This document shows, piece after piece, positions 1 to 64,000 of a stretch of 64,000 nucleotides of DNA. Numbering within the stretch: the stretch's first letter is position 1; every line of letters begins with the position of its first letter. The DNA is from Sanghuangporus weigelae (lineage: Eukaryota; Basidiomycota; Agaricomycetes; Hymenochaetales; Hymenochaetaceae). The translations under genes and the position numbers were made by a program. The notes below the pieces were generated by a model, which saw nothing but the letters and a program-made list of their open reading frames with translations, had not been told where the DNA came from and made no database searches. The DNA lies in the NCBI GenBank assembly GCA_033182465.1, contig CP137328.1, positions 1,364,001 to 1,428,000 of the forward strand, in the 5' to 3' direction.

Positions 1-760
1 GCCAGAGTTTGAGATATCACTCACTCTGAGTCTCCCCTCATGTACTGAGCCTCCCCCTTTGACTATATACTATCCTTGACATCTCCTCTTGTTTGATTCA
101 CCATTCTACTTGCCTTCGCCACCTCTGATATGGCTCTACCGCTCTGACATCTATTGCGTTTATGCTACATCAGCAGATTCATGTGGTGTCCTGCTCAGTC
201 TGGCACCCATCTATCCGACGTTGGCAACCCTTCGGCGACCCAGGCTTCCTATCAGACTCCTCTGCAGCACCCTTTCCGGCCTTTCATTCTAGCTTAGTCC
301 ATATATTTATCTTGTACGGTCCTTTCCTTCTATCTATCATGTTTACGCTACGTTGGCAGATTCATGTGGCCTTCCCCTTGTTCCTGTGCCCCTCTATTTG
401 ACGTTGGTGACCCTTTGGCGACCTAGGCATCCTATCAGATGACCCATCAGCGCCTTCTCTACCTACTTGCTCGATTTTAGCCCTTACATTCACTTTATAC
501 ACTCCTTGCGACCCCGTATCCAATCTTATATCACATTGGCAGCTTTCTGTGATCCCCCCTTTTGAGTGGTGGCCTTAGTAGCTCATTCCTTTTATACTTC
601 GGCATCTTTATACCCCTCCATCATGTCTCCGATGGTTCCTGGCATCTGCTGGGTAGTGGGGATTTAGAGTCTAATAGTGTTGGCATCTTATTTTTGGAGG
701 TTTCTTCATACATTCAGCACCCTTAGTAGGATGGACATCAGTAGCACCTTCAGAGACACA
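1..760 (-). repeat. Unclassified dispersed repeat R, copy 1 (inverted)
   Basis: This stretch is the reverse complement of sequence found again at about 5960-7250 and 12470-13250. A shared marker is the run around 640-680 (ggcatctgctgggtagtggg), seen inverted near 6060 and 12580. Inside it two units of roughly 200 bases recur, each with a 'gacgttggcaaccc..cggcgaccc' core (about 215-245 and 400-430). Open frames are short and broken, and I recognise no protein. The left end is cut by the window. It may be an internal piece of a larger transposon. Confidence 0.75.
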
Positions 761-800
761 CAACACCCACTACAACATCATATTATCAGGCACACTCAGA

Positions 801-3083
801 TTGCTAAGGGGTCGCACTATACAAATATGAAACGCCAGGGGAAGTAATAATACTAAAATGGAGAATATGTGAATGGCTGCTACATCTGACACCAGACCCA
901 GCATGCGAAGTGGTATGATATGAACATGAAATGTGGTACCTGAGACCCTGTAAGACCTTTAACTGACAACGGGTAAGCCAATCAACAAGAGGCAACATAT
1001 TTTCCACCAGTGATATGGTCCAATATACTTCTGCCGCTGTAGCAGATACGTCCACTACAGCATCCCAAGTGCCCACGTGTCAGAAGACGCAGCTGGCCAA
1101 GCATACTCGGTTTGAGAAGTCTGGAAGGCTCAGATATGTTGCATACAATCTCAAGATGGATTGGAGGGGTTGTGCTGAGATGTGTTACAGCGGCGTCAGG
1201 CATACGGAAAGAGGCCACTGAGAAAGTGACAACCCATTGGCACAGTGGTCTGACAGATATCACCGGGCTACTTGAGCTAATGCCTGGAGTAACTTCATTT
1301 TTCTTGACTATCTGGAGGTTGGCCTAAGAGTGCCTGGTTTAAGAGAGGCTAAACCCACTTTCAAAAGAGGGGAGGTGGCAGACCTATTGCTCAAGTGGTG
1401 AATTAAGAAGCGGCATTGGAAAGTCTGAGGAGCAATGGAGGTGTAGTGGTTGCCGTACAATAGTATACTGTACAAGGCACTGAGGGGCCTATACTGGTAC
1501 GGGCAAGTGCAGTGCACTACACCATTCCTCGGGTAGTCTGCAGAGCCCCATCTCTTTGTGTTGGCTTCCTCAAATTATTCTCACTCGCTACCTATAGGAC
1601 CAAATGCCCTAGCCTGCTAGGATTGTATCCTACAGAACTAGCTCAATCATCTACCTCCACCAAATTGATCACATCTACACCAGGAGATGAAAAGAGATCT
1701 AACATGCTAAGTCTAAAATTGAGCATGTGACACGTGTTCTGCTGTGCTCTACATTGTAACAGTAAGATCCTGTATAGATTGACCCATTCGGAAATAGAAA
1801 TGACTACAGGAGCCATTCTTGATTGATTTATAAGTGGAGACGCACTAGTAGTACTTAGAAATCCAACAAGGACTTGGATCTGATGTCTGAGCCACCCATT
1901 TGACCCTATAAAGGATGGCTTGGCCGACTCATCCTATTATTCATCAAGTTGAAGAAATAAATTATAGGACTCAGAACCAACCTCCGACTCCTGTTGTAGT
2001 GCACAGTGCTATACTGAGTTTTAGTGGGAGGTATTATACATATTTTACTAGTGTCCAACACACTGGTGCACCAGCTATCTGAGTGACTCCAGCAGTCCTA
2101 AGGAGCTTATACAACATGGTCTAATTCTTTTGAGTGCTCTGTCATACCTTAGAATGCACCCAAGACTTTATACATAAACTAGCTCATGTTATTTCACCTT
2201 CTCTTGCATATATGTCATACTTCAAGACCTCAAAGACTCATTAATACTGCACTGCAGGCACTATGCCATACTTCATTATTTATACTTCGTCATATTACAA
2301 CTCACCAACAACTGCCCCAGTCACTTGAGCAGATATCGACACTCCAAAGCCTGGACCCAGACTCCCTGACAGGCCCTCAGATCTCCTCATCAATATTTTA
2401 CACTACTAAGGACCACTCCAAGCTGTTTCAAGCTAAAGAATGGTTACATACCTTCATCCTAGATATTTTACAAAATGCACTCCGTTGTTCAGATTTTGCT
2501 ATAGTAGCCTCTAAAGCTCAGACTTCTGATTGATATCTGCCAATTGGTACATCCATTTGAGTACTCCATCTGCCTTGCTCATCAACTTGAGTGCACTCCT
2601 CAGAGGACCCTTCCTGGACAGTTTTTATGTCATTTCACAGTTCCTTGCAGTCCACTTGACCCTTGTCTTATTAATTTCACACTCCTTGCTATGATTTTAT
2701 ATTGTTTTACAGTCCCTTGCAGTCCACTAGACTTCTGTCTCGTCAGTTTTATGCTCCTTGTTGTAGTTTCATTGCATTTCACTTCACTTTTCGTCTCGAT
2801 CCTCCCCCAGATCTAGATTACTTATTTTGTACATGTTTTGAACCTTGGTAGTCTATAAAAACTGCTCAGATGTCATAGTTATCCTTAGAGAATAGCAGAT
2901 ATCTGTTCAGTGCAAGTATCTACTGTTCTAAAGCCCCTTAGATCATTTCAATTAATTCTGTCATTCACAGAAGGCTGTAATTTCATCTCTGGGTGACTTA
3001 CCTTCATTGTTTAGATTAGTCTGGACACTCTAGGTGTGGCCTATATACTCTCAGCCTGTCTTCTATCTAGTTAACTTATCTCT
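801..3083. other. AT-rich intergenic repeat debris, no gene recognised
   Basis: Only short frames without recognisable domains are present. A segment near 1600-1650 (ccctagcctgctaggattg and flanks) recurs at about 3890-3935, so this is part of another dispersed repeat. Nothing here supports a functional gene. Confidence 0.6.
2630..2786. repeat. Imperfect tandem duplication, about 73-bp unit
   Basis: Two adjacent units each begin with a 'gt[tc]ccttgcagtccact' sequence (about 2640 and 2713) and contain a 'ctccttg' core near their middle. They differ at many positions, so the duplication is old. No function is suggested. Confidence 0.6.
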
Positions 3084-3088
3084 GGGAT

Positions 3089-3547
3089 TGTTAGGCAGCA
3101 AGACTAACAGACATTGATCTCGAGACGGCTAATACAACAATAAACAACAGGCTAAACACGAGTTGCTGAGCTAGATGCACGCTATGTTGAAGTGAAAGTA
3201 AGTAGAATTCAATAAACTATTGGTACAGAGAGTAGGTACCTATGTCGAAGTGAAGGTAAGTAGAATAGTAAGACAAGGAGACAAAAGCGTCAAACTATCT
3301 ACTTATATAGACTTTAAGCATGTAAAAGGTCTACTCTAATAAGGAGTCACATGATGAAGGAGTAGAGTGATTAGTGAGCATTTTAGTTGGAAGGAACAGA
3401 TTTAGTCATAGTGAATGAGTAAAGATGAATAAGCCATGACGGAGTGGACGGGATAAGTAAAATGGATGAGTAATGTAAAAGAATAATAAAATAAAATAAA
3501 TGGTTGATGATATAAGAAAAGAAATTGAAAATGTTCATATTCTGACA
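3089..3547 (-). mobile_element. Solo LTR of the Ty3/Gypsy element found at 14127-21019
   Basis: The segment starts TGTTAGGCAGCAAGACTAAC and ends near TTCTGACA. It aligns over its whole length with the two LTRs of the element at 14127-21019, including the internal direct repeat 'gtgaa(a/g)gtaagtagaat'. There is no internal region. The five bases on either side (gggat and gagat) look like an aged target-site duplication. It is clearly more diverged than the full element's LTRs and therefore an older insertion reduced to one LTR. Confidence 0.85.
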
Positions 3548-4950
3548 GAGATGATCAAGTTGCCGAAGTATTCACTCAACTCATCACAGCATGTCCTAAC
3601 TGGACTCCTAGTTTAACTATTAAGTATTCCATTCTGCCTACATCTATTCTCTGCCCCTATCTTCAGGTTTCTGTCTGGCTCAGTTATCAGATCATGCATA
3701 TAGTTACTTATTCACATTCTTTCTTTTCGACTCTCCACTCTGGCACCTTTGGTTAGCCAGACTCATATTAGTTGACTACAGCTTATCCAGTCTAGACCAG
3801 AGTATTAGCCCACATCTGAATTGTCTGCCATCCACCTCCTTGATTAACTATCTCGACTTGTTCTTGCTTGCTCTCTACAGGACTGAATGCCCTAGCCTGC
3901 TGGGATTGCATCCTACAGTACTAGTCTGATTGTCCACACACTCTATCAATCATATACCAGTCTTCAATCCAACATGTTGAGTCCTGACCTTTCCTCTTTA
4001 TGCTCATTATGTACCTCTCTTATCTACATTATGCTCTATAATTTTATGGTCACCACCTTCCTGATATGTGCACTTTATTTTTTGTTTTCCATGCATCCCT
4101 TTGTGATAAGCTCTTCCAGTTCTTTATTATGCTCCCTGACACTTTGAAGGTTCAGATTTGGACAATGTTATAAATAGGTATGCTATTTGTGTAGTTGAGA
4201 GTTCAGTTCAGTATGGACTAGAAGGTCAGTTCCAGTCCAGCTCAGTCACTCCAGCTAGCTACAGTTGAAGTTCTACTCAACTCTTTCTGTACTTACTCAA
4301 CTCTCTTATCTCCTTCAAATATACAATAATTTTGTGCTATACATCTTATGTCTTCTGCCTCGCAGTAGCACCCAAGTTCTGTGTGATCAGTTTGACTTGT
4401 GATACTACTAGGGATACTTCTCTCTCATCTTATCACTTATTACACTCAGTCTCATCTAAGTCTTTAGCATATCGCTTTATTCTACATTGTATTGCTTCTT
4501 ATCACATTGTAACTTGTTGGATTGAATTGGATTCTCGTAAGGATCATTATTGTATTGTTCTATGCTTAGAGAATCCCTCTCTAAGCTTTGTCTCTTTGTC
4601 CCCAGAATTTGAATCCACTGTTAAATTACCTAGAGGAAGTCCTTTTAGTTTTCATACCATCATCGCCAATCCCTCTTGCTTTAACTTCTCCCACTTGCTT
4701 CTTTACCTCCTCCCCCCTCTAAATCTCCACCCTTGCATACATTAGCAGCCTTCAAAGTCTCAACTCATCCTATTGCTTTAGATTGACTCTAGAACACGTC
4801 TTATCACTTCAGAACCTCTTTTACCTTTGTCTAAAGTCACCCTCTTCCAGTCTCCTCATCTTGACCTATTGAACAGCCTCACCAGAACTGTGACACCCCT
4901 CTGCTAACAAATTGTTCACAGAAGTTTCAGCATAGTGACCCTCAAATGCC
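3548..4950. other. AT-rich intergenic stretch, no gene recognised
   Basis: The longest frame (4332-4745, 137 codons) has no recognisable domain and the composition of the surrounding AT-rich debris. A short segment near 3890-3935 repeats part of 1600-1650. I see no supported gene. Confidence 0.55.
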
Positions 4951-4952
4951 TA

Positions 4953-5711
4953 CTGCCTTTTTCATATGTATTGTCACTCGTGACTTCTGTGATTTTTGTC
5001 ATACAGAACATCTCAAAATATAAAAATCACCATATCTCACTCAATTCTTGACCGTTCTGCATGATCTAAGTTGATAAATTCATAGTTTTAAGATCTGTTT
5101 TAAACTCCAACAAGGATGAAGAGAAAAGAGCAAATAATGAGTGAGATATGTCGTAAAAGGCCGATTTTAGACACTTTCTTCATGTGCATTTTTTTCTGCC
5201 CTCAGACTGGGTACTATAACAACCTAGACTGTACCATAGTGGTGCTATTGGCATAATATGAATTTACAGATATCAGCTTTTCTAGGAATAAATTTATTTT
5301 GAGGTCTGAGGGCCCTTGAGAAAAGGTAGGTTTGAGCTCAGCTTAGACATGTATCAAACCAGCAGATACAACACAGAATAGAGCTCAAAGTCAGTCTGTA
5401 AATTTAAAGTAAAAAGTTATATTATTTTGTACTTGCTTGTAGGACTGTAGAAGCAGGGATGAGGGCAGGAAAAACTGTACATGAAAGATGTGTCTAAAAT
5501 CGGCCTTTTACAACATATCTCACTCATTATTTGCTCTTTTCTCTTCATCCTTGTTAGAGTTTAAAACAGATCTTAAAACTATGAATTTATCAACTTAGAT
5601 CATGCAGAACGGTCAAGAATTGAGTGAGATATGGTAATTTTTATATTTTGAGGTGTTCTGTGTAACAAAAATCACAGAAGTTGCGAGTGACAATACATAT
5701 GAAAAAGGCAG
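4953..5711. mobile_element. Long-TIR palindromic DNA element C (non-autonomous, TA target)
   Basis: The two halves are inverted copies of one another. The left end CTGCCTTTTTCATATGTATT matches the reverse complement of the right end, and similarity continues for about 250-300 bases before fading toward the centre. TA dinucleotides flank it at 4951-4952 and 5712-5713, as expected for Tc1/mariner-like insertion. Each arm carries a subterminal box, about 90-150 bases from the end, also present in elements A and B of this window (atatctcactcaattcttga, then gatctaagttg and aaattcat). No transposase frame is present. Confidence 0.8.
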
Positions 5712-5919
5712 TAAGCGGTGTTATGAAAAAAAGCCCACCAATTACAAGCACTCTCATCAACAAACACCAGCTGTTCTGCGGTGTACTAAGAGGTGATATG
5801 TGCAACATACTATATACACAGAGTCTCATTCTGCTAAAAAGCCCTTTCTGGTAACTAGACAATAATGATTTTAGTTTACATAAACTGCATGGGGAAGTAA
5901 AGCAACAGAGACAGCCACC

Positions 5920-8270
5920 TTCTTAAGTGTAAAACTGGTGCACTGCTGTAAAGTTGGTTTGGGGTATCTGAAGGTGCTACAGATGTCCGTCCTACTAAGG
6001 GTGCTGAATGTATAAAGAAACCTCCAGAAATGAGATGCCGACACTATCAGACTCTAAATCCCCACTACCCAGCAGATGCCAGGAACTGTTAGAGATGTGA
6101 TGGAGGGGGCCTAGAGATGTCACAGGGTGAAAGGAATGAGCTAAGAGGGCTGCCGCTCAGAAGGGCAGATTATAGAAGTCCGCTGAAGGGGTGGAAACTC
6201 GGTTGCAGTGCAACAAGGAACGTATAAGATAAATATACAGTGGAACCTGTACATAAGAATACTGGTGGATAGGAATAACCTGAGATTAAGAATAGATTTT
6301 TGAGACTATGGGGTTGGTAGGTGGGAAATTCAGGGTCCAATAAAAATATTTTCTAAGTCGGCATATAGAATATACTTTTTCTTCAGAAATTCTTATTGAG
6401 AGGTGATCAGGTGATGTATTCTTACTATATTTAGTATGTATGTGAGGCCTGTAGTTTCTCCGCTAGACGTAATTGATAATTTTGAACTCTTGTCTAACCA
6501 AAAGAATGAATATTTACAATATAAGTGACTAAAGTGCAAGATCTCCAATGGTTACTCTTATCCTCCCTTCTTTGTCTCACTTGCTAGATTAGAAATTGGG
6601 CTAGATAGTTTCTGGATTTAGTTATGATATAATATTTTTCAATTATATAATATTGCAGTTTGGAATAACCTGGCAATAAGAATGCTTTTCGTGTCCACCG
6701 AGGAGTATTCTTATCTACAGGTTCTATTGTAAGTGATAAAATGGGTTCTACTATAAGTGATAAAATAGAGTGTATAGCTGGAAAAGGCGTCACAGGGTCA
6801 TCTGGTAGGATGCCTGGGTCGCTGCAGGGTCACTGACATCAAATAGGGGGAGCAGGAATAAGGAGGAGGTTGTATAAGTTCGCTAAAGTAGCATAAACTT
6901 GATAGATGAAAGGAAAAGACTGTATAAGATCAATATATGGAGTGAAAGGCTAGAAAGGATGTCACAGGGGAGCCTGATGGGAGGCCTGGGTTGCCAAAAG
7001 GTTGCTGATCACTGACCTCAAGTAGAAGGGTGGCGGACAGGTATAGAGTGGTGAGGAGGAAGCTCGGGGTTAAATCCTAAGTTTCTATTCATTTACTGAA
7101 TGTCAGAGTGGCAAAGACATATCAGAGACAGCAAAGGCAAGTGGAATGATGAGTCAAGCAAGTAGAGATGTCAAGGATAGTATATAGTCAAGAGGGAGGC
7201 TTAGTACATGAGGGGAGACTTAGAGTAAGAGATATCTCAAATTCTGGTGCTGTCTACTGCTCGGTCTGGTCTATACTCTATTCCTCTAACTAATATGAGC
7301 TCTATATATACTCTACTGCTATCGCCAATGAGTCCTACTATCTGACAATATCTTCTGAAACATTAGGCTTGCTAAAGGCCACCACCGAAGCACTCAGATG
7401 TCATCTGCAAGCAGCAATATGAGGGGGGTATCCAATCGCATAGAATATTGAGTGTCTGCAATAATATGGGCACTAGTGGAGTTGGTCTTAGCAGCACAAG
7501 TCGGTGGCTTGACATGCCAATGTGCTACATGCCTACCTTCCATACATAGTCTAATGGGGGCCGCCACATCAGGGGGAAGTCGGGAAACATTGGGACCGAT
7601 GATTAGAGGCTAATATCGCATATATGAGACAAGAGGCACATCAGTTAGTGTCTCTGAGGTGTCCGATGGATCGGCAGCACTCAATACAGTGTGTAGGCAA
7701 TCACTGGTGACTAATATTAGTGACCAGAGCGGCGGTGCTTCTAGGAACTGCTGGTTCGGCACCAGATATGTAGTAATAAGGCTATCAGCATCGCATACAC
7801 ACAGATGACAATAGATAGCTCTATAGGCCATAGGGGAACTACTTGGTAAGCTGTAGGAGGCATCAGAAAGGGCACCTGAGGATGTCTGAGTGTCCACCAT
7901 GCTGATCAGGGCCAGGGGAGACTGACTCGGAGGCATCTAGAGTTGCCACAAGGCTATATGTATGGTAAATTATAAGATTGGTGGCCTGTAGTCACTGAGG
8001 GATGTGTCCTATAGTGCCTGGTTCTAGGTAGGAGTTGTCGGCAGATCTGTCTGAGTGTCGGAGAGTCATTGGCAGATCAATCTGGGCCTTAGGGGGGCGT
8101 CACAGTATAATACATGTGCTAAAATCAATAGAAACGTGCTCAAATGGTGTCTCGAGTGCAGTAGGAGTATACTCTCACACTCTGAGGTGTAGGCGGCACT
8201 GGAATATAGTATCTGCAGTAGGAGGGAACCATAGTATGAGTGTACTGGCATAGGAGGGGCTAGGGCACTA
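5920..8270 (+). repeat. Dispersed repeat R, copy 2
   Basis: Roughly collinear with 12457-14126 plus 21020-21165, and inverted relative to 1-760. It contains one extra insertion, the MITE at 6238-6729. The chromovirus that interrupts copy 3 is absent here: gaaac at 8131-8135 is the unoccupied target. Frames on the reverse strand (for example 7936-7610) resemble those in copy 3, so the repeat may once have been coding. I do not recognise the product. Confidence 0.75.
6238..6729. mobile_element. Pogo/Tigger-like MITE (element D)
   Basis: The left end CAGTGGAACCTGTACATAAG mirrors the right end (reverse complement CAATAGAACCTGTAGATAAG), and both lead into 'aatact'. TA flanks it at 6236-6237 and 6730-6731. 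Copy 3 of the host repeat has one TA at the matching site (about 12745), which confirms the insertion and its boundaries. CAGTGGAACCT-type ends are typical of pogo-class transposons. It is about 490 bp with no transposase, so it is non-autonomous. Confidence 0.8.
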
Positions 8271-8825
8271 CATCACAAGGACCTGCATATAGTCGCATTT
8301 AAGACCTCCTTCTCCCATCTTTCCTAGAGCAATAGTCTCAACTTGTCAGTGTAACAGTTATTGAGACTGTTTAATGACCTACAAAGGATCTATGTGGTGT
8401 GAACCAACAGTGACCAGGACAGGTTTCAATATGTGCATATCTTAGTGTTGAAAGAATCTGCTCAAATCCTCACAAATATTGCATTTGGATTGACATGATT
8501 AGCAGATCTACACAATTGGCTTTCTAAATGTGACCAGTAACTAAGTCAGCTATCACAGGCCCAAGTATCTAAGCAGCCTAGACAACAGTAACCCATTATC
8601 ACTCTAGTACTAGAAGTACAGAAGCGAATATGTAATCCCACTAACTACTTAACACTACTGATCATCTATTACTGTAGACTATCACCTTAACACTGCCAAT
8701 CAAATATCTAGAGCAATCTTGATTAAAGAAGTGATCGAACTTCTTAGAAGTCTATAAGCACAACTACTAAAGCTTAAAGGCTAATAAGGTTTCATGGATA
8801 TCTCACTATCATCTCAGCACTGTTA
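8271..8825. other. Intergenic stretch, nothing recognised
   Basis: AT-rich sequence between repeat R copy 2 and palindromic element A. No frame of useful length, RNA gene or repeat pair was seen. Confidence 0.5.
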
Positions 8826-9909
8826 CAGCTAGTTGCAAAATTGTTGGCAATCACGTGATTTCACCACTTTTCTCACCATGAGAGCCTCAAAACACAGATA
8901 AAATCATATCTCACCCAAATCTCAACGGTTTCACATCATCTAAGTTGCTAAATTCATCTTTTTGAAAGGGCTTTCATTTCAAAAAAATAATCGAGAAAAT
9001 AGAGCAAAAAATGACCCCAAAATGGCGAAAATATCGGTTTTTGCCTCTTCCTTGCATGTGCATTTTTTTCTGTGATCCCTGCTGGTCCAGCACCTCCCCA
9101 AAGCTATCCAGAATGATAATATGATTATAAAATGAATTTACAGACTGAGTTTGAGTTGAATTGTATACCAGAATGTGCTGCTTTGAGCCATGCCTGAATC
9201 ACTCAAAACTCATTATTTCCCCCTAGCCTCCCAGGCTCCAGGAAAAATTCTTACAGGCCAGATTCATGCATGTAAATTCATTTTATATATAATAGACTAG
9301 GTTTGTGTACTAGCTAAGGCCTCAGCATCCACTGGTGAGCTGGGCTGAACAAGTGATTCTGGTTGTATACATCATTTTAGACAGCATCTTCCCAGCTCAC
9401 TAGTGGATGCTGAGGACCTAGCTAGCACATAAACCTAGTCTATTATATATAAAATGAATTTACATGCATGAATCTGGCCTGTAAGAATTTTTCCTGGAGC
9501 CTGGGAGGCTAGGGGGAAATGATGAGTTTTGAGTGATTCAGGCATGCCTCAAAGCAGCACATTCTGGTACACAATTCAACTCAAACTCAGTCTGTAAATT
9601 CATTTTATAATCATATTATCATTCTGGATAGCTTTGGGGAGGTGCTGGACTAGCAGGGATCACAGAAAAAAATGCACATGCAAGGAAGAGGCAAAAACTG
9701 ATATTTTCGCCATTTTGGGGTCATGTTTTGCTCTATTTTCTTGATCGTTTTTTCAAAACAAAATCCCTTTCGAAAAGATGAATTTAGCAACTTAGATGAT
9801 GTGAAACCGTTGAGATTTGGGTGAGATATAATTTTATCTGTGTTTTGAGGCTCTCATGGTGAGAAAAGTGGTGAAATCACGTGATTGCCAACAATTTTGC
9901 AACTAGCTG
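8826..9909. mobile_element. Long-TIR palindromic DNA element A (non-autonomous, TA target)
   Basis: A 1,084-bp element that is almost entirely inverted repeat. Arms of about 520 bases (8826 to about 9350 and about 9388 to 9909) are separated by a short centre. The left end CAGCTAGTTGCAAAATTGTT is mirrored by ...AACTAGCTG at the right. TA flanks it at 8824-8825 and 9910-9911. The subterminal box (atctcacccaaatctcaacg, then tctaagttgctaaattcat) lies about 85-150 bases from each end. It has no coding capacity. The arms differ only at scattered positions, so insertion was relatively recent or the arms were homogenised. Confidence 0.88.
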
Positions 9910-9911
9910 TA

Positions 9912-11155
9912 AGTCTGTGCTTGAGTTTATATGAGGTGTACTACCTAGTATGCCTATCCACAACTAGAACTTATGACTGTCATATCAAAACTAATTGACA
10001 TTTATTGGAACAGATACATGCCAATCTACTAAACCCAATAGTATTTAAAAAATAAGAGAAATTCATTATTATAACTCGAACTTCTCAAAATGCAGACCTG
10101 ATAACTTGAAAAATGATTAGATGGTACAAACTAGAGTTGTATACACTATGTCCAGAATCTACAATACAAGCAAATATCTATTTACTAAGAGACATGAATC
10201 TGAACACCAAACAACTATAACTTTTAATCCAACAAAGGATATGACATTTTATTCAAGACATCCAATACAAAGGCAAAGTATAGCTAGTTACTTAAAGCCA
10301 GTAACATCTGCCAGCAGAGTTCATGTAATTCATAATATGTTTTGGGCCATATGCTATACTGACCTGACATCTTAACACTAATGTGTGAGTTATGCTTACA
10401 CTCACTGGACCTTAAAATAAACTTCGACAAGTTACACATAGGGCAGCCTACATTGCTCCAAGAGCAAGGATTTCACCTGATAACAACAATGATGTCCTGA
10501 TGGAGTACTGGCAGTGAAGCATTACACATTGTGACATCACCTCTATTGTCTTAGTTAGTAACTCCACAGAATTTCGTCATGGTAGAGAATGATCTTACAA
10601 ACATCAGAGCAAAGTAGTACAAAGTAGAACAGAATGATAAAGAAACAGTTGTAATAGTAGAGTAAGGTGGAGTAAAGTGGAGAGGAGATGAGTATAAAAA
10701 AAGGACAGAAAATAGATTATCTGAGAGTATAAATAGCTATAAAAGTAGGCCCTTTTCCCCATCTTTCAATCCTCTTAACATACTGGTGGTCTTAACCAGA
10801 CTATTACTATGTGCTTTGTACTATCACATTTCTTAAAAATCTCAATCTACTTTTACTCTTACCTTGTATCTAAAAGCATTCTTAACTCAGACCATGATTA
10901 GGAAGGTTAGTAAAGAGACTATATGATACAGCTATATGTGGGTAGATAGATCACCTCTGCATAACATATCATTACTTAGGTAAAAGGATCAAAACTGGTG
11001 TAACCCCAGACCTACTCTCTAACAAGTGTGGATGTAATCAAGTACTCAAGGCCTTCTATGAAAATCAAGTTCATGTGTAGCAACAGTTCTATTACGTTTG
11101 AACTCTCGTATTATCCAGAAAACTGTTGTCTTGGGTATGCCGACCAAGGCTGTAA
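9912..11155. other. AT-rich intergenic stretch, no gene recognised
   Basis: Contains short frames (10121-10375, 11028-11255) without recognised domains, and a purine-rich tract near 10660-10700. I see no gene here. Confidence 0.5.
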
Positions 11156-11478
11156 TTATAAAGACTCAAATATTTTCAATTCCTTTTCTTATGTTACCAA
11201 CCATTTATTTTATTATTCATCCACATTACTCATCTATTTTACTAATTCCATTTGAACCATCATGACTTATTCATCCTTACTCATTCACCATAACTGAATT
11301 CATTCCTTTCGACTAAGATGCTCACTAATCACTCTACCCCTTTATCATATGACTTTCTATTAGAGTGAACCTTTTATATGCTCGAAGTCTAGATAAATAA
11401 ATAGTTTGACTCTTTCATTTCCTTGTTTTACTATTCTACTTACCTTCACTTTAACATAGATATTTACTCTTTGTACTA

Positions 11479-12359
11479 CAGCTAATTGCAAAATTCTTGG
11501 AAATTATGTAACTTCACTACTTTTCACACCGCAAGAGCCTCAAAACACAAATAAAATCACATCTCACCCAAATCTTAATAGTTTCACATCATCTTACAGT
11601 GAATTCCATAATGATTTAGACATGTGATTTTTGTCATTTTCGACCCTTCTATACCTCAAAACACAAAATAAGTCATATCTCACCCAATTCTTAACCATTT
11701 TGCATGATCTAGGTTGCTAAACTCATCATTGAACTGTGGGTTTCATATTTCAACTTAAGCAATGGAAAACAGTGCAAAAATGACCCTAAAATGTCGCAAA
11801 CTGCTGATTTTGCACACAGCTTACTTTCTCAAATTTTCCTGACCTTAAACCTGGCTGTACAGCTCTCCAGACCAGTCCTGACTGATAATATGACTTTATT
11901 ATGAATTTATATATTGAATTTGAGCTGAAATGTATACTGGAATTGTCAGTCTGTGGCATGCCTGAGTTGCTAAAAACTGTGTATCTCCTCCTTGAGCTCT
12001 CTAGCCTCAAAGAAGCAGTTTCCTAGCCAGATCTATGCACATAAAATCATGATAATTGTACTAGATTATATATGAGCATCATTCAGGGCTCCAGACTCAG
12101 CTGGTGAGCTGAGAAAATTTGAGAAGTAGGTTGTGTACAAAATCAGCAGTTTGTAATATTTTGTGGTCATTTTCGCACCGTTTTCCATTGCTCAAGTTGG
12201 AATATAAAACCCACAATTCAATGATGAATTTAGCAACTTAGATCATGCAAAATGGTTAAGTATTGGGCGTGATATAACTTATTTTGTGTATTGAGGTGCA
12301 GAAGAGCTAAAAATAGCAAAAATCACATGTCCAAATCAGTATAGAATTCACTGTAGCTG
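11479..12359. mobile_element. Element A copy interrupted by element B (nested palindromes)
   Basis: The left side begins CAGCTAATTGCAAAATTCTT, as in element A, and runs about 118 bases. The right side retains only the terminal TAGCTG. TA flanks the whole at 11477-11478 and 12360-12361, inside the LTR relic. Element B occupies 11597-12353 between its own TA pair. Most of the original interior and right arm of this A copy is missing. Confidence 0.75.
11597..12353. mobile_element. Long-TIR palindromic DNA element B, copy 1 (nested)
   Basis: Begins CAGTGAATTCCATAATGATT and ends with the mirror ...GAATTCACTG. TA is duplicated at 11595-11596 and 12354-12355. The arms carry the box shared with elements A and C (atctcacccaattcttaacc, then gatctaggttgctaaa). 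The interior resembles the element A interior (for example near 11890-12060). A second, cleaner B copy lies at 39150-39959. Confidence 0.8.
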
Positions 12360-12456
12360 TAATAATTTATTGAATTCTACTTATCTTTGCTTTGACATAG
12401 TGTGCAATACCCTGGCAACTCATGTTTGGCCTATTATTTATTGTTGTATTGGCCGC

Positions 12457-14126
12457 TGTAGTGGGTGGTGTGTGTCTCTGAAGGTGCTACCAATGTCCGT
12501 CCTACTAAGGGTGCTGAATGTATGAAGAAACCTCCAAAAACAGGATGCTGACACTATCAGACTCTAAATTCCCACTACCCGGCAGGTGCCAGAAACCATC
12601 GGAGACGTAATGGATGGGTATAGGGATGCCGAAGTATGAAAGGAATGAGCTAATAGGGCCACCGCTCAAAAGGGGGGATCACAGGAGGCTGCCGATGTGG
12701 TATAAACTCGGTCACAGGAAGATATGAATCGTATAAGACAAATATAAAGGATAAAATGGAGTAACTGGGTGGAGAAGGTGCTGCTGGGTTGTCTGATAGG
12801 ATGCCTATGTTGCTGGATAGCTGTCGACATCAAATAGAGGGGTATAGGAATGAGGGGGAGGCCACACGAGTCTGCCGAAGTAGTGTAAACGCGATAGGTG
12901 AAAGAAAGGGACTGTATAAGATGAGTATATGGACTAAGCTGGGGTGAAAGGCTGGAAAGGGTGCCGCAGAGGAGTCTGATAGAAGGCCTGTGTCACTGAA
13001 GGGTCGCCAATGTCAGATAGAGGGGCACCGATGAGGTACAAGAGGGGTGGAGGAAGCTCAGGGTTAAATCCCAAGCTTCTGCACACTCGCTGAATATCAG
13101 AGTGGCCGAGGCGTATCAGAGGTGGCGAAGGCAAATAGAATGATGAGTCAAGCAAGAGAAGATGTCAAAGATAGTATATAGTCAAGGGGGGAGCTCAGTA
13201 CATGAGGGGAGACTCAGAGTGAGGGATATCTTGAACTCCAGCGCTTGAACTGGTACATGCTCTCTAGGATGATAGTCCCTTCTCTACCAACCTAATATAA
13301 GCTCTATATATACTCTGCTGCTGTCGCCGACATGTTCTACTGTCTGACAACATCTCCTGAGTCATCTGGGTCACCAAGGGCCACTGCCGGAGCGCCCAGG
13401 TGAAATCTGAGAGCGGCAACGTGAGGGGGGCATCTAATAGCATGAAATATCAAGTATCTGCAATAATACAGGCGCCAGCGGAGTTGGGCTCGGTGGTGCA
13501 AGTCAGGGGCTTGGCACACCGATGTACCACATGCCTACTTTCCATACATGGTCTAATGGGGGCCGCCGCATCGGGGGGAAGTCGGGAAACATCGGAGCCG
13601 ATGATCAGAGGCTAATATTGCATATATGAGACAAGGGGCGCATCAGTCAGTGTTCCTGAGGTGTCTGATGCATCGGCGGCACTTAATACAGAGTGTGGGC
13701 AATCTCTAGTAACTAATATGAGTGGCTGGAGCGGCGGTGCTGCGGGGGACTGCTGGATCGGCACCAGATACGTTGTAATGAGGCATATAAGCACATATGA
13801 CTATATGTAGCTCCCTAGGCAATGGGGGACTGCTTGGTAAGCTGTAGGAGGCGTCGGCAAAGGTACCTGAGGATGTCTGAATGTCTGCTGCATTGATTGG
13901 CACCATGGGGGGCTGACTCGGAGGCATCTAGAGTCGCTGCAAGGCTGTATGTACGGTAAATCGTAAAATTGGCAGTCTGTAGTCACTGAGAGATGTGTTC
14001 TATAGTGCCTGGTGCTGGGTAGGAGTCATTGGCAGACCTGTCTGAGTGTCAGAGAGCCATCGGCGGATTGATCTGGGCCTTAGGAGGGCGCTGCAGTACA
14101 GTATATATACTAGAATTGGTGGAAAC
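12457..14126 (+). repeat. Dispersed repeat R, copy 3 (left part)
   Basis: Aligns with 5960-8130 without the MITE of copy 2, and inverted with 1-760. It continues at 21020 after the inserted chromovirus. The frames at 12934-13155 (reverse) and 89-292 (forward, in copy 1) share an FYLPSPPLIRL-like peptide, so an old coding region is possible, but no known domain is visible. Confidence 0.75.
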
Positions 14127-14561
14127 TGTTAGGCGGTGAGACTAACCAACGTCGATCTCGAGGCGGCCAACACAATCAACAAACAACAGGCTAGACGCAC
14201 GCTATGTCGAAGTGAAGGTAAGTAGAATTCAGTAAACTAGTAGTACAAGAGTAGGTACCTATGTCGAAGTGAAGGTAAGTAGAATAGAAAGACAAGGAGA
14301 CAAAGGAGTCAATCTAGCTACTTATATACACTTTGAACGTGTGAAAGGTCTACTCTAATAAGGAATCACATGATGAAGGAGTGGAATGATTAGTGAGCGT
14401 CTTAGTCGGAAGGAACAGATTTAGTCATGGTGAATGAGTAAGGATGAATAAGCCATGACGGAGTGAATGGGATTAGTAAAAATGGATGAGTAATGTAAAA
14501 GAAGAATACTAAAATGAATGATGACGTAGTAAAAGAAAAGGAAAATGTTCAAGTCCTAACA
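14127..14561 (-). repeat. 3' LTR of the chromovirus
   Basis: 435 bp, TGTTAGG...CCTAACA. It carries an internal direct repeat of about 27 bases (ctatgtcgaagtgaaggtaa core) near 14205 and 14260. It lies downstream of the integrase block in the element's reading direction. Confidence 0.92.
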
Positions 14562-16250
14562 TCACCCCCCCTTCAAGGTTGGGCGTCCCGACCAACCACT
14601 GTATCCTTCCGATGTCATGAGCTTATACATTGCGCGAAGACTTTGACGAGGTATTGACAATTTCCTTGGAGCACCAGGATGCTTTTGATAAAATTTGTTG
14701 ACTGCTTCCTTAGCGTTATCTCCAATGTCCGATTCCGGTTGCCATGTTGCTTCATCATACCTGACCCACTTGATGAGTAATTGAAGCTTCCCTCTATGTA
14801 GACGTGAGTCGAGTATCTCTTGTACCTCATATTCTTCTTCGTCTTCGATAATAACGGGTGGTGGCGGCGGAGGTTTCCTTTGGGACTCGAATGACGGTTC
14901 GACGGCTGGTTTGAGTAAGACTTCATTGAAGACGGGGTGTACTTGTCTCCATGTGCGGGGTAGTTTGAGTCTATATGCGCTTGCGCCCACCTTTTCGACG
15001 ACTTCAAAAGGACCGAACCATTTATCATCCATCTTCTTTGTTGGACGTATTGTCTTTATATTTCGTCCGTCGAGGAAGACTTTATTCCCAGCTCCATATT
15101 CCACCACCTTTCCTGCATAACGATCGTAGAAGCGTTTCATGTCGTCATTGGCCTTGATCAGGTTTGTTTGAGCGAGTTGATGTATGTCCTTGACATGTTT
15201 GGCGAACTCCTCTGCCGACAGATTTGCTGAAGACGTTCCGACATTCGTGAACCCCATTGGATGAACTCCCGTATTGACGAAGAAGGGGGACAACTTTGTT
15301 GCCGAATGTTCACAATTGTTATATGCAAACTCTGCTAGTGCTAGCCAGTCTGCCCAGTCCGTCTGTCTATGGTTGACATACAAGCGTAGGAACTGTTCAA
15401 GCTCCTGATTGACACACTCTGTCTGTCCGTCTGTCTGAGGATGATATGCTGTGGACGGGTTGCCTTCAATGTGGAGGAGTTTATACAGTTCCTTCATCAT
15501 TTTCGCATCAAACTGTACGCCTCGGTCGTGGATGATCTTTCGAGGTAGTCCGTGTAAACGAAAAACATGATCTCGATAGATCTTTGCCATACCCTCCGCT
15601 GTTAGCTTCGTCGTCGTAGGGATTGCATGGATCTGTTTGCTGAAACGATTGACCACCACGCATATAGCGTTGAATCCATTCGACTCTGGTAGCTCTCCGA
15701 TCAGGTCGACAGTGACAATCTGCCATGGCGCCTCCGGCACCTCGTTAGGGTGCAAAACCTTTGCTTTTGTTACTCTGAGGGCTTTTGTCCGCTGGCAACG
15801 ATCACATCCACGTACGTAATTTCTGACGTCGACGTAGATGTTGGGCCACCAGAAGCTTTGGCTCACCATTGCCACCATTTTGTTTGCTCCCGGGTGCCCT
15901 GCTAATGTCGAGTCGTGACACTCCTTCATTACGGCCTCTCTGATGCTCGTTGGTACGAAGATGTTCTTGAACTTTCTTGTCATTGTTGCTGACAGTTTGG
16001 CCGTCACCTCCTTCTTCCACAGGCCATCTTCGAACACCAAGTTCGACGGCCTGTCCTTCTCATCCATCTCCTCCTGCGCCCTCTTGATTGCTACTATGAG
16101 CGTGTCCCTCGACGTCTCCACTGTGCCCCTGACCAACCATTCTTCCTTGATGAATGTCACGCCCTCGTTATCATGTTCACCTTTGTCATAGTCTGCGCGG
16201 CGTGACAGAAGATCGGCTTTTCCTAACGTCTTTCCAGGTTTGTGTACCAA
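14562..16250 (-). CDS. Retroelement integrase with C-terminal chromodomain
   Basis: An HHCC zinc-binding module (H...GHPG...CDRCQRTK) is followed by the DDE integrase core (VDLIGELPES, HDRG, YHPQTDGQTE). Near the C-terminus is a chromodomain (residues around VQEILDSRLHRGK and WVRYDEATWQP). The chromodomain places the element among chromoviruses, whose integration is known to be guided to marked chromatin. Confidence 0.88.
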   Translation of the reverse strand: MVHKPGKTLGKADLLSRRADYDKGEHDNEGVTFIKEEWLVRGTVETSRDTLIVAIKRAQEEMDEKDRPSNLVFEDGLWKKEVTAKLSATMTRKFKNIFVPTSIREAVMKECHDSTLAGHPGANKMVAMVSQSFWWPNIYVDVRNYVRGCDRCQRTKALRVTKAKVLHPNEVPEAPWQIVTVDLIGELPESNGFNAICVVVNRFSKQIHAIPTTTKLTAEGMAKIYRDHVFRLHGLPRKIIHDRGVQFDAKMMKELYKLLHIEGNPSTAYHPQTDGQTECVNQELEQFLRLYVNHRQTDWADWLALAEFAYNNCEHSATKLSPFFVNTGVHPMGFTNVGTSSANLSAEEFAKHVKDIHQLAQTNLIKANDDMKRFYDRYAGKVVEYGAGNKVFLDGRNIKTIRPTKKMDDKWFGPFEVVEKVGASAYRLKLPRTWRQVHPVFNEVLLKPAVEPSFESQRKPPPPPPVIIEDEEEYEVQEILDSRLHRGKLQLLIKWVRYDEATWQPESDIGDNAKEAVNKFYQKHPGAPRKLSIPRQSLRAMYKLMTSEGYSGWSGRPTLKGG

Positions 16251-16280
16251 CGAAAAGTCGAATTCAGCAAGGTCGAGCCT

Positions 16281-18254
16281 CTAACGCGCTTGTCGACGAT
16301 TCAACTTCTGAGGAGACCTGAAGTATGTTAGGTTTGCGTGGTCGGTCCAGACCTCAAATGGTGCATTGGCTCCTTGAAGGTATTGTCGCCACTCCTTGAG
16401 TGCTTGAACGATGGCGAGCATCTCCTTGTTGTAGATCTCATAATTTCTTTCAGCATCCAAAAATGTCGACAATCGATATGCGATGACCTTCCATTTGCCA
16501 TCTTGTTTCTGAAGAAGTACACCACCTGTCGCATAGTCTGATGCGTCAGCTTCGACGCGGAAAGGGTCGTCATTATTCAGGATTGCCAACACCGGGGGAC
16601 TACTTAATCGATCTTTCAACTCTTCGAACGCTCGTCGTTCCTCCTTTCCCCACTTCCATTCCACCTTACCGGTCAGTGACGTTAGCGGTTTGACGACCGA
16701 GCTGTAGTCCTTGACAAAACGGCGTAACCAATTACCTAGACCAAGGAATTGCTGTAGTTCGTGAACGTTCTTCGGGACTGGCCATTCCTGGACTGCAACC
16801 GTCTTTTTTGGATCCATGCGTACTTCACCGTTTCCAATGATGTGTCCGAGGTATTTGACTGTACTAACCTCGAACTCACATTTCTGTGGCTTCAGGAAAA
16901 GTTTGTTCTGTCGGAGGATCTCAAAGACTCGTCTAGTACGCTTGCGGTGTTCTTCCAACGTGTCTGAGAAGATGAGTATGTCGTCAAGGTAAATGATAAC
17001 GATGCCTTCATGGATCATTTCTCGAAAAATGTCATTCATGAATCCTTGGAAAGTCGCGGGTGCATTACATAGTCCAAAGAACATCACTGTTGGTTCGAAT
17101 AGTCCCAGGTTTGTTCTGAAGGCCGCTTTCCACTCATCGCCTTCGCGGATCCGGATGTTGTAATACCCCCAGCGGACGTCGAGCTTGGTAATGTACTTAG
17201 CGTCCTTGACTTTATCGATGAGCTCGTTGATCAAGGGCAAGGGGTACTTATTCTTGACTGTTCCTTCATTAAGCTTTCGATAGTCTTGGATTGCTCGTAA
17301 GCTCCCATCTTCCTTCTTGATAAAGAAGAATGGCGACGCCATTGGAGATTTTGATTGCCTGATTTGTCCTGATGCAAGGTTTTCTTCAATGAATGCCTTC
17401 ATTGCCTCTTGTTCCTTTGGCGATAATGGATATACCTTGCAATCGCTTGGCTTGAAATCTGGTTTCAGGTCTATAGCGTGATCCCACGTCCGCTGAGCTA
17501 GTAACTGCTCGAACGATTCCTCGCTAAAGACATCCACATACTCCTCTAAGTAAGGTGGCCACTTCGTTGCTTCTTCCATCCTCACATTTCTCACATACCC
17601 GTCATCCACCTCTTCTTTTGATAACGAGGGCTCACATTCGTCAGGGCAGTGAGTGAAGTTGATCTTGCCGATCTTCCAGTCAATCTCGGGATTATGTCTC
17701 TGTAACCAATCATGACCAAGGAAGATGTTGCTTGATGCCAGTGACGTCACAGCTAGACGAATCTCCTCTTTGTGCTTCCCAAAAATCATGCGTACGACCA
17801 CATATTCCGTAATTAGTCCACCTTCGTTGCTTGTACCATCTGCATTGAAGACTGGTCTTGGACATATATACTTTTGAGTTGGGAAACCATACCGCTTGAC
17901 GAACCCTTCGTCGATGCAGGAGCCTGTACACCCTGAGTCAATGAGGGCATGGGCATCGATGAGATTTTCTTCCTCCAAAAGAGGGTTCGAAATGTCAACC
18001 TCATCATCATTTGCTACCTTTGGGTGTACAATGCTAACGAAGGCATCGAGTTCCTTTCCACCGCTTCGTCTGATGAACTGCCCCGAAGTCGCATCTTCTA
18101 TACCCTCGCGCCATACCTCAGCCGCGCGTCTGCCAACAACATCCCACACCGCCTCAGTAACGTTCGCCTGGGCAACAATGTTCTCACGGTAAGGTTCTTC
18201 TGTCACAACCTCATTTTTTATAGTGGTTTGAATCCGCTCATCCACTCTTAACAC
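16281..18254 (-). CDS. Retroelement pol: protease, reverse transcriptase, RNase H
   Basis: The frame shows an aspartic protease motif (ALIDSGCTGSC), a Ty3/Gypsy reverse transcriptase with the YLDD catalytic box, and an RNase H region starting near VEADASDYATGG, in the order usual for Ty3/Gypsy. It lies between the gag and integrase blocks of the same element. Confidence 0.88.
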   Translation of the reverse strand: MLRVDERIQTTIKNEVVTEEPYRENIVAQANVTEAVWDVVGRRAAEVWREGIEDATSGQFIRRSGGKELDAFVSIVHPKVANDDEVDISNPLLEEENLIDAHALIDSGCTGSCIDEGFVKRYGFPTQKYICPRPVFNADGTSNEGGLITEYVVVRMIFGKHKEEIRLAVTSLASSNIFLGHDWLQRHNPEIDWKIGKINFTHCPDECEPSLSKEEVDDGYVRNVRMEEATKWPPYLEEYVDVFSEESFEQLLAQRTWDHAIDLKPDFKPSDCKVYPLSPKEQEAMKAFIEENLASGQIRQSKSPMASPFFFIKKEDGSLRAIQDYRKLNEGTVKNKYPLPLINELIDKVKDAKYITKLDVRWGYYNIRIREGDEWKAAFRTNLGLFEPTVMFFGLCNAPATFQGFMNDIFREMIHEGIVIIYLDDILIFSDTLEEHRKRTRRVFEILRQNKLFLKPQKCEFEVSTVKYLGHIIGNGEVRMDPKKTVAVQEWPVPKNVHELQQFLGLGNWLRRFVKDYSSVVKPLTSLTGKVEWKWGKEERRAFEELKDRLSSPPVLAILNNDDPFRVEADASDYATGGVLLQKQDGKWKVIAYRLSTFLDAERNYEIYNKEMLAIVQALKEWRQYLQGANAPFEVWTDHANLTYFRSPQKLNRRQAR

Positions 18255-18478
18255 GTTTGAGTCGCCTCCTTGCGCACTCCTCTTTCTGATGAATAAGTTA
18301 TTATAGACGTCGAAGTCATCGTCGTCTTCTAATTCCTCTGGGTTTACGTCGGACAGGATCTTTCGAAGGTTAAAATCGCCTTGTATTCTTGCGTCTAGAT
18401 AATGTACATCGGGGCGATTATATTTTAGCGAACGCGACGAGAAGAGTCCTTTAGCCGTGTGACCAGTCGTTCCGACGT

Positions 18479-19957
18479 TTACGCCTGGTCATCCTGAAAA
18501 CCCTCACCATCGACCATCTCTTCCAGCTCAGCTGGTACTGCTCGCACGTCGACATTATCGAAGTCTGATTCCTTCGCATTGCCGAGTTCTTTGAGGAGTG
18601 CCAGTCTGTCTTCTGGTTCAAAAGCAGCAATGATGGACCTGATTGCCTCACGACCGCGGGGGCAATCCCTTATAAAGTGGCCAGTTTGGCCACACTTGTA
18701 GCATGCGCGTCGAGCTCGCGCTTGGTTCATAGCGACGTCCATTGGCTGACCCATTCTGCCATATGTTACTCCTGTCGCATCTCGTCGATCTGTTTGATGG
18801 AAGGGTTGGGGATTTGGAACGTAGGGTCTTGCGAACTGTTGTGGAAAAGGACGTCGTGGTTGTGGTACGGGAGGTGCCTTCTGCGTTGTCTGAATCGGAT
18901 TCCGTCGTCGTCGTTCAGCGAACAAGTCTCTGATCTGTCGTTCCGTTTGATCGACCTTGATCGCCCTTGCTCTCCAGTCTGCGTACTTTATTGGTTCCGG
19001 TTCCATCCGCATAACGCCTTTGACTACCCTTGGGTTCATGGCCTTCCTGAGACGACTGATTAACCAGCTATCGTGGGCTTCTAGGGTCAGGCCTACGTGT
19101 GTCCGGTAGATGTCGAACTCGTTGAAGAACTTATCAGCGTCATCGTCGCCTTGGTACAGCTCTTCGATCTTTTGAAAGGCCTTGTGATGACGGCTGGGGT
19201 CTGCGAATGACAGGTCAAGGTGTTTCAAAAATTCTACCCATGACTCCGTGATCTGTAGATTTCTGTCAACCTTGGGTGTTACCTCGAAGTAACTTTCCCT
19301 CCATGTCGCTGCCTTGCCACCCTTTAGGTATGAGAGGGTGAAGATGATCCTGTCGCTGTCGGTTTTGAACTTGGATGGATACGACTGGATGTATAATTGG
19401 ACTTCTGTTTTGAAGTCGGGGTAATCCTTTCCTCCGCTGTACTCTCGTGGCTTGGCTGTTCTGATCTTTTCTGACGACTTCGACGTACTCCCGTTTCCAA
19501 CTCCCTGCGTTTGGAGTGCGAGGGCAATCGCGACACCTAAATCCTTCATCTGCTCTGAGCTTAACGACATCTTCTTCTTTTCTTCCTGTTCGGGTGTCGT
19601 ACTCCTACTGACAATTGGTGGTTCCGGGTCTCTTAGTGTCGTAAACGATATTGAAGGTTGGAGAGGGGGTGCTGGTGTAACAACTTCGGGTTTAGGAGCA
19701 ATGGGTGGAGGTGCCCTTGATGTCGACGCTTCTGTTGTTGTTGAGCGTGCAGGTTGTGCGAATAACCCAGTGTTTGCTCCGGGGTTTGGTGCCCAAGGAA
19801 ACCAAGTCCCTTGTGAATCTTGTGACTTCCAAAACTTCCTTGTCTTGTCCCACTTGAGGTTGTAGAGGGTGTTGTGTAGCTTTCCCTGGTAGCAGTGCCC
19901 TGTTGCGCTCCAACGGACTTGTGGGAGAGCGAGTCGTTGCTCGTCAGTTAGATCCAC
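18479..19957 (-). CDS. Retroelement gag polyprotein
   Basis: A 492-residue frame with a retrotransposon gag capsid-like region in the middle (about residues 160-330) and a CCHC zinc knuckle (CYKCGQTGHFIRDC) near residue 425. The N-terminal part is rich in Pro, Ser and Thr. This is the structural protein of the element at 14127-21019 and a fossil feature rather than a host gene. Confidence 0.85.
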   Translation of the reverse strand: MDLTDEQRLALPQVRWSATGHCYQGKLHNTLYNLKWDKTRKFWKSQDSQGTWFPWAPNPGANTGLFAQPARSTTTEASTSRAPPPIAPKPEVVTPAPPLQPSISFTTLRDPEPPIVSRSTTPEQEEKKKMSLSSEQMKDLGVAIALALQTQGVGNGSTSKSSEKIRTAKPREYSGGKDYPDFKTEVQLYIQSYPSKFKTDSDRIIFTLSYLKGGKAATWRESYFEVTPKVDRNLQITESWVEFLKHLDLSFADPSRHHKAFQKIEELYQGDDDADKFFNEFDIYRTHVGLTLEAHDSWLISRLRKAMNPRVVKGVMRMEPEPIKYADWRARAIKVDQTERQIRDLFAERRRRNPIQTTQKAPPVPQPRRPFPQQFARPYVPNPQPFHQTDRRDATGVTYGRMGQPMDVAMNQARARRACYKCGQTGHFIRDCPRGREAIRSIIAAFEPEDRLALLKELGNAKESDFDNVDVRAVPAELEEMVDGEGFQDDQA

Positions 19958-20565
19958 CTTGATAGCGAGGGGGCGGGACGGGGATCGGTGTGTTCGAACG
20001 GGCCCGGCCTCGGATGTTCGGCTCGTCTTGGAAGTTGATGACTAAACGACAAACCTCTAGGTGGATGACAAAGGCGATATTTGTCAATGAATGAATTCTT
20101 CGTGTTACCCACGTGAACCTCAACTGATTTCCCCACCAGATACTAATACGGAGCGCCACGGTGACTAGTCTTCTTCAATCTTAACCTCGGCCTCTTCAAC
20201 CTTGAGTTCTGGTTGGATGGGAGGTAGGTAGTGAGAGATAGCAATGGGGATACCAGCTCTGCAGATGATGTCGTTAGGATCGACTCGTTCTAGTACTTCG
20301 TCCCAGGGGATGATATAACAAATGGGTTTCTGATAGGGTTGTCGACGAGGTTGGCGTTGGTAACGAGTCTGATAACGAGTGGGTGCCAGGGTGATTACTG
20401 GTTATTGGAATGTTAAGACACATTGGCGTTAAGCACCAACGGGCTAGATAGGGGTTGCTCGGATGAATCCGGGATGGGCGCGATATGATGATCGTCGATG
20501 TAACTCCTTGCGTGGAGTAGCAATAGCGAGTGTTTCCACAGGCTAGAGGGTAGGTCTTTCTATTA

Positions 20566-21019
20566 TGTTAGGCAGCGAGACTAATCAACGTCGATCTCGA
20601 GGCGGCCAACACAATCAACAAACAACAGGCTAGACGCGAGTTGCTGGGCTAGACGCACGCTATGTCGAAGTGAAGGTAAGTAGAATTCAGTAAACTAGTA
20701 GTACAAGAGTAGGTACCTATGTCGAAGTGAAGGTAAGTAGAATAGAAAGACAAGGAGACAAAGGAGTCAATCTAGCTACTTATATACACTTTGAACGTGT
20801 GAAAGGTCTACTCTAATAAGGAATCACATGATAAAGGAGTGGAATGATTAGTGAGCGTCTTAGTCGGAAGGAACAGATTTAGTCATGGTGAATGAGTAAG
20901 GATGAATAAGCCATGACGGAGTGAACGGGATTAGTAAAAATGGATGAGTAATGTAAAAGAAGAATACTAAAATGAATAATGACGTAGTAAAAGAAAAGGA
21001 AAATGTTCAAGTCCTAACA
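20566..21019 (-). repeat. 5' LTR of the chromovirus
   Basis: 454 bp and nearly identical to 14127-14561 apart from a few substitutions and a 19-bp length difference. It is upstream of gag on the minus strand, with roughly 600 bases of leader between it and the gag start. Confidence 0.92.
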
Positions 21020-21190
21020 GAAACGTGCTCAAATGGTGTCTTGAGTGCAATAGGAGTATGCCCTCACACTCTGAGGTGTAGGCGGCACTGGGATATGGTA
21101 TCTGCAGTAGGAGGGAGTCATAGTATGAGTGTACTGGCACAGGAGAGGCCAGTGCACTACACCGCCTCAAGATCGACATTTGTTAGTCTT
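21020..21190 (+). repeat. Dispersed repeat R, copy 3 (right part)
   Basis: Continues the match to copy 2 (8131-8270) directly after the target duplication of the retrotransposon, starting gaaacgtgctcaaatggtgt. Similarity fades after the gtgcactacac segment. Confidence 0.8.
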
Positions 21191-22703
21191 GTTGTCTAAC
21201 AGTGATCTGAGAAGTGCTGAGTTTCTTATTTATAGTGATGATACATTACTATAAATTGTCAGACAGTCTTCTGCCACATCACTAGGGTTGCATGAACAAA
21301 TGCTCAACATAATCTGTAGAGGTAGTGGTGGCTGTAGAGATAATAATAGCTTGAGATCAAGTGGTGACTCAATATGTGAGTTAACCCTCACATCCTCACA
21401 TGTATTACTGCCTCCTATCTCTTTGCTGTGACGCCAAGAAGTGTCCTCGTCTCTTGTGATGGTCCATCTCTAACCTTTAGAGATTCTCTCATGCCTGTGG
21501 GTGATGAGGGATTGGTAAGAGTAAGGAGGGAACTGTAGATAAGTGATGAGAGCTGCTATGTGGGGAGATGCTGTATATAAAAGACTACCATCATTCATAT
21601 ACACTTGTGTTTCTCTAAAAGATATTTCTACGGCCCTGGCAGATATGCTCAGTTTGCTTACAGCAGGAATGTATAATAGCTAACCTTGTTCACCCAGATA
21701 TGATTTTGGGTGACATTTCAGCAGAGGATGATCACCAAGGTAGTTTCAAGTCTGATTGGTAGATAGTACATGTAATGTAGTAACATCTAAGCCTAACTCA
21801 GCTCAGCTACTGTCTTAGCTGAAAGCACCTATACTGCTGTCTTTTTAGCAAAAATAGTCAGATTTCTTGACGTCCAAATGTGTAAGTTATGACAGATACA
21901 ATGAAGTAGGGGAGAGTTTCATAAGTAGAAGTGACAGCAAACCATCTAGTTTTACTACCACAATCATGTCAGGGAGCCTCAAAGAGTTTCATACAGGTGT
22001 CTACTTGGCTGGCCTGATTTATCAAACCTAAATCAGATTTTTCTGGATGATGTTGGGCAAGCTACAATTTTTACACTAAGTGGAGGGCATGACAAGGATT
22101 TAGCATTTCAATGTCATCTTTTTAGTAGTGAAAGTATATGCTCAACAAAACCTAGACATTCTTATATGTACTGGAGCAGATTTTTGAGCAGATTTTTACA
22201 TGGTTATATCAGATTTTTATGTGCTGCACTGCCTGAGATATTCACTATTTTGTTTGTTTTTGCTCGTCCAGGATGTATTTTGCATCAAAATTACATGTTA
22301 TTTCCAAATTGCCAATAATTTTGCAATTAGCTGTAGTAAGTATCCAACTTCAAATAGAGAAAGGTTGGCACACAGTTTACATAGACCATGCTAGTCAGCA
22401 ATGTAGGGGAGTGGGAGATTCTGGTAGATGAGTAAGAGCCAAAAAATAAAGGAAGAGGAAAAGAAATAAAACAAAAGGGTGATTATGTAAGAAAAGGAAT
22501 AGAAAATCCTACTTGCCTCGATGACGCATCTAGCCGGCGCATGCCGAGAGCCAATGCCGTTTCGCGATGAAAAGTTCGTTCGACACTGCACTGTGACCGG
22601 GCGCGTCGTACTCGATCCCTTTCTTTGCCGTCGCTGCCCCCGTCAGCAGTGTCTCGTCTTTTCACCTTCGTTTTAGATCTCTGGCTGGACTTTTCCCCAG
22701 GCA
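21191..22703. other. Transition from repeat-rich to gene-rich DNA, no gene recognised
   Basis: AT-rich to about 22,500. Then composition rises in GC toward the Tom70 start, and the last 200 bases are probably its promoter and 5' leader. Around 22296-22333 there is a lone right end of element A (ttttgcaattagctg followed by TA). I could not find its left partner. Confidence 0.5.
22296..22333. mobile_element. Fragment of palindromic element A (one end only)
   Basis: The sequence gccaataattttgcaattag plus ctg, followed by TA, matches the right terminus of element A at 9885-9909. No inverted partner was found upstream, so it is a truncated remnant. Confidence 0.5.
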
Positions 22704-25008
22704 ATGTCGTCGTCTGCTGCTACGGAGTTTGCTTCAGCAACTTCTGCTACCGTGTTGGAGCGTGCCCAAGCCTTCGTGTCTGAACACAAACGGGTACTGC
22801 TTGCCGGTGCTGCAGTCGCTGTTGCTGCAGGAGGAATCGCATATTACGCCACATCCTCTTCAAGTAGTACACCTTCAGAAGACGGTGACATCGAGAGCGG
22901 TCGGAAAAAGAAAAAGCGTACAAACCGTAAGAAGAAAGCTGGCAATGGTGCAGACCGCGGACCACTGATCGAGGAGGTTGCACCCAAAACAATTAACGAA
23001 TGTTCGTGCCATTTTTGTATTGTCAAACGTCTAAGAATTAGAATGACGCTTGAATTGCCCGTGCTATTACTTAGATATTGCTTCAACCGGAGGTGCCGAA
23101 AAGCTGTCCGTGGAGGTGAGAATATGTGGTTCTCTGCAGCGGATGTCTCAATAAACTGTACCTACAGGAACGGAAATCTCTCGCAACAGAGCTGAAGCTG
23201 CGCGGTAATAAGGCGTACGTGGAACGGAAGTTTGCTGATGCAGTGAAATGCTACACCCGTGCGATCGAGATCACACCAGAACCGGATCCCGTTTTCTACA
23301 GTAATCGCGCGGCAAGTTCGTTTTTTTATTTTCTTCCATCCCTTCGCAACTTGAAGTGCTGATTCGTTCCTATAGGTTATATGTATTTCGCGAAGCCGGA
23401 ATACGAAAAGGCTGTAGAGGATTGTACAGAAGCGCTTAAAATCAATCCCAAGCATGAACGTTCGGTTGGTCGTAGAGGAACGGCACTTGAGAAACTCGGC
23501 CGATTCGAGGAGGCTTTGCGTGGTAAAGCGGCAAGCGCAATATGCCTATTCGCATACTGATGTTGCCTTGCTAGACTTCACCGCGGCAACACTATTAACA
23601 AAATTTAATGATCAGAAGGTTGCAGAGTCTGTAGAACGTGTGCTTAAGATGGTGACGGAGCCAAAAGCACGAGAAATCATGGCAGTACGTCTTTTCACAA
23701 TCTTTACTACTCAATACGCTCCTTACTCATTATTCTCAGGAGCGGGAGCCTCGTTTACCACCTCATACATTCGTCGATGCTTATTTCGGCGCGTTTCGAC
23801 CCCGTGAGCCTTTTGTCGGGATCGTTCTTATGTTCCTTCTATTGAAACGGCATAGGTCCCTTCCCTGATCTTCCTGGGGATCCTACCATGGGCGACAATA
23901 CACTCAAACTAGCGTTTGAAGCACTTGCAGCTCGTGACTATGCTCACTCTTTGACCCTCGTAAACGAAGCTATTGAACAAGGTGTTTCGTCCGACGTTTG
24001 TCGTGCGCATGCGCTAAATTTGCGCGGCTCCTTCCGCTTTCTTATGGGTGATTCGCAAGCTGCTAAGGAGGATCTCGAGGCTGCAATCAATGCCCAACCA
24101 CAGTTTACTCAAAGCTTGGTTAAAATCGCGAGTGTACATATGGAACAGGGCAACTCCGTGGACGCCTTTGCTGCATTTGATAGAGCCATCAAGTACGACT
24201 CGAAAGACCCAGACATTTACTATCACCGCGGACAGGTCCTTTTCATTATGCAGGAGTTCAGGCAAGCGGCGGATAATTACCGCAAGTCTCTCGAACTCGA
24301 TCCGTCATTCGTGTTCAGTCACATCCAGCTTGCAGTGGCTCAATACAAGGCAAATCAACTTTCTGACTCGATGGCTACATTCCGTAAAGCTCTCAAAGCC
24401 TTTCCACAGAGAAGTGAACCTTCTAATTACTAGTAAGTTGATATAGTTCGCTAGAATCACTTGATCTGATGGGAGCTTCTCAGTGGCGAGCTTCTGCTCG
24501 ATCAGAAACGTTTTGAAGACGCTATTGAAAAATTCGATCGGGCCATTGAAATCGAGAAATCAAAGGCCCCGCCAATCAACGTTCTGGCAATGGTGAACAA
24601 GGGTTTGACGCTCTTCCAGTGGAAGAACGACCTTGCGGCTGCAGAGAAGATAATCAAAGAAGCTCTCGTTGCGGATCCGGAATGCGAAGCTGCTGTGGCC
24701 ACCCTGGCTCAGATTAGCTTGCAACGCGGTGAGGTCGAACAAGCAATGACATACTTCCAGCGTCAGGTGGAATTATCGCGTACGGAAGCGGACGTTATGA
24801 ATGCATTACAATTTATGCATGTAGGTATCAAACTTGCTATCTGAAAGTACAGATAAGGTGTTGATCTTGCTATCTTGACGAATAGGCCGCGAAGGCACAG
24901 AACGAGTTCGCGCGCAATTATCCAGTTCTCGCAGAAGCGTATCGATATGCCGAAATTGAACAGCGTGCCGCGATGGCTGCAGCCGGTGGTCCTGCTGCAT
25001 TCATGTAG
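22704..25008 (+). CDS. TOM70: Mitochondrial import receptor Tom70 (TPR protein)
   Basis: The predicted protein of about 614 residues, in nine exons, has the layout and length of Tom70. A hydrophobic anchor near residues 30-50 (RVLLAGAAVAVAAGGIAYYA) is followed by a Lys/Arg-rich linker (KKKKRTNRKKK). The TPR clamp begins at LSVEERKSLATELKLRGNKA, and further TPRs run to the C-terminus (CRAHALNLRGSFRFLMGD, DIYYHRGQVLF, VNKGLTLFQWKNDLAAAEKI). Tom70 sits in the outer mitochondrial membrane and binds Hsp70/Hsp90-delivered precursors, mainly carriers. Introns: about 23002-23074, 23116-23167, 23316-23375, 23523-23574, 23685-23739, 23804-23855, 24433-24483, 24821-24885; exon lengths sum to a whole number of codons. 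The first donor could instead be 23017. It is the first ordinary gene next to the transposon block and looks intact. Confidence 0.93.
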
Positions 25009-27756
25009 AGGCAACTTGCTTGCATCTGCGGTGGTTGAAGTAGGCGACACTTAAGACAGGTGAAACGAGACACTATTTCGATATCATGACTTACCATGGC
25101 GAGCCTGACCTAAAATACTTTATCTATGACATACTGCAACGATCCTGCAATTGCTTACTATTTTTTTTAATACATGTCATTCTGGGACATGCGTTCCAAT
25201 CTCCACTCAATGGACTTTTATTCGGACACAAAGACGTCACCTGGTTGTCCGTCCGTGGGTTCGATAAGGCTTAGGGTCTGCGATGCGTATTTCTGGCACA
25301 TGTGCTATATTTCATGTTGTGCCTGGCAGATTACTTTGAGCAGCACTGCCCTTCCACATAACGCCAACAGGTAATATGAATAATTATATAAACAGACTTA
25401 CGCACGGACTAGCTGCGATAGCTATACTGTATCGATTACCACGGCAGCAGGTATTGGGGGAAAGCGAAGGAACTGAGAAAGTGGTCTGCCAGCTTTGACA
25501 TCTTTTCAAGTGCCTGCCAAAACCCGTCGCCAGCTATGCCGATTTCAACGTCATATCCATACTACGGGACGGGAAAGTATTCCTCTATATAAGTAAATAT
25601 TGCAAAGTCGGCGAAGGAGACCACCAACATGATCTCGTTCGGAATTACTTGCCAGTAAAGCCACAGCCACGGAAGGCGCTGTGGTTATTTCTGTCACCCC
25701 GTCTCTCGATGTTATTGTCTCGTCAGCATCTAGCGGGCTTCTTCGAGGACAGCTGTTGTTGCACGTGCTGAAGTAACATGCACCTCTGTAGATGGAAGGT
25801 AAGTTTTTTCATTTCTGTGTCAATCTGGACAGCAATTTCCTTACCATTCTTGGAATGCCAGCTTCTTGGAAGACTTTGCTTTTTTGACATGAAGCTTAAG
25901 TTTATTTGTGTAGAAGTCTCTGGCCCCATACCCACTGATTGCAAGTACGCCGAGGCTCTCGCACAAGAATCAAAATCAGGTTGTAGTGATTCATCGGCCC
26001 AAGACGCACCATAAATAGTCGCAAGGTCTAAAAGTCGGTATCGTCTTTAGAACCATTTTTCCGAATGTAGTATCACCAGAATCACCGCCCTAGTGTCATC
26101 TCCTAATTCGGATTCAATTGTTCTTTCTCTGATGTATTGCCAGTCTTGATGGGCCTACAGTAGATAAACGACTCCACGTGTTTTATCATCAGGACCCACA
26201 ACATTTTATCCGCATTATGAGATAGGAGATCACGTACGTTTCCGATCATTGTTTCGTTTTGCGACTCAAATATATATTTGCTAGGTTCTTTCCACTGCTT
26301 GGTCCGTAGACATCTCGCCCTGCGGAGTGGAATGAAAGCTTGCCAGGAGCTGCAAGTCCGTTCAAATGCAAATGATTGATGAAGTTCTTGCGGAGTACTC
26401 GAATCGCTAGTAGAAACTCACTTTGGTACCAAAAGAGGGAGCATCGAACATGAAATCATCAGAGTCCAAGAACGGCATCATCGTAGGTTCCAATATTATG
26501 CGACTCAAGACTTGGATAACTAACGATCTCTGTACCCTGGGAACCTTAGGAATCTAGCAATCGAGTAATCCATGACAGTGTTACTGTATCACACAATACC
26601 TTTGTCGATGCGGTTGACCGACCGTCGAGCCATACGCTTTATGTTTGCAGCTCTGAGAGTCCTTTCCAGACAGCATGTAAGCAATTATAACATGAGTTGT
26701 TCAAGGACTCGTAGTTTACGAAAGATGACTTCTGAAGCTCTGCGTTCAACCCAGGCGCATACTAGTAGTACAGATTCGCTCCGGCAAAGTCTCCGGATAC
26801 GGTACCCATTCCATTGACATCTACTAGTAAGTAAGAGTGTGCGGTCGGTTGCAGTAGGGAGGGGCCTCCTCGCTGTATTGTCTCGAACGTACTGCCCGAG
26901 ATGACACTGCTCACAGGCTAATTCTGAGCCAGTAAAGCAGTCGGGATGGATACCACATTGAGTCAAACACTTATGATCAAGTATGTTCATCTGATCAACT
27001 GTGCGTAGCCGTTGTATCCTGTGGTGCGGTGCGAAACGTCGACATACAAAGAAGAATCGGAGGCCTGGATAAGTCGGACACGACACCAGTTAGAAGGATA
27101 CGCGCTCTTCAGAAGGAGCAAAGATATTCTTGCAACCCCCTTGCTAAGCATTCCTACAGTAACTGGTCTCGAAAGGTCCCAGATGCTTCGCAGCACTGTC
27201 CGAGACCGTAGGCGTTGGAATTCTGGCCGGTCATGATGGTGCCGTTGTAATTAGAAGACCATTTAAATTACAGACAATAAGTAGGAAAGTAAAATTTTGG
27301 AAACGCAAGACATTAGAAGCTAGGACACCTTCAATTCAGAGAGTGGCGCGGGCTGAAGGCGATTATAAGTCGTGGCCATAGACAATACTCGCAGAAACGG
27401 AAAGGTTAAGAACATCCGATTCTTAATGCCTGCTTCCAAGTCCGTGTCAGAGTTGCAAGTTTGCTGTAGTTTCGAAGATCGCGATGGTGGGACAGACTGA
27501 GAGAGGGATCTGAAACGACTTCAAATCTCAGATATATGACAAAAGCTGGTGAGATAATCGGAACGTATATTGATTTTTATGTATACGAAGAAAATCCGTC
27601 ATGAGGTGTTTATTACTAGGAGAGCTAAGAGTCTTCAATACTAGTACATAAAAACGTGTGAAGATACAACTCTATCATGCGCCAAGTGAGAACAAAATTA
27701 TCCGTGCATTTGGAAGAGTGATCAGGACATACCTTTCCGCGGAACTGGGAAGCATT
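25009..27756. other. Long intergenic stretch, no intact gene recognised
   Basis: GC is closer to that of genes than of the repeat block, but frames on both strands are short and interrupted. Reverse-strand text near 26,820-26,460 reads as plausible protein for short runs (NGMGTVSGDFAGANLYY) and then meets stops. This could be a decayed gene, a poorly resolved multi-exon gene or a non-coding transcript. I cannot assign a product. Confidence 0.4.
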
Positions 27757-28598
27757 CTAACTTAAAATAGAGAGGAGCATGCTGGTCAACCCCACGAACC
27801 CCACTACACCAGCAAATTTTTCTTCCATGTTTTTTAGCGCTGCACTAGAGGTATTTGAGCCACTGGTCGACGAAGCTTGCGAAGCGTCGGATGAACCGGA
27901 TGTGAACGAAGTCGTCGTCGCAGATGCAGATGCGGAACCGGAGGCCGCTGCAGTCGAGGAGGGAGCGACTGCTGAGAGCTGTATGGAAGATACTGGTTCT
28001 CCAGACGTATTACAAGCATTCGTGAATTCTATATTCAAGGGATAGTTAATGTATCGACTCAGACGCGATAAAGCAAAATGGAGCCTACGATCGACGATGC
28101 TTTGTGTTTTTGTTTGCTGTGAGCTGGCGTCATCGCCCGCAACGCCAACCAAGCAATTTCCGCAGTCGGCAATTTGATTAGCGACGTTGCTGTTGCAAAG
28201 ACATGACAGTTCCTGACACGACTACAGATGTAACAATACGGTGTATCAATGATTCGCGTTTCAGGCATTGGATTGAGATTAGATGCGAGATCAGAGATGA
28301 TACGCCGTAACTCACGTTAACAGTTGACACTACGGGAGCGCATGTCGCTTGGCACTGCAGACGGGATTTTAATGAGAGGCCACCGGATGTCAGGGGGTTA
28401 GAGTAGTCATACAGCATCCGGGATACTATCCAGTCCTAACCCGTCTGCCGATGATTGTCGAATGAATAGAGAAGTTGAGCGAGACGCCAAAGCTAGTTTC
28501 ATGTAAATCTGAGTAAGAACGCGACCTTGAGAGCAAGTCAGAGGCATACCGGGGACGGCGAAGAAAGCGAAGAAAGAATACGCGAAGACTGGATGCAT
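27757..28598 (-). CDS. Small Cys-rich secreted protein, probably GPI-anchored
   Basis: Five exons (28598-28550, 28492-28413, 28354-28316, 28221-28089, 28028-27757) splice to about 190 residues. The N-terminus is a signal peptide (MHPVFAYSFFAFFAVPALA) with a likely ALA|SR cleavage site. The mature part has a six-to-eight cysteine core (CQATCAPV, CLCNSNVANQIADCGNC) and then VDQFTNACN. A Ser/Thr/Ala-rich stalk follows, and the C-terminus is hydrophobic (FAGVVGFVGLTSMLLSIL), as in GPI-anchored cell-wall proteins. Similar short secreted proteins are common in Agaricomycetes, and their role is not established. Intron ends are GT..AG with lengths of 57-94 nt. The cysteine spacing recalls, but does not match, CFEM domains. 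The ATG is chosen because it opens the signal peptide. Confidence 0.75.
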
Positions 28599-30723
28599 GG
28601 CCGCCGAACTATATGTGCAATGATACTGTTGGCTACAAAGTTGAAGGAGAGTAGGTGTTGGGAGGGCAGCGGAAAGGAAAGATGAGTAGCTGGGAGGCCA
28701 AGGGAGAGACTTTTTTATATTTATACTACAAGAATTCATATATCCATCTGAGGAAGGAACGGCGATCGCGGCTGGTTCGGCAAGGTTCCCATCAGATTCT
28801 CGCGTGGGAATCACGAGGCAATTCATACCAACTCTATCTCTCCGCCAAGTGCTCCCAAAATTAATCCGACGACACTCGGCGCCGCGCTCGCCTCTCATCT
28901 CATTTTATCCATCGCGCTCGTTCCAAAGCACCGATTTTCTATAGTGCGCCTTCCCCGCCTTGAAGCCCACGGAGGTGTTATTTTTTGTGATCCATCTCTG
29001 CCGAAGCCCACTTATTTGTAGGTAGACGATATCGACCAATCAGCCCAGGGCCAAGAAGCTAATGCCACCCCTGGTTCGATCTGTTTGTTGCTTCGCGTTC
29101 TCCCACTCGTCCACTTCGCCATTTCTTGCTCATCATGTTTCGGCATGTTTCACAGTCCAAAACGCATTTTTTTTGAATTGATGCGATGCATCTTCTCTGA
29201 TAGCAAAAATTCCAACGACCAGTTGGAGCACGCCTTGGATATCACTGATCTTTTCGTCCCTTCCACTTCTCCGCACTCACGAAGCGAGTTTAATTTACCC
29301 AAGAAAGCAATTGATACTCTTCTGTCCGCTTCCTCATCCTCCGCGAGTAGGTAAGTTTATAGGAGCCGTTGTATTCATGAACGCCCGTTCATCCACGCAA
29401 ACGATTTTATTTAGGAGACCAGCGGACGTTACGCGTGATTAAAAAAAGTTGCTTCCCAGGCAACTCCTCCTTCGAATTGAGAAAAATGCTACTTTGGTGT
29501 TCTGCCTGCTTGCTTCATTTGTGAAGTCTTTCGTCAGGTAGAAACAAGGCGTCGGTTTGCTCAGCAGTTCCAGTCATCTCGGTGTTGTTCAACCACAAGC
29601 AATACACCGTTCATATATGTATATGGTTCATCCGGACAGGGGTAGTATAGCACTACACATCGACCGGACCAGGGTTACCCAAATACCCACCAAGAAATAA
29701 GGTCCTTCTTATAAGCGCCTGTGCCATCTCCGCCACAAGCCCTCACTCGAGTGGTGGATCAGCAAATGTCGAGATGCAACCTTGCATCTGATACTCGAGA
29801 CTTTGAATCCTAACGCGGAACACTGCAAGCCCGATATATCAAGGAGAGCGGTTCAGTTAAGATCCCAACTGGTGTGAATAGAGGATCTTCCATCGGAATA
29901 AGGAGTATCCTATGTTCGTGATTAATGACAATTTACAAAAGCTTTTACGTCCTCATAAATCTACGGAATGATAGAGACTAATTTATTTTAGACTGAGCGT
30001 CTCTTATCCTGTAATCGTTTGGGGGCTACTGTCAAGATGCATCCCAACCGACGAAACAAGGCGGAATTCCCCAGGCTGATGTACAGGGATTTTTCAAATG
30101 CCCTCTTGACGATTCAAATCGCAACATGTACTCGGTGAGATTACTAGCGCCTTTCTTCCAATCTTTCATCAATATTTCGATCTCGATTGATACTGCCTTG
30201 TTCCAAGGAAACAGGAGTCTCGAGGCTAAAAAAAAACAGAACGTGGAAAACAGAACCAGTCTCTGATAGCACTTAGAACTGGTGATGCGGGATGACTTTT
30301 AGGGTCCGCATATACAGGAAAGAAGTGATCAAGATGCAGAACGGATGGGTTTTTCTTTGATCAGTCAAGTCTCAAAGAAGTGATCCTCCGCTGAGACGGA
30401 TGATTATGTCAAAAGAGATCTTATTTCTAAACACAATAATTTTAGAGGCGAATATTCTTCCAGTCGCGGTGTATGAAGTGGCATTTAGGGGTCATATCGT
30501 ACACACCCATGATTATTGCGTGCGACGGCTTGAGCAACATACTTGTGTATCTGGCGCCACATAGCGGCGCCCATTTCAATCATCCGTGACGAATTCTTCA
30601 CGCCGACGTCGAGGCAACATCACGTTTCAACGCCACTGGTACTGTAGTCGTAATGGCTACCTAGGTATGAGTACAGACATGAGTACCTCACCACATCCAC
30701 TTCCGAGTCGAATCATCTCGGAA
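28599..30723. other. Intergenic stretch, nothing assigned
   Basis: Contains the probable promoter of the secreted-protein gene (28599 to about 28900). The 89-codon frame at 29085-29354 has a possible hydrophobic start (LLRVLPLVHFAISCSSCF) but no continuation I trust. No tRNA or repeat pair was noticed. Confidence 0.4.
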
Positions 30724-32408
30724 ATGTCTCTTCTTGACGTCTCTCGCTCTTTCAAAGCTCATGCAGATGCCGAACACGCGGATCTAGAAGAGGTTACTCG
30801 GTTGGTTGTATCATTGGCCACGACCGAGCAATACTGTGCTGTAGCACTAGCGACTGTCCTAGTCTACCATTCCAGTACGTGTCCTACCACTTTGTTTGCA
30901 CCTTAGCATTATCTTTCTACACAGTTCGAAAAAGGAGGTAATATTCAACCAACTTGTCATGTGCAAGCTCGAGTCCTTACAGATCCTTTCTTCTAGGTCA
31001 AAATTTTCTGGGTGAATTACATCAATTCACTTTGCATATCATTATCTGACGAACAGCCAGAGAAATCCGCGCAGCCCTGTCCCTATACTATACTTTGCAG
31101 TAAGTGTAGATAGTGTCTGGGAATTGAACAGGTATCTGATCATGATATAGAATCGTTACATAGGCCTTTTGGTGGCTGTTTGCCTTACTAGTAAATCATT
31201 GATTTGCCCCGTGAAACGGTCGATTCTGAAAATTATACGTTTGGTAGTCTATCTTTTCTCAGCAAGTCATGCAAGGTATGCGCGTTCAATGTGAACGCCA
31301 TGTCGCCTAAATTCCTGATGTCTTTTGACTCAGCTGTGCGTATTGTTTCAAAGTTGGTTACACTTCTCGATTGATCGTGCAACCTAGGTTTGTTTTCATT
31401 TTGGGGCGTAAACTTGGCCGGTACGTACATATTGTAATTCGAATATGAGCGGCAACCTCAATCGAGAATTAGGTCTGGTTGTCTTTATCTTAAATGACTG
31501 TAAGCCAGGCAAGCTAGACTTGATGCGGATGATGACTTGCTGTGTCACAGATATCCTACTTATTTGCACAATGGCATTCTTCCATCGGCGTGAGCACTTC
31601 TCTTCATAAAAGTTATTTCGTCCTAACTTTCTGCAGACAAGGCGTTATCTGTCATCCTGAAAATTCTCCTTGGCTTGGAAGTATGCATCATGATCTCCCT
31701 TCTCATTTATGCGATATCGTTCGAAGATAGTAAGCAATTTGATAGTCTTATATGCTTCCGTTTTACTGAAACACCTCAGTCGACGTTAGCAGTCTCGTGG
31801 AGGGAATGTCATTTTGCATACCAAGAAGGCTCCCTCCGCGAACTATGTCCATCGTTTTATGGTGAGCACTCAGGATTGTGCCAAGGATTTCCCTGATCCT
31901 TTGCAGGGATGGTTCCGTTGATGTACGGATTGATTTTGTTGAGCCTCGCGCTCCGCCAGGCAATGGAATATTGGAAAATGACATCCGGCCTTAGGGGATT
32001 CCATTTAACTCGTGTTGTCATACAGGATCAAGTCCTATACTACGGCTTGTAGGGTGCTTAAAAGCATTCTAATCGTTTTGATTCTGACCTGTCGAAGTTT
32101 CGTTTTCTCCTGTGTTTGTCAGATCGTGACCGGTAGCATCAATGAGAGTAGTCCTTCTGCTGCAAGCATCCTGAATGCTGCAGGGAGTCCGATTTTTGTC
32201 TGCATCCTCGGAGGACATCTCTTGCTCAATCTGAAAGAAGCCGGGGAGAGAGGTGTGAATGGTGGCACGAGTTATACTTCAGATATCAGTGACATTGACT
32301 TCGCCGAGGTGAGTCGCTGACATCGATTTGTGGATCTTCTGAATTCGGGATACATATCAGAATCGTGCGGGTTACGAAGAAAATTCGGAACACGAAGGCC
32401 CAGTTTGA
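30724..32408 (+). CDS. DUF6533-domain multi-pass membrane protein
   Basis: Splicing by eye gives the signatures of the DUF6533 family of Agaricomycete membrane proteins. These are TEQYCAVALATVLVYH, then KEVKIFW joined to RNPRSPVPILYFANRYIGLL, then DILLICTMAFFHRHKALS followed by a hydrophobic helix (VILKILLGLEVCIMISLLIY). The family-typical tail is ILNAAGSPIFVCILGGHLLL with NLKEAGERG and SDIDFAE. Most introns are about 50 nt (for example 30997-31150 contains two). Exons between about 31,170 and 31,540 are not resolved. A final intron from 32311 would add a short acidic tail ending at 32408; without it the frame ends at 32320. Seven-helix topology is usual for the family, and its function is unknown. 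The start could lie at an in-frame ATG further upstream. Confidence 0.72.
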
Positions 32409-32873
32409 TACGTAGAGATCAAGCCCTGTCAAATTGGACCTAAGTTTATATAGTCAACGGCATGGCAGGGGCCGGAGGAGCAGGGCAGAGGCAGCTGTAG
32501 TGGTGATCGGAATAGAGATGTTGGTTACTGTTTCTCCTAGGCAGGGATCACAAGTTCCGCTGTTTCGATTTTTATGATGTGGTTAGTTAGGTCCAAAGAC
32601 AATGCACACGAGTAGTCTACACGCTCAAAATCAAAATTTCTTCCAAGTTGTAAGTCGCATGTAATTTATTTACACAGTGGACATACATAGATTCTGAGGT
32701 CCGAGTTGTTATACTGTAGTAAGATCTCAATTTCATTTCAACCATCGGGTATCTTGATGATACTTCTGTTTCCAGAATGAGAAAACGGGAAGGCATCAAA
32801 AGCCGGGTACTCAACGCCATATACGGAAATTGTTCGGCTTGGGAAACGTGTTCGGTGCACTTGAGAAGGTCAT

Positions 32874-33011
32874 TCAATGACCTCGCGGTTGCAATGACAT
32901 GAACTCGTCATGTAAAGGAATATTCGCCTTAACGACAGAGCTGTCTGACCAGGCGAACGTATGAGTCACGACAAGCAAGTAAAGTGAAAATGCTCTTGCC
33001 ATAATTACCAT
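32874..33011 (-). CDS. Small secreted protein candidate, unit 1 copy
   Basis: Starts with a signal-peptide-like stretch (MVIMARAFSLYLLVVTHTFA) matching the longer copies at 43337 and 52817. After SDSSVV it diverges because unit 1 carries about 70 extra bases here (about 32,855-32,925). Those bases could be a retained intron or an insertion. The frame ends after 45 residues, and the rest of the related protein sequence continues in another frame toward 32,617. Either a differently spliced gene or a decayed one. Confidence 0.35.
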   Translation of the reverse strand: MVIMARAFSLYLLVVTHTFAWSDSSVVKANIPLHDEFMSLQPRGH

Positions 33012-33181
33012 GGTGATCTTGAGATAAGAAAATGTGTGAAAGAGGTCAAACTTGAAGAAAAAAGCGGGACCTGAGAAGCTCCCCTCGCACGCTCTTTTAT
33101 CTCTTCTGATGCCGAGTACTGGAAGCTGATTTGCATGAGCCAATTCCGAAAACAAAAGAAATAAAATTTACACTATATACA

Positions 33182-35101
33182 TCAAGTCCATTGGCCAGCT
33201 TCCCGCTCCGAGTACTTTTGCGCATCCCCTCTCCCTCTCTCCACGTTGACGTTCCAGAGCAAAGGCAGCGCGCTCCAAATCATCGCAACCAAAAAGAAGA
33301 ACGAATAGCGTATATTGCCCGTTGCATCCGCGATAAGCCCGACGACAAGCGGGCCGAGGAACGAGCTCGATTTATCAGTAATGGAGTATAACGCATACCA
33401 TCGCGCTTCTTCCCCGCGCGGGACGAGCTCGGCATAGAAAGCGCGTGCGTATGCTTGGAAGGCACCGTAGACTGTACCGAAGTAGACAGCAAGGGCGTAC
33501 ATCTCGCCTGGTGTTGTCAGCCCTCCGAAGTGTGGCGTTATCACTAACGTGTTGGCGTTGACGTTCGTGGAAGGAGAGTGGAACAGAGGGAGGAATCCAA
33601 GACATCCGTAAAGAGGGATGAAACTGCATGCACAGACGAGTGTGATAAGCACGCGTTTATTCGACCATCCAACGCGGCGTTGTATCCGCGGCCAGACGAG
33701 TGCACCAAGCACACCTGCGCCGTTCACCAACAGACCTACGATGATGAGCGAATTGGCAGGCATCTGGAGCTGCGTCTTGCCGAATAAGAGTGCAGTGGAC
33801 GTGATAGTGGTGAATCCGTCGCTCAGTAAGAACCATGCACCGAGGAAAAGAAAAGTGTGCTTTAGACGCCTGATCTCCGTCCAGCGAAGTATTTGGCCCA
33901 AGCGTTTCCACGCTTTCCATATTTCTCGCTTCAGACTGAACGGTCCAATTTCTTCAGAGGATTCTTTAAGTAACAGAGACGAAGTTCCAGGAAGCCATGT
34001 ACCGGCAGGAATCGTGAAAAGAGCCCACCATAGTCCACTAGCGAAGATGGCGAGGCGTAGTGAAAAGGTCGAGCCTTTCATAAGTGTTACAGGAACCAAA
34101 GTTATGATGAGCGCGACAATTCCTGCAAAATATCCCAATGCAATACCCGTGCCTGAAATTCGCGCAGTCGTTTGCGAGACGAGAGAAGTATACTTCTCAA
34201 AGAGAGCTTGCGCCTCAGGAGACGATCGATGCTCGTGTGGTAACAGTGGCTCTTCGTACGTATCTTCATCAGATTCTCTTTCCTCACTGTCCTGTTGAGG
34301 TATCAATATCGATGCATGGTCTGAAGAGTGTAATTCTTGGAACGCGACGACAACTGCCTTGTCCTCGCCTGCAAGCGTTGGCAGATACGCGTTCATCGCT
34401 ACAACACTTGCGCCAAATCCGACATTTGCTATGATGGCGAAGAGTGCTGCCAGTGGCCACACGGAAGAGGAAGATGGAAGGGCGAGGAAGAACATTGCAG
34501 ATATTGAGCCCAATGCGGCGAATAGAAGGAGAGCACGTTTCCGGTGAGGTGCTGAGAATGTTGTTAGTGCCAACTTGACTGAAGATATAAATGGCTGCGA
34601 TGCGTACGATGGTCTGCAATCCCACTCATGGAGATGACGGTCAGTGCTTGAAGTGCAACGGAAATTGAATACACGTATAGACTGCGCCTCATCAGTAGAA
34701 AGTTTCCTGCAACTAAGTCTGTATGTACCTGAAGCTAGCGCTGTCGACCCAAACCCAGCCAATCTTGACAACACAGCGAGTATCCTCAGCTGTATCTGCA
34801 GCATTGAGTGGTGCAGTCTTTACTGTCGAGCAGGGTCTTGTCTTGTCTGGAAGGAGATAGCCATTGTCCCGAGCGAATTGTTCAAGGCAGATCGGTAGGA
34901 AAAGCGTCAGAGAGACGACGACAAATACTTCACTTTCGGAAGTACAAGACATGTTAGATGCTGGTGTTGAGGTATCCAGAACGTAGCATCACACCTTGCG
35001 AAAGCATAACTCAGCCAGCCGCGCAGATGTCGCTTCGCCTTCCCTTCCTCGTATTCATCCCGATGTGGTACATGATTTGGAGGTGCATCCTCAGAGTCCA
35101 T
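33182..35101 (-). CDS. ATG22: Vacuolar amino-acid effluxer Atg22, unit 1 copy
   Basis: Four exons (35101-34995, 34932-34729, 34681-34608, 34551-33182) join in frame to 584 residues. The order of segments is that of Atg22: HLRGWLSYAFASEVFVVVSL, EQFARDNG, RCVVKIGWVWVDSASFSL, YVYSISVALQALTVISM, then the HRKR loop and several further membrane helices. Atg22 is a major-facilitator-like vacuolar membrane protein that exports amino acids released by autophagic breakdown. An acidic loop (SEERESDEDTYEEPLLP) around residue 240 is typical of the family's cytosolic linker. The start is chosen at MDSEDAPPN because it is the ATG preceding the first conserved helix. Gene X is divergently oriented, about 1.0 kb away. 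Confidence 0.9.
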
Positions 35102-36115
35102 CACACCAGAGTAAGATAAAGGCAGTCGATGCTGCTTCGTATTGATAGAGAGAAAATAGTCTGCTATACGATTGTTGACGACAAAGTGAGCAGGAAGTGA
35201 AGCTACGAGAGTGATGGCATGATGGACGAAACCAAGTCGCGTCGCGTGCAACAACGGCTTTGACCTTGAACATAAACCACCACGTCTGTCCAGGCCCTCG
35301 AGATTGACTTGAATAAATACCTTCAACTTTATCGTTGCGGGCAGCTTGTCGGACATTCTTGATGCAAATCGTCGAGCCTCTCTGAGACCGTCAAGCCTTT
35401 CGAACTTCGTTGCTGTGAACTCCTGCACTCTGTATGAATAAGCAAAGACCACTAGGAAAGATATACATGGGAGCTGATGTACTCAAAGCTAGACGCGGTA
35501 TCAATTGAACTCCAACTCATCCAAGCTCGTACGTTTTCCCGCTGCAGTCCGTGTCCTAGTTCAGTATAATGAGTTAAAAAATTAGGGCCGACGATGCAAA
35601 GAATCAAATGAAAGAGTCAAAAACATGATTCGGAACGACCTGTCGTGTCGGCCTCCACGAGTACGGTTCTACATACTGCAGCTTCAAGGGATCTTTCCGA
35701 CAGGCGAGCATCATGTCGTTATTCACGGCAGTCTGTTCACGTCGTGCTCTCCGTATTCAAAACCTAAGCGTATTATATCTGCCAATAAGCCGATAACCGG
35801 TGTGCTGTTTTGCATCTCACGACTCGCGTTTACACTCAATGCTGTGGTGAGATCCGTGTCGTTCGTGAGTTTATTGGATCAGAATAGTTTGGTGGCTCAG
35901 ATCGATAGTAGCCCGGCCAAACAGAGCAGGTCCTTTTTCGTCAAAGGCGCCCTACTCTTCGTGTACAGGATCTATCATTTGCGGTTTACCTCCATCATCG
36001 ACCTCCCAAATATAGTCCAGCAATACTTGTGGTTCAAGGTACGTGATCGCAGTTTTTGTGCTAGCTGTACTATCATATTAAGGTCATTTCTTCAGACTCA
36101 CATACTTTCTCTACG
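35102..36115. promoter_or_regulatory. Divergent intergenic region between Atg22 and gene X (unit 1)
   Basis: About 1 kb between the start of Atg22 (-) and gene X (+), repeated at 45426-46330 and 54906-55810 with roughly 110 bases missing. A probable 5'-UTR intron of gene X lies at 36039-36095 (caag|gtacgt...ttcag|actc). The frames here (for example 35625-36119) do not splice into gene X, so I read this as a shared promoter region. No specific factor site is claimed. Confidence 0.5.
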
Positions 36116-38515
36116 ATGAAGCGTTTTCTCAAAACCGTTCAGAAAGGATGCAAGAAGCTCTTGCAATGTGTGAAGCGCGATCGGGATGGGCACAGTTCGC
36201 AGAACCTGTGGGCTCGGGACTTCGCGATATACCTGCCTTGGCCCCGGGTAAATGCCCAGGGATATACCGGACGATGGCCTCTCACTCCAATTGCTGCACC
36301 CCCGAGTCCTCGGCGTCAATTTGCAATGGACATGACAGTGTCTACAATACCTCCATCGGAGGAACAAGTAGACGCCAAACCCGAATCCCACTCGGTCCCT
36401 TCTCCCAGGCCTAATCATAAACGAGTAAGGTCTCCGACTCCTCAACCTGGACCACTGAGTCCCAAGCAAAAGAAAAGAATCCTTACTGTATGTCTAAATG
36501 AATTCTATGTCGAGCCTGCTTTCTAACGGATAGCTTTTGGTCACAATCAGGCTGCCTCAACTTCAGCGTCAGACAGCGACCGATTTTCTCAGGTGTCGTC
36601 CTCTGATGAAGAATCCGAGGGAAAGGAGAAGAGGAATAGTTTTCGCTATGCGATACCTGCGAGCTCGCCTGAACCTCATCCCTCTGGCTCTCTGAATGAA
36701 GCCAGCGAGTCTGAAAATTCGGTACCTGAACCGGATCCTGTATCTTCTTTTGATCAAGAGTCGCTGTCTTTACCCCAGTTCAAGAAGGCGCTGAAATGGT
36801 TTCGCCTGGTACAGCAAATGGTTACGAGGGAGTGCATGGATGATTATGTGCTCAAGGATTTTTGTCCTCCCCAGGCGTTGCTGTTCTTCGTTTATCACGG
36901 TTGGGTTGAGTTGCAGGACGTAATGGCTTGGGAACATGCTCGTGAAGCACTCGGAGAGGCGCTCGTCATTAACTCGAAGCTATCAAACGGTTTTCAATGG
37001 CTCCGCGACGGAAGTACACCAGGTAGTTCAAATGAACCTCCGTCGGAAAACGAGATAGTCACTTTTTTGAATGGTTGGCAAGTCAGCACAGACCCTACGA
37101 TGATGTATAGCTGGCGGGAAGACAAGCGTTGCAGATCGAAGTATGGGCCGTTTGGGCGTAGTATTGCAATCTATGCATCTCCTGCAGAACAGGAAAGGGT
37201 ATTGCAGGAGCTTTCGAAGTATGACTTGGATCCTGAGAGCATCGGCCTTCCAGATAACTTGAAGCGTCTTTTTGAGCCGCTGTTCAGAAGGAAGCACGCT
37301 TCTGGTATCGAATCTCGTTCCCAGAGCACTTTCCAGCCACAGGCAGAAGCAAGAGACTACGAAGAGCGCGACGAATCCTTGCGGCCTGAAGGGTCCTCGG
37401 CAAATCCAGATGAACGGGTGAACAGGAATCATCATACCACTGATAGTAACGACGCTCTCGACAGAGAGCTTGACAATCAACCGGAGAGTACTCGGATCAA
37501 TTGGGCCGAGAAGGAGACACTGAAGGCTGATGCTACTGATGTATGTTGGCAGCCAACGTCGGTTCCCCAGGCTGCGACGCATGGAGCTGGACCGATTCCG
37601 GTGCAGACATCTCTACAGATGGAAGGAGCTCAGGAGCTCGTGCACTCTTTTGGAACGTCAGAAATGCCCACTATGATGTGTCAGTATCCGGATTTCTTCA
37701 ACACAAGTATTCCTATTAGGCAGCAGGCTCCATTTCAGTTTCACCAGCCGTGCGACTCGTATGCAAACATCGCAGCGCGTCCCATGGGTTGTCAGGCGAG
37801 CTCGGGTTGTTCCTACAATCCTGAAGATACGAGCATGGGTTTCGTCCCCATCAACGTGGCTGGGCCAGCTACCATTTCGTCTGGTCAACGGGACGATTTC
37901 GAAATGACCTTTGGGTTTAATGGTGCTTCACAAGCTGCCCAATCATCTATGCCGTCTACATGGTTTACCTCGGTATATTCGAACGCCACTTCTTTCGAGA
38001 CCGGGAGACAGTACGTAAATGCTGACGTTACGCCGACCTGGCGAAGTCCGCTAGAACCGCATGCTCCGTCGCAAGCGCAGTCGCAAACACCATGGGCCGT
38101 ACAAGCACAGGTCAGCTTCCATCAAGTGCCATTGCCTCATCGCGCGAACTCATATGCTCCTCAGTCGACTCCATTGCCTGCCAAATACCCTCCACATTCT
38201 TCAGTTCATCCCCTAGACCTACTGGCCCGCGACGATCAGGATTCTGGCGAGACGACTGAGAAACCACAAAGTAGATTGTCTCTGCGAAGAGTCAACCATC
38301 GTCAAGACAGGAATCAAACGGGTACCGGTCGGCGGCGCGGTACAAAATCGCACAAGGGAAGCAATAATGCTCCGCTCCCAGCAGGATCATCTGAGTTTAA
38401 TGGACTTAATGCGGTTACGAGACAGGCTCTTGTTGCTCTCCCTGAGGCTCAACCCTTTCCTCAACCTCAACCTTTGATTGAGTCACAACCTGAGGACTCA
38501 ATGACTCTCGATTGA
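36116..38515 (+). CDS. Gene X: unknown 778-residue protein, intact copy
   Basis: Two exons (36116-36487, 36551-38515) with a 63-nt intron join in frame. The N-terminus is a basic helix (MKRFLKTVQKGCKKLLQCVK). A Ser/Pro-rich segment with basic clusters follows (NHKRVRSP, SPKQKKR), then an acidic patch (SSSDEESEGK). The best candidate folded region is about residues 195-340 (ALKWFRLVQQMVTRECMDDY, FCPPQALLFFVYHGWVELQD, MAWEHAREALGEAL). The second half is low-complexity, rich in Gln, Pro and Ser, and ends with a basic GRRRGTKSHKG stretch. I recognise no family. The composition suggests a nuclear or regulatory protein, which is inference only. Copies at 46331 and 55811 are pseudogenes. Confidence 0.75.
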
Positions 38516-38820
38516 GTCCAGTCGTTTATTAGCAGATTAGAATAGTAATACTCATAGTTTTTTTTATTTTGCGCAAGTACAGGTTTGTGTCATCGTTATC
38601 GCAGCATCTGTCTATCCGCCTTTTTCTAAATTTTAATTCTGTTTCTTTTCTTGTTTCGCCTGGATGCTTTTCGTATTTGTACTTAATCTATGGAATGAAC
38701 AGACTGAAATCGGAGTAGTCTTTCTTCATAATAAAAGTTCACTTTCGACCAAAAGAAGGGAGTTCAGAATACAGCTGTTGCGAAGCTTACGATTTTCTTG
38801 ACCACAAATCACCATTTGCA
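38516..38820. other. Gene X 3' flank
   Basis: Immediately around the gene X stop, ggactcaat-gactctcg-attgagtcc forms a 9-bp stem with an 8-nt loop (about 38494-38519). T-rich sequence and a probable polyadenylation region follow. The hairpin is kept in unit 2 and nearly kept in unit 3. Confidence 0.45.
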
Positions 38821-38821
38821 G

Positions 38822-39110
38822 TATTGAGCAATGTAGTCTCTACTATCAAACAGAGCCTTGACTTGTCTGGAAGGAGATAGTCCTTCCGAGCGGATCGCTC
38901 GAGACATATGGTAGGAAAAGCGTAAGTGAGATGAAGATAAATAATACCTCATCTTCGAAAATATTACTACACATATTCAAGCTGATGCTTGGATTTGAGG
39001 GGCATCTTGCGAAAACATGGCTGCGCAGGTGTCGCTTCGCTGTCTTTCGTCGTTTATCATCAAATGCGGCGTGTAACGCGGGAGGCTTTCTCAGAGTCCA
39101 TCAAGGCAGG
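38822..39110 (-). pseudogene. Truncated Atg22 5'-end relic, unit 1
   Basis: The DNA parallels the first two exons of Atg22 (compare 34800-35105). Shared runs are cttgtctggaaggagatag, gtaggaaaagcgt, catcttgcgaaaacat, gcgcag.tgtcgcttcg and ctcagagtccatca. The deduced peptide still reads like GYLLPDK in the better-kept unit 2 copy. The transporter body is absent. It is a remnant of an extra Atg22 copy that existed before the units were duplicated, since all three units carry it. Confidence 0.78.
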
Positions 39111-39149
39111 ATAAGAGAGTAAAAATTCTTGCGATACTGCCCGTCCGTA

Positions 39150-39959
39150 CATTCCATAATGATTTGGACACGTGATTTTTGCCATTTTCGGCCCTCCTGC
39201 ACCTCAAAACACAAAATAAATCATATCTCACCCAATACTTAACCGTTTTGCTGATCTAAGTTGCTAAATTCATCATTGAGTTGTGGGTTTCATATTCCAA
39301 CTTGAGTGATGGAAAAAGGTGTTGAAAACAGAGCCGTCGCCGGTCACAACCACAGCGGGCAAACTGTTATTTAGACCCGGACTAAATCAATCCATAACTA
39401 GATGACAAATAAAATTTGAAATGTAGTAATGCATTTAGTCGCGTAATATATTTGATGTTTGTTCTTTGACTAAATGATAAACTATATTTGAAATAACAAA
39501 AGGGATTTAGATTCGGATTTTGCAAACAAAGAAATAACTATAATTACTAAAACCGGTAATTATAGTTATTTCTTTGTTTGCAAAATCCGAATCTAAATCC
39601 CTTTTGTTATTTCAAATATAGTTTATCATTTAGTCAAAGAACAAACATCAAATATATTACGCGACTAAATGCATTACTACATTTCAAATTTTATTTGTCA
39701 TCTAGTTATGGATTGATTTAGTCCGGGTCTAAATAACAGTTTGCCCGCTGTGGTTGTGACCGGCGACGGCTCTGTTTTCAACACCTTTTTCCATCACTCA
39801 AGTTGGAATATGAAACCCACAACTCAATGATGAATTTAGCAACTTAGATCATGCAAAACGGTTAAGTATTGGGTGAGATATGATTTATTTTGTGTTTTGA
39901 GGTGCAGGAGGGCCGAAAATGGCAAAAATCACGTGTCCAAACCATCATGGAATTCACTG
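39150..39959. mobile_element. Long-TIR palindromic DNA element B, copy 2 (near-perfect hairpin)
   Basis: An 810-bp element made of two arms (39150-39546 and 39557-39959) around a 10-nt centre (ctaaaaccgg). The arms are nearly identical inverted copies. The right end is ...GAATTCACTG; the left end lacks a few terminal bases. TA flanks it at 39148-39149 and 39960-39961. Units 2 and 3 have the same locus without it (cccgtacaagac near 49365 and cgtccgtacaagac near 58862), fixing the boundaries. The subterminal box atctcacccaatacttaacc lies in each arm. No transposase is encoded. Confidence 0.9.
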
Positions 39960-40159
39960 TATGTAAAGCGACTTGTGGAAAAGAAAAGGCATTGCCGAAG
40001 CTGTGGTAAGAGAATGAAATTTTACAACTACAAAGCTAGCGTTACACCTGTCGTGCTTCGCACATACTTTTTCTAACTAACAGTGAAAGCCACGAAGCAT
40101 TTTGTACTGCATTGCGTAGCCAGACAGTTCAATGAGACTTGAGAGTTACAACACAGGTA

Positions 40160-40875
40160 CTACTGGTTGACGAATTGCTTGAATGCCTCATAGCAAGAAA
40201 GGATTATCCTCCTGTTATCCAAAGGATTCATACCTTCACTCCAACGACGTGCGAGGGGCGGTAGATCAGGAACGTAGACATGATCAACCATCTCTTGTTG
40301 AGGGTACACACCCCCTTGTACGGCAGTGACGAGATCGATGGAAACTGGAATTCTGTAGAAGATGGGCGTGGTTCCTGTGAGCGTGATCCCAGGAATAACT
40401 TTGGACTGGAGTGGCGGTAAGCTCATCGTTCTCGCTCGAGTCTGATTGTTCGCGGTAAATGCTGCAATAGCTTCGGCAATAAGCTGAGGCTCGGGATCGA
40501 AGCCCTCCATATGGCGTTTATCTTCTTGAACGAGTAGACGGGTTTCATCATTGTCGTCCATAATACAGACATCCGTTTGAGTAAGTCTGTTTTCACCGCA
40601 AATAAGAAGTGGCATTTCCTTCCTTGTCCGGGCAACCCTTCCAATTCCAGTAAACCACAAGCGCGGAAGAGGACGACCATGAAGTCAACAACAGCCGACT
40701 CCTCGTCTGGGCGAATGGCCATGGCGAACTCGAGAGTGCGAAGGAACAGATAGCCATCATCCGATGACGCCTGATCAGCCCTAGCGGCTTTCAGAACCTC
40801 CGCAGGTGCTAAGACAGGATCTGGAGGTACAGGCGTTCCGAAGAAAGTAGCCGCAGTACGAATGAGATTTGCCAT
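40160..40875 (-). pseudogene. PD-(D/E)XK-like protein gene, unit 1 copy (frameshifted)
   Basis: Compared with the other units, the gene would encode about 238 residues, from MANLIRTAATFFGTP to YEAFKQFVNQ. The centre has IPLLICGENRHTQTDVCIMD and LLVQEDKRH, that is D...(15-20)...ExK, the core of the PD-(D/E)XK nuclease-like fold. The C-terminal part (EPQLIAEAIAA, PGITLTGTTPIFYRIPVS, PARRWSEGM) resembles a family of uncharacterised mushroom proteins I have seen before; this is from memory, not a search. One base is missing near 40651 relative to copies 2 and 3, which shifts the frame after ACG. The ExK motif itself is intact in this copy. Nuclease activity is inference. Confidence 0.65.
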
Positions 40876-41124
40876 TGTATATGTTGAAAGCGCATGAATA
40901 TACGAACTAGACGAGAAGACTCAGAAAAGACCTACCTGAACGAGTTGCCACCGCGTGAGCGGTTTTTTTTTATCGGAGCATTTAGCTGTAACATATATAG
41001 TAAGTTACGTCGATCATACTTTGCCAAATGTAAGTCGACCGGGTCACAATGAGTCTCGTTCGTGACTGCGTTACAGAATAGGAGGGGTTATACTAAGCCC
41101 GCATTGTCCACCAATCAATCATCC

Positions 41125-42243
41125 ATGGCCACATCATTCGTCAAATACTCTCAGCAAATCCGTGGCGGTCCGAACTATGGAGAAAAATACGGACGCTCCA
41201 AAAGTATACACATTGTGCTTTTCGATTGCTCTTCAATGTCTCCTGACAGCGGGTCGGACGAAATAGAAAGTCCCATTCTTGCACGCTTCAAGAGCACTGT
41301 AGAAGAAGCAGTGAAAGGTAGTGGGGATAAGGAAATTAAAGTTCGCTTTGCTGTCATTGTACGTTTTCTGAAGCGATTGCTCTTGATGCCTGGGATTTTG
41401 ATGATTTTCCACCTTCATAGCGTGCTCCTCAGCAAGCGAGGGTCAATCAGTGTACACAGAGTAATATGCGCTTTCTCGGAAAATTAATGCTTGGCTGGGG
41501 TCATTATGGAGAGAAGTATATGTTTTCTGCATGGATGGAGCAAATTAAGGAGGGATATTATGAAGTCGCAAGAGAGTGTGAGATGCGATGATCCTGTTTG
41601 CAAATTACTTTACTCACAGATCAATGCCAACAGATAATGTAGATGACGATGAGAAAGTGAGAGAATCGGTATTGCTATTTGGCGATGGCGAGGGTGCTAT
41701 GGCTGCAATCGGAGTTGCCCGGCTTATCAACAAAGTCAGTATGCTCAGACTTATTTACTGTATGGTCATTTTGATTACTAGCATAGGTCGGCGTCTTAGA
41801 ACCCTGGGCCTTTGAAGAGAAAGGCACTTTCAACAGGGCTTTCAAGTATGCCATGGACCATTCATGCGACGAGGACAGATTATATGCTTTTGTAAGTAAG
41901 CATTCATTTACTCGTAGTCGAGCTTCCCACTCACGATAGGCTTAGAAAACGCTGCGGGCATCAATCGCTAAGGTGGATTTACTTGGTCTATGGTGCAATG
42001 AGAGCAGAGCGTGCCAGATTTCTAAGGCAGTTGGAAACGATAAGGCGTTGCGAGAGAAATTGGTCCTACACAATCGTGATAAATGTGAGTCGCATCAGCC
42101 ATTTGAGTCATGGATTAGTTTCAGAATGGTGACTTTTCGCGATAGGCGAGCTTTGCAAGACGACTGGTGATACCTGCGCAGTCGATTCGATGGTTATGGC
42201 GCTCCATATTGAATGTCCGTATATCCCATATATTGCACAATAA
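41125..42243 (+). CDS. Gene Y: unknown six-exon protein, unit 1 copy
   Basis: Exons 41125-41358, 41433-41575, 41620-41734, 41787-41891, 41946-42084 and 42146-42243 join in frame to 277 residues. Peptide landmarks are MATSFVKYSQQIRGG, IHIVLFDCSSMSPDS, RFLGKLMLGWGHYGEKYMFS, SVLLFGDGEGAMAAIGVARL, LEPWAFEEKGTF, and a C-terminal CELCKTTGDTC cluster that could bind a metal. No family is recognised. One intron is only 44 nt. The second exon carries a 9-bp in-frame insertion (CTQ) compared with the unit 2 copy. The start was chosen at the ATG shared by both copies; an in-frame upstream ATG at 41062 would add 21 residues. Confidence 0.65.
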
Positions 42244-42888
42244 GTGCATTATTTAGGAAACAGTCATGTAGCGAAGTCACTGCCGTTGTTCATCTACTTC
42301 TGTAATTGTATGCTATATTATTTGTCGACCAATCTAAACATGTAACTCTTGAGAACCAGTATTCCACTGTAGGCTTGACATTCGATGCAACTACGCAATC
42401 GAAACCCTTCGTCAACGTACGATTGCCATATTACACGAGGTAAGCAGCAGTCGCACAAGGATCAGACACTAAGAAGCTTCAAGGTGCTTGTGAATTTTCG
42501 CGATCCAGCAGAGGTATCCGAGACAAGATGAATGCGAGCCGTATATAGTCCAGGCATATAAGGTATGAGGTCGAATTCTGAGGGGAATTCGGAAGAGATT
42601 GGTGAGGCACTTTATGCCTCTGTTTTCTTCTGTGTATATTTCTCTTTGTTTTGGTTTTTTTTTTGTCGCACCCTCATGATCTATTTTTGTAAACATAATA
42701 CTAAGCGTTGATGTCAATCCTTTCTACTAAATTGTTTGAAGATTTTGAAAGCCTGCTTGACGCCGCACGGACCGCAAGTACAAGCATTATTCTAAATCAG
42801 AGGATGATCAGAAGTTGCTCGAATAGGTGCCCAGATTGCAAAAATCATTGTCGCATTCTATAACATCAGAACCCTTGTACCCTGACTG
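42244..42888. other. Intergenic end of unit 1
   Basis: Gene Y 3' flank with T-rich tracts (near 42655-42665) and no frame I can support. Repeated at 51724-52368 without a difference that I could see. Confidence 0.5.
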
Positions 42889-43073
42889 TAGTGGTGATCG
42901 GTTTAGAAATGTTTGGTAACTGTTTCTCCTAGACTAGGATCACAAGTTCCGCTGTTTCTCTTTTCATGATGCGGTTAGTTAGGCTCAAAGACAATGCACA
43001 CGAATAGTCTTCACGCCAAAATCAAAATTCCTCCCAACTTGTAAGGCGCATTGATTCTATTTATACAGCGGAC

Positions 43074-43337
43074 TTACATAGATTCTAAGATCCGAGTTGT
43101 TACAACCTGTACCATCTTCAGGTAAGGTCTCAATTTCATTTCAATCATCGGTATATTGATACTTCTGTTTCCAGAATGAGAAAGTGAGAAGGCATCAAAA
43201 GTCGGGTACTCAACGCCATATACAAAGATAGTCCGGATTGGGAAACGTGTTTGATACACGACAGTGCTGTCTGATGAGGCGAACGTTTGAGTAACGACAA
43301 ACAAGTAAAGTGAAAATGTTCTTGCCATAGTTACCAT
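43074..43337 (-). CDS. Small secreted protein candidate, unit 2 copy
   Basis: An uninterrupted 87-residue frame starting MVTMARTFSLYLFVVTQTFA, which has the charge and hydrophobic core of a signal peptide, then SSDSTVVYQTRFPIRT and a short polar tail. No cysteines and no known domain. It lies 175 bases downstream of the Atg22 stop, on the same strand. It could be a real small secreted protein, or the last exon of something longer. The unit 3 copy is identical and the unit 1 copy is disrupted, which weakens the case. Confidence 0.35.
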   Translation of the reverse strand: MVTMARTFSLYLFVVTQTFASSDSTVVYQTRFPIRTIFVYGVEYPTFDAFSLSHSGNRSINIPMIEMKLRPYLKMVQVVTTRILESM

Positions 43338-43511
43338 GGTGATTTTGAGATAGGAAAACGTGCGAAAGCGGTCAAACTTGAAGGAAACCGGGACCAGAGA
43401 AGCTTCCCTCACGCGCTCCTTTATCTCTTCTGATGTCGAGAACTGGAGGCTGATTTGCATGAGCCAGTTCCGAAAACAAAAGAAATTGAATTTACACTAT
43501 ATACATCAAGT

Positions 43512-45425
43512 TCATTGGCCAGCTTCCCGCTCCGAGTACTTTCGCGCATCCCCTCTCCCTCTCTCCATGTTGACGTTCCAGAGCAAAGGCAGCGCGCTCC
43601 AAATCATCGCAACCAAAAAGAAGAACGAGTAGCGTATATTGCCCGTTGCATCCGCGATAAGCCCGACGACAAGCGGGCCGAGGAAGGAGCTCGATTTATC
43701 AGTAATGGAGTATAACGCATACCATCGCGCTTCTTCCCCGCGCGGGACGAGCTCGGCATAGAAAGCGCGTGCGTATGCTTGGAAGGCACCGTAGACTGTA
43801 CCGAAGTAGACAGCAAGAGCGTACATCTCGCTTGGTGTTGTCAGCCCTCCGAAGTGCGGCGCTGTCACTAACGCGTTGGCGTCGACGTCCGTGGAAGGAG
43901 AGCGGAACAGAGGGAGGAATCCAAGACATCCATAAAGAGGGATGAAACTGCATGCACAAACGAGTGTGATAAGCACGCGTTTATTCGACCATCCAACGCG
44001 GCGTTGTATCCGCGGCCAGAAGAGCGCACCAAGCACACCTGCGGCGTTCACCAATAGACCTACGATGACGAGCGAATTGGCAGGCATCTGGAGCTGCGTC
44101 TTGCCGAATAAGAGTGCAGTGGATGTGATAGTGGTGAATCCGTCGCTCAGTAAGAACCATGCACCGAGGAAAAGAAAAGTGTGCTTTAGACGCTTGATCT
44201 CCGTCCAGCGAAGTATTTGGCCCAAGCGTTTCCACGCTTTCCATATTTCTCGCTTCAGACTGAACGGTCCAATTTCTTCAGAGGATTCTTTAAGTAACAG
44301 AGACGAAGTCCCAGGAAGCCATGTACCGGCAGGAATCGTGAAAAGAGCCCACCATAGTCCGCTAGCGAAGATGGCGAGGCGTAATGAAAAGGTCGAGCCC
44401 TTCATAAGTGTTACAGGAACCAAAGTTATGATGAGCGCAACGATCCCTGCAAAGTATCCCAATGCAATACCCGTGCCTGAAATTCGCGCAGTCGTTTGCG
44501 AGACGACAGAAGTATACTTCTCAAAGAGAGCTTGCGCCTCAGGAGACGATCGATGCTCGCGTGGCAACAGTGGCTCTTCGTACGCGTCCCCGTCAGATTC
44601 CCTTTCTTCACTGTCCCGTTGAGGGATCAATATCGATGCATAGTCTGAAGAGTGTAATTCTTGGAACGCAGCGACAACTGCCTTGTCCTCGCGTGCAAGC
44701 GTTGGCAGATACGCGTTCATCGCTACAACACTTGCGCCAAATCCGACATTTGCTATGATGGCGAAGAGTGCTGCCAGTGGCCACACAGAAGAGCGAGATG
44801 GAAGGGCGAGGAAGAACATTGCAGATATTGAGCCCAATGCGGCGAATAGGAGGAGAGCACGTTTCCGGTGAGGTGCTGAGAATGTTGTTAGTGCCAACTT
44901 GACTGAAGATATAAATGGCTGCGATGCGTACGATGGTCTGCAATCCCACCCATGGAGATGACGGTCAGTGCTTGAAGTGCAACGGAAATTGAATAGACGT
45001 ATAGACTACGCCTCATCAGTAGAAAGTTTCCTGCAACAAAGTCTGAATGTACCTGAAGCTAGCGCTGTCGACCCAGACCCAGCCAATCTTGACAACACAG
45101 CGAGTATCCTCAGCTGTATCTGCAGCATTGAGTGGTGCAGTCTTTACTGTCGAGCAGGGTCTTGTCTTGTCTGGAAGGAGATAGCCATTGTCTCGAGCGA
45201 ATTGCTCAAGGCAGATCGGTAGGAAAAGCGTCAGAGAGACGACGACAAATACTTCACTTTCGGAAGTACAAGACATGTTAGATGCTGGTGTTGAGGTATC
45301 CAGAACGTAGCATCACACCTTGCGAAAGCATAACTCAGCCAGCCGCGCAGATGTCGCTTCGCCTTCCCTTCCTCGTATTCATCCCGATGTGGTACATGAT
45401 TTGGAGGTGCATCCTCAGAGTCCAT
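43512..45425 (-). CDS. ATG22: Vacuolar amino-acid effluxer Atg22, unit 2 copy
   Basis: Same four-exon structure as the unit 1 gene (introns about 45318-45257, 45052-45006 and 44931-44876). The reading frame is open throughout, and the protein is two residues shorter at the C-terminus (582). Substitutions relative to unit 1 are mostly conservative and lie in loops, for example in the acidic linker (SDGDAYEEPLLPREH). It appears functional and has the same predicted vacuolar role. The protein-coding sequence is identical to unit 3 as far as I can see. Confidence 0.9.
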
Positions 45426-46330
45426 CACACCAGAGTAAGATAAAGGCAGTCGATGCTGCTTCGTATTGATGGAGAGAAAACAGTCTGCTACAAGATTGTT
45501 GACGGCAAAGTGAGCAGGGAGTGAAGCTACGAGAGTGATGGCATGATGGACAAAACCAAGTCGCGTCGCGTGCAAACAACGGCTTGACCAATGACCTTGA
45601 ACATAAACTACTACGTCTGTCCAGGTCCTCAACATCGACTTGAACAAATACCTCCTTCAACTTTATCGTTGCGGGCAGCTTGTCGGACATTCTTGATGCA
45701 AATGGTCGAGCCTCTCTGAGACCCATCGTACACCGTCGAGCCTTTCGAACTTCGTTGCTGTGAACTCCTGCACTCTGTATGAAGAAGCAAGGCTCGGGAA
45801 AAGACCACTAGGAACAATATGCATGGGAGCTGATGTCCAGTACTCAAAGCTAGACGCGGTATCAATTGAACTCCAACTCATCCAAGTTCGTACGTTTTCT
45901 CGCTGCAGTCCGTGTCCTAGTTCAATATAATGAGTTAAAGAATTAGAGCCGACGATGCAAAAGGAGTCAGAAATATGATTCGGAATGGCCTGTCGTGTCA
46001 GCCTCCGTTATTCATGGCAGTCTGTTCACTTCGTGCTCTTCGTATTCAAAACCTAAGCGTATTATATCTGCCAATAAGCCGATAGCCGGTGTAGAATAGT
46101 TTGGTGGCTCAGATCGATAGTAGCCCGGCCAAACAGAGCAGGTCCTTTTTCGTCAAAGGCGCCTTCCTACTCTTCGTGTACAGGATCTATCATGTGCTGT
46201 TTGCCTCCATCATCGACCTCCCAAAGATAGTCCAGCAATACTTGTGATTCAAGGTACGTGACCACAATTTTTGTGCTAGCTGTAATATCATACTAAGGCC
46301 ATTCCTCCAGATTCACATACTTTCTCTCTG

Positions 46331-48707
46331 ATGAAGCGTTTCCTCAAAACCGTTCAGAAAGGATGCAAGAAGCTCTTGCAATGTGTGAAACGCGATCGGG
46401 TTGGGAACAGTACGCAGAACCTGTGGGCTCGGGACTTCGCGATATACTTGCCTTGGTCACGAGTAAATGTCCAGGAGAATAATGGACGATGGCCTCTCAC
46501 TCCAATCGCTGCATCCCCGAGCCCTCGGCGTCAATCTGCGATGGAGATGATTTCTACGATATCTCCATCGGAGGATCAAGTGGACGCCAAGCCCGAACCC
46601 CACTCGGTCCCTTCTCCCAGGCCTAATCATAAACGAGTAAGGTCTCCAACTTTTCAACCTGGACTTCTGAGTCCCAAGCAAAAGAAAAGAATCCTTACTG
46701 TACGTTTAAATGAATTCTATGTCGAGCCTGCTTTCTAACGGATAGCTTTTGATCACAATCAGGCTGCCTCAACTTCCGCGTCAGACAGCGACCAATTTTC
46801 TGAGGTGTCGTCCTCTGATGAAGAACCCGAGGGAAAGAAGAAGAATGGGTTTCGTTATGCGGCACCTGCGAGCTCGCCTGAACCTGCTCTAGTACAAGGA
46901 ACTCAGCCTTCTGGATCTCTGAATGAAGGCGGCAAGTCCGAAAATCCGGTACCTGAACCGGATCCTGCATCTTCTTTTGACCAAGAGTCACTGTCTTTAC
47001 CGCAGTCCAGAAAAGCGCTGAAATGGTTTTGCCTGGTACAGTGAATGGTTACAAGGGAGTGCATGAACGATTATGTGCTCAAGGATTTTTGTCCTCCGCA
47101 TGCGTTGCTGTTCTTCGTTTATCACGCTTGGGTCGAACTGCAGGATGTAATGGCTTGGGAACATGCTCGTAAGGCACTCGGAGAGGCGCTCGTCATTACT
47201 TCGAAGCTACCAAACGGGTTTCCATGGCTCCGCAACGGTAGTATGCCAGGTAGTTCAGGTGAACCTCCGTCGAAAGACGAGATAGTCAATTTTCTGAATG
47301 GTTGACAAGTCAGCACGGATCTGGCGAACGAGTATAACTGGCAGGAAGACAAGTATCGCAGATCGAAGCATGGGCCGTTTCGGCGTAACGTTGCAATTTA
47401 TGCACCTCCTGCAGAGCAGGAAAGGGCATTGCGGGAGCTTTTGAAGCACGACCTGGATCCTGAGAACATCGACTTTCCAGATAATCTGAAGCGTCTTGTT
47501 GGGCCACTGTTCCGAAGGAAGCACGCTTATGATGTTGAGTCTCGTTCCCAGAACACTTTTCGGCCATAGGCAGAAGCAAGGGACTACGACACGCACGACG
47601 AATCCTTGCGGCCTGAAGAGTCCTCGGCAAATCCGGATGAACGGGTGAACAGGAATCATCATATCACTGATAGTAACGACGCTCTCGACGGAGAGCCTAA
47701 CAATCAATCGGAGAGCACTCGGATCAATTGGGTTGAGAAGGGGAAATTGAAGGCGGACGCTACCGATGTATGTTGGCAGCCGACGTCGGCTCCTCAGGCT
47801 GCAACGCACGAGGCTGGACCGATTCCGGTGCAGACATCTCTACAGACGACGGAAGGAGGCCAGGAGCCCATGCACTCTTTTGGAATGCCAGAGATGCCCA
47901 CTACGATGTGTCAATATATGGATTTCTTCAACGCAAGTATTGCTATAGGGCAGCAGGCTCCATTTCAGTTTCATCAGCCGTGCGACTCGTATGCAAACAC
48001 CGCAGCGCGTCCCATAGGTTATCAGGCGAACTTGGGTTGTTCCTACAATCCTCAAGATACGAGCATGGGTTTCGTCCCCATCATTGGGGCCGGGCCAGCT
48101 ATCATTTCGTCTGGTCAACAGGACGATTTCGAAATGACCTTTGGGTTTAATGGTGCTTCACAAGCTGCCCAATCATCTATGCCGTTTACATGGTTTACCT
48201 CGGTATATTCGAACGCCACTTCTTTCGAGACCGGGAGACAGTACGTAAATGCTGACGTTATGCCGACCTGGCGAAGTCTACTAGAACCGCATGCTCCGTC
48301 GCAAGCGCAGTCGCAAACACCATGGGCCGCACAGGCACAGGTCAGCTTCCATCAAGTGCCATTGCCTCATCGCGCGAACTCATGACCCTCAGTCGACTCC
48401 ATTGCCTGCCAAATACCCTCCACATTCTTCGGTTCATCCCCTAGACCTACTGGCCCGCGACGATCAGGATTCTGATGAGACGACTGAGGAGAAACCACAA
48501 AGTAACTTGCTTCTGCGAAGGGATAACCGTCGGCAAGGCAGGAATCAAACGGGTACCGGTCGGCGGCGCGGTACAAAATCGCACAAGGGAAGCAATAATG
48601 CTCCACTCCCAGCAGGATCATCTGAGTTTAATGGACTTAATGCGGTTACGAGACAGGCTCTTGTTGCTCTCCCTGAGGCTCAACCCTTTCCTCAACCTCA
48701 AAGTTGA
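46331..48707 (+). pseudogene. Gene X pseudogene, unit 2
   Basis: Clearly the same gene as 36116-38515, with exon 1 46331-46699 and a matching 63-nt intron. The reading frame is stopped at 47042-47044 (CAA to TGA context), 47303-47305 (TGG to TGA) and 47567-47569 (CAG to TAG). A small deletion near 48383 shifts the frame. The upstream 79-codon insertion-bearing segment (PALVQGTQ) differs from unit 1. All three stops recur in unit 3. Confidence 0.85.
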
Positions 48708-49042
48708 TTGAGTCACAATCTGAGGACTCAATGACTCTCGATTGAGTCCGGTCGTTTATTGGCAGATTAGAATCGTAATACTCATTGTTTGTTTTAATTT
48801 TGAGCAAGTACAGGTTCGTGTCATCGTTATCGCAGCATCTATCCATCCGCCTTTTTCAAGGTTTTAATTTTAATTTTTTTTGTTTCGCCTGGATGCTTTT
48901 CATATTTGTACTTAATCTACGGAATGAACATAGCGGAATCGGAGTAGTCCTTCATAAAAGCTCACACGCGACCGAAAGAAGGGAGTTCCGAATACAGCTG
49001 TTGCGAAGCTAACGGCTTTCTTGATCACAAGTCACCATTTGC

Positions 49043-49325
49043 AGTATTGAGCAACGTAGTCTCTACTATCAAACAGAGCCCTGACTTGTCTGGAAGGAGA
49101 TAGCCCTTCCGAGTGAATCGCTCAAGACATATGATAGGAAAAGCGTAAGAAACGAAGATAAATATCTCATCTTCGAAAATATTACCACACATATTCAAGC
49201 TGACACTCGGATTTGAGGGGCATCTTGCGAAAACATGGCTGCGCAAGCGTCGCTTCGCTGTCTTTCGTCGTATATCATCAAATGCAGCGTGTAATGCAGG
49301 TGGCTTTCTCAGAGTCCATCAAGGC
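49043..49325 (-). pseudogene. Truncated Atg22 5'-end relic, unit 2
   Basis: The best preserved of the three relics. The minus-strand frame at 49246-49025 contains KGYLLPDKSG and TTLLNTANGD, which parallel NGYLLPDKTR and TAPLNAADTA of Atg22. Only the region of exons 1-2 remains. It is unlikely to be expressed as a transporter. Confidence 0.78.
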
Positions 49326-49561
49326 AGGATAAATGAGTAAAAATTCTTGCGATACTCTGCCCGTACAAGACAAAGCCACTAGAGGAAAAGAAATTCACGC
49401 ATTGCCGAAGCTGTGGTAAGGGAATGAAGTTTTACAACTACAGAGCTAGCGTTACACCTGTCCAAATACTTCTTCTAACTTACAACGAAAGCCACGGACC
49501 ATTTTATACTACATTGTGTAGCCAGACAGTTCAATGAGACTTGAAAGTTACAATACAGGTA

Positions 49562-50279
49562 CTACTGATTGACAAATTGCTTGAACGCCTCATAGCAAGA
49601 AAGGATTATCTTCCTGTTATCCAAGGGCTTCATACCTTCGCTCCAACGACGTGCGGGGCGCGGTAGAACAGGAACGTGGACGCGAACAGCCGTCTCTTGT
49701 TGAGGATACACACCCCCTTTTACGGCAGTAACGAGATTGATGGAAACTGGAATTTTGTAGAATGTGGGCGTGGTCCCTGTCAGCGTGATGCATGGCATAA
49801 CTTTGGACTGGAGAGGCGGTAAGCTCAACGTTCTCACTCGCGTTTGATTGTTTGCGGCACATGCTGCGATAGCTTCGGCAATAAGCTGAGGCTCGGGATC
49901 GGTGCCGTCCATATGGCGTTTATCTTTCTTGAACAAGTAGACGGATTTCATCATTGTCGTCCATGATACAAACATCCGTTTTAGTATGTCTGTTTTCACC
50001 GCAAATAAGAAGCGGTATTTCCTTCCTTGTCCGGGCGACTCTTCCAACTCCAGTATAACCACAAGCACGGAAGAGGGCGACCATGAAGTCAACAACAGCC
50101 GACTCCTCGTCTGGACTGATCGCCATAGCGAGCTCGAGAGTGCGAAGAGACAGATAGCCATCATCCGATGACGCCTGATCAGCCCTAGCGGCTTTCAGAA
50201 CCTCCGCAGGTGCTAAGACAGGATCTGGAGGTACAGGCGTTCCGAAGAAAGTGGCCGCAGTACGAATGAGATTTGCCAT
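49562..50279 (-). pseudogene. PD-(D/E)XK-like protein gene, unit 2 copy (frameshifted)
   Basis: Same gene as 40160-40875. Here the N-terminal two thirds are open (MANLIRTAATFFGTP through DDNDEIRLLVQE), but one extra base near 49925 shifts the frame inside the ExK motif, so the reading ends at VQER. The same extra base is in unit 3 and not in unit 1. The downstream part is otherwise well kept in the shifted frame. Confidence 0.7.
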
Positions 50280-50613
50280 TGTATATGTTGAAAATGCATG
50301 AATATACTACGACTAGACGAGAAGACTCAGAAGAGACCGACCTGAACGAGTTGCGGATTTTTTTATCGGAGCTTGAAGGTTTAACATGTATAGTAAGTTA
50401 CGTCGATCATACTTTGCCAATGTCAATAATTACCTCGGCATCCTCTCTTCAGGTACCTCACACCCTGCCGATCTTAATGCCCATTGCTCTCTCTCACTGC
50501 CTCAAGAATTGAGAGGGGCTAATGTATGAGTCGACCGGGTCACAATGAGTCACGTTCGTGACTGCGTCTCAGAATAGGAGATACTATGTCCATTGTCCAC
50601 CAATCAATCATCC

Positions 50614-51723
50614 ATGGCCACATCATTCGCCAAATACTCTCAGCAAATCCGTGGCGGTCTGAACTATGGAGCGGCATACGGACGCTCCAAAAGTATACAC
50701 ATCGTGCTTTTCGATCGCTCTTCAATGTCTCCTGACAGCGGGTCGGACGAAATAGAAAGTCCCATTCTTGCACGCTTCAAGAGCACTGTAGAAGAAGCAG
50801 TGAAAGGTAGTGGGGATAAGGAAATTAAAGTTCGCTTTGCTGTCATTGTACGTTTTCTGAAGCGATTGCTCTTGATGCCTGGGATTTTGATGATTTTCCA
50901 CCTTCATAGCGTGCTCCTCAGCAAGTGAGGGTCAATCAGCGTAATATGCGCTTTCTCGGCAAATTAATGCTTGGCTGGGGTCATTATGGAGAGAAGTATA
51001 TGTTTTCTGCATGGATGGAGCAAATTAAGGAGGGATATTATGAAGTCGCAAGAGAGTGTGAGATGCGATGATCCTGTTTGCAAATTACTTTACTCACAGA
51101 TCAATGCCAACAGATAATGTAGATGACGATGAGAAAGTGAGAGAATCGGTATTGCTATTTGGCGATGGCGAGGGTGCTATGGCTGCAATCGGAGTTGCCC
51201 GGCTTATCAACAAAGTCAGTATGCTCAGACTTATTTACTGTATGGTCATTTTGATTACTAGCATAGGTCGGCGTCTTAGAACCCTGGGCCTTTGAAGAGA
51301 AAGGCACTTTCAACAGGGCTTTCAAGTATGCCATGGACCATTCATGCGACGAGGACAGATTATATGCTTTTGTAAGTAAGCATTCATTTACTCGTAGTCG
51401 AGCTTCCCACTCACGATAGGCTTAGAAAACGCTGCGGGCATCAATCGCTAAGGTGGATTTACTTGGTCTATGGTGCAATGAGAGCAGAGCGTGCCAGATT
51501 TCTAAGGCAGTTGGAAACGATAAGGCGTTGCGAGAGAAATTGGTCCTACACAATCGTGATAAATGTGAGTCGCATCAGCCATTTGAGTCATGGATTAGTT
51601 TCAGAATGGTGACTTTTCGCGATAGGCGAGCTTTGCAAGACGACTGGTGATACCTGCGCAGTCGATTCGATGGTTATGGCGCTCCATATTGAATGTCCGT
51701 ATATCCCATATATTGCACAATAA
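50614..51723 (+). CDS. Gene Y: unknown six-exon protein, unit 2 copy
   Basis: Intact second copy of the gene at 41125-42243, without the 9-bp insertion in exon 2 (274 residues expected). Differences are concentrated in the first 40 codons (FAKYS, GLNYGAAYG, LFDRSS). From the middle of exon 2 onward the two copies are identical, including introns. No copy exists after unit 3. Function unknown. Confidence 0.65.
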
Positions 51724-52368
51724 GTGCATTATTTAGGAAACAGTCATGTAGCGAAGTCACTGCCGTTGTTCATCTACTTCTGTAATTGTATGCTATATTA
51801 TTTGTCGACCAATCTAAACATGTAACTCTTGAGAACCAGTATTCCACTGTAGGCTTGACATTCGATGCAACTACGCAATCGAAACCCTTCGTCAACGTAC
51901 GATTGCCATATTACACGAGGTAAGCAGCAGTCGCACAAGGATCAGACACTAAGAAGCTTCAAGGTGCTTGTGAATTTTCGCGATCCAGCAGAGGTATCCG
52001 AGACAAGATGAATGCGAGCCGTATATAGTCCAGGCATATAAGGTATGAGGTCGAATTCTGAGGGGAATTCGGAAGAGATTGGTGAGGCACTTTATGCCTC
52101 TGTTTTCTTCTGTGTATATTTCTCTTTGTTTTGGTTTTTTTTTTGTCGCACCCTCATGATCTATTTTTGTAAACATAATACTAAGCGTTGATGTCAATCC
52201 TTTCTACTAAATTGTTTGAAGATTTTGAAAGCCTGCTTGACGCCGCACGGACCGCAAGTACAAGCATTATTCTAAATCAGAGGATGATCAGAAGTTGCTC
52301 GAATAGGTGCCCAGATTGCAAAAATCATTGTCGCATTCTATAACATCAGAACCCTTGTACCCTGACTG
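51724..52368. other. Intergenic end of unit 2
   Basis: Same as 42244-42888: gene Y 3' flank, no supported gene. Confidence 0.5.
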
Positions 52369-52553
52369 TAGTGGTGATCGGTTTAGAAATGTTTGGTAAC
52401 TGTTTCTCCTAGACTAGGATCACAAGTTCCGCTGTTTCTCTTTTCATGATGCGGTTAGTTAGGCTCAAAGACAATGCACACGAATAGTCTTCACGCCAAA
52501 ATCAAAATTCCTCCCAACTTGTAAGGCGCATTGATTCTATTTATACAGCGGAC

Positions 52554-52817
52554 TTACATAGATTCTAAGATCCGAGTTGTTACAACCTGTACCATCTTCA
52601 GGTAAGGTCTCAATTTCATTTCAATCATCGGTATATTGATACTTCTGTTTCCAGAATGAGAAAGTGAGAAGGCATCAAAAGTCGGGTACTCAACGCCATA
52701 TACAAAGATAGTCCGGATTGGGAAACGTGTTTGATACACGACAGTGCTGTCTGATGAGGCGAACGTTTGAGTAACGACAAACAAGTAAAGTGAAAATGTT
52801 CTTGCCATAGTTACCAT
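52554..52817 (-). CDS. Small secreted protein candidate, unit 3 copy
   Basis: Identical to the unit 2 candidate at 43074-43337: signal-peptide-like start and an 87-residue frame. It lies inside the tract that is identical between units 2 and 3, so its conservation there carries no independent weight. Confidence 0.35.
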   Translation of the reverse strand: MVTMARTFSLYLFVVTQTFASSDSTVVYQTRFPIRTIFVYGVEYPTFDAFSLSHSGNRSINIPMIEMKLRPYLKMVQVVTTRILESM

Positions 52818-52991
52818 GGTGATTTTGAGATAGGAAAACGTGCGAAAGCGGTCAAACTTGAAGGAAACCGGGACCAGAGAAGCTTCCCTCACGCGCTCCT
52901 TTATCTCTTCTGATGTCGAGAACTGGAGGCTGATTTGCATGAGCCAGTTCCGAAAACAAAAGAAATTGAATTTACACTATATACATCAAGT

Positions 52992-54905
52992 TCATTGGCC
53001 AGCTTCCCGCTCCGAGTACTTTCGCGCATCCCCTCTCCCTCTCTCCATGTTGACGTTCCAGAGCAAAGGCAGCGCGCTCCAAATCATCGCAACCAAAAAG
53101 AAGAACGAGTAGCGTATATTGCCCGTTGCATCCGCGATAAGCCCGACGACAAGCGGGCCGAGGAAGGAGCTCGATTTATCAGTAATGGAGTATAACGCAT
53201 ACCATCGCGCTTCTTCCCCGCGCGGGACGAGCTCGGCATAGAAAGCGCGTGCGTATGCTTGGAAGGCACCGTAGACTGTACCGAAGTAGACAGCAAGAGC
53301 GTACATCTCGCTTGGTGTTGTCAGCCCTCCGAAGTGCGGCGCTGTCACTAACGCGTTGGCGTCGACGTCCGTGGAAGGAGAGCGGAACAGAGGGAGGAAT
53401 CCAAGACATCCATAAAGAGGGATGAAACTGCATGCACAAACGAGTGTGATAAGCACGCGTTTATTCGACCATCCAACGCGGCGTTGTATCCGCGGCCAGA
53501 AGAGCGCACCAAGCACACCTGCGGCGTTCACCAATAGACCTACGATGACGAGCGAATTGGCAGGCATCTGGAGCTGCGTCTTGCCGAATAAGAGTGCAGT
53601 GGATGTGATAGTGGTGAATCCGTCGCTCAGTAAGAACCATGCACCGAGGAAAAGAAAAGTGTGCTTTAGACGCTTGATCTCCGTCCAGCGAAGTATTTGG
53701 CCCAAGCGTTTCCACGCTTTCCATATTTCTCGCTTCAGACTGAACGGTCCAATTTCTTCAGAGGATTCTTTAAGTAACAGAGACGAAGTCCCAGGAAGCC
53801 ATGTACCGGCAGGAATCGTGAAAAGAGCCCACCATAGTCCGCTAGCGAAGATGGCGAGGCGTAATGAAAAGGTCGAGCCCTTCATAAGTGTTACAGGAAC
53901 CAAAGTTATGATGAGCGCAACGATCCCTGCAAAGTATCCCAATGCAATACCCGTGCCTGAAATTCGCGCAGTCGTTTGCGAGACGACAGAAGTATACTTC
54001 TCAAAGAGAGCTTGCGCCTCAGGAGACGATCGATGCTCGCGTGGCAACAGTGGCTCTTCGTACGCGTCCCCGTCAGATTCCCTTTCTTCACTGTCCCGTT
54101 GAGGGATCAATATCGATGCATAGTCTGAAGAGTGTAATTCTTGGAACGCAGCGACAACTGCCTTGTCCTCGCGTGCAAGCGTTGGCAGATACGCGTTCAT
54201 CGCTACAACACTTGCGCCAAATCCGACATTTGCTATGATGGCGAAGAGTGCTGCCAGTGGCCACACAGAAGAGCGAGATGGAAGGGCGAGGAAGAACATT
54301 GCAGATATTGAGCCCAATGCGGCGAATAGGAGGAGAGCACGTTTCCGGTGAGGTGCTGAGAATGTTGTTAGTGCCAACTTGACTGAAGATATAAATGGCT
54401 GCGATGCGTACGATGGTCTGCAATCCCACCCATGGAGATGACGGTCAGTGCTTGAAGTGCAACGGAAATTGAATAGACGTATAGACTACGCCTCATCAGT
54501 AGAAAGTTTCCTGCAACAAAGTCTGAATGTACCTGAAGCTAGCGCTGTCGACCCAGACCCAGCCAATCTTGACAACACAGCGAGTATCCTCAGCTGTATC
54601 TGCAGCATTGAGTGGTGCAGTCTTTACTGTCGAGCAGGGTCTTGTCTTGTCTGGAAGGAGATAGCCATTGTCTCGAGCGAATTGCTCAAGGCAGATCGGT
54701 AGGAAAAGCGTCAGAGAGACGACGACAAATACTTCACTTTCGGAAGTACAAGACATGTTAGATGCTGGTGTTGAGGTATCCAGAACGTAGCATCACACCT
54801 TGCGAAAGCATAACTCAGCCAGCCGCGCAGATGTCGCTTCGCCTTCCCTTCCTCGTATTCATCCCGATGTGGTACATGATTTGGAGGTGCATCCTCAGAG
54901 TCCAT
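52992..54905 (-). CDS. ATG22: Vacuolar amino-acid effluxer Atg22, unit 3 copy
   Basis: Identical to the unit 2 gene over exons and introns (introns about 54838-54777, 54572-54526 and 54451-54396), with open frame and the same predicted role in exporting amino acids from the vacuole. With units 1 and 2 it makes three apparently working Atg22 genes in 22 kb, whereas fungi usually keep few copies. The identity lies within the 5.4-kb homogenised tract. Confidence 0.9.
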
Positions 54906-55810
54906 CACACCAGAGTAAGATAAAGGCAGTCGATGCTGCTTCGTATTGATGGAGAGAAAACAGTCTGCTACAAGATTGTTGACGGCAAAGTGAGCAGGGA
55001 GTGAAGCTACGAGAGTGATGGCATGATGGACAAAACCAAGTCGCGTCGCGTGCAAACAACGGCTTGACCAATGACCTTGAACATAAACTACTACGTCTGT
55101 CCAGGTCCTCAACATCGACTTGAACAAATACCTCCTTCAACTTTATCGTTGCGGGCAGCTTGTCGGACATTCTTGATGCAAATGGTCGAGCCTCTCTGAG
55201 ACCCATCGTACACCGTCGAGCCTTTCGAACTTCGTTGCTGTGAACTCCTGCACTCTGTATGAAGAAGCAAGGCTCGGGAAAAGACCACTAGGAACAATAT
55301 GCATGGGAGCTGATGTCCAGTACTCAAAGCTAGACGCGGTATCAATTGAACTCCAACTCATCCAAGTTCGTACGTTTTCTCGCTGCAGTCCGTGTCCTAG
55401 TTCAATATAATGAGTTAAAGAATTAGAGCCGACGATGCAAAAGGAGTCAGAAATATGATTCGGAATGGCCTGTCGTGTCAGCCTCCGTTATTCATGGCAG
55501 TCTGTTCACTTCGTGCTCTTCGTATTCAAAACCTAAGCGTATTATATCTGCCAATAAGCCGATAGCCGGTGTAGAATAGTTTGGTGGCTCAGATCGATAG
55601 TAGCCCGGCCAAACAGAGCAGGTCCTTTTTCGTCAAAGGCGCCTTCCTACTCTTCGTGTACAGGATCTATCATGTGCTGTTTGCCTCCATCATCGACCTC
55701 CCAAAGATAGTCCAGCAATACTTGTGATTCAAGGTACGTGACCACAATTTTTGTGCTAGCTGTAATATCATACTAAGGCCATTCCTCCAGATTCACATAC
55801 TTTCTCTCTG

Positions 55811-58142
55811 ATGAAGCGTTTCCTCAAAACCGTTCAGAAAGGATGCAAGAAGCTCTTGCAATGTGTGAAACGCGATCGGGTTGGGAACAGTACGCAGAAC
55901 CTGTGGGCTCGGGACTTCGCGATATACTTGCCTTGGTCACGAGTAAATGTCCAGGAGAATAATGGACGATGGCCTCTCACTCCAATCGCTGCATCCCCGA
56001 GCCCTCGGCGTCAATCTGCGATGGAGATGATTTCTACGATATCTCCATCGGAGGATCAAGTGGACGCCAAGCCCGAACCCCACTCGGTCCCTTCTCCCAG
56101 GCCTAATCATAAACGAGTAAGGTCTCCAACTTTTCAACCTGGACTTCTGAGTCCCAAGCAAAAGAAAAGAATCCTTACTGTACGTTTAAATGAATTCTAT
56201 GTCGAGCCTGCTTTCTAACGGATAGCTTTTGATCACAATCAGGCTGCCTCAACTTCCGCGTCAGACAGCGACCAATTTTCTGAGGTGTCGTCCTCTGATG
56301 AAGAACCCGAGGGAAAGAAGAAGAATGGGTTTCGTTATGCGGCACCTGCGAGCTCGCCTGAACCTGCTCTAGTACAAAGAACTCAGCCTTCTGGATCTCT
56401 GAATGAAGGCGGCAAGTCCGAAAATCCGGTACCTGAACCGGATCCTGCATCTTCTTTTGACCAAGAGTCACTGTCTTTACCGCAGTCCAGAAAAGCGCTG
56501 AAATGGTTTCACCTGGTACAGTGAATGGTTACAAGGGAGTGCATGAACGATTATGTGCTCAAGGATTTTTGTCCTCCGCATGCGTTGCTGTTCTTCGTTT
56601 ATCACGCTTGGGTCGAACTGCAGGATGTAATGGCTTGGGAACATGCTCGTAAGGCACTCGGAGAGGCGCTCGTCATTACTTCGAAGCTACCGAACGGTTT
56701 TCCATGGCTCCGCAACGGTAGTACGCCAGGTAGTTCAGGTGAACCTCCGTCGAAAAACGAGATAGTCAATTTTCTGAATGGTTGACAAGTCAGCACGGAT
56801 CTGGCGAACGAGTATAACTGGCAGGAAGATAAGTATTGCAGATCGAAGCATGGGCCGTTTCGGCGTAACGTTGCAATTTATGCACCTCCTGCAGAGCAGG
56901 AAAGGGCATTGCGGGAGCTTTTGAAGCACGACCTGGATCCTGAGAACATCGACTTTCCAGATAACCTGAAGCGTCTTGTTGTGCCACTGTTCCGAAGGAA
57001 GCACGCTTATGATGTTGAGTCTCGTTCCCAGAACACTTTTCGGCCATAGGCAGAAGCAAGGGACTACGACAAGCACGACGAATCCTTGCGGCCTAATGAG
57101 TCCTCGGCAAATCTAGATGAACGGGTGAACAGGAATCACCATACCACTGATAGTAACGATGCTCTCGACAAATCAACCGGAGAGCACTCAGATCAATTGG
57201 TCCGAGAAGGCAAAGTTGAAGGCTGATGTTACCGGTGTATGTTGGCAGCCAACATCGGCTTTTCAGGCTGCAACGCATGAAGCTGGACCGATCCCGGTGC
57301 AGAAATCTCTACAGACGGAAGGAGGCCAGGAGTCTGTGCACTCCTTTGGAACGCCAGAGAAGCCCACTACTATGTGTCAATATCCGGATTTCTTCAATGC
57401 AAGCATTGCTATAGGACAGCAAGCTCCATTCCAGATTCATCAGCCCTGCGAACCGTATGCAATCACCACAGTGCATCTCATAGATTATCAGGCGAGCTCA
57501 AGTTGTTCCTACAAATCTCAAGCTACGAGCATGGGTTTCGTCCCCGTCAATAGGGCTGGGCCAGCGATCATTTCGTCTGGTCAACAGGTCAATTCTGAGA
57601 TGTCCTTTGGGTTCAATGGCGCTTTACAAGCTGCTCAGCCATCTATGCCGTCTACATGGTTTACCTCGGTAAATTCGAACGCCACTTCTTTCGAGGCCGG
57701 GAGACAGTACGTAAATGCTGACGTTATGCCGACCTGGCGAAGTCCACTAGAACCGCATGCTCCGTCGCAAGCGCAGTCGCAAACACCATGGGCCGCACAG
57801 GCACAGGTGGTACCACGGGTCAGCTTCCATCGAGTGCCATTGCCTCACCGCGCGAACTCATATTTGCCTCAGTTGACTCCATTGCCTGCCAAATACCCTC
57901 AACATTCTTCGGTTCATCCCCTAGACCAACTGGCCCACGACGATCAGGATTTTGATGAGACGACTGAGAAACCACAAAGTAGATTGTCTCTACGAAGAGT
58001 TAAGACAGGAATCAAACGGATACCGGTCGGCGGCGCGGTGCAAAAACGTGCAAGCGAAGCAATAATGCTCCACTCCCGGCAGGATCGTCTGAGTTTAATG
58101 GATTCGTGCGGCTTCGAGACAGGCTCTTGTTGCTCTCGTTGA
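55811..58142 (+). pseudogene. Gene X pseudogene, unit 3
   Basis: Shares with unit 2 the stops at the equivalent codons (56522-56524, 56783-56785, 57047-57049). In addition it has a small deletion near 57168-57172 that shifts the frame, and further differences to its end at 58142. Exon 1 is still open. The 3' half from 57159 remains one long frame, but it cannot be reached from the start. Confidence 0.85.
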
Positions 58143-58502
58143 GGCTCAACCCTTTCCTCAATCTCAACCTTTGGTTGAGTCACAATCTAAGGACTCAATG
58201 ACTCTCGATCGAGTCCGGTCGTTGACAGACTAGAATTGTAGTACTCATTGTTTGTTTTTATTTTGCGCAAGTTCAGGTTCGTTTCATCTTTATCGCAGCA
58301 TCTATCCATCCGCCTTTTTCCAGGTTTTAATTTTGTTTCTTTTTTGTTTCGCCTGGATGCTTTTCATATTTGTACTTAATCTACGGAATGAACATAGCGG
58401 AATCGGAGTAGTCCTTCATAAAAGCTCACACGCGACCGAAAGAAGGGAGTTCCGAATACAGCTGTTGCGAAGCTAACGGCTTTCTTGATCACAAGTCACC
58501 AT

Positions 58503-58790
58503 TTGCAATATTGAGCAATGCCACAGTCTCTACTATCAAGCAGGGCCTTGACTTGTCTGGAAGGAGATAGCCCTTCCGAGTGGATCGCTCGAGACGGATG
58601 GTAGGAAAGGCGTAAGAGAGAAGAAGAGAAACACTTCATCTTCGAAAATATTACTACACATAATCAAGCTGATGCTAAGGGGCATCTCTTGCGAAAAAAT
58701 GGCTGCGCAGGTGTCGCTTCGGTTTCTTTCGTCGTATATCATCAAATGCGGCGTGTAACGCAGGTGGCATTTTCAGAATCCATCAAGACA
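58503..58790 (-). pseudogene. Truncated Atg22 5'-end relic, unit 3
   Basis: Third copy of the Atg22 5' remnant. The shared peptide trace is EVFLFFSLTPFLP against EVFVVVSLTLFLP in the intact genes. It has more small deletions than the unit 2 relic. Confidence 0.72.
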
Positions 58791-58798
58791 GAATAAGT

Positions 58799-58802
58799 GA
58801 GA

Positions 58803-58841
<39 letters not shown>
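58799..58841. repeat. (GA)n microsatellite
   Basis: About 20 GA dinucleotides with one interruption, present only in unit 3. Units 1 and 2 have a short 'gataa(g/a)(a/t)gag' sequence at this place, so this is a local expansion. Confidence 0.95.
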
Positions 58842-58843
<2 letters not shown>

Positions 58844-59108
58844 TCTTGAGATACTCTGTCCGTCCGTACAAGACAAAACCACACGAGGAAAAGAGAAGGC
58901 ATTACTCGAGGCTGTAGTGAGAGAATGAAAACTTACAACTACAATACATAGCTAGCGTTACATCTGCCCTACTAACAGCGAAAGCCACGGAGTATCACTT
59001 TGTACTACATTAATATTGTGTAGCTAGACAAACATATACAGTTCAATGAGACCTGAAAGTAATAAAAATGGAATCAAAGCAGACGACTTGCAAACAATAC
59101 AGGTACTA

Positions 59109-59823
59109 CTAATTGACAAATTGCTTGAATGCCTCATAGCAAGAAAGGATTATCCTTCTGTTATCCAAAGGTTTCATACCTTCACTCCAACGACGTGCGG
59201 GGCGCGGTAGAGCAGGAATGTGGACACGGACAACCGTCTCCTGCTGAGGATACACACACCCTTGTACGGCAACGACGAGATCGTTGGAAACTGGGGTTTT
59301 GTAGAAGGCGGGCGTGGTCCCTGTTAGCGTGATGCCTGGCATAACTTTGTACAGGGGTGGCGGCAAGCTCAGCGTTCTCACTCGCGTTTGGTTATTTGCG
59401 GCGCATGCTGCGATAGCTTCGGCAATAAGCTGAGGCTCGGGATCGGTGCCGTCCATATGGCGTTTATCTTTCTTGAACAAGTAGACGGATTTCATCATTG
59501 TCGTCCATGATACAAACATCCGTTTGAGTATGTCTGTTTTCACCGCAAATAAGAAGCGGTATTTCCTTTCTTGTCCGGGCAACTCTTCCAATTCCAGTAT
59601 AACCACAAGCACGGAAGAGGGCGACCATGAAGTCAACAACAGCCGACTCCTCGTCTGGGCGAATGGCCATGGCGAACTCGAGAGTGCGAAGAAACAGATA
59701 GCCATCATCCGATGACGCCTGCTCAGCCCTAGCGGCTTTCAGGACTTCCGCAGGTGCTAAGACAGGATCTGGAAGTACAGGCGTTCCGAAGAAAGTAGCC
59801 GCAGTACGAATGAGATTTGCCAT
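59109..59823 (-). pseudogene. PD-(D/E)XK-like protein gene, unit 3 copy (frameshifted)
   Basis: Same gene as 40160-40875 and 49562-50279. It carries the same extra base as unit 2, near 59469, inside the ExK motif, and its stop is one codon earlier than the other copies (FVN instead of FVNQ). The N-terminal frame starts MANLIRTAATFFGTPVLP. An in-frame ATG upstream (59901) is probably leader. It lies outside the identical tract and is somewhat diverged from unit 2. Confidence 0.7.
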
Positions 59824-60034
59824 TATATATGTTGATAACGCACGAACTAGATACGAGAAAGAGATCAACGTATATAGTAAGCTACGTCGATCAGAAATCA
59901 ACTAATACTTGTAGCTTGGCTCGGTGAACTGGGCAGCTCCCTCCATCTTATGTCTCATCTCATGTCTTACGAAGGCATGCACGACCGCGCTTCTACCTGC
60001 GACTTTTGAGTCATTGTGCACGATGATCGCATAA

Positions 60035-61291
60035 ATGGTACCTATTCCTTCGAGTCACCGCTCGTCGAGTCATACATCTGCCAGCTCTGGATCAAACTAT
60101 TACTACGGAGAAGGTTCAAGAATGACTTCAAACTCGGAACTCACGCAGAAACATATCGGAAAAGAGCGCTACGGCGCAGGTGACACGTACCTCGTTCGTG
60201 ACGTCTTGCGACCGGACGATATCGAGGATGCCTTCGAGCGCCTATGCGAGGAAGTGCAGTGGTTGACAATGAGCCATCGTGGTGCGCGAAACTTCTATTT
60301 GTATTGCTCGTATCCATGACGGTTCTGCCTCATAAAGGCGGAGAGGTCCCGAGATTGGTTGCTGTCCAAGGGACAGTAGATCCAGACGGAACGTACGCAC
60401 ACTCTCCTTTCCCCTACGCGTCATTCCTTCACGAATCTATATCCACATAGCATGCCAATCTATCGTCATCCAGCTGACGAGTCGCCACCTCTACTTCCAT
60501 TCACAGCTACGGTGAAGCTCATCCGGGATCACGTAGCTCAATTCTTGCCGGATGGTCACCCACCGCTGAACCACGTACTGATTCAGCGCTATCGCAGCGG
60601 CGAGGATTATATCTCAGAGCACGCGGATAAGACGGTCGATATCGTCCGGGGATCGTGTATCGTCAAGTACGACTCCTCGTATCTTCGTTCCACTTGCGAT
60701 ATAATTCTGATTTAGTTGTGTCTGTTCAGCGTATCCTTAGGTGCACAACGCAGGATGACACTACGTACTAAGAAAAACTACATGCCGGGGCACAATACCA
60801 ATCATTCTCAGCACAGTGCCAACGCCAATGCCAGCTGTATACCCGGCACACGAACGGACCGAATAACGCAACACATCCCACTCCCGCATAATTCCGCACT
60901 CATCATGGGCCTCGAGACGAACCGTCTCTTCCTACACGGGATTCGAGCAGACCGACGTATACCCACCCTACTCATCCAGCCCGAGACGGACTTCAACCGC
61001 GAACGCATCAGCCTGACTTTCAGGTCTATCGGGACGTTCCTCACTCCAGCACCAGCGGTGCCAAGCCACACTACCGTCTTGAACGAATCAACAGACTCAG
61101 CTAGTCCAAAATGGCTGATATGGGGCCAAGGCGCCCGAAGCAAGACGCGCGACGCCGCCCGTCCCGTCGTCTCCAGCGCAAAAGAGTCCGCAGCCATACT
61201 GTACGGCTTCGGACAAGAGAACCACATGAGCGATTTCGACTGGGAGAAAGCGTACGGCCAGGGATTCGACCTTATAAACTATACGACATGA
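60035..61291 (+). CDS. AlkB-like 2-oxoglutarate/Fe(II) dioxygenase
   Basis: Four exons (60035-60281, 60338-60392, 60451-60666, 60730-61291) give 359 residues in frame. Metal ligands are visible as HAD (about residues 158-160, in YISEHADKT) and the later His in LFLHGIRAD (about 243). The 2-oxoglutarate-binding arginines lie in RISLTFR (about 266-272). NVSLGAQRRM matches the AlkB strand after the HxD motif. These features fit the ALKBH2/3-type group that oxidatively removes alkyl groups from nucleic acid bases. Between the HxD strand and the second His there is an insertion rich in Asn, His and Ser (about residues 195-225). A C-terminal extension ending DFDWEKAYGQGFDLINYTT follows the core. The substrate is not determinable from sequence. 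Confidence 0.85.
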
Positions 61292-61940
61292 ATATGCCCC
61301 CCCCCCCCCTCTTCCAGCTCTGTTCTGTTCTATTCTGTGCGTAAGGTGAACGTGTGAGGTGTTCGGTGACGTTTTCTTCGCACTGCTTTATACGAGGACC
61401 ATGTACTGTGTAATGCATCTAGCAATAGCTCCCAGCTCTTCTTAAAAAAAAAAAACCGCGCGCAACACCCAGCTCGTCGTAATTAATACACTTGTATTAT
61501 GATTTCCAACAGTTCATTAGAACTGCCATTCCACCAGAAAAGAAACGAGTCTCACGAACGTTTCTGTAAGTAATAGTAACGCAAGATTGGACAAACAGCT
61601 TTTCTCAATCCATGCTACGTGTTTGCATTAATCAATATTGATTTAGTTCATACATACACCAAACCTCTCCAAGACAAATCAAATCAGATCAAGTCGGACG
61701 GGATGAGACGAAGAGGAAACGGAAGGTAAGATGATGCAAGATAGGAGGGAGGAAACTGAGCGTCAAAGTGAGTACTCGTTGGCGCGTATGAATTTCTTTT
61801 TCTTTCTTTCAAGAAGGTATCAGAGTAACAGGGAGGAGTGTAGGTAGGTAGGTATGACAAGAAATTCAATCAGTTTGTTTGATATCAGAAAGTAAAGCAA
61901 CTGTAGTTCAAAACGAAAAGCACATTCTCTCCTCCCAATA
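61292..61940. other. Intergenic region between convergent genes
   Basis: Holds the 3' flanks of the AlkB-like gene (+) and the DUF6534 gene (-). It starts with a run of C (about 61295-61308) and has an A tract near 61444-61455. No gene was seen. Confidence 0.6.
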
Positions 61941-64000
61941 TCAAAACCCATACCCGACCCGCTCGAACCTAACACCCCCAACTTCCTCCCTCCCTTCTTC
62001 CACTCTCGCCTCATCCCCACGGTGCCCGGGTACAGGTGAAGCGGCAGGTATCCGCGGCAAATTCGCAAGCACGACTCTCTGATCCACCGAACTCGGCGAC
62101 TCCACAATCGGACTCGCCTTCGAATCCTCCACATCCTCCACACTCTTCTCCTCCTCCCCCCTAAAATCATCCACGACATACTTCACATCCTCCTCATCCT
62201 CCCTCTCCTCATCAACCCTAATCGACTCAATCGCCCCCCTCCCCCACCCCACGCCCCTCGACGCGTCCCTGCCTCTGTTCGTAGGCGACGTCGGGGAGTA
62301 GTACGACGGCACGGGTGAGATCGGGGACGTCCCAACTGCAGAGGCGCGACGCGCGTACGAAGAGGGTACATTACTGAGGTTGAGGTTGAGGTCCCCGCCG
62401 CCGCCGCCGACACCGCCGTCGGTGTCGTGCTCGATGTTGATCCGGACCTGCGCCGGGTGCATCTGGAAGCGGTGTTTCGAGGTCGTCAGGGCCTGCGTGA
62501 AGTTATCATTAATTAGGTCAGATGTAGGTAGGGGTGAAAAGTGTAGAAGAAAAAGAACGAGACGTACGGAAAGGCTGAACCCCCTATTCGGCGTCGAGTT
62601 CTCCATTTGCGAGCGCAGGTGCTTCCGTTCATTCAGCGTCTGCGCAAACAATCGCAGCGTAATGTCAATTTCGCGCATCCATATTCTCAGGCTGAAAGAA
62701 ATACGCACACTCATAAGCGTGTTCCTATTTCGAACCGAACCAAAATTAGCTGCAGATCAACTCAACCTAAAGGCGCGACGTACGTTAAGAGCCGCCCGAC
62801 GGGCAACGCGAACATGTAATGCAAATTATTATTCGGCGTCGTCGTCTAGCCCCGAAATCAAAATCAGAAATTCAAAATCGAGTTCTGAACAGGACATACG
62901 AGGAAACATAGATCCAGAATCTAAATAACAAACATCAGCAAGAATTTCTATGTCGAAGAAGCAGCACTGACACAAAGGACTGTGACAGGGACAGCCGCCT
63001 TGACAGTCGTAGTGCATATAGTCGATATAATCGAGTCCGTTCCTACAATCAAACAATTCACTCAGTTCAGCCTGGACATTAATCTTCCCACCGGGACTCA
63101 CTCTCAAACCCAGTCCGACTCCTCAACAAATAATACAACAAGAAGACGGTGATACTCGCATCGCAGCACGCGCTCAGCGCAAGCCACGCATCCGCATAGG
63201 GGATGATCTTCTTGTGGCTCTCGATGCTCGTGTGTATGACGCCCTGTATCGCGCTTGTGACAGCGAGCGCGGCCTGCGCCCAGCTGAGGAAGGAGATGAA
63301 CGCAAAGAGGAGCTTTGAACCCGAGAAGCGCATTATTCGGAACGCCATAAAGTGCTGGATCGGTACAGAGGCTCTGCGAATTAATTAAATAAATGAATAA
63401 GGTTCAGCGGAAGTAATTTATTCTATAATTAGATGCACGCCGCCCGTCCGTCCCGTCAGCGCTCGCTCAACCCCGGCTGCTGCTCAGGCGCCGCGAGAGT
63501 CGGACATTCCGGCTTCTCAAGCATCTCGCGCGTGCAAAGCACTCCTCCGAACAGAAGAAGCGTAGCCAATTTCAAATTCGCAACAACAAAAGTGTGTACG
63601 CACAGAGAGGAAAAGATGGGCAGCGTCGCGTACTCCCACGGCGAGAACGCCAACGCAACCGGGTTCGCAAAGTTATCCACGACGTAGTGCCATAGCATCG
63701 ACACGGAGCTGCACACTTGGAACGTGTCGATCGCGTATATCCATCCCAGCAGGAATCTGTAAGTAAGTAAGTAAGTAAGTACACGCATAATTAGCAAAAC
63801 AAAATAATTCAATGAAGTAGAAGGACGCACATCACACGCCAGCCATCCCTGTACCCCGACATGAGGTATGAAACGAGCTGCATGACGCATACGCCGAACA
63901 CAAGTGCGTTGACGACGACGCCGATGAGGAGCGGGCCGACGAGGAGCTGGTAGCTCACGCCCAGGGGTCCGCCCGTACTGGAGATGGTGGTGTTGCCCGA
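61941..64000 (-). CDS. DUF6534-domain multi-pass membrane protein (start beyond window)
   Basis: Read from 64000 downward, the exons give GPLGVSYQLLVGPLLIGVVV, RFLLGWIYAIDTFQVCSSVS, WHYVVDNFANP, QHFMAFRIMRFSGSKLLFAF, LLRSRTGFE, NNNLHYMFALPVGRLL and TLNERKHLRSQM. This succession of helices and loops is characteristic of Agaricomycete DUF6534 proteins. A long polar, acidic C-terminal tail follows (from about 62490 to the stop at 61941) with Gly-rich and Glu/Asp-rich stretches. Introns near 63835-63760 (containing a gtaa tetranucleotide run), about 63600-63376, 63110-63050 and 62750-62700 are approximate. The family's role is unknown. The first exon and start codon probably lie past the right edge. 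Confidence 0.72.

Follow-up and report, generated by a model that had tools for sequence, protein, structure and literature searches.

Why a fungal genome should carry tandem copies of an Atg22 gene among decaying neighbours is the question raised by this locus of Sanghuangporus weigelae, and a first-pass annotation had offered selection for Atg22 dosage, or simply recent duplication, as possible answers. Here, we examined a 64,000-nucleotide stretch of contig CP137328.1 (the window, to which all coordinates refer) and asked how old the array is, how its units have exchanged sequence, and which of its genes have been kept by selection.

Self-comparison of the window placed three head-to-tail units with a shared gene order in the assembly, in agreement with the first-pass annotation, and the word CTGTAGTGGTGATCGG is common to all three unit starts (32495, 42886, and 52366).

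32495..42885, unstranded: unit 1, ~10.4 kb, including a 0.8-kb palindromic insertion
42886..52365, unstranded: unit 2, 9480 bp
52366..59850 (end approximate), unstranded: unit 3, truncated before gene Y
39151..39953, unstranded: palindromic (foldback-type) insertion, arms 98% complementary, unit 1 only

Positions 50521-59846 matched 41027-50302 at 95% over 9397 columns, 32932-35656 matched both 43258-46006 and 52738-55486 at 94%, and 35881-39144 and 35881-39119 matched units 2 and 3 at 89.5% and 86.8%, respectively, all with E-values printed as 0.0 and thus far beyond what chance would give. Units 2 and 3 are offset by 9480 bp and units 1 and 2 by ~10390 bp, the greater length of unit 1 being due mainly to the palindromic insertion. 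The head-to-tail arrangement, conserved gene order, and shared start identify the array as a tandem segmental duplication. The absence of gene Y from unit 3, also claimed previously, was borne out, as gene Y was found in units 1 and 2 only. An Rfam scan of the window and of three stretches downstream returned no match at the gathering score.

All three units carry an Atg22 gene on the minus strand, with a complete spliceable frame predicted in each.

33182..35101, minus strand: Atg22 of unit 1, intact, four exons, 586 aa; introns 34933-34994, 34688-34728, and 34552-34607
43512..45425, minus strand: Atg22 of unit 2, intact, 584 aa, open frame 43512-45005; upper bound set by a fixed offset of 10324 bp relative to unit 1
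52992..54905, minus strand: Atg22 of unit 3, 584 aa, DNA identical to the unit 2 copy

The long frame of unit 1 scored 366.9 bits against Pfam PF11700 (Vacuole effluxer Atg22 like; cut-off 24.1), a broad family also matched in bacteria (3 of 14 controls), while units 2 and 3 scored 368.7 and the exon pieces covered profile positions 16-481 of 482. When the unit 2 gene was aligned independently with splicing allowed, neither a stop nor a frameshift appeared. Thus the earlier claim that Atg22 is open in all three units stands in that all read complete, but the copies are not three independent witnesses: the genes are 96.9-100% alike in DNA, and because units 2 and 3 are identical across all of Atg22, there are two independent sequences rather than three. 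Judging from family membership, the product is most likely a vacuolar amino-acid exporter, like yeast Atg22, though in Beauveria bassiana the Atg22 domain is reported not to determine protein location (PMC9959203).

The remaining genes of the units present a mixed picture.

36116..38515, plus strand: gene X of unit 1, intact, two exons, intron 36488-36550, 778 aa
46331..48745 (approximate bounds), plus strand: gene X pseudogene of unit 2, with in-register stops and frame-shifting indels
55811..58213 (approximate bounds), plus strand: gene X pseudogene of unit 3, with three in-register stops and indels of its own
38814..38943, minus strand: Atg22 5' relic of unit 1, with copies at 49037-49181 and 58524-58650
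40160..40875 (upper bound by eye), minus strand: PD-(D/E)XK-like gene of unit 1, frame interrupted
49562..50279 (upper bound by eye), minus strand: PD-(D/E)XK-like gene of unit 2, frame interrupted
59109..59823 (upper bound by eye), minus strand: PD-(D/E)XK-like gene of unit 3, frame interrupted
41053..42780 (bounds by eye), plus strand: candidate gene Y of unit 1, apparently intron-rich
50560..52260 (bounds by eye), plus strand: gene Y of unit 2, near-identical to unit 1 and identical from 50961 on

The view that these passengers have decayed holds for gene X in units 2 and 3 and for the nuclease-like gene, which reads broken in all three units, but not for gene X in unit 1, where the frame is intact. 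Unit 3 shares the positions of its three in-register gene X stops with unit 2. The long open frame of gene X in unit 1 matched no Pfam family, and the structure predicted for its domain from five sequences, although confident (pLDDT 87.1, pTM 0.86), retrieved no fold from the PDB at E 0.001, the best of 39 matches up to E 10 standing at E 1.0. An Atg22 5' relic is present in every unit, as noted before, and differs by 32-34% from the intact Atg22 copies and from a further copy on C2, versus 8-13% among the relics themselves. The putative PD-(D/E)XK-like label comes from a motif spotted by eye, and the two open pieces scanned, one from each of the interrupted copies of units 1 and 2, matched nothing in Pfam at E 0.1. 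Repeat-induced point mutation (RIP) was rejected as the cause of passenger decay: the units show no marked drop in GC, and over 46900-50900 (unit-2 coordinates; the unit 3 counts include unrelated sequence past its end) there was no excess of C-to-T changes with A next (10/46, 1/19, and 10/56 in units 1, 2, and 3) or of G-to-A changes with T before (9/43, 4/18, and 13/59).

The age of the array can be judged from one block of perfect identity and from what lies beyond it.

41481..46897, unstranded: identical block, 5417 bp, no difference from 50961-56377
50961..56377, unstranded: partner of the identical block, 5417 bp

The block spans most of gene Y, the unit junction, all of Atg22, and the start of gene X. 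Beyond it, the relic and nuclease regions of units 2 and 3 are ~10% diverged, and in gene X codons past the block dS was 0.109 between units 2 and 3, 0.174 between units 1 and 2, and 0.233 between units 1 and 3. With units 2 and 3 diverged by as much as ~10% outside the block, the triplication is old, which runs counter to the suggestion of a simply recent duplication, and the 5417-bp identity comes from later copying between units or from assembly error. We regard it as unlikely that the block, and perhaps one unit, was produced by the assembler from a 5.4-kb repeat or from two nuclear haplotypes joined in one path. Zero differences in 5417 bp, set against ~10% nearby, would suit such an error, but the window holds no N characters, 5.4 kb is generally shorter than the usual long read, identity fades at the block margins as it may in conversion tracts (exact stretches of 209 bp and 180 bp; windows of 95-99%), and the two block copies have different neighbours on either side.

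Sites downstream of the block bear on the nature of this copying. In a test of two-state sites over 46898-50250 (the bound set within the extent of unit 3), 166 sites joined units 1 and 2, 213 joined units 2 and 3, and 88, peculiar to unit 2, joined units 1 and 3. The first two classes formed 118 runs versus 187.6 ± 9.6 in 10,000 shuffles, none of which was as low, so the switching of unit 2 between resemblance to unit 1 and resemblance to unit 3 is sharper than in any shuffle. As it also has 88 sites of its own, unit 2 is not a simple recombinant of today's units 1 and 3. At the 5' end of Atg22, 2 of 370 positions distinguish units 1 and 2, versus 22 of 369 for unit 1 and the C2 copy (P 1.4e-5); in the adjacent S block the corresponding counts are 68/512 and 66/583. 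Between units 1 and 2, dS was 0.077 in Atg22 versus 0.173 in gene X (P 8.6e-5). The near-identical patch points to gene conversion at the Atg22 5' end too, and the locus as a whole has the pattern of gene conversion (tracts of anomalous identity, diverged flanks, and mosaic sites), a process that we infer from sequence. At synonymous sites only, and with the S block as reference, the closeness of units 1 and 2 in Atg22 did not significantly exceed their closeness to C2 (ratio of ratios 0.76, z -0.95). Conversion involving unit 1 is therefore firm only for the 5' patch and not for Atg22 as a whole. Codon-use constraint is another possible cause of low dS in Atg22, and uneven mutation rates are another possible cause of site clustering.

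Divergence between the two Atg22 sequences indicates constraint. The dN/dS comparison between copies suggested earlier gave dS 0.077, dN 0.018, and a ratio of 0.24 for unit 1 versus units 2/3 (Fisher P 2e-7). When differences were polarised with the C2 copy (55 of 57 placed), a synonymous excess appeared in both lineages, at 17 synonymous to 11 nonsynonymous (P 7e-5) and 14 to 13 (P 0.003). Atg22 is therefore under purifying selection, which would keep at least two sequence types working.

Together, the locus is probably best read as an old tandem segmental duplication, the last of its three units truncated, that evolves in concert while purifying selection keeps Atg22. Gene conversion, or repeated unequal exchange, would move tracts among the units, the latest transfer presumably being between units 2 and 3, and selection would preserve the function of at least two Atg22 types. 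Such copying may spread damage too, as the three shared stops of gene X fall in a stretch over which units 2 and 3 resemble each other most closely. Partial overwriting of copies by one another is a usual fate of repeated DNA. The array resembles gene arrays in concerted evolution, as generally known, in its head-to-tail units, shared start, homogenised tracts, mosaics, and one surviving gene, but differs in having only three units and a homogenised core that crosses the unit junction and carries Atg22. It offers a compact case of repeats that, through copying from one to another, seem more recent and more evenly conserved than they really are, so that an open frame present in several identical copies should not be counted as several independent signs of selection.

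The array might instead have been retained because more Atg22 protein is useful, e.g., for amino-acid recycling in fruiting or starvation, and the wider set of Atg22 loci bears on this reading. The genome holds the three array copies, two distant Atg22-like loci (C8 and C4), and the C2 copy, a frameshifted pseudogene. Both distant loci were found by the family profile, while tblastn with the unit-1 protein was weak (E 0.003 for C4, the best, and 1.7 for C8). Tyrosinase loci, short introns, and gene style in this genome suit a basidiomycete; a tyrosinase piece on C2 matched the PDB chains of PPO4, a tyrosinase of Agaricus bisporus, at only 44.7 bits, and the fungal fruit-body lectin family matched neither this genome nor the controls. 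According to the B. bassiana study, most filamentous fungi have one to four Atg22-like genes (PMC9959203), a range that three array copies plus two distant loci would exceed if the latter are intact. As here, B. bassiana has several Atg22-domain genes per genome, but its four BbAtg22 proteins are described there as distinct and distinctly located, unlike the near-identical tandem genes of the array. Our literature search returned no paper on tandem Atg22 in basidiomycetes or on Atg22-like genes in Basidiomycota. Dosage selection nonetheless seems improbable to us: Atg22 is the only gene found open in all three units (gene Y left aside), both of its types are constrained, and pieces of it were duplicated repeatedly (array, relic, C2 copy), but the open frames of units 2 and 3 trace to one sequence, the C2 copy was lost through frameshifts, gene X likewise survives in unit 1, and constraint is evidence of use, not of dosage. 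A somewhat more doubtful proposal still is that copy number at this basidiomycete locus is adaptive and serves vacuolar amino-acid export, with conversion keeping Atg22 intact as other genes decay and dosage held by concerted evolution centred on that one gene. Should copy number differ among strains, the array could be used to test whether extra vacuolar amino-acid export benefits the fungus.

It is very unlikely that the third unit arose from two by one recent unequal crossover. Such an event would account for the identical starts of units 2 and 3 and for the identity of most of the two gene Y linkers, but it predicts that unit 2 perfectly matches unit 1 downstream, where they differ by ~9%, and the 88 private sites of unit 2 are also contrary to it.

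The sequence to the left of the array is itself repeated elsewhere.

30663..32494, unstranded: left flank, absent from units 2 and 3

It recurs on C2, and C11 carries it twice, near 1.174-1.180 Mb.

The window (C11:1364001-1428000, in a genome of 33.87 Mb in 13 contigs) contains no N, and the head-to-tail array described there by the first-pass annotation is present, three units being seen in a window-against-window BLAST and borne out by a three-way alignment. The starts of all three share the word CTGTAGTGGTGATCGG, unit 3 ends ahead of gene Y, and unit 1 exceeds 9.5 kb chiefly owing to a palindromic insertion that units 2 and 3 lack. We read the array, from its sequence, as probably an old tandem segmental duplication in concerted evolution by gene conversion, with purifying selection keeping at least two Atg22 sequence versions working; gene arrays of such kind are well known.

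Array landmarks (window positions)
32495, start of unit 1
39151-39953, palindromic insertion in unit 1
42886, start of unit 2
52366, start of unit 3
~59850, end of unit 3

Units 2 and 3 are without a difference over 5417 bp (41481-46897 = 50961-56377), a block that takes in most of gene Y, crosses the junction and the S region, and continues through the whole of Atg22 into the start of gene X. To the right of this block, 200-column windows drop from 97-99.5% to ~89% identity within ~700 bp, and beyond that most lie at 84-97%; two gappy ones adjoining the unit-1 insertion site fall to 78-83%. Divergence over X, the X-to-relic stretch, and the nuclease region is 9.1-9.5% between units 1 and 2, 11-13% between 1 and 3, and 5.5-10% between 2 and 3 (the 5.5% figure, for X, takes in part of the identical block), while dS in gene X codons past the block was 0.174, 0.233, and 0.109 for the same three pairs. 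Given such high divergence outside the block, the units would be old and the identity between units 2 and 3 young, provided that the assembly is correct. Further, the 467 two-state sites at 46898-50250 (166 linking units 1+2, 213 linking 2+3, and 88 linking 1+3) are patchily arranged, as the 1+2 and 2+3 kinds form 118 runs vs 187.6 +/- 9.6 in shuffles (0/10000 as low). Runs of at least five sites link units 2+3 at 46906-47595, 48841-49031, and 49860-50016, and units 1+2 at 48123-48230, 48553-48707, 49129-49461, and 49714-49752. Tract exchange would be a simple account of this mosaic, and uneven mutation might add to the pattern.

In yeast, Atg22 lets amino acids out of the vacuole. The unit-1 gene has four exons encoding 586 aa, and the match of its long frame to Pfam PF11700 reaches 366.9 bits (cut-off 24.1); units 2 and 3, identical to each other in DNA, keep this exon structure and encode 584 aa. 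Between units 1 and 2 there are 32 synonymous and 24 nonsynonymous changes (dS 0.077, dN 0.018, ratio 0.24; Fisher P 2e-7). With another copy of the gene on contig C2 assigning 55 of 57 differences to a lineage, synonymous and nonsynonymous changes number 17:11 in the unit-1 lineage (P 7e-5) and 14:13 in the unit-2/3 lineage (P 0.003), where the sites themselves stand at ~1:3.

Copying between units appears to have left its mark on Atg22 as well. Its dS between units 1 and 2 is under half that of X (0.173; P 8.6e-5), which protein-level selection does not explain, though a constraint on codon use could. At the 5' end of the gene, units 1 and 2 differ at 2/370 sites and unit 1 and the C2 copy at 22/369 (P 1.4e-5), whereas the adjoining S block differs at 68/512 and 66/583, respectively; this near-identity, set against the S-block distances, makes a conversion patch there well supported. 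Conversion over the entire gene is a weaker proposition, the ratio of ratios for Atg22 vs the S block being 0.53 (z -2.8) at all sites and 0.76 (z -0.95) at synonymous sites alone.

The first-pass view that Atg22 stayed open while its passengers decayed holds for Atg22, which is open and constrained, and for most passengers, X being broken in two units and the PD-(D/E)XK-like (nuclease-like) gene reading as broken in three, but not for X of unit 1, which is intact (778 aa, two exons). In units 2 and 3, X carries three in-register stops at matching positions (47042, 47303, and 47567 in unit 2), plus separate frame-shifting indels in each. These stops sit in the stretch of closest resemblance between units 2 and 3, so they may have been spread by conversion. 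By eye, the nuclease-like gene breaks at one common motif in units 2 and 3 and elsewhere in unit 1; its unit-2 piece has five matches in the genome, every one inside the array, and for the part of gene Y at 41480-42800 the sole DNA-level matches are its two array copies. The Atg22 relics have diverged 32-34% from Atg22 and 8-13% among themselves, so the relic was already part of the ancestral unit.

Selection for Atg22 dosage, which the first-pass annotation had offered beside recent duplication, is possible. It is slightly favored because Atg22-like loci may be more numerous here than in the published range. The main correction to the first-pass interpretation, which is partly right, is that the open frames of units 2 and 3, being identical, are a single witness, and that copying rather than selection accounts for part of the conservation. 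Two ATG22 isoforms are upregulated in leafcutter ants' farmed fungus, according to a passage of PMC10503033, and a literature search of one open-licence collection found no published tandem Atg22 array in a basidiomycete. Distant Atg22-like loci on contigs C8 and C4, detected by family profile and matched weakly by the unit-1 protein in tblastn, have neither stop nor frameshift in a permissive spliced alignment; they may be intact, intron-rich genes, and the array type is thus perhaps not the sole working one. The C2 copy (of 30663-35206; 87% alike on the left, 91.7% across Atg22) has five frameshifts and one stop in a spliced alignment, and its private changes fall nearly evenly over codon positions (30, 20, 24), as in a pseudogene. 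This copy is interrupted by 11 kb of inserted DNA, evidently a young LTR retrotransposon, whose 334-bp ends are 99.7% identical and which carries what we take for pieces of a copia-type gag-pol. Separately, a 2.3-kb segment with the array left flank and S region occurs in four places, 76-87% alike.

Sites of the 2.3-kb segment (L numbers, stretches of contigs; local coordinates L045 1189-3550 and 4377-6862, L020 1352-3785)
window 30663-33086
contig C2
C11 near 1.174-1.180 Mb, two in tandem

Four further relatives of gene X were found, 27-34% identical over the match and all on C11. They have in common a domain of ~180 residues (24-50% identical to X) and long low-complexity tails; no Pfam family exceeded cut-off in the three of four loci scanned. 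A confident model of the X domain (pLDDT 87.1) consists of helices throughout and has no PDB match at E 0.001. Related sequences, 64-80% alike, cluster ~40 kb downstream of the array, and two open frames tested there had no Pfam match at E 0.01. The repeat-rich stretch at 1-22 kb of the window houses a Ty3-type retrotransposon matching gag, reverse transcriptase, RNase H, integrase, and chromodomain. Three large palindromes, 0.8-1.1 kb long and with arms 92.6-98.3% complementary, look like foldback elements, and the first and last listed are 93-95% alike.

Elements on C11
window 8802-9935, palindrome
window 14562-20041, minus strand, Ty3-type retrotransposon with three long open frames
window 39151-39953, palindrome
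C11:1438350-1488212 (L038, L039, L058), gene X family loci, outside the window and at most ~65 kb from the array right end
C11 joined 99381-113228 (L040, L041), cluster of related sequences
C11 ~1496.3-1497.4 kb (joined coordinates 132329-133422), palindrome
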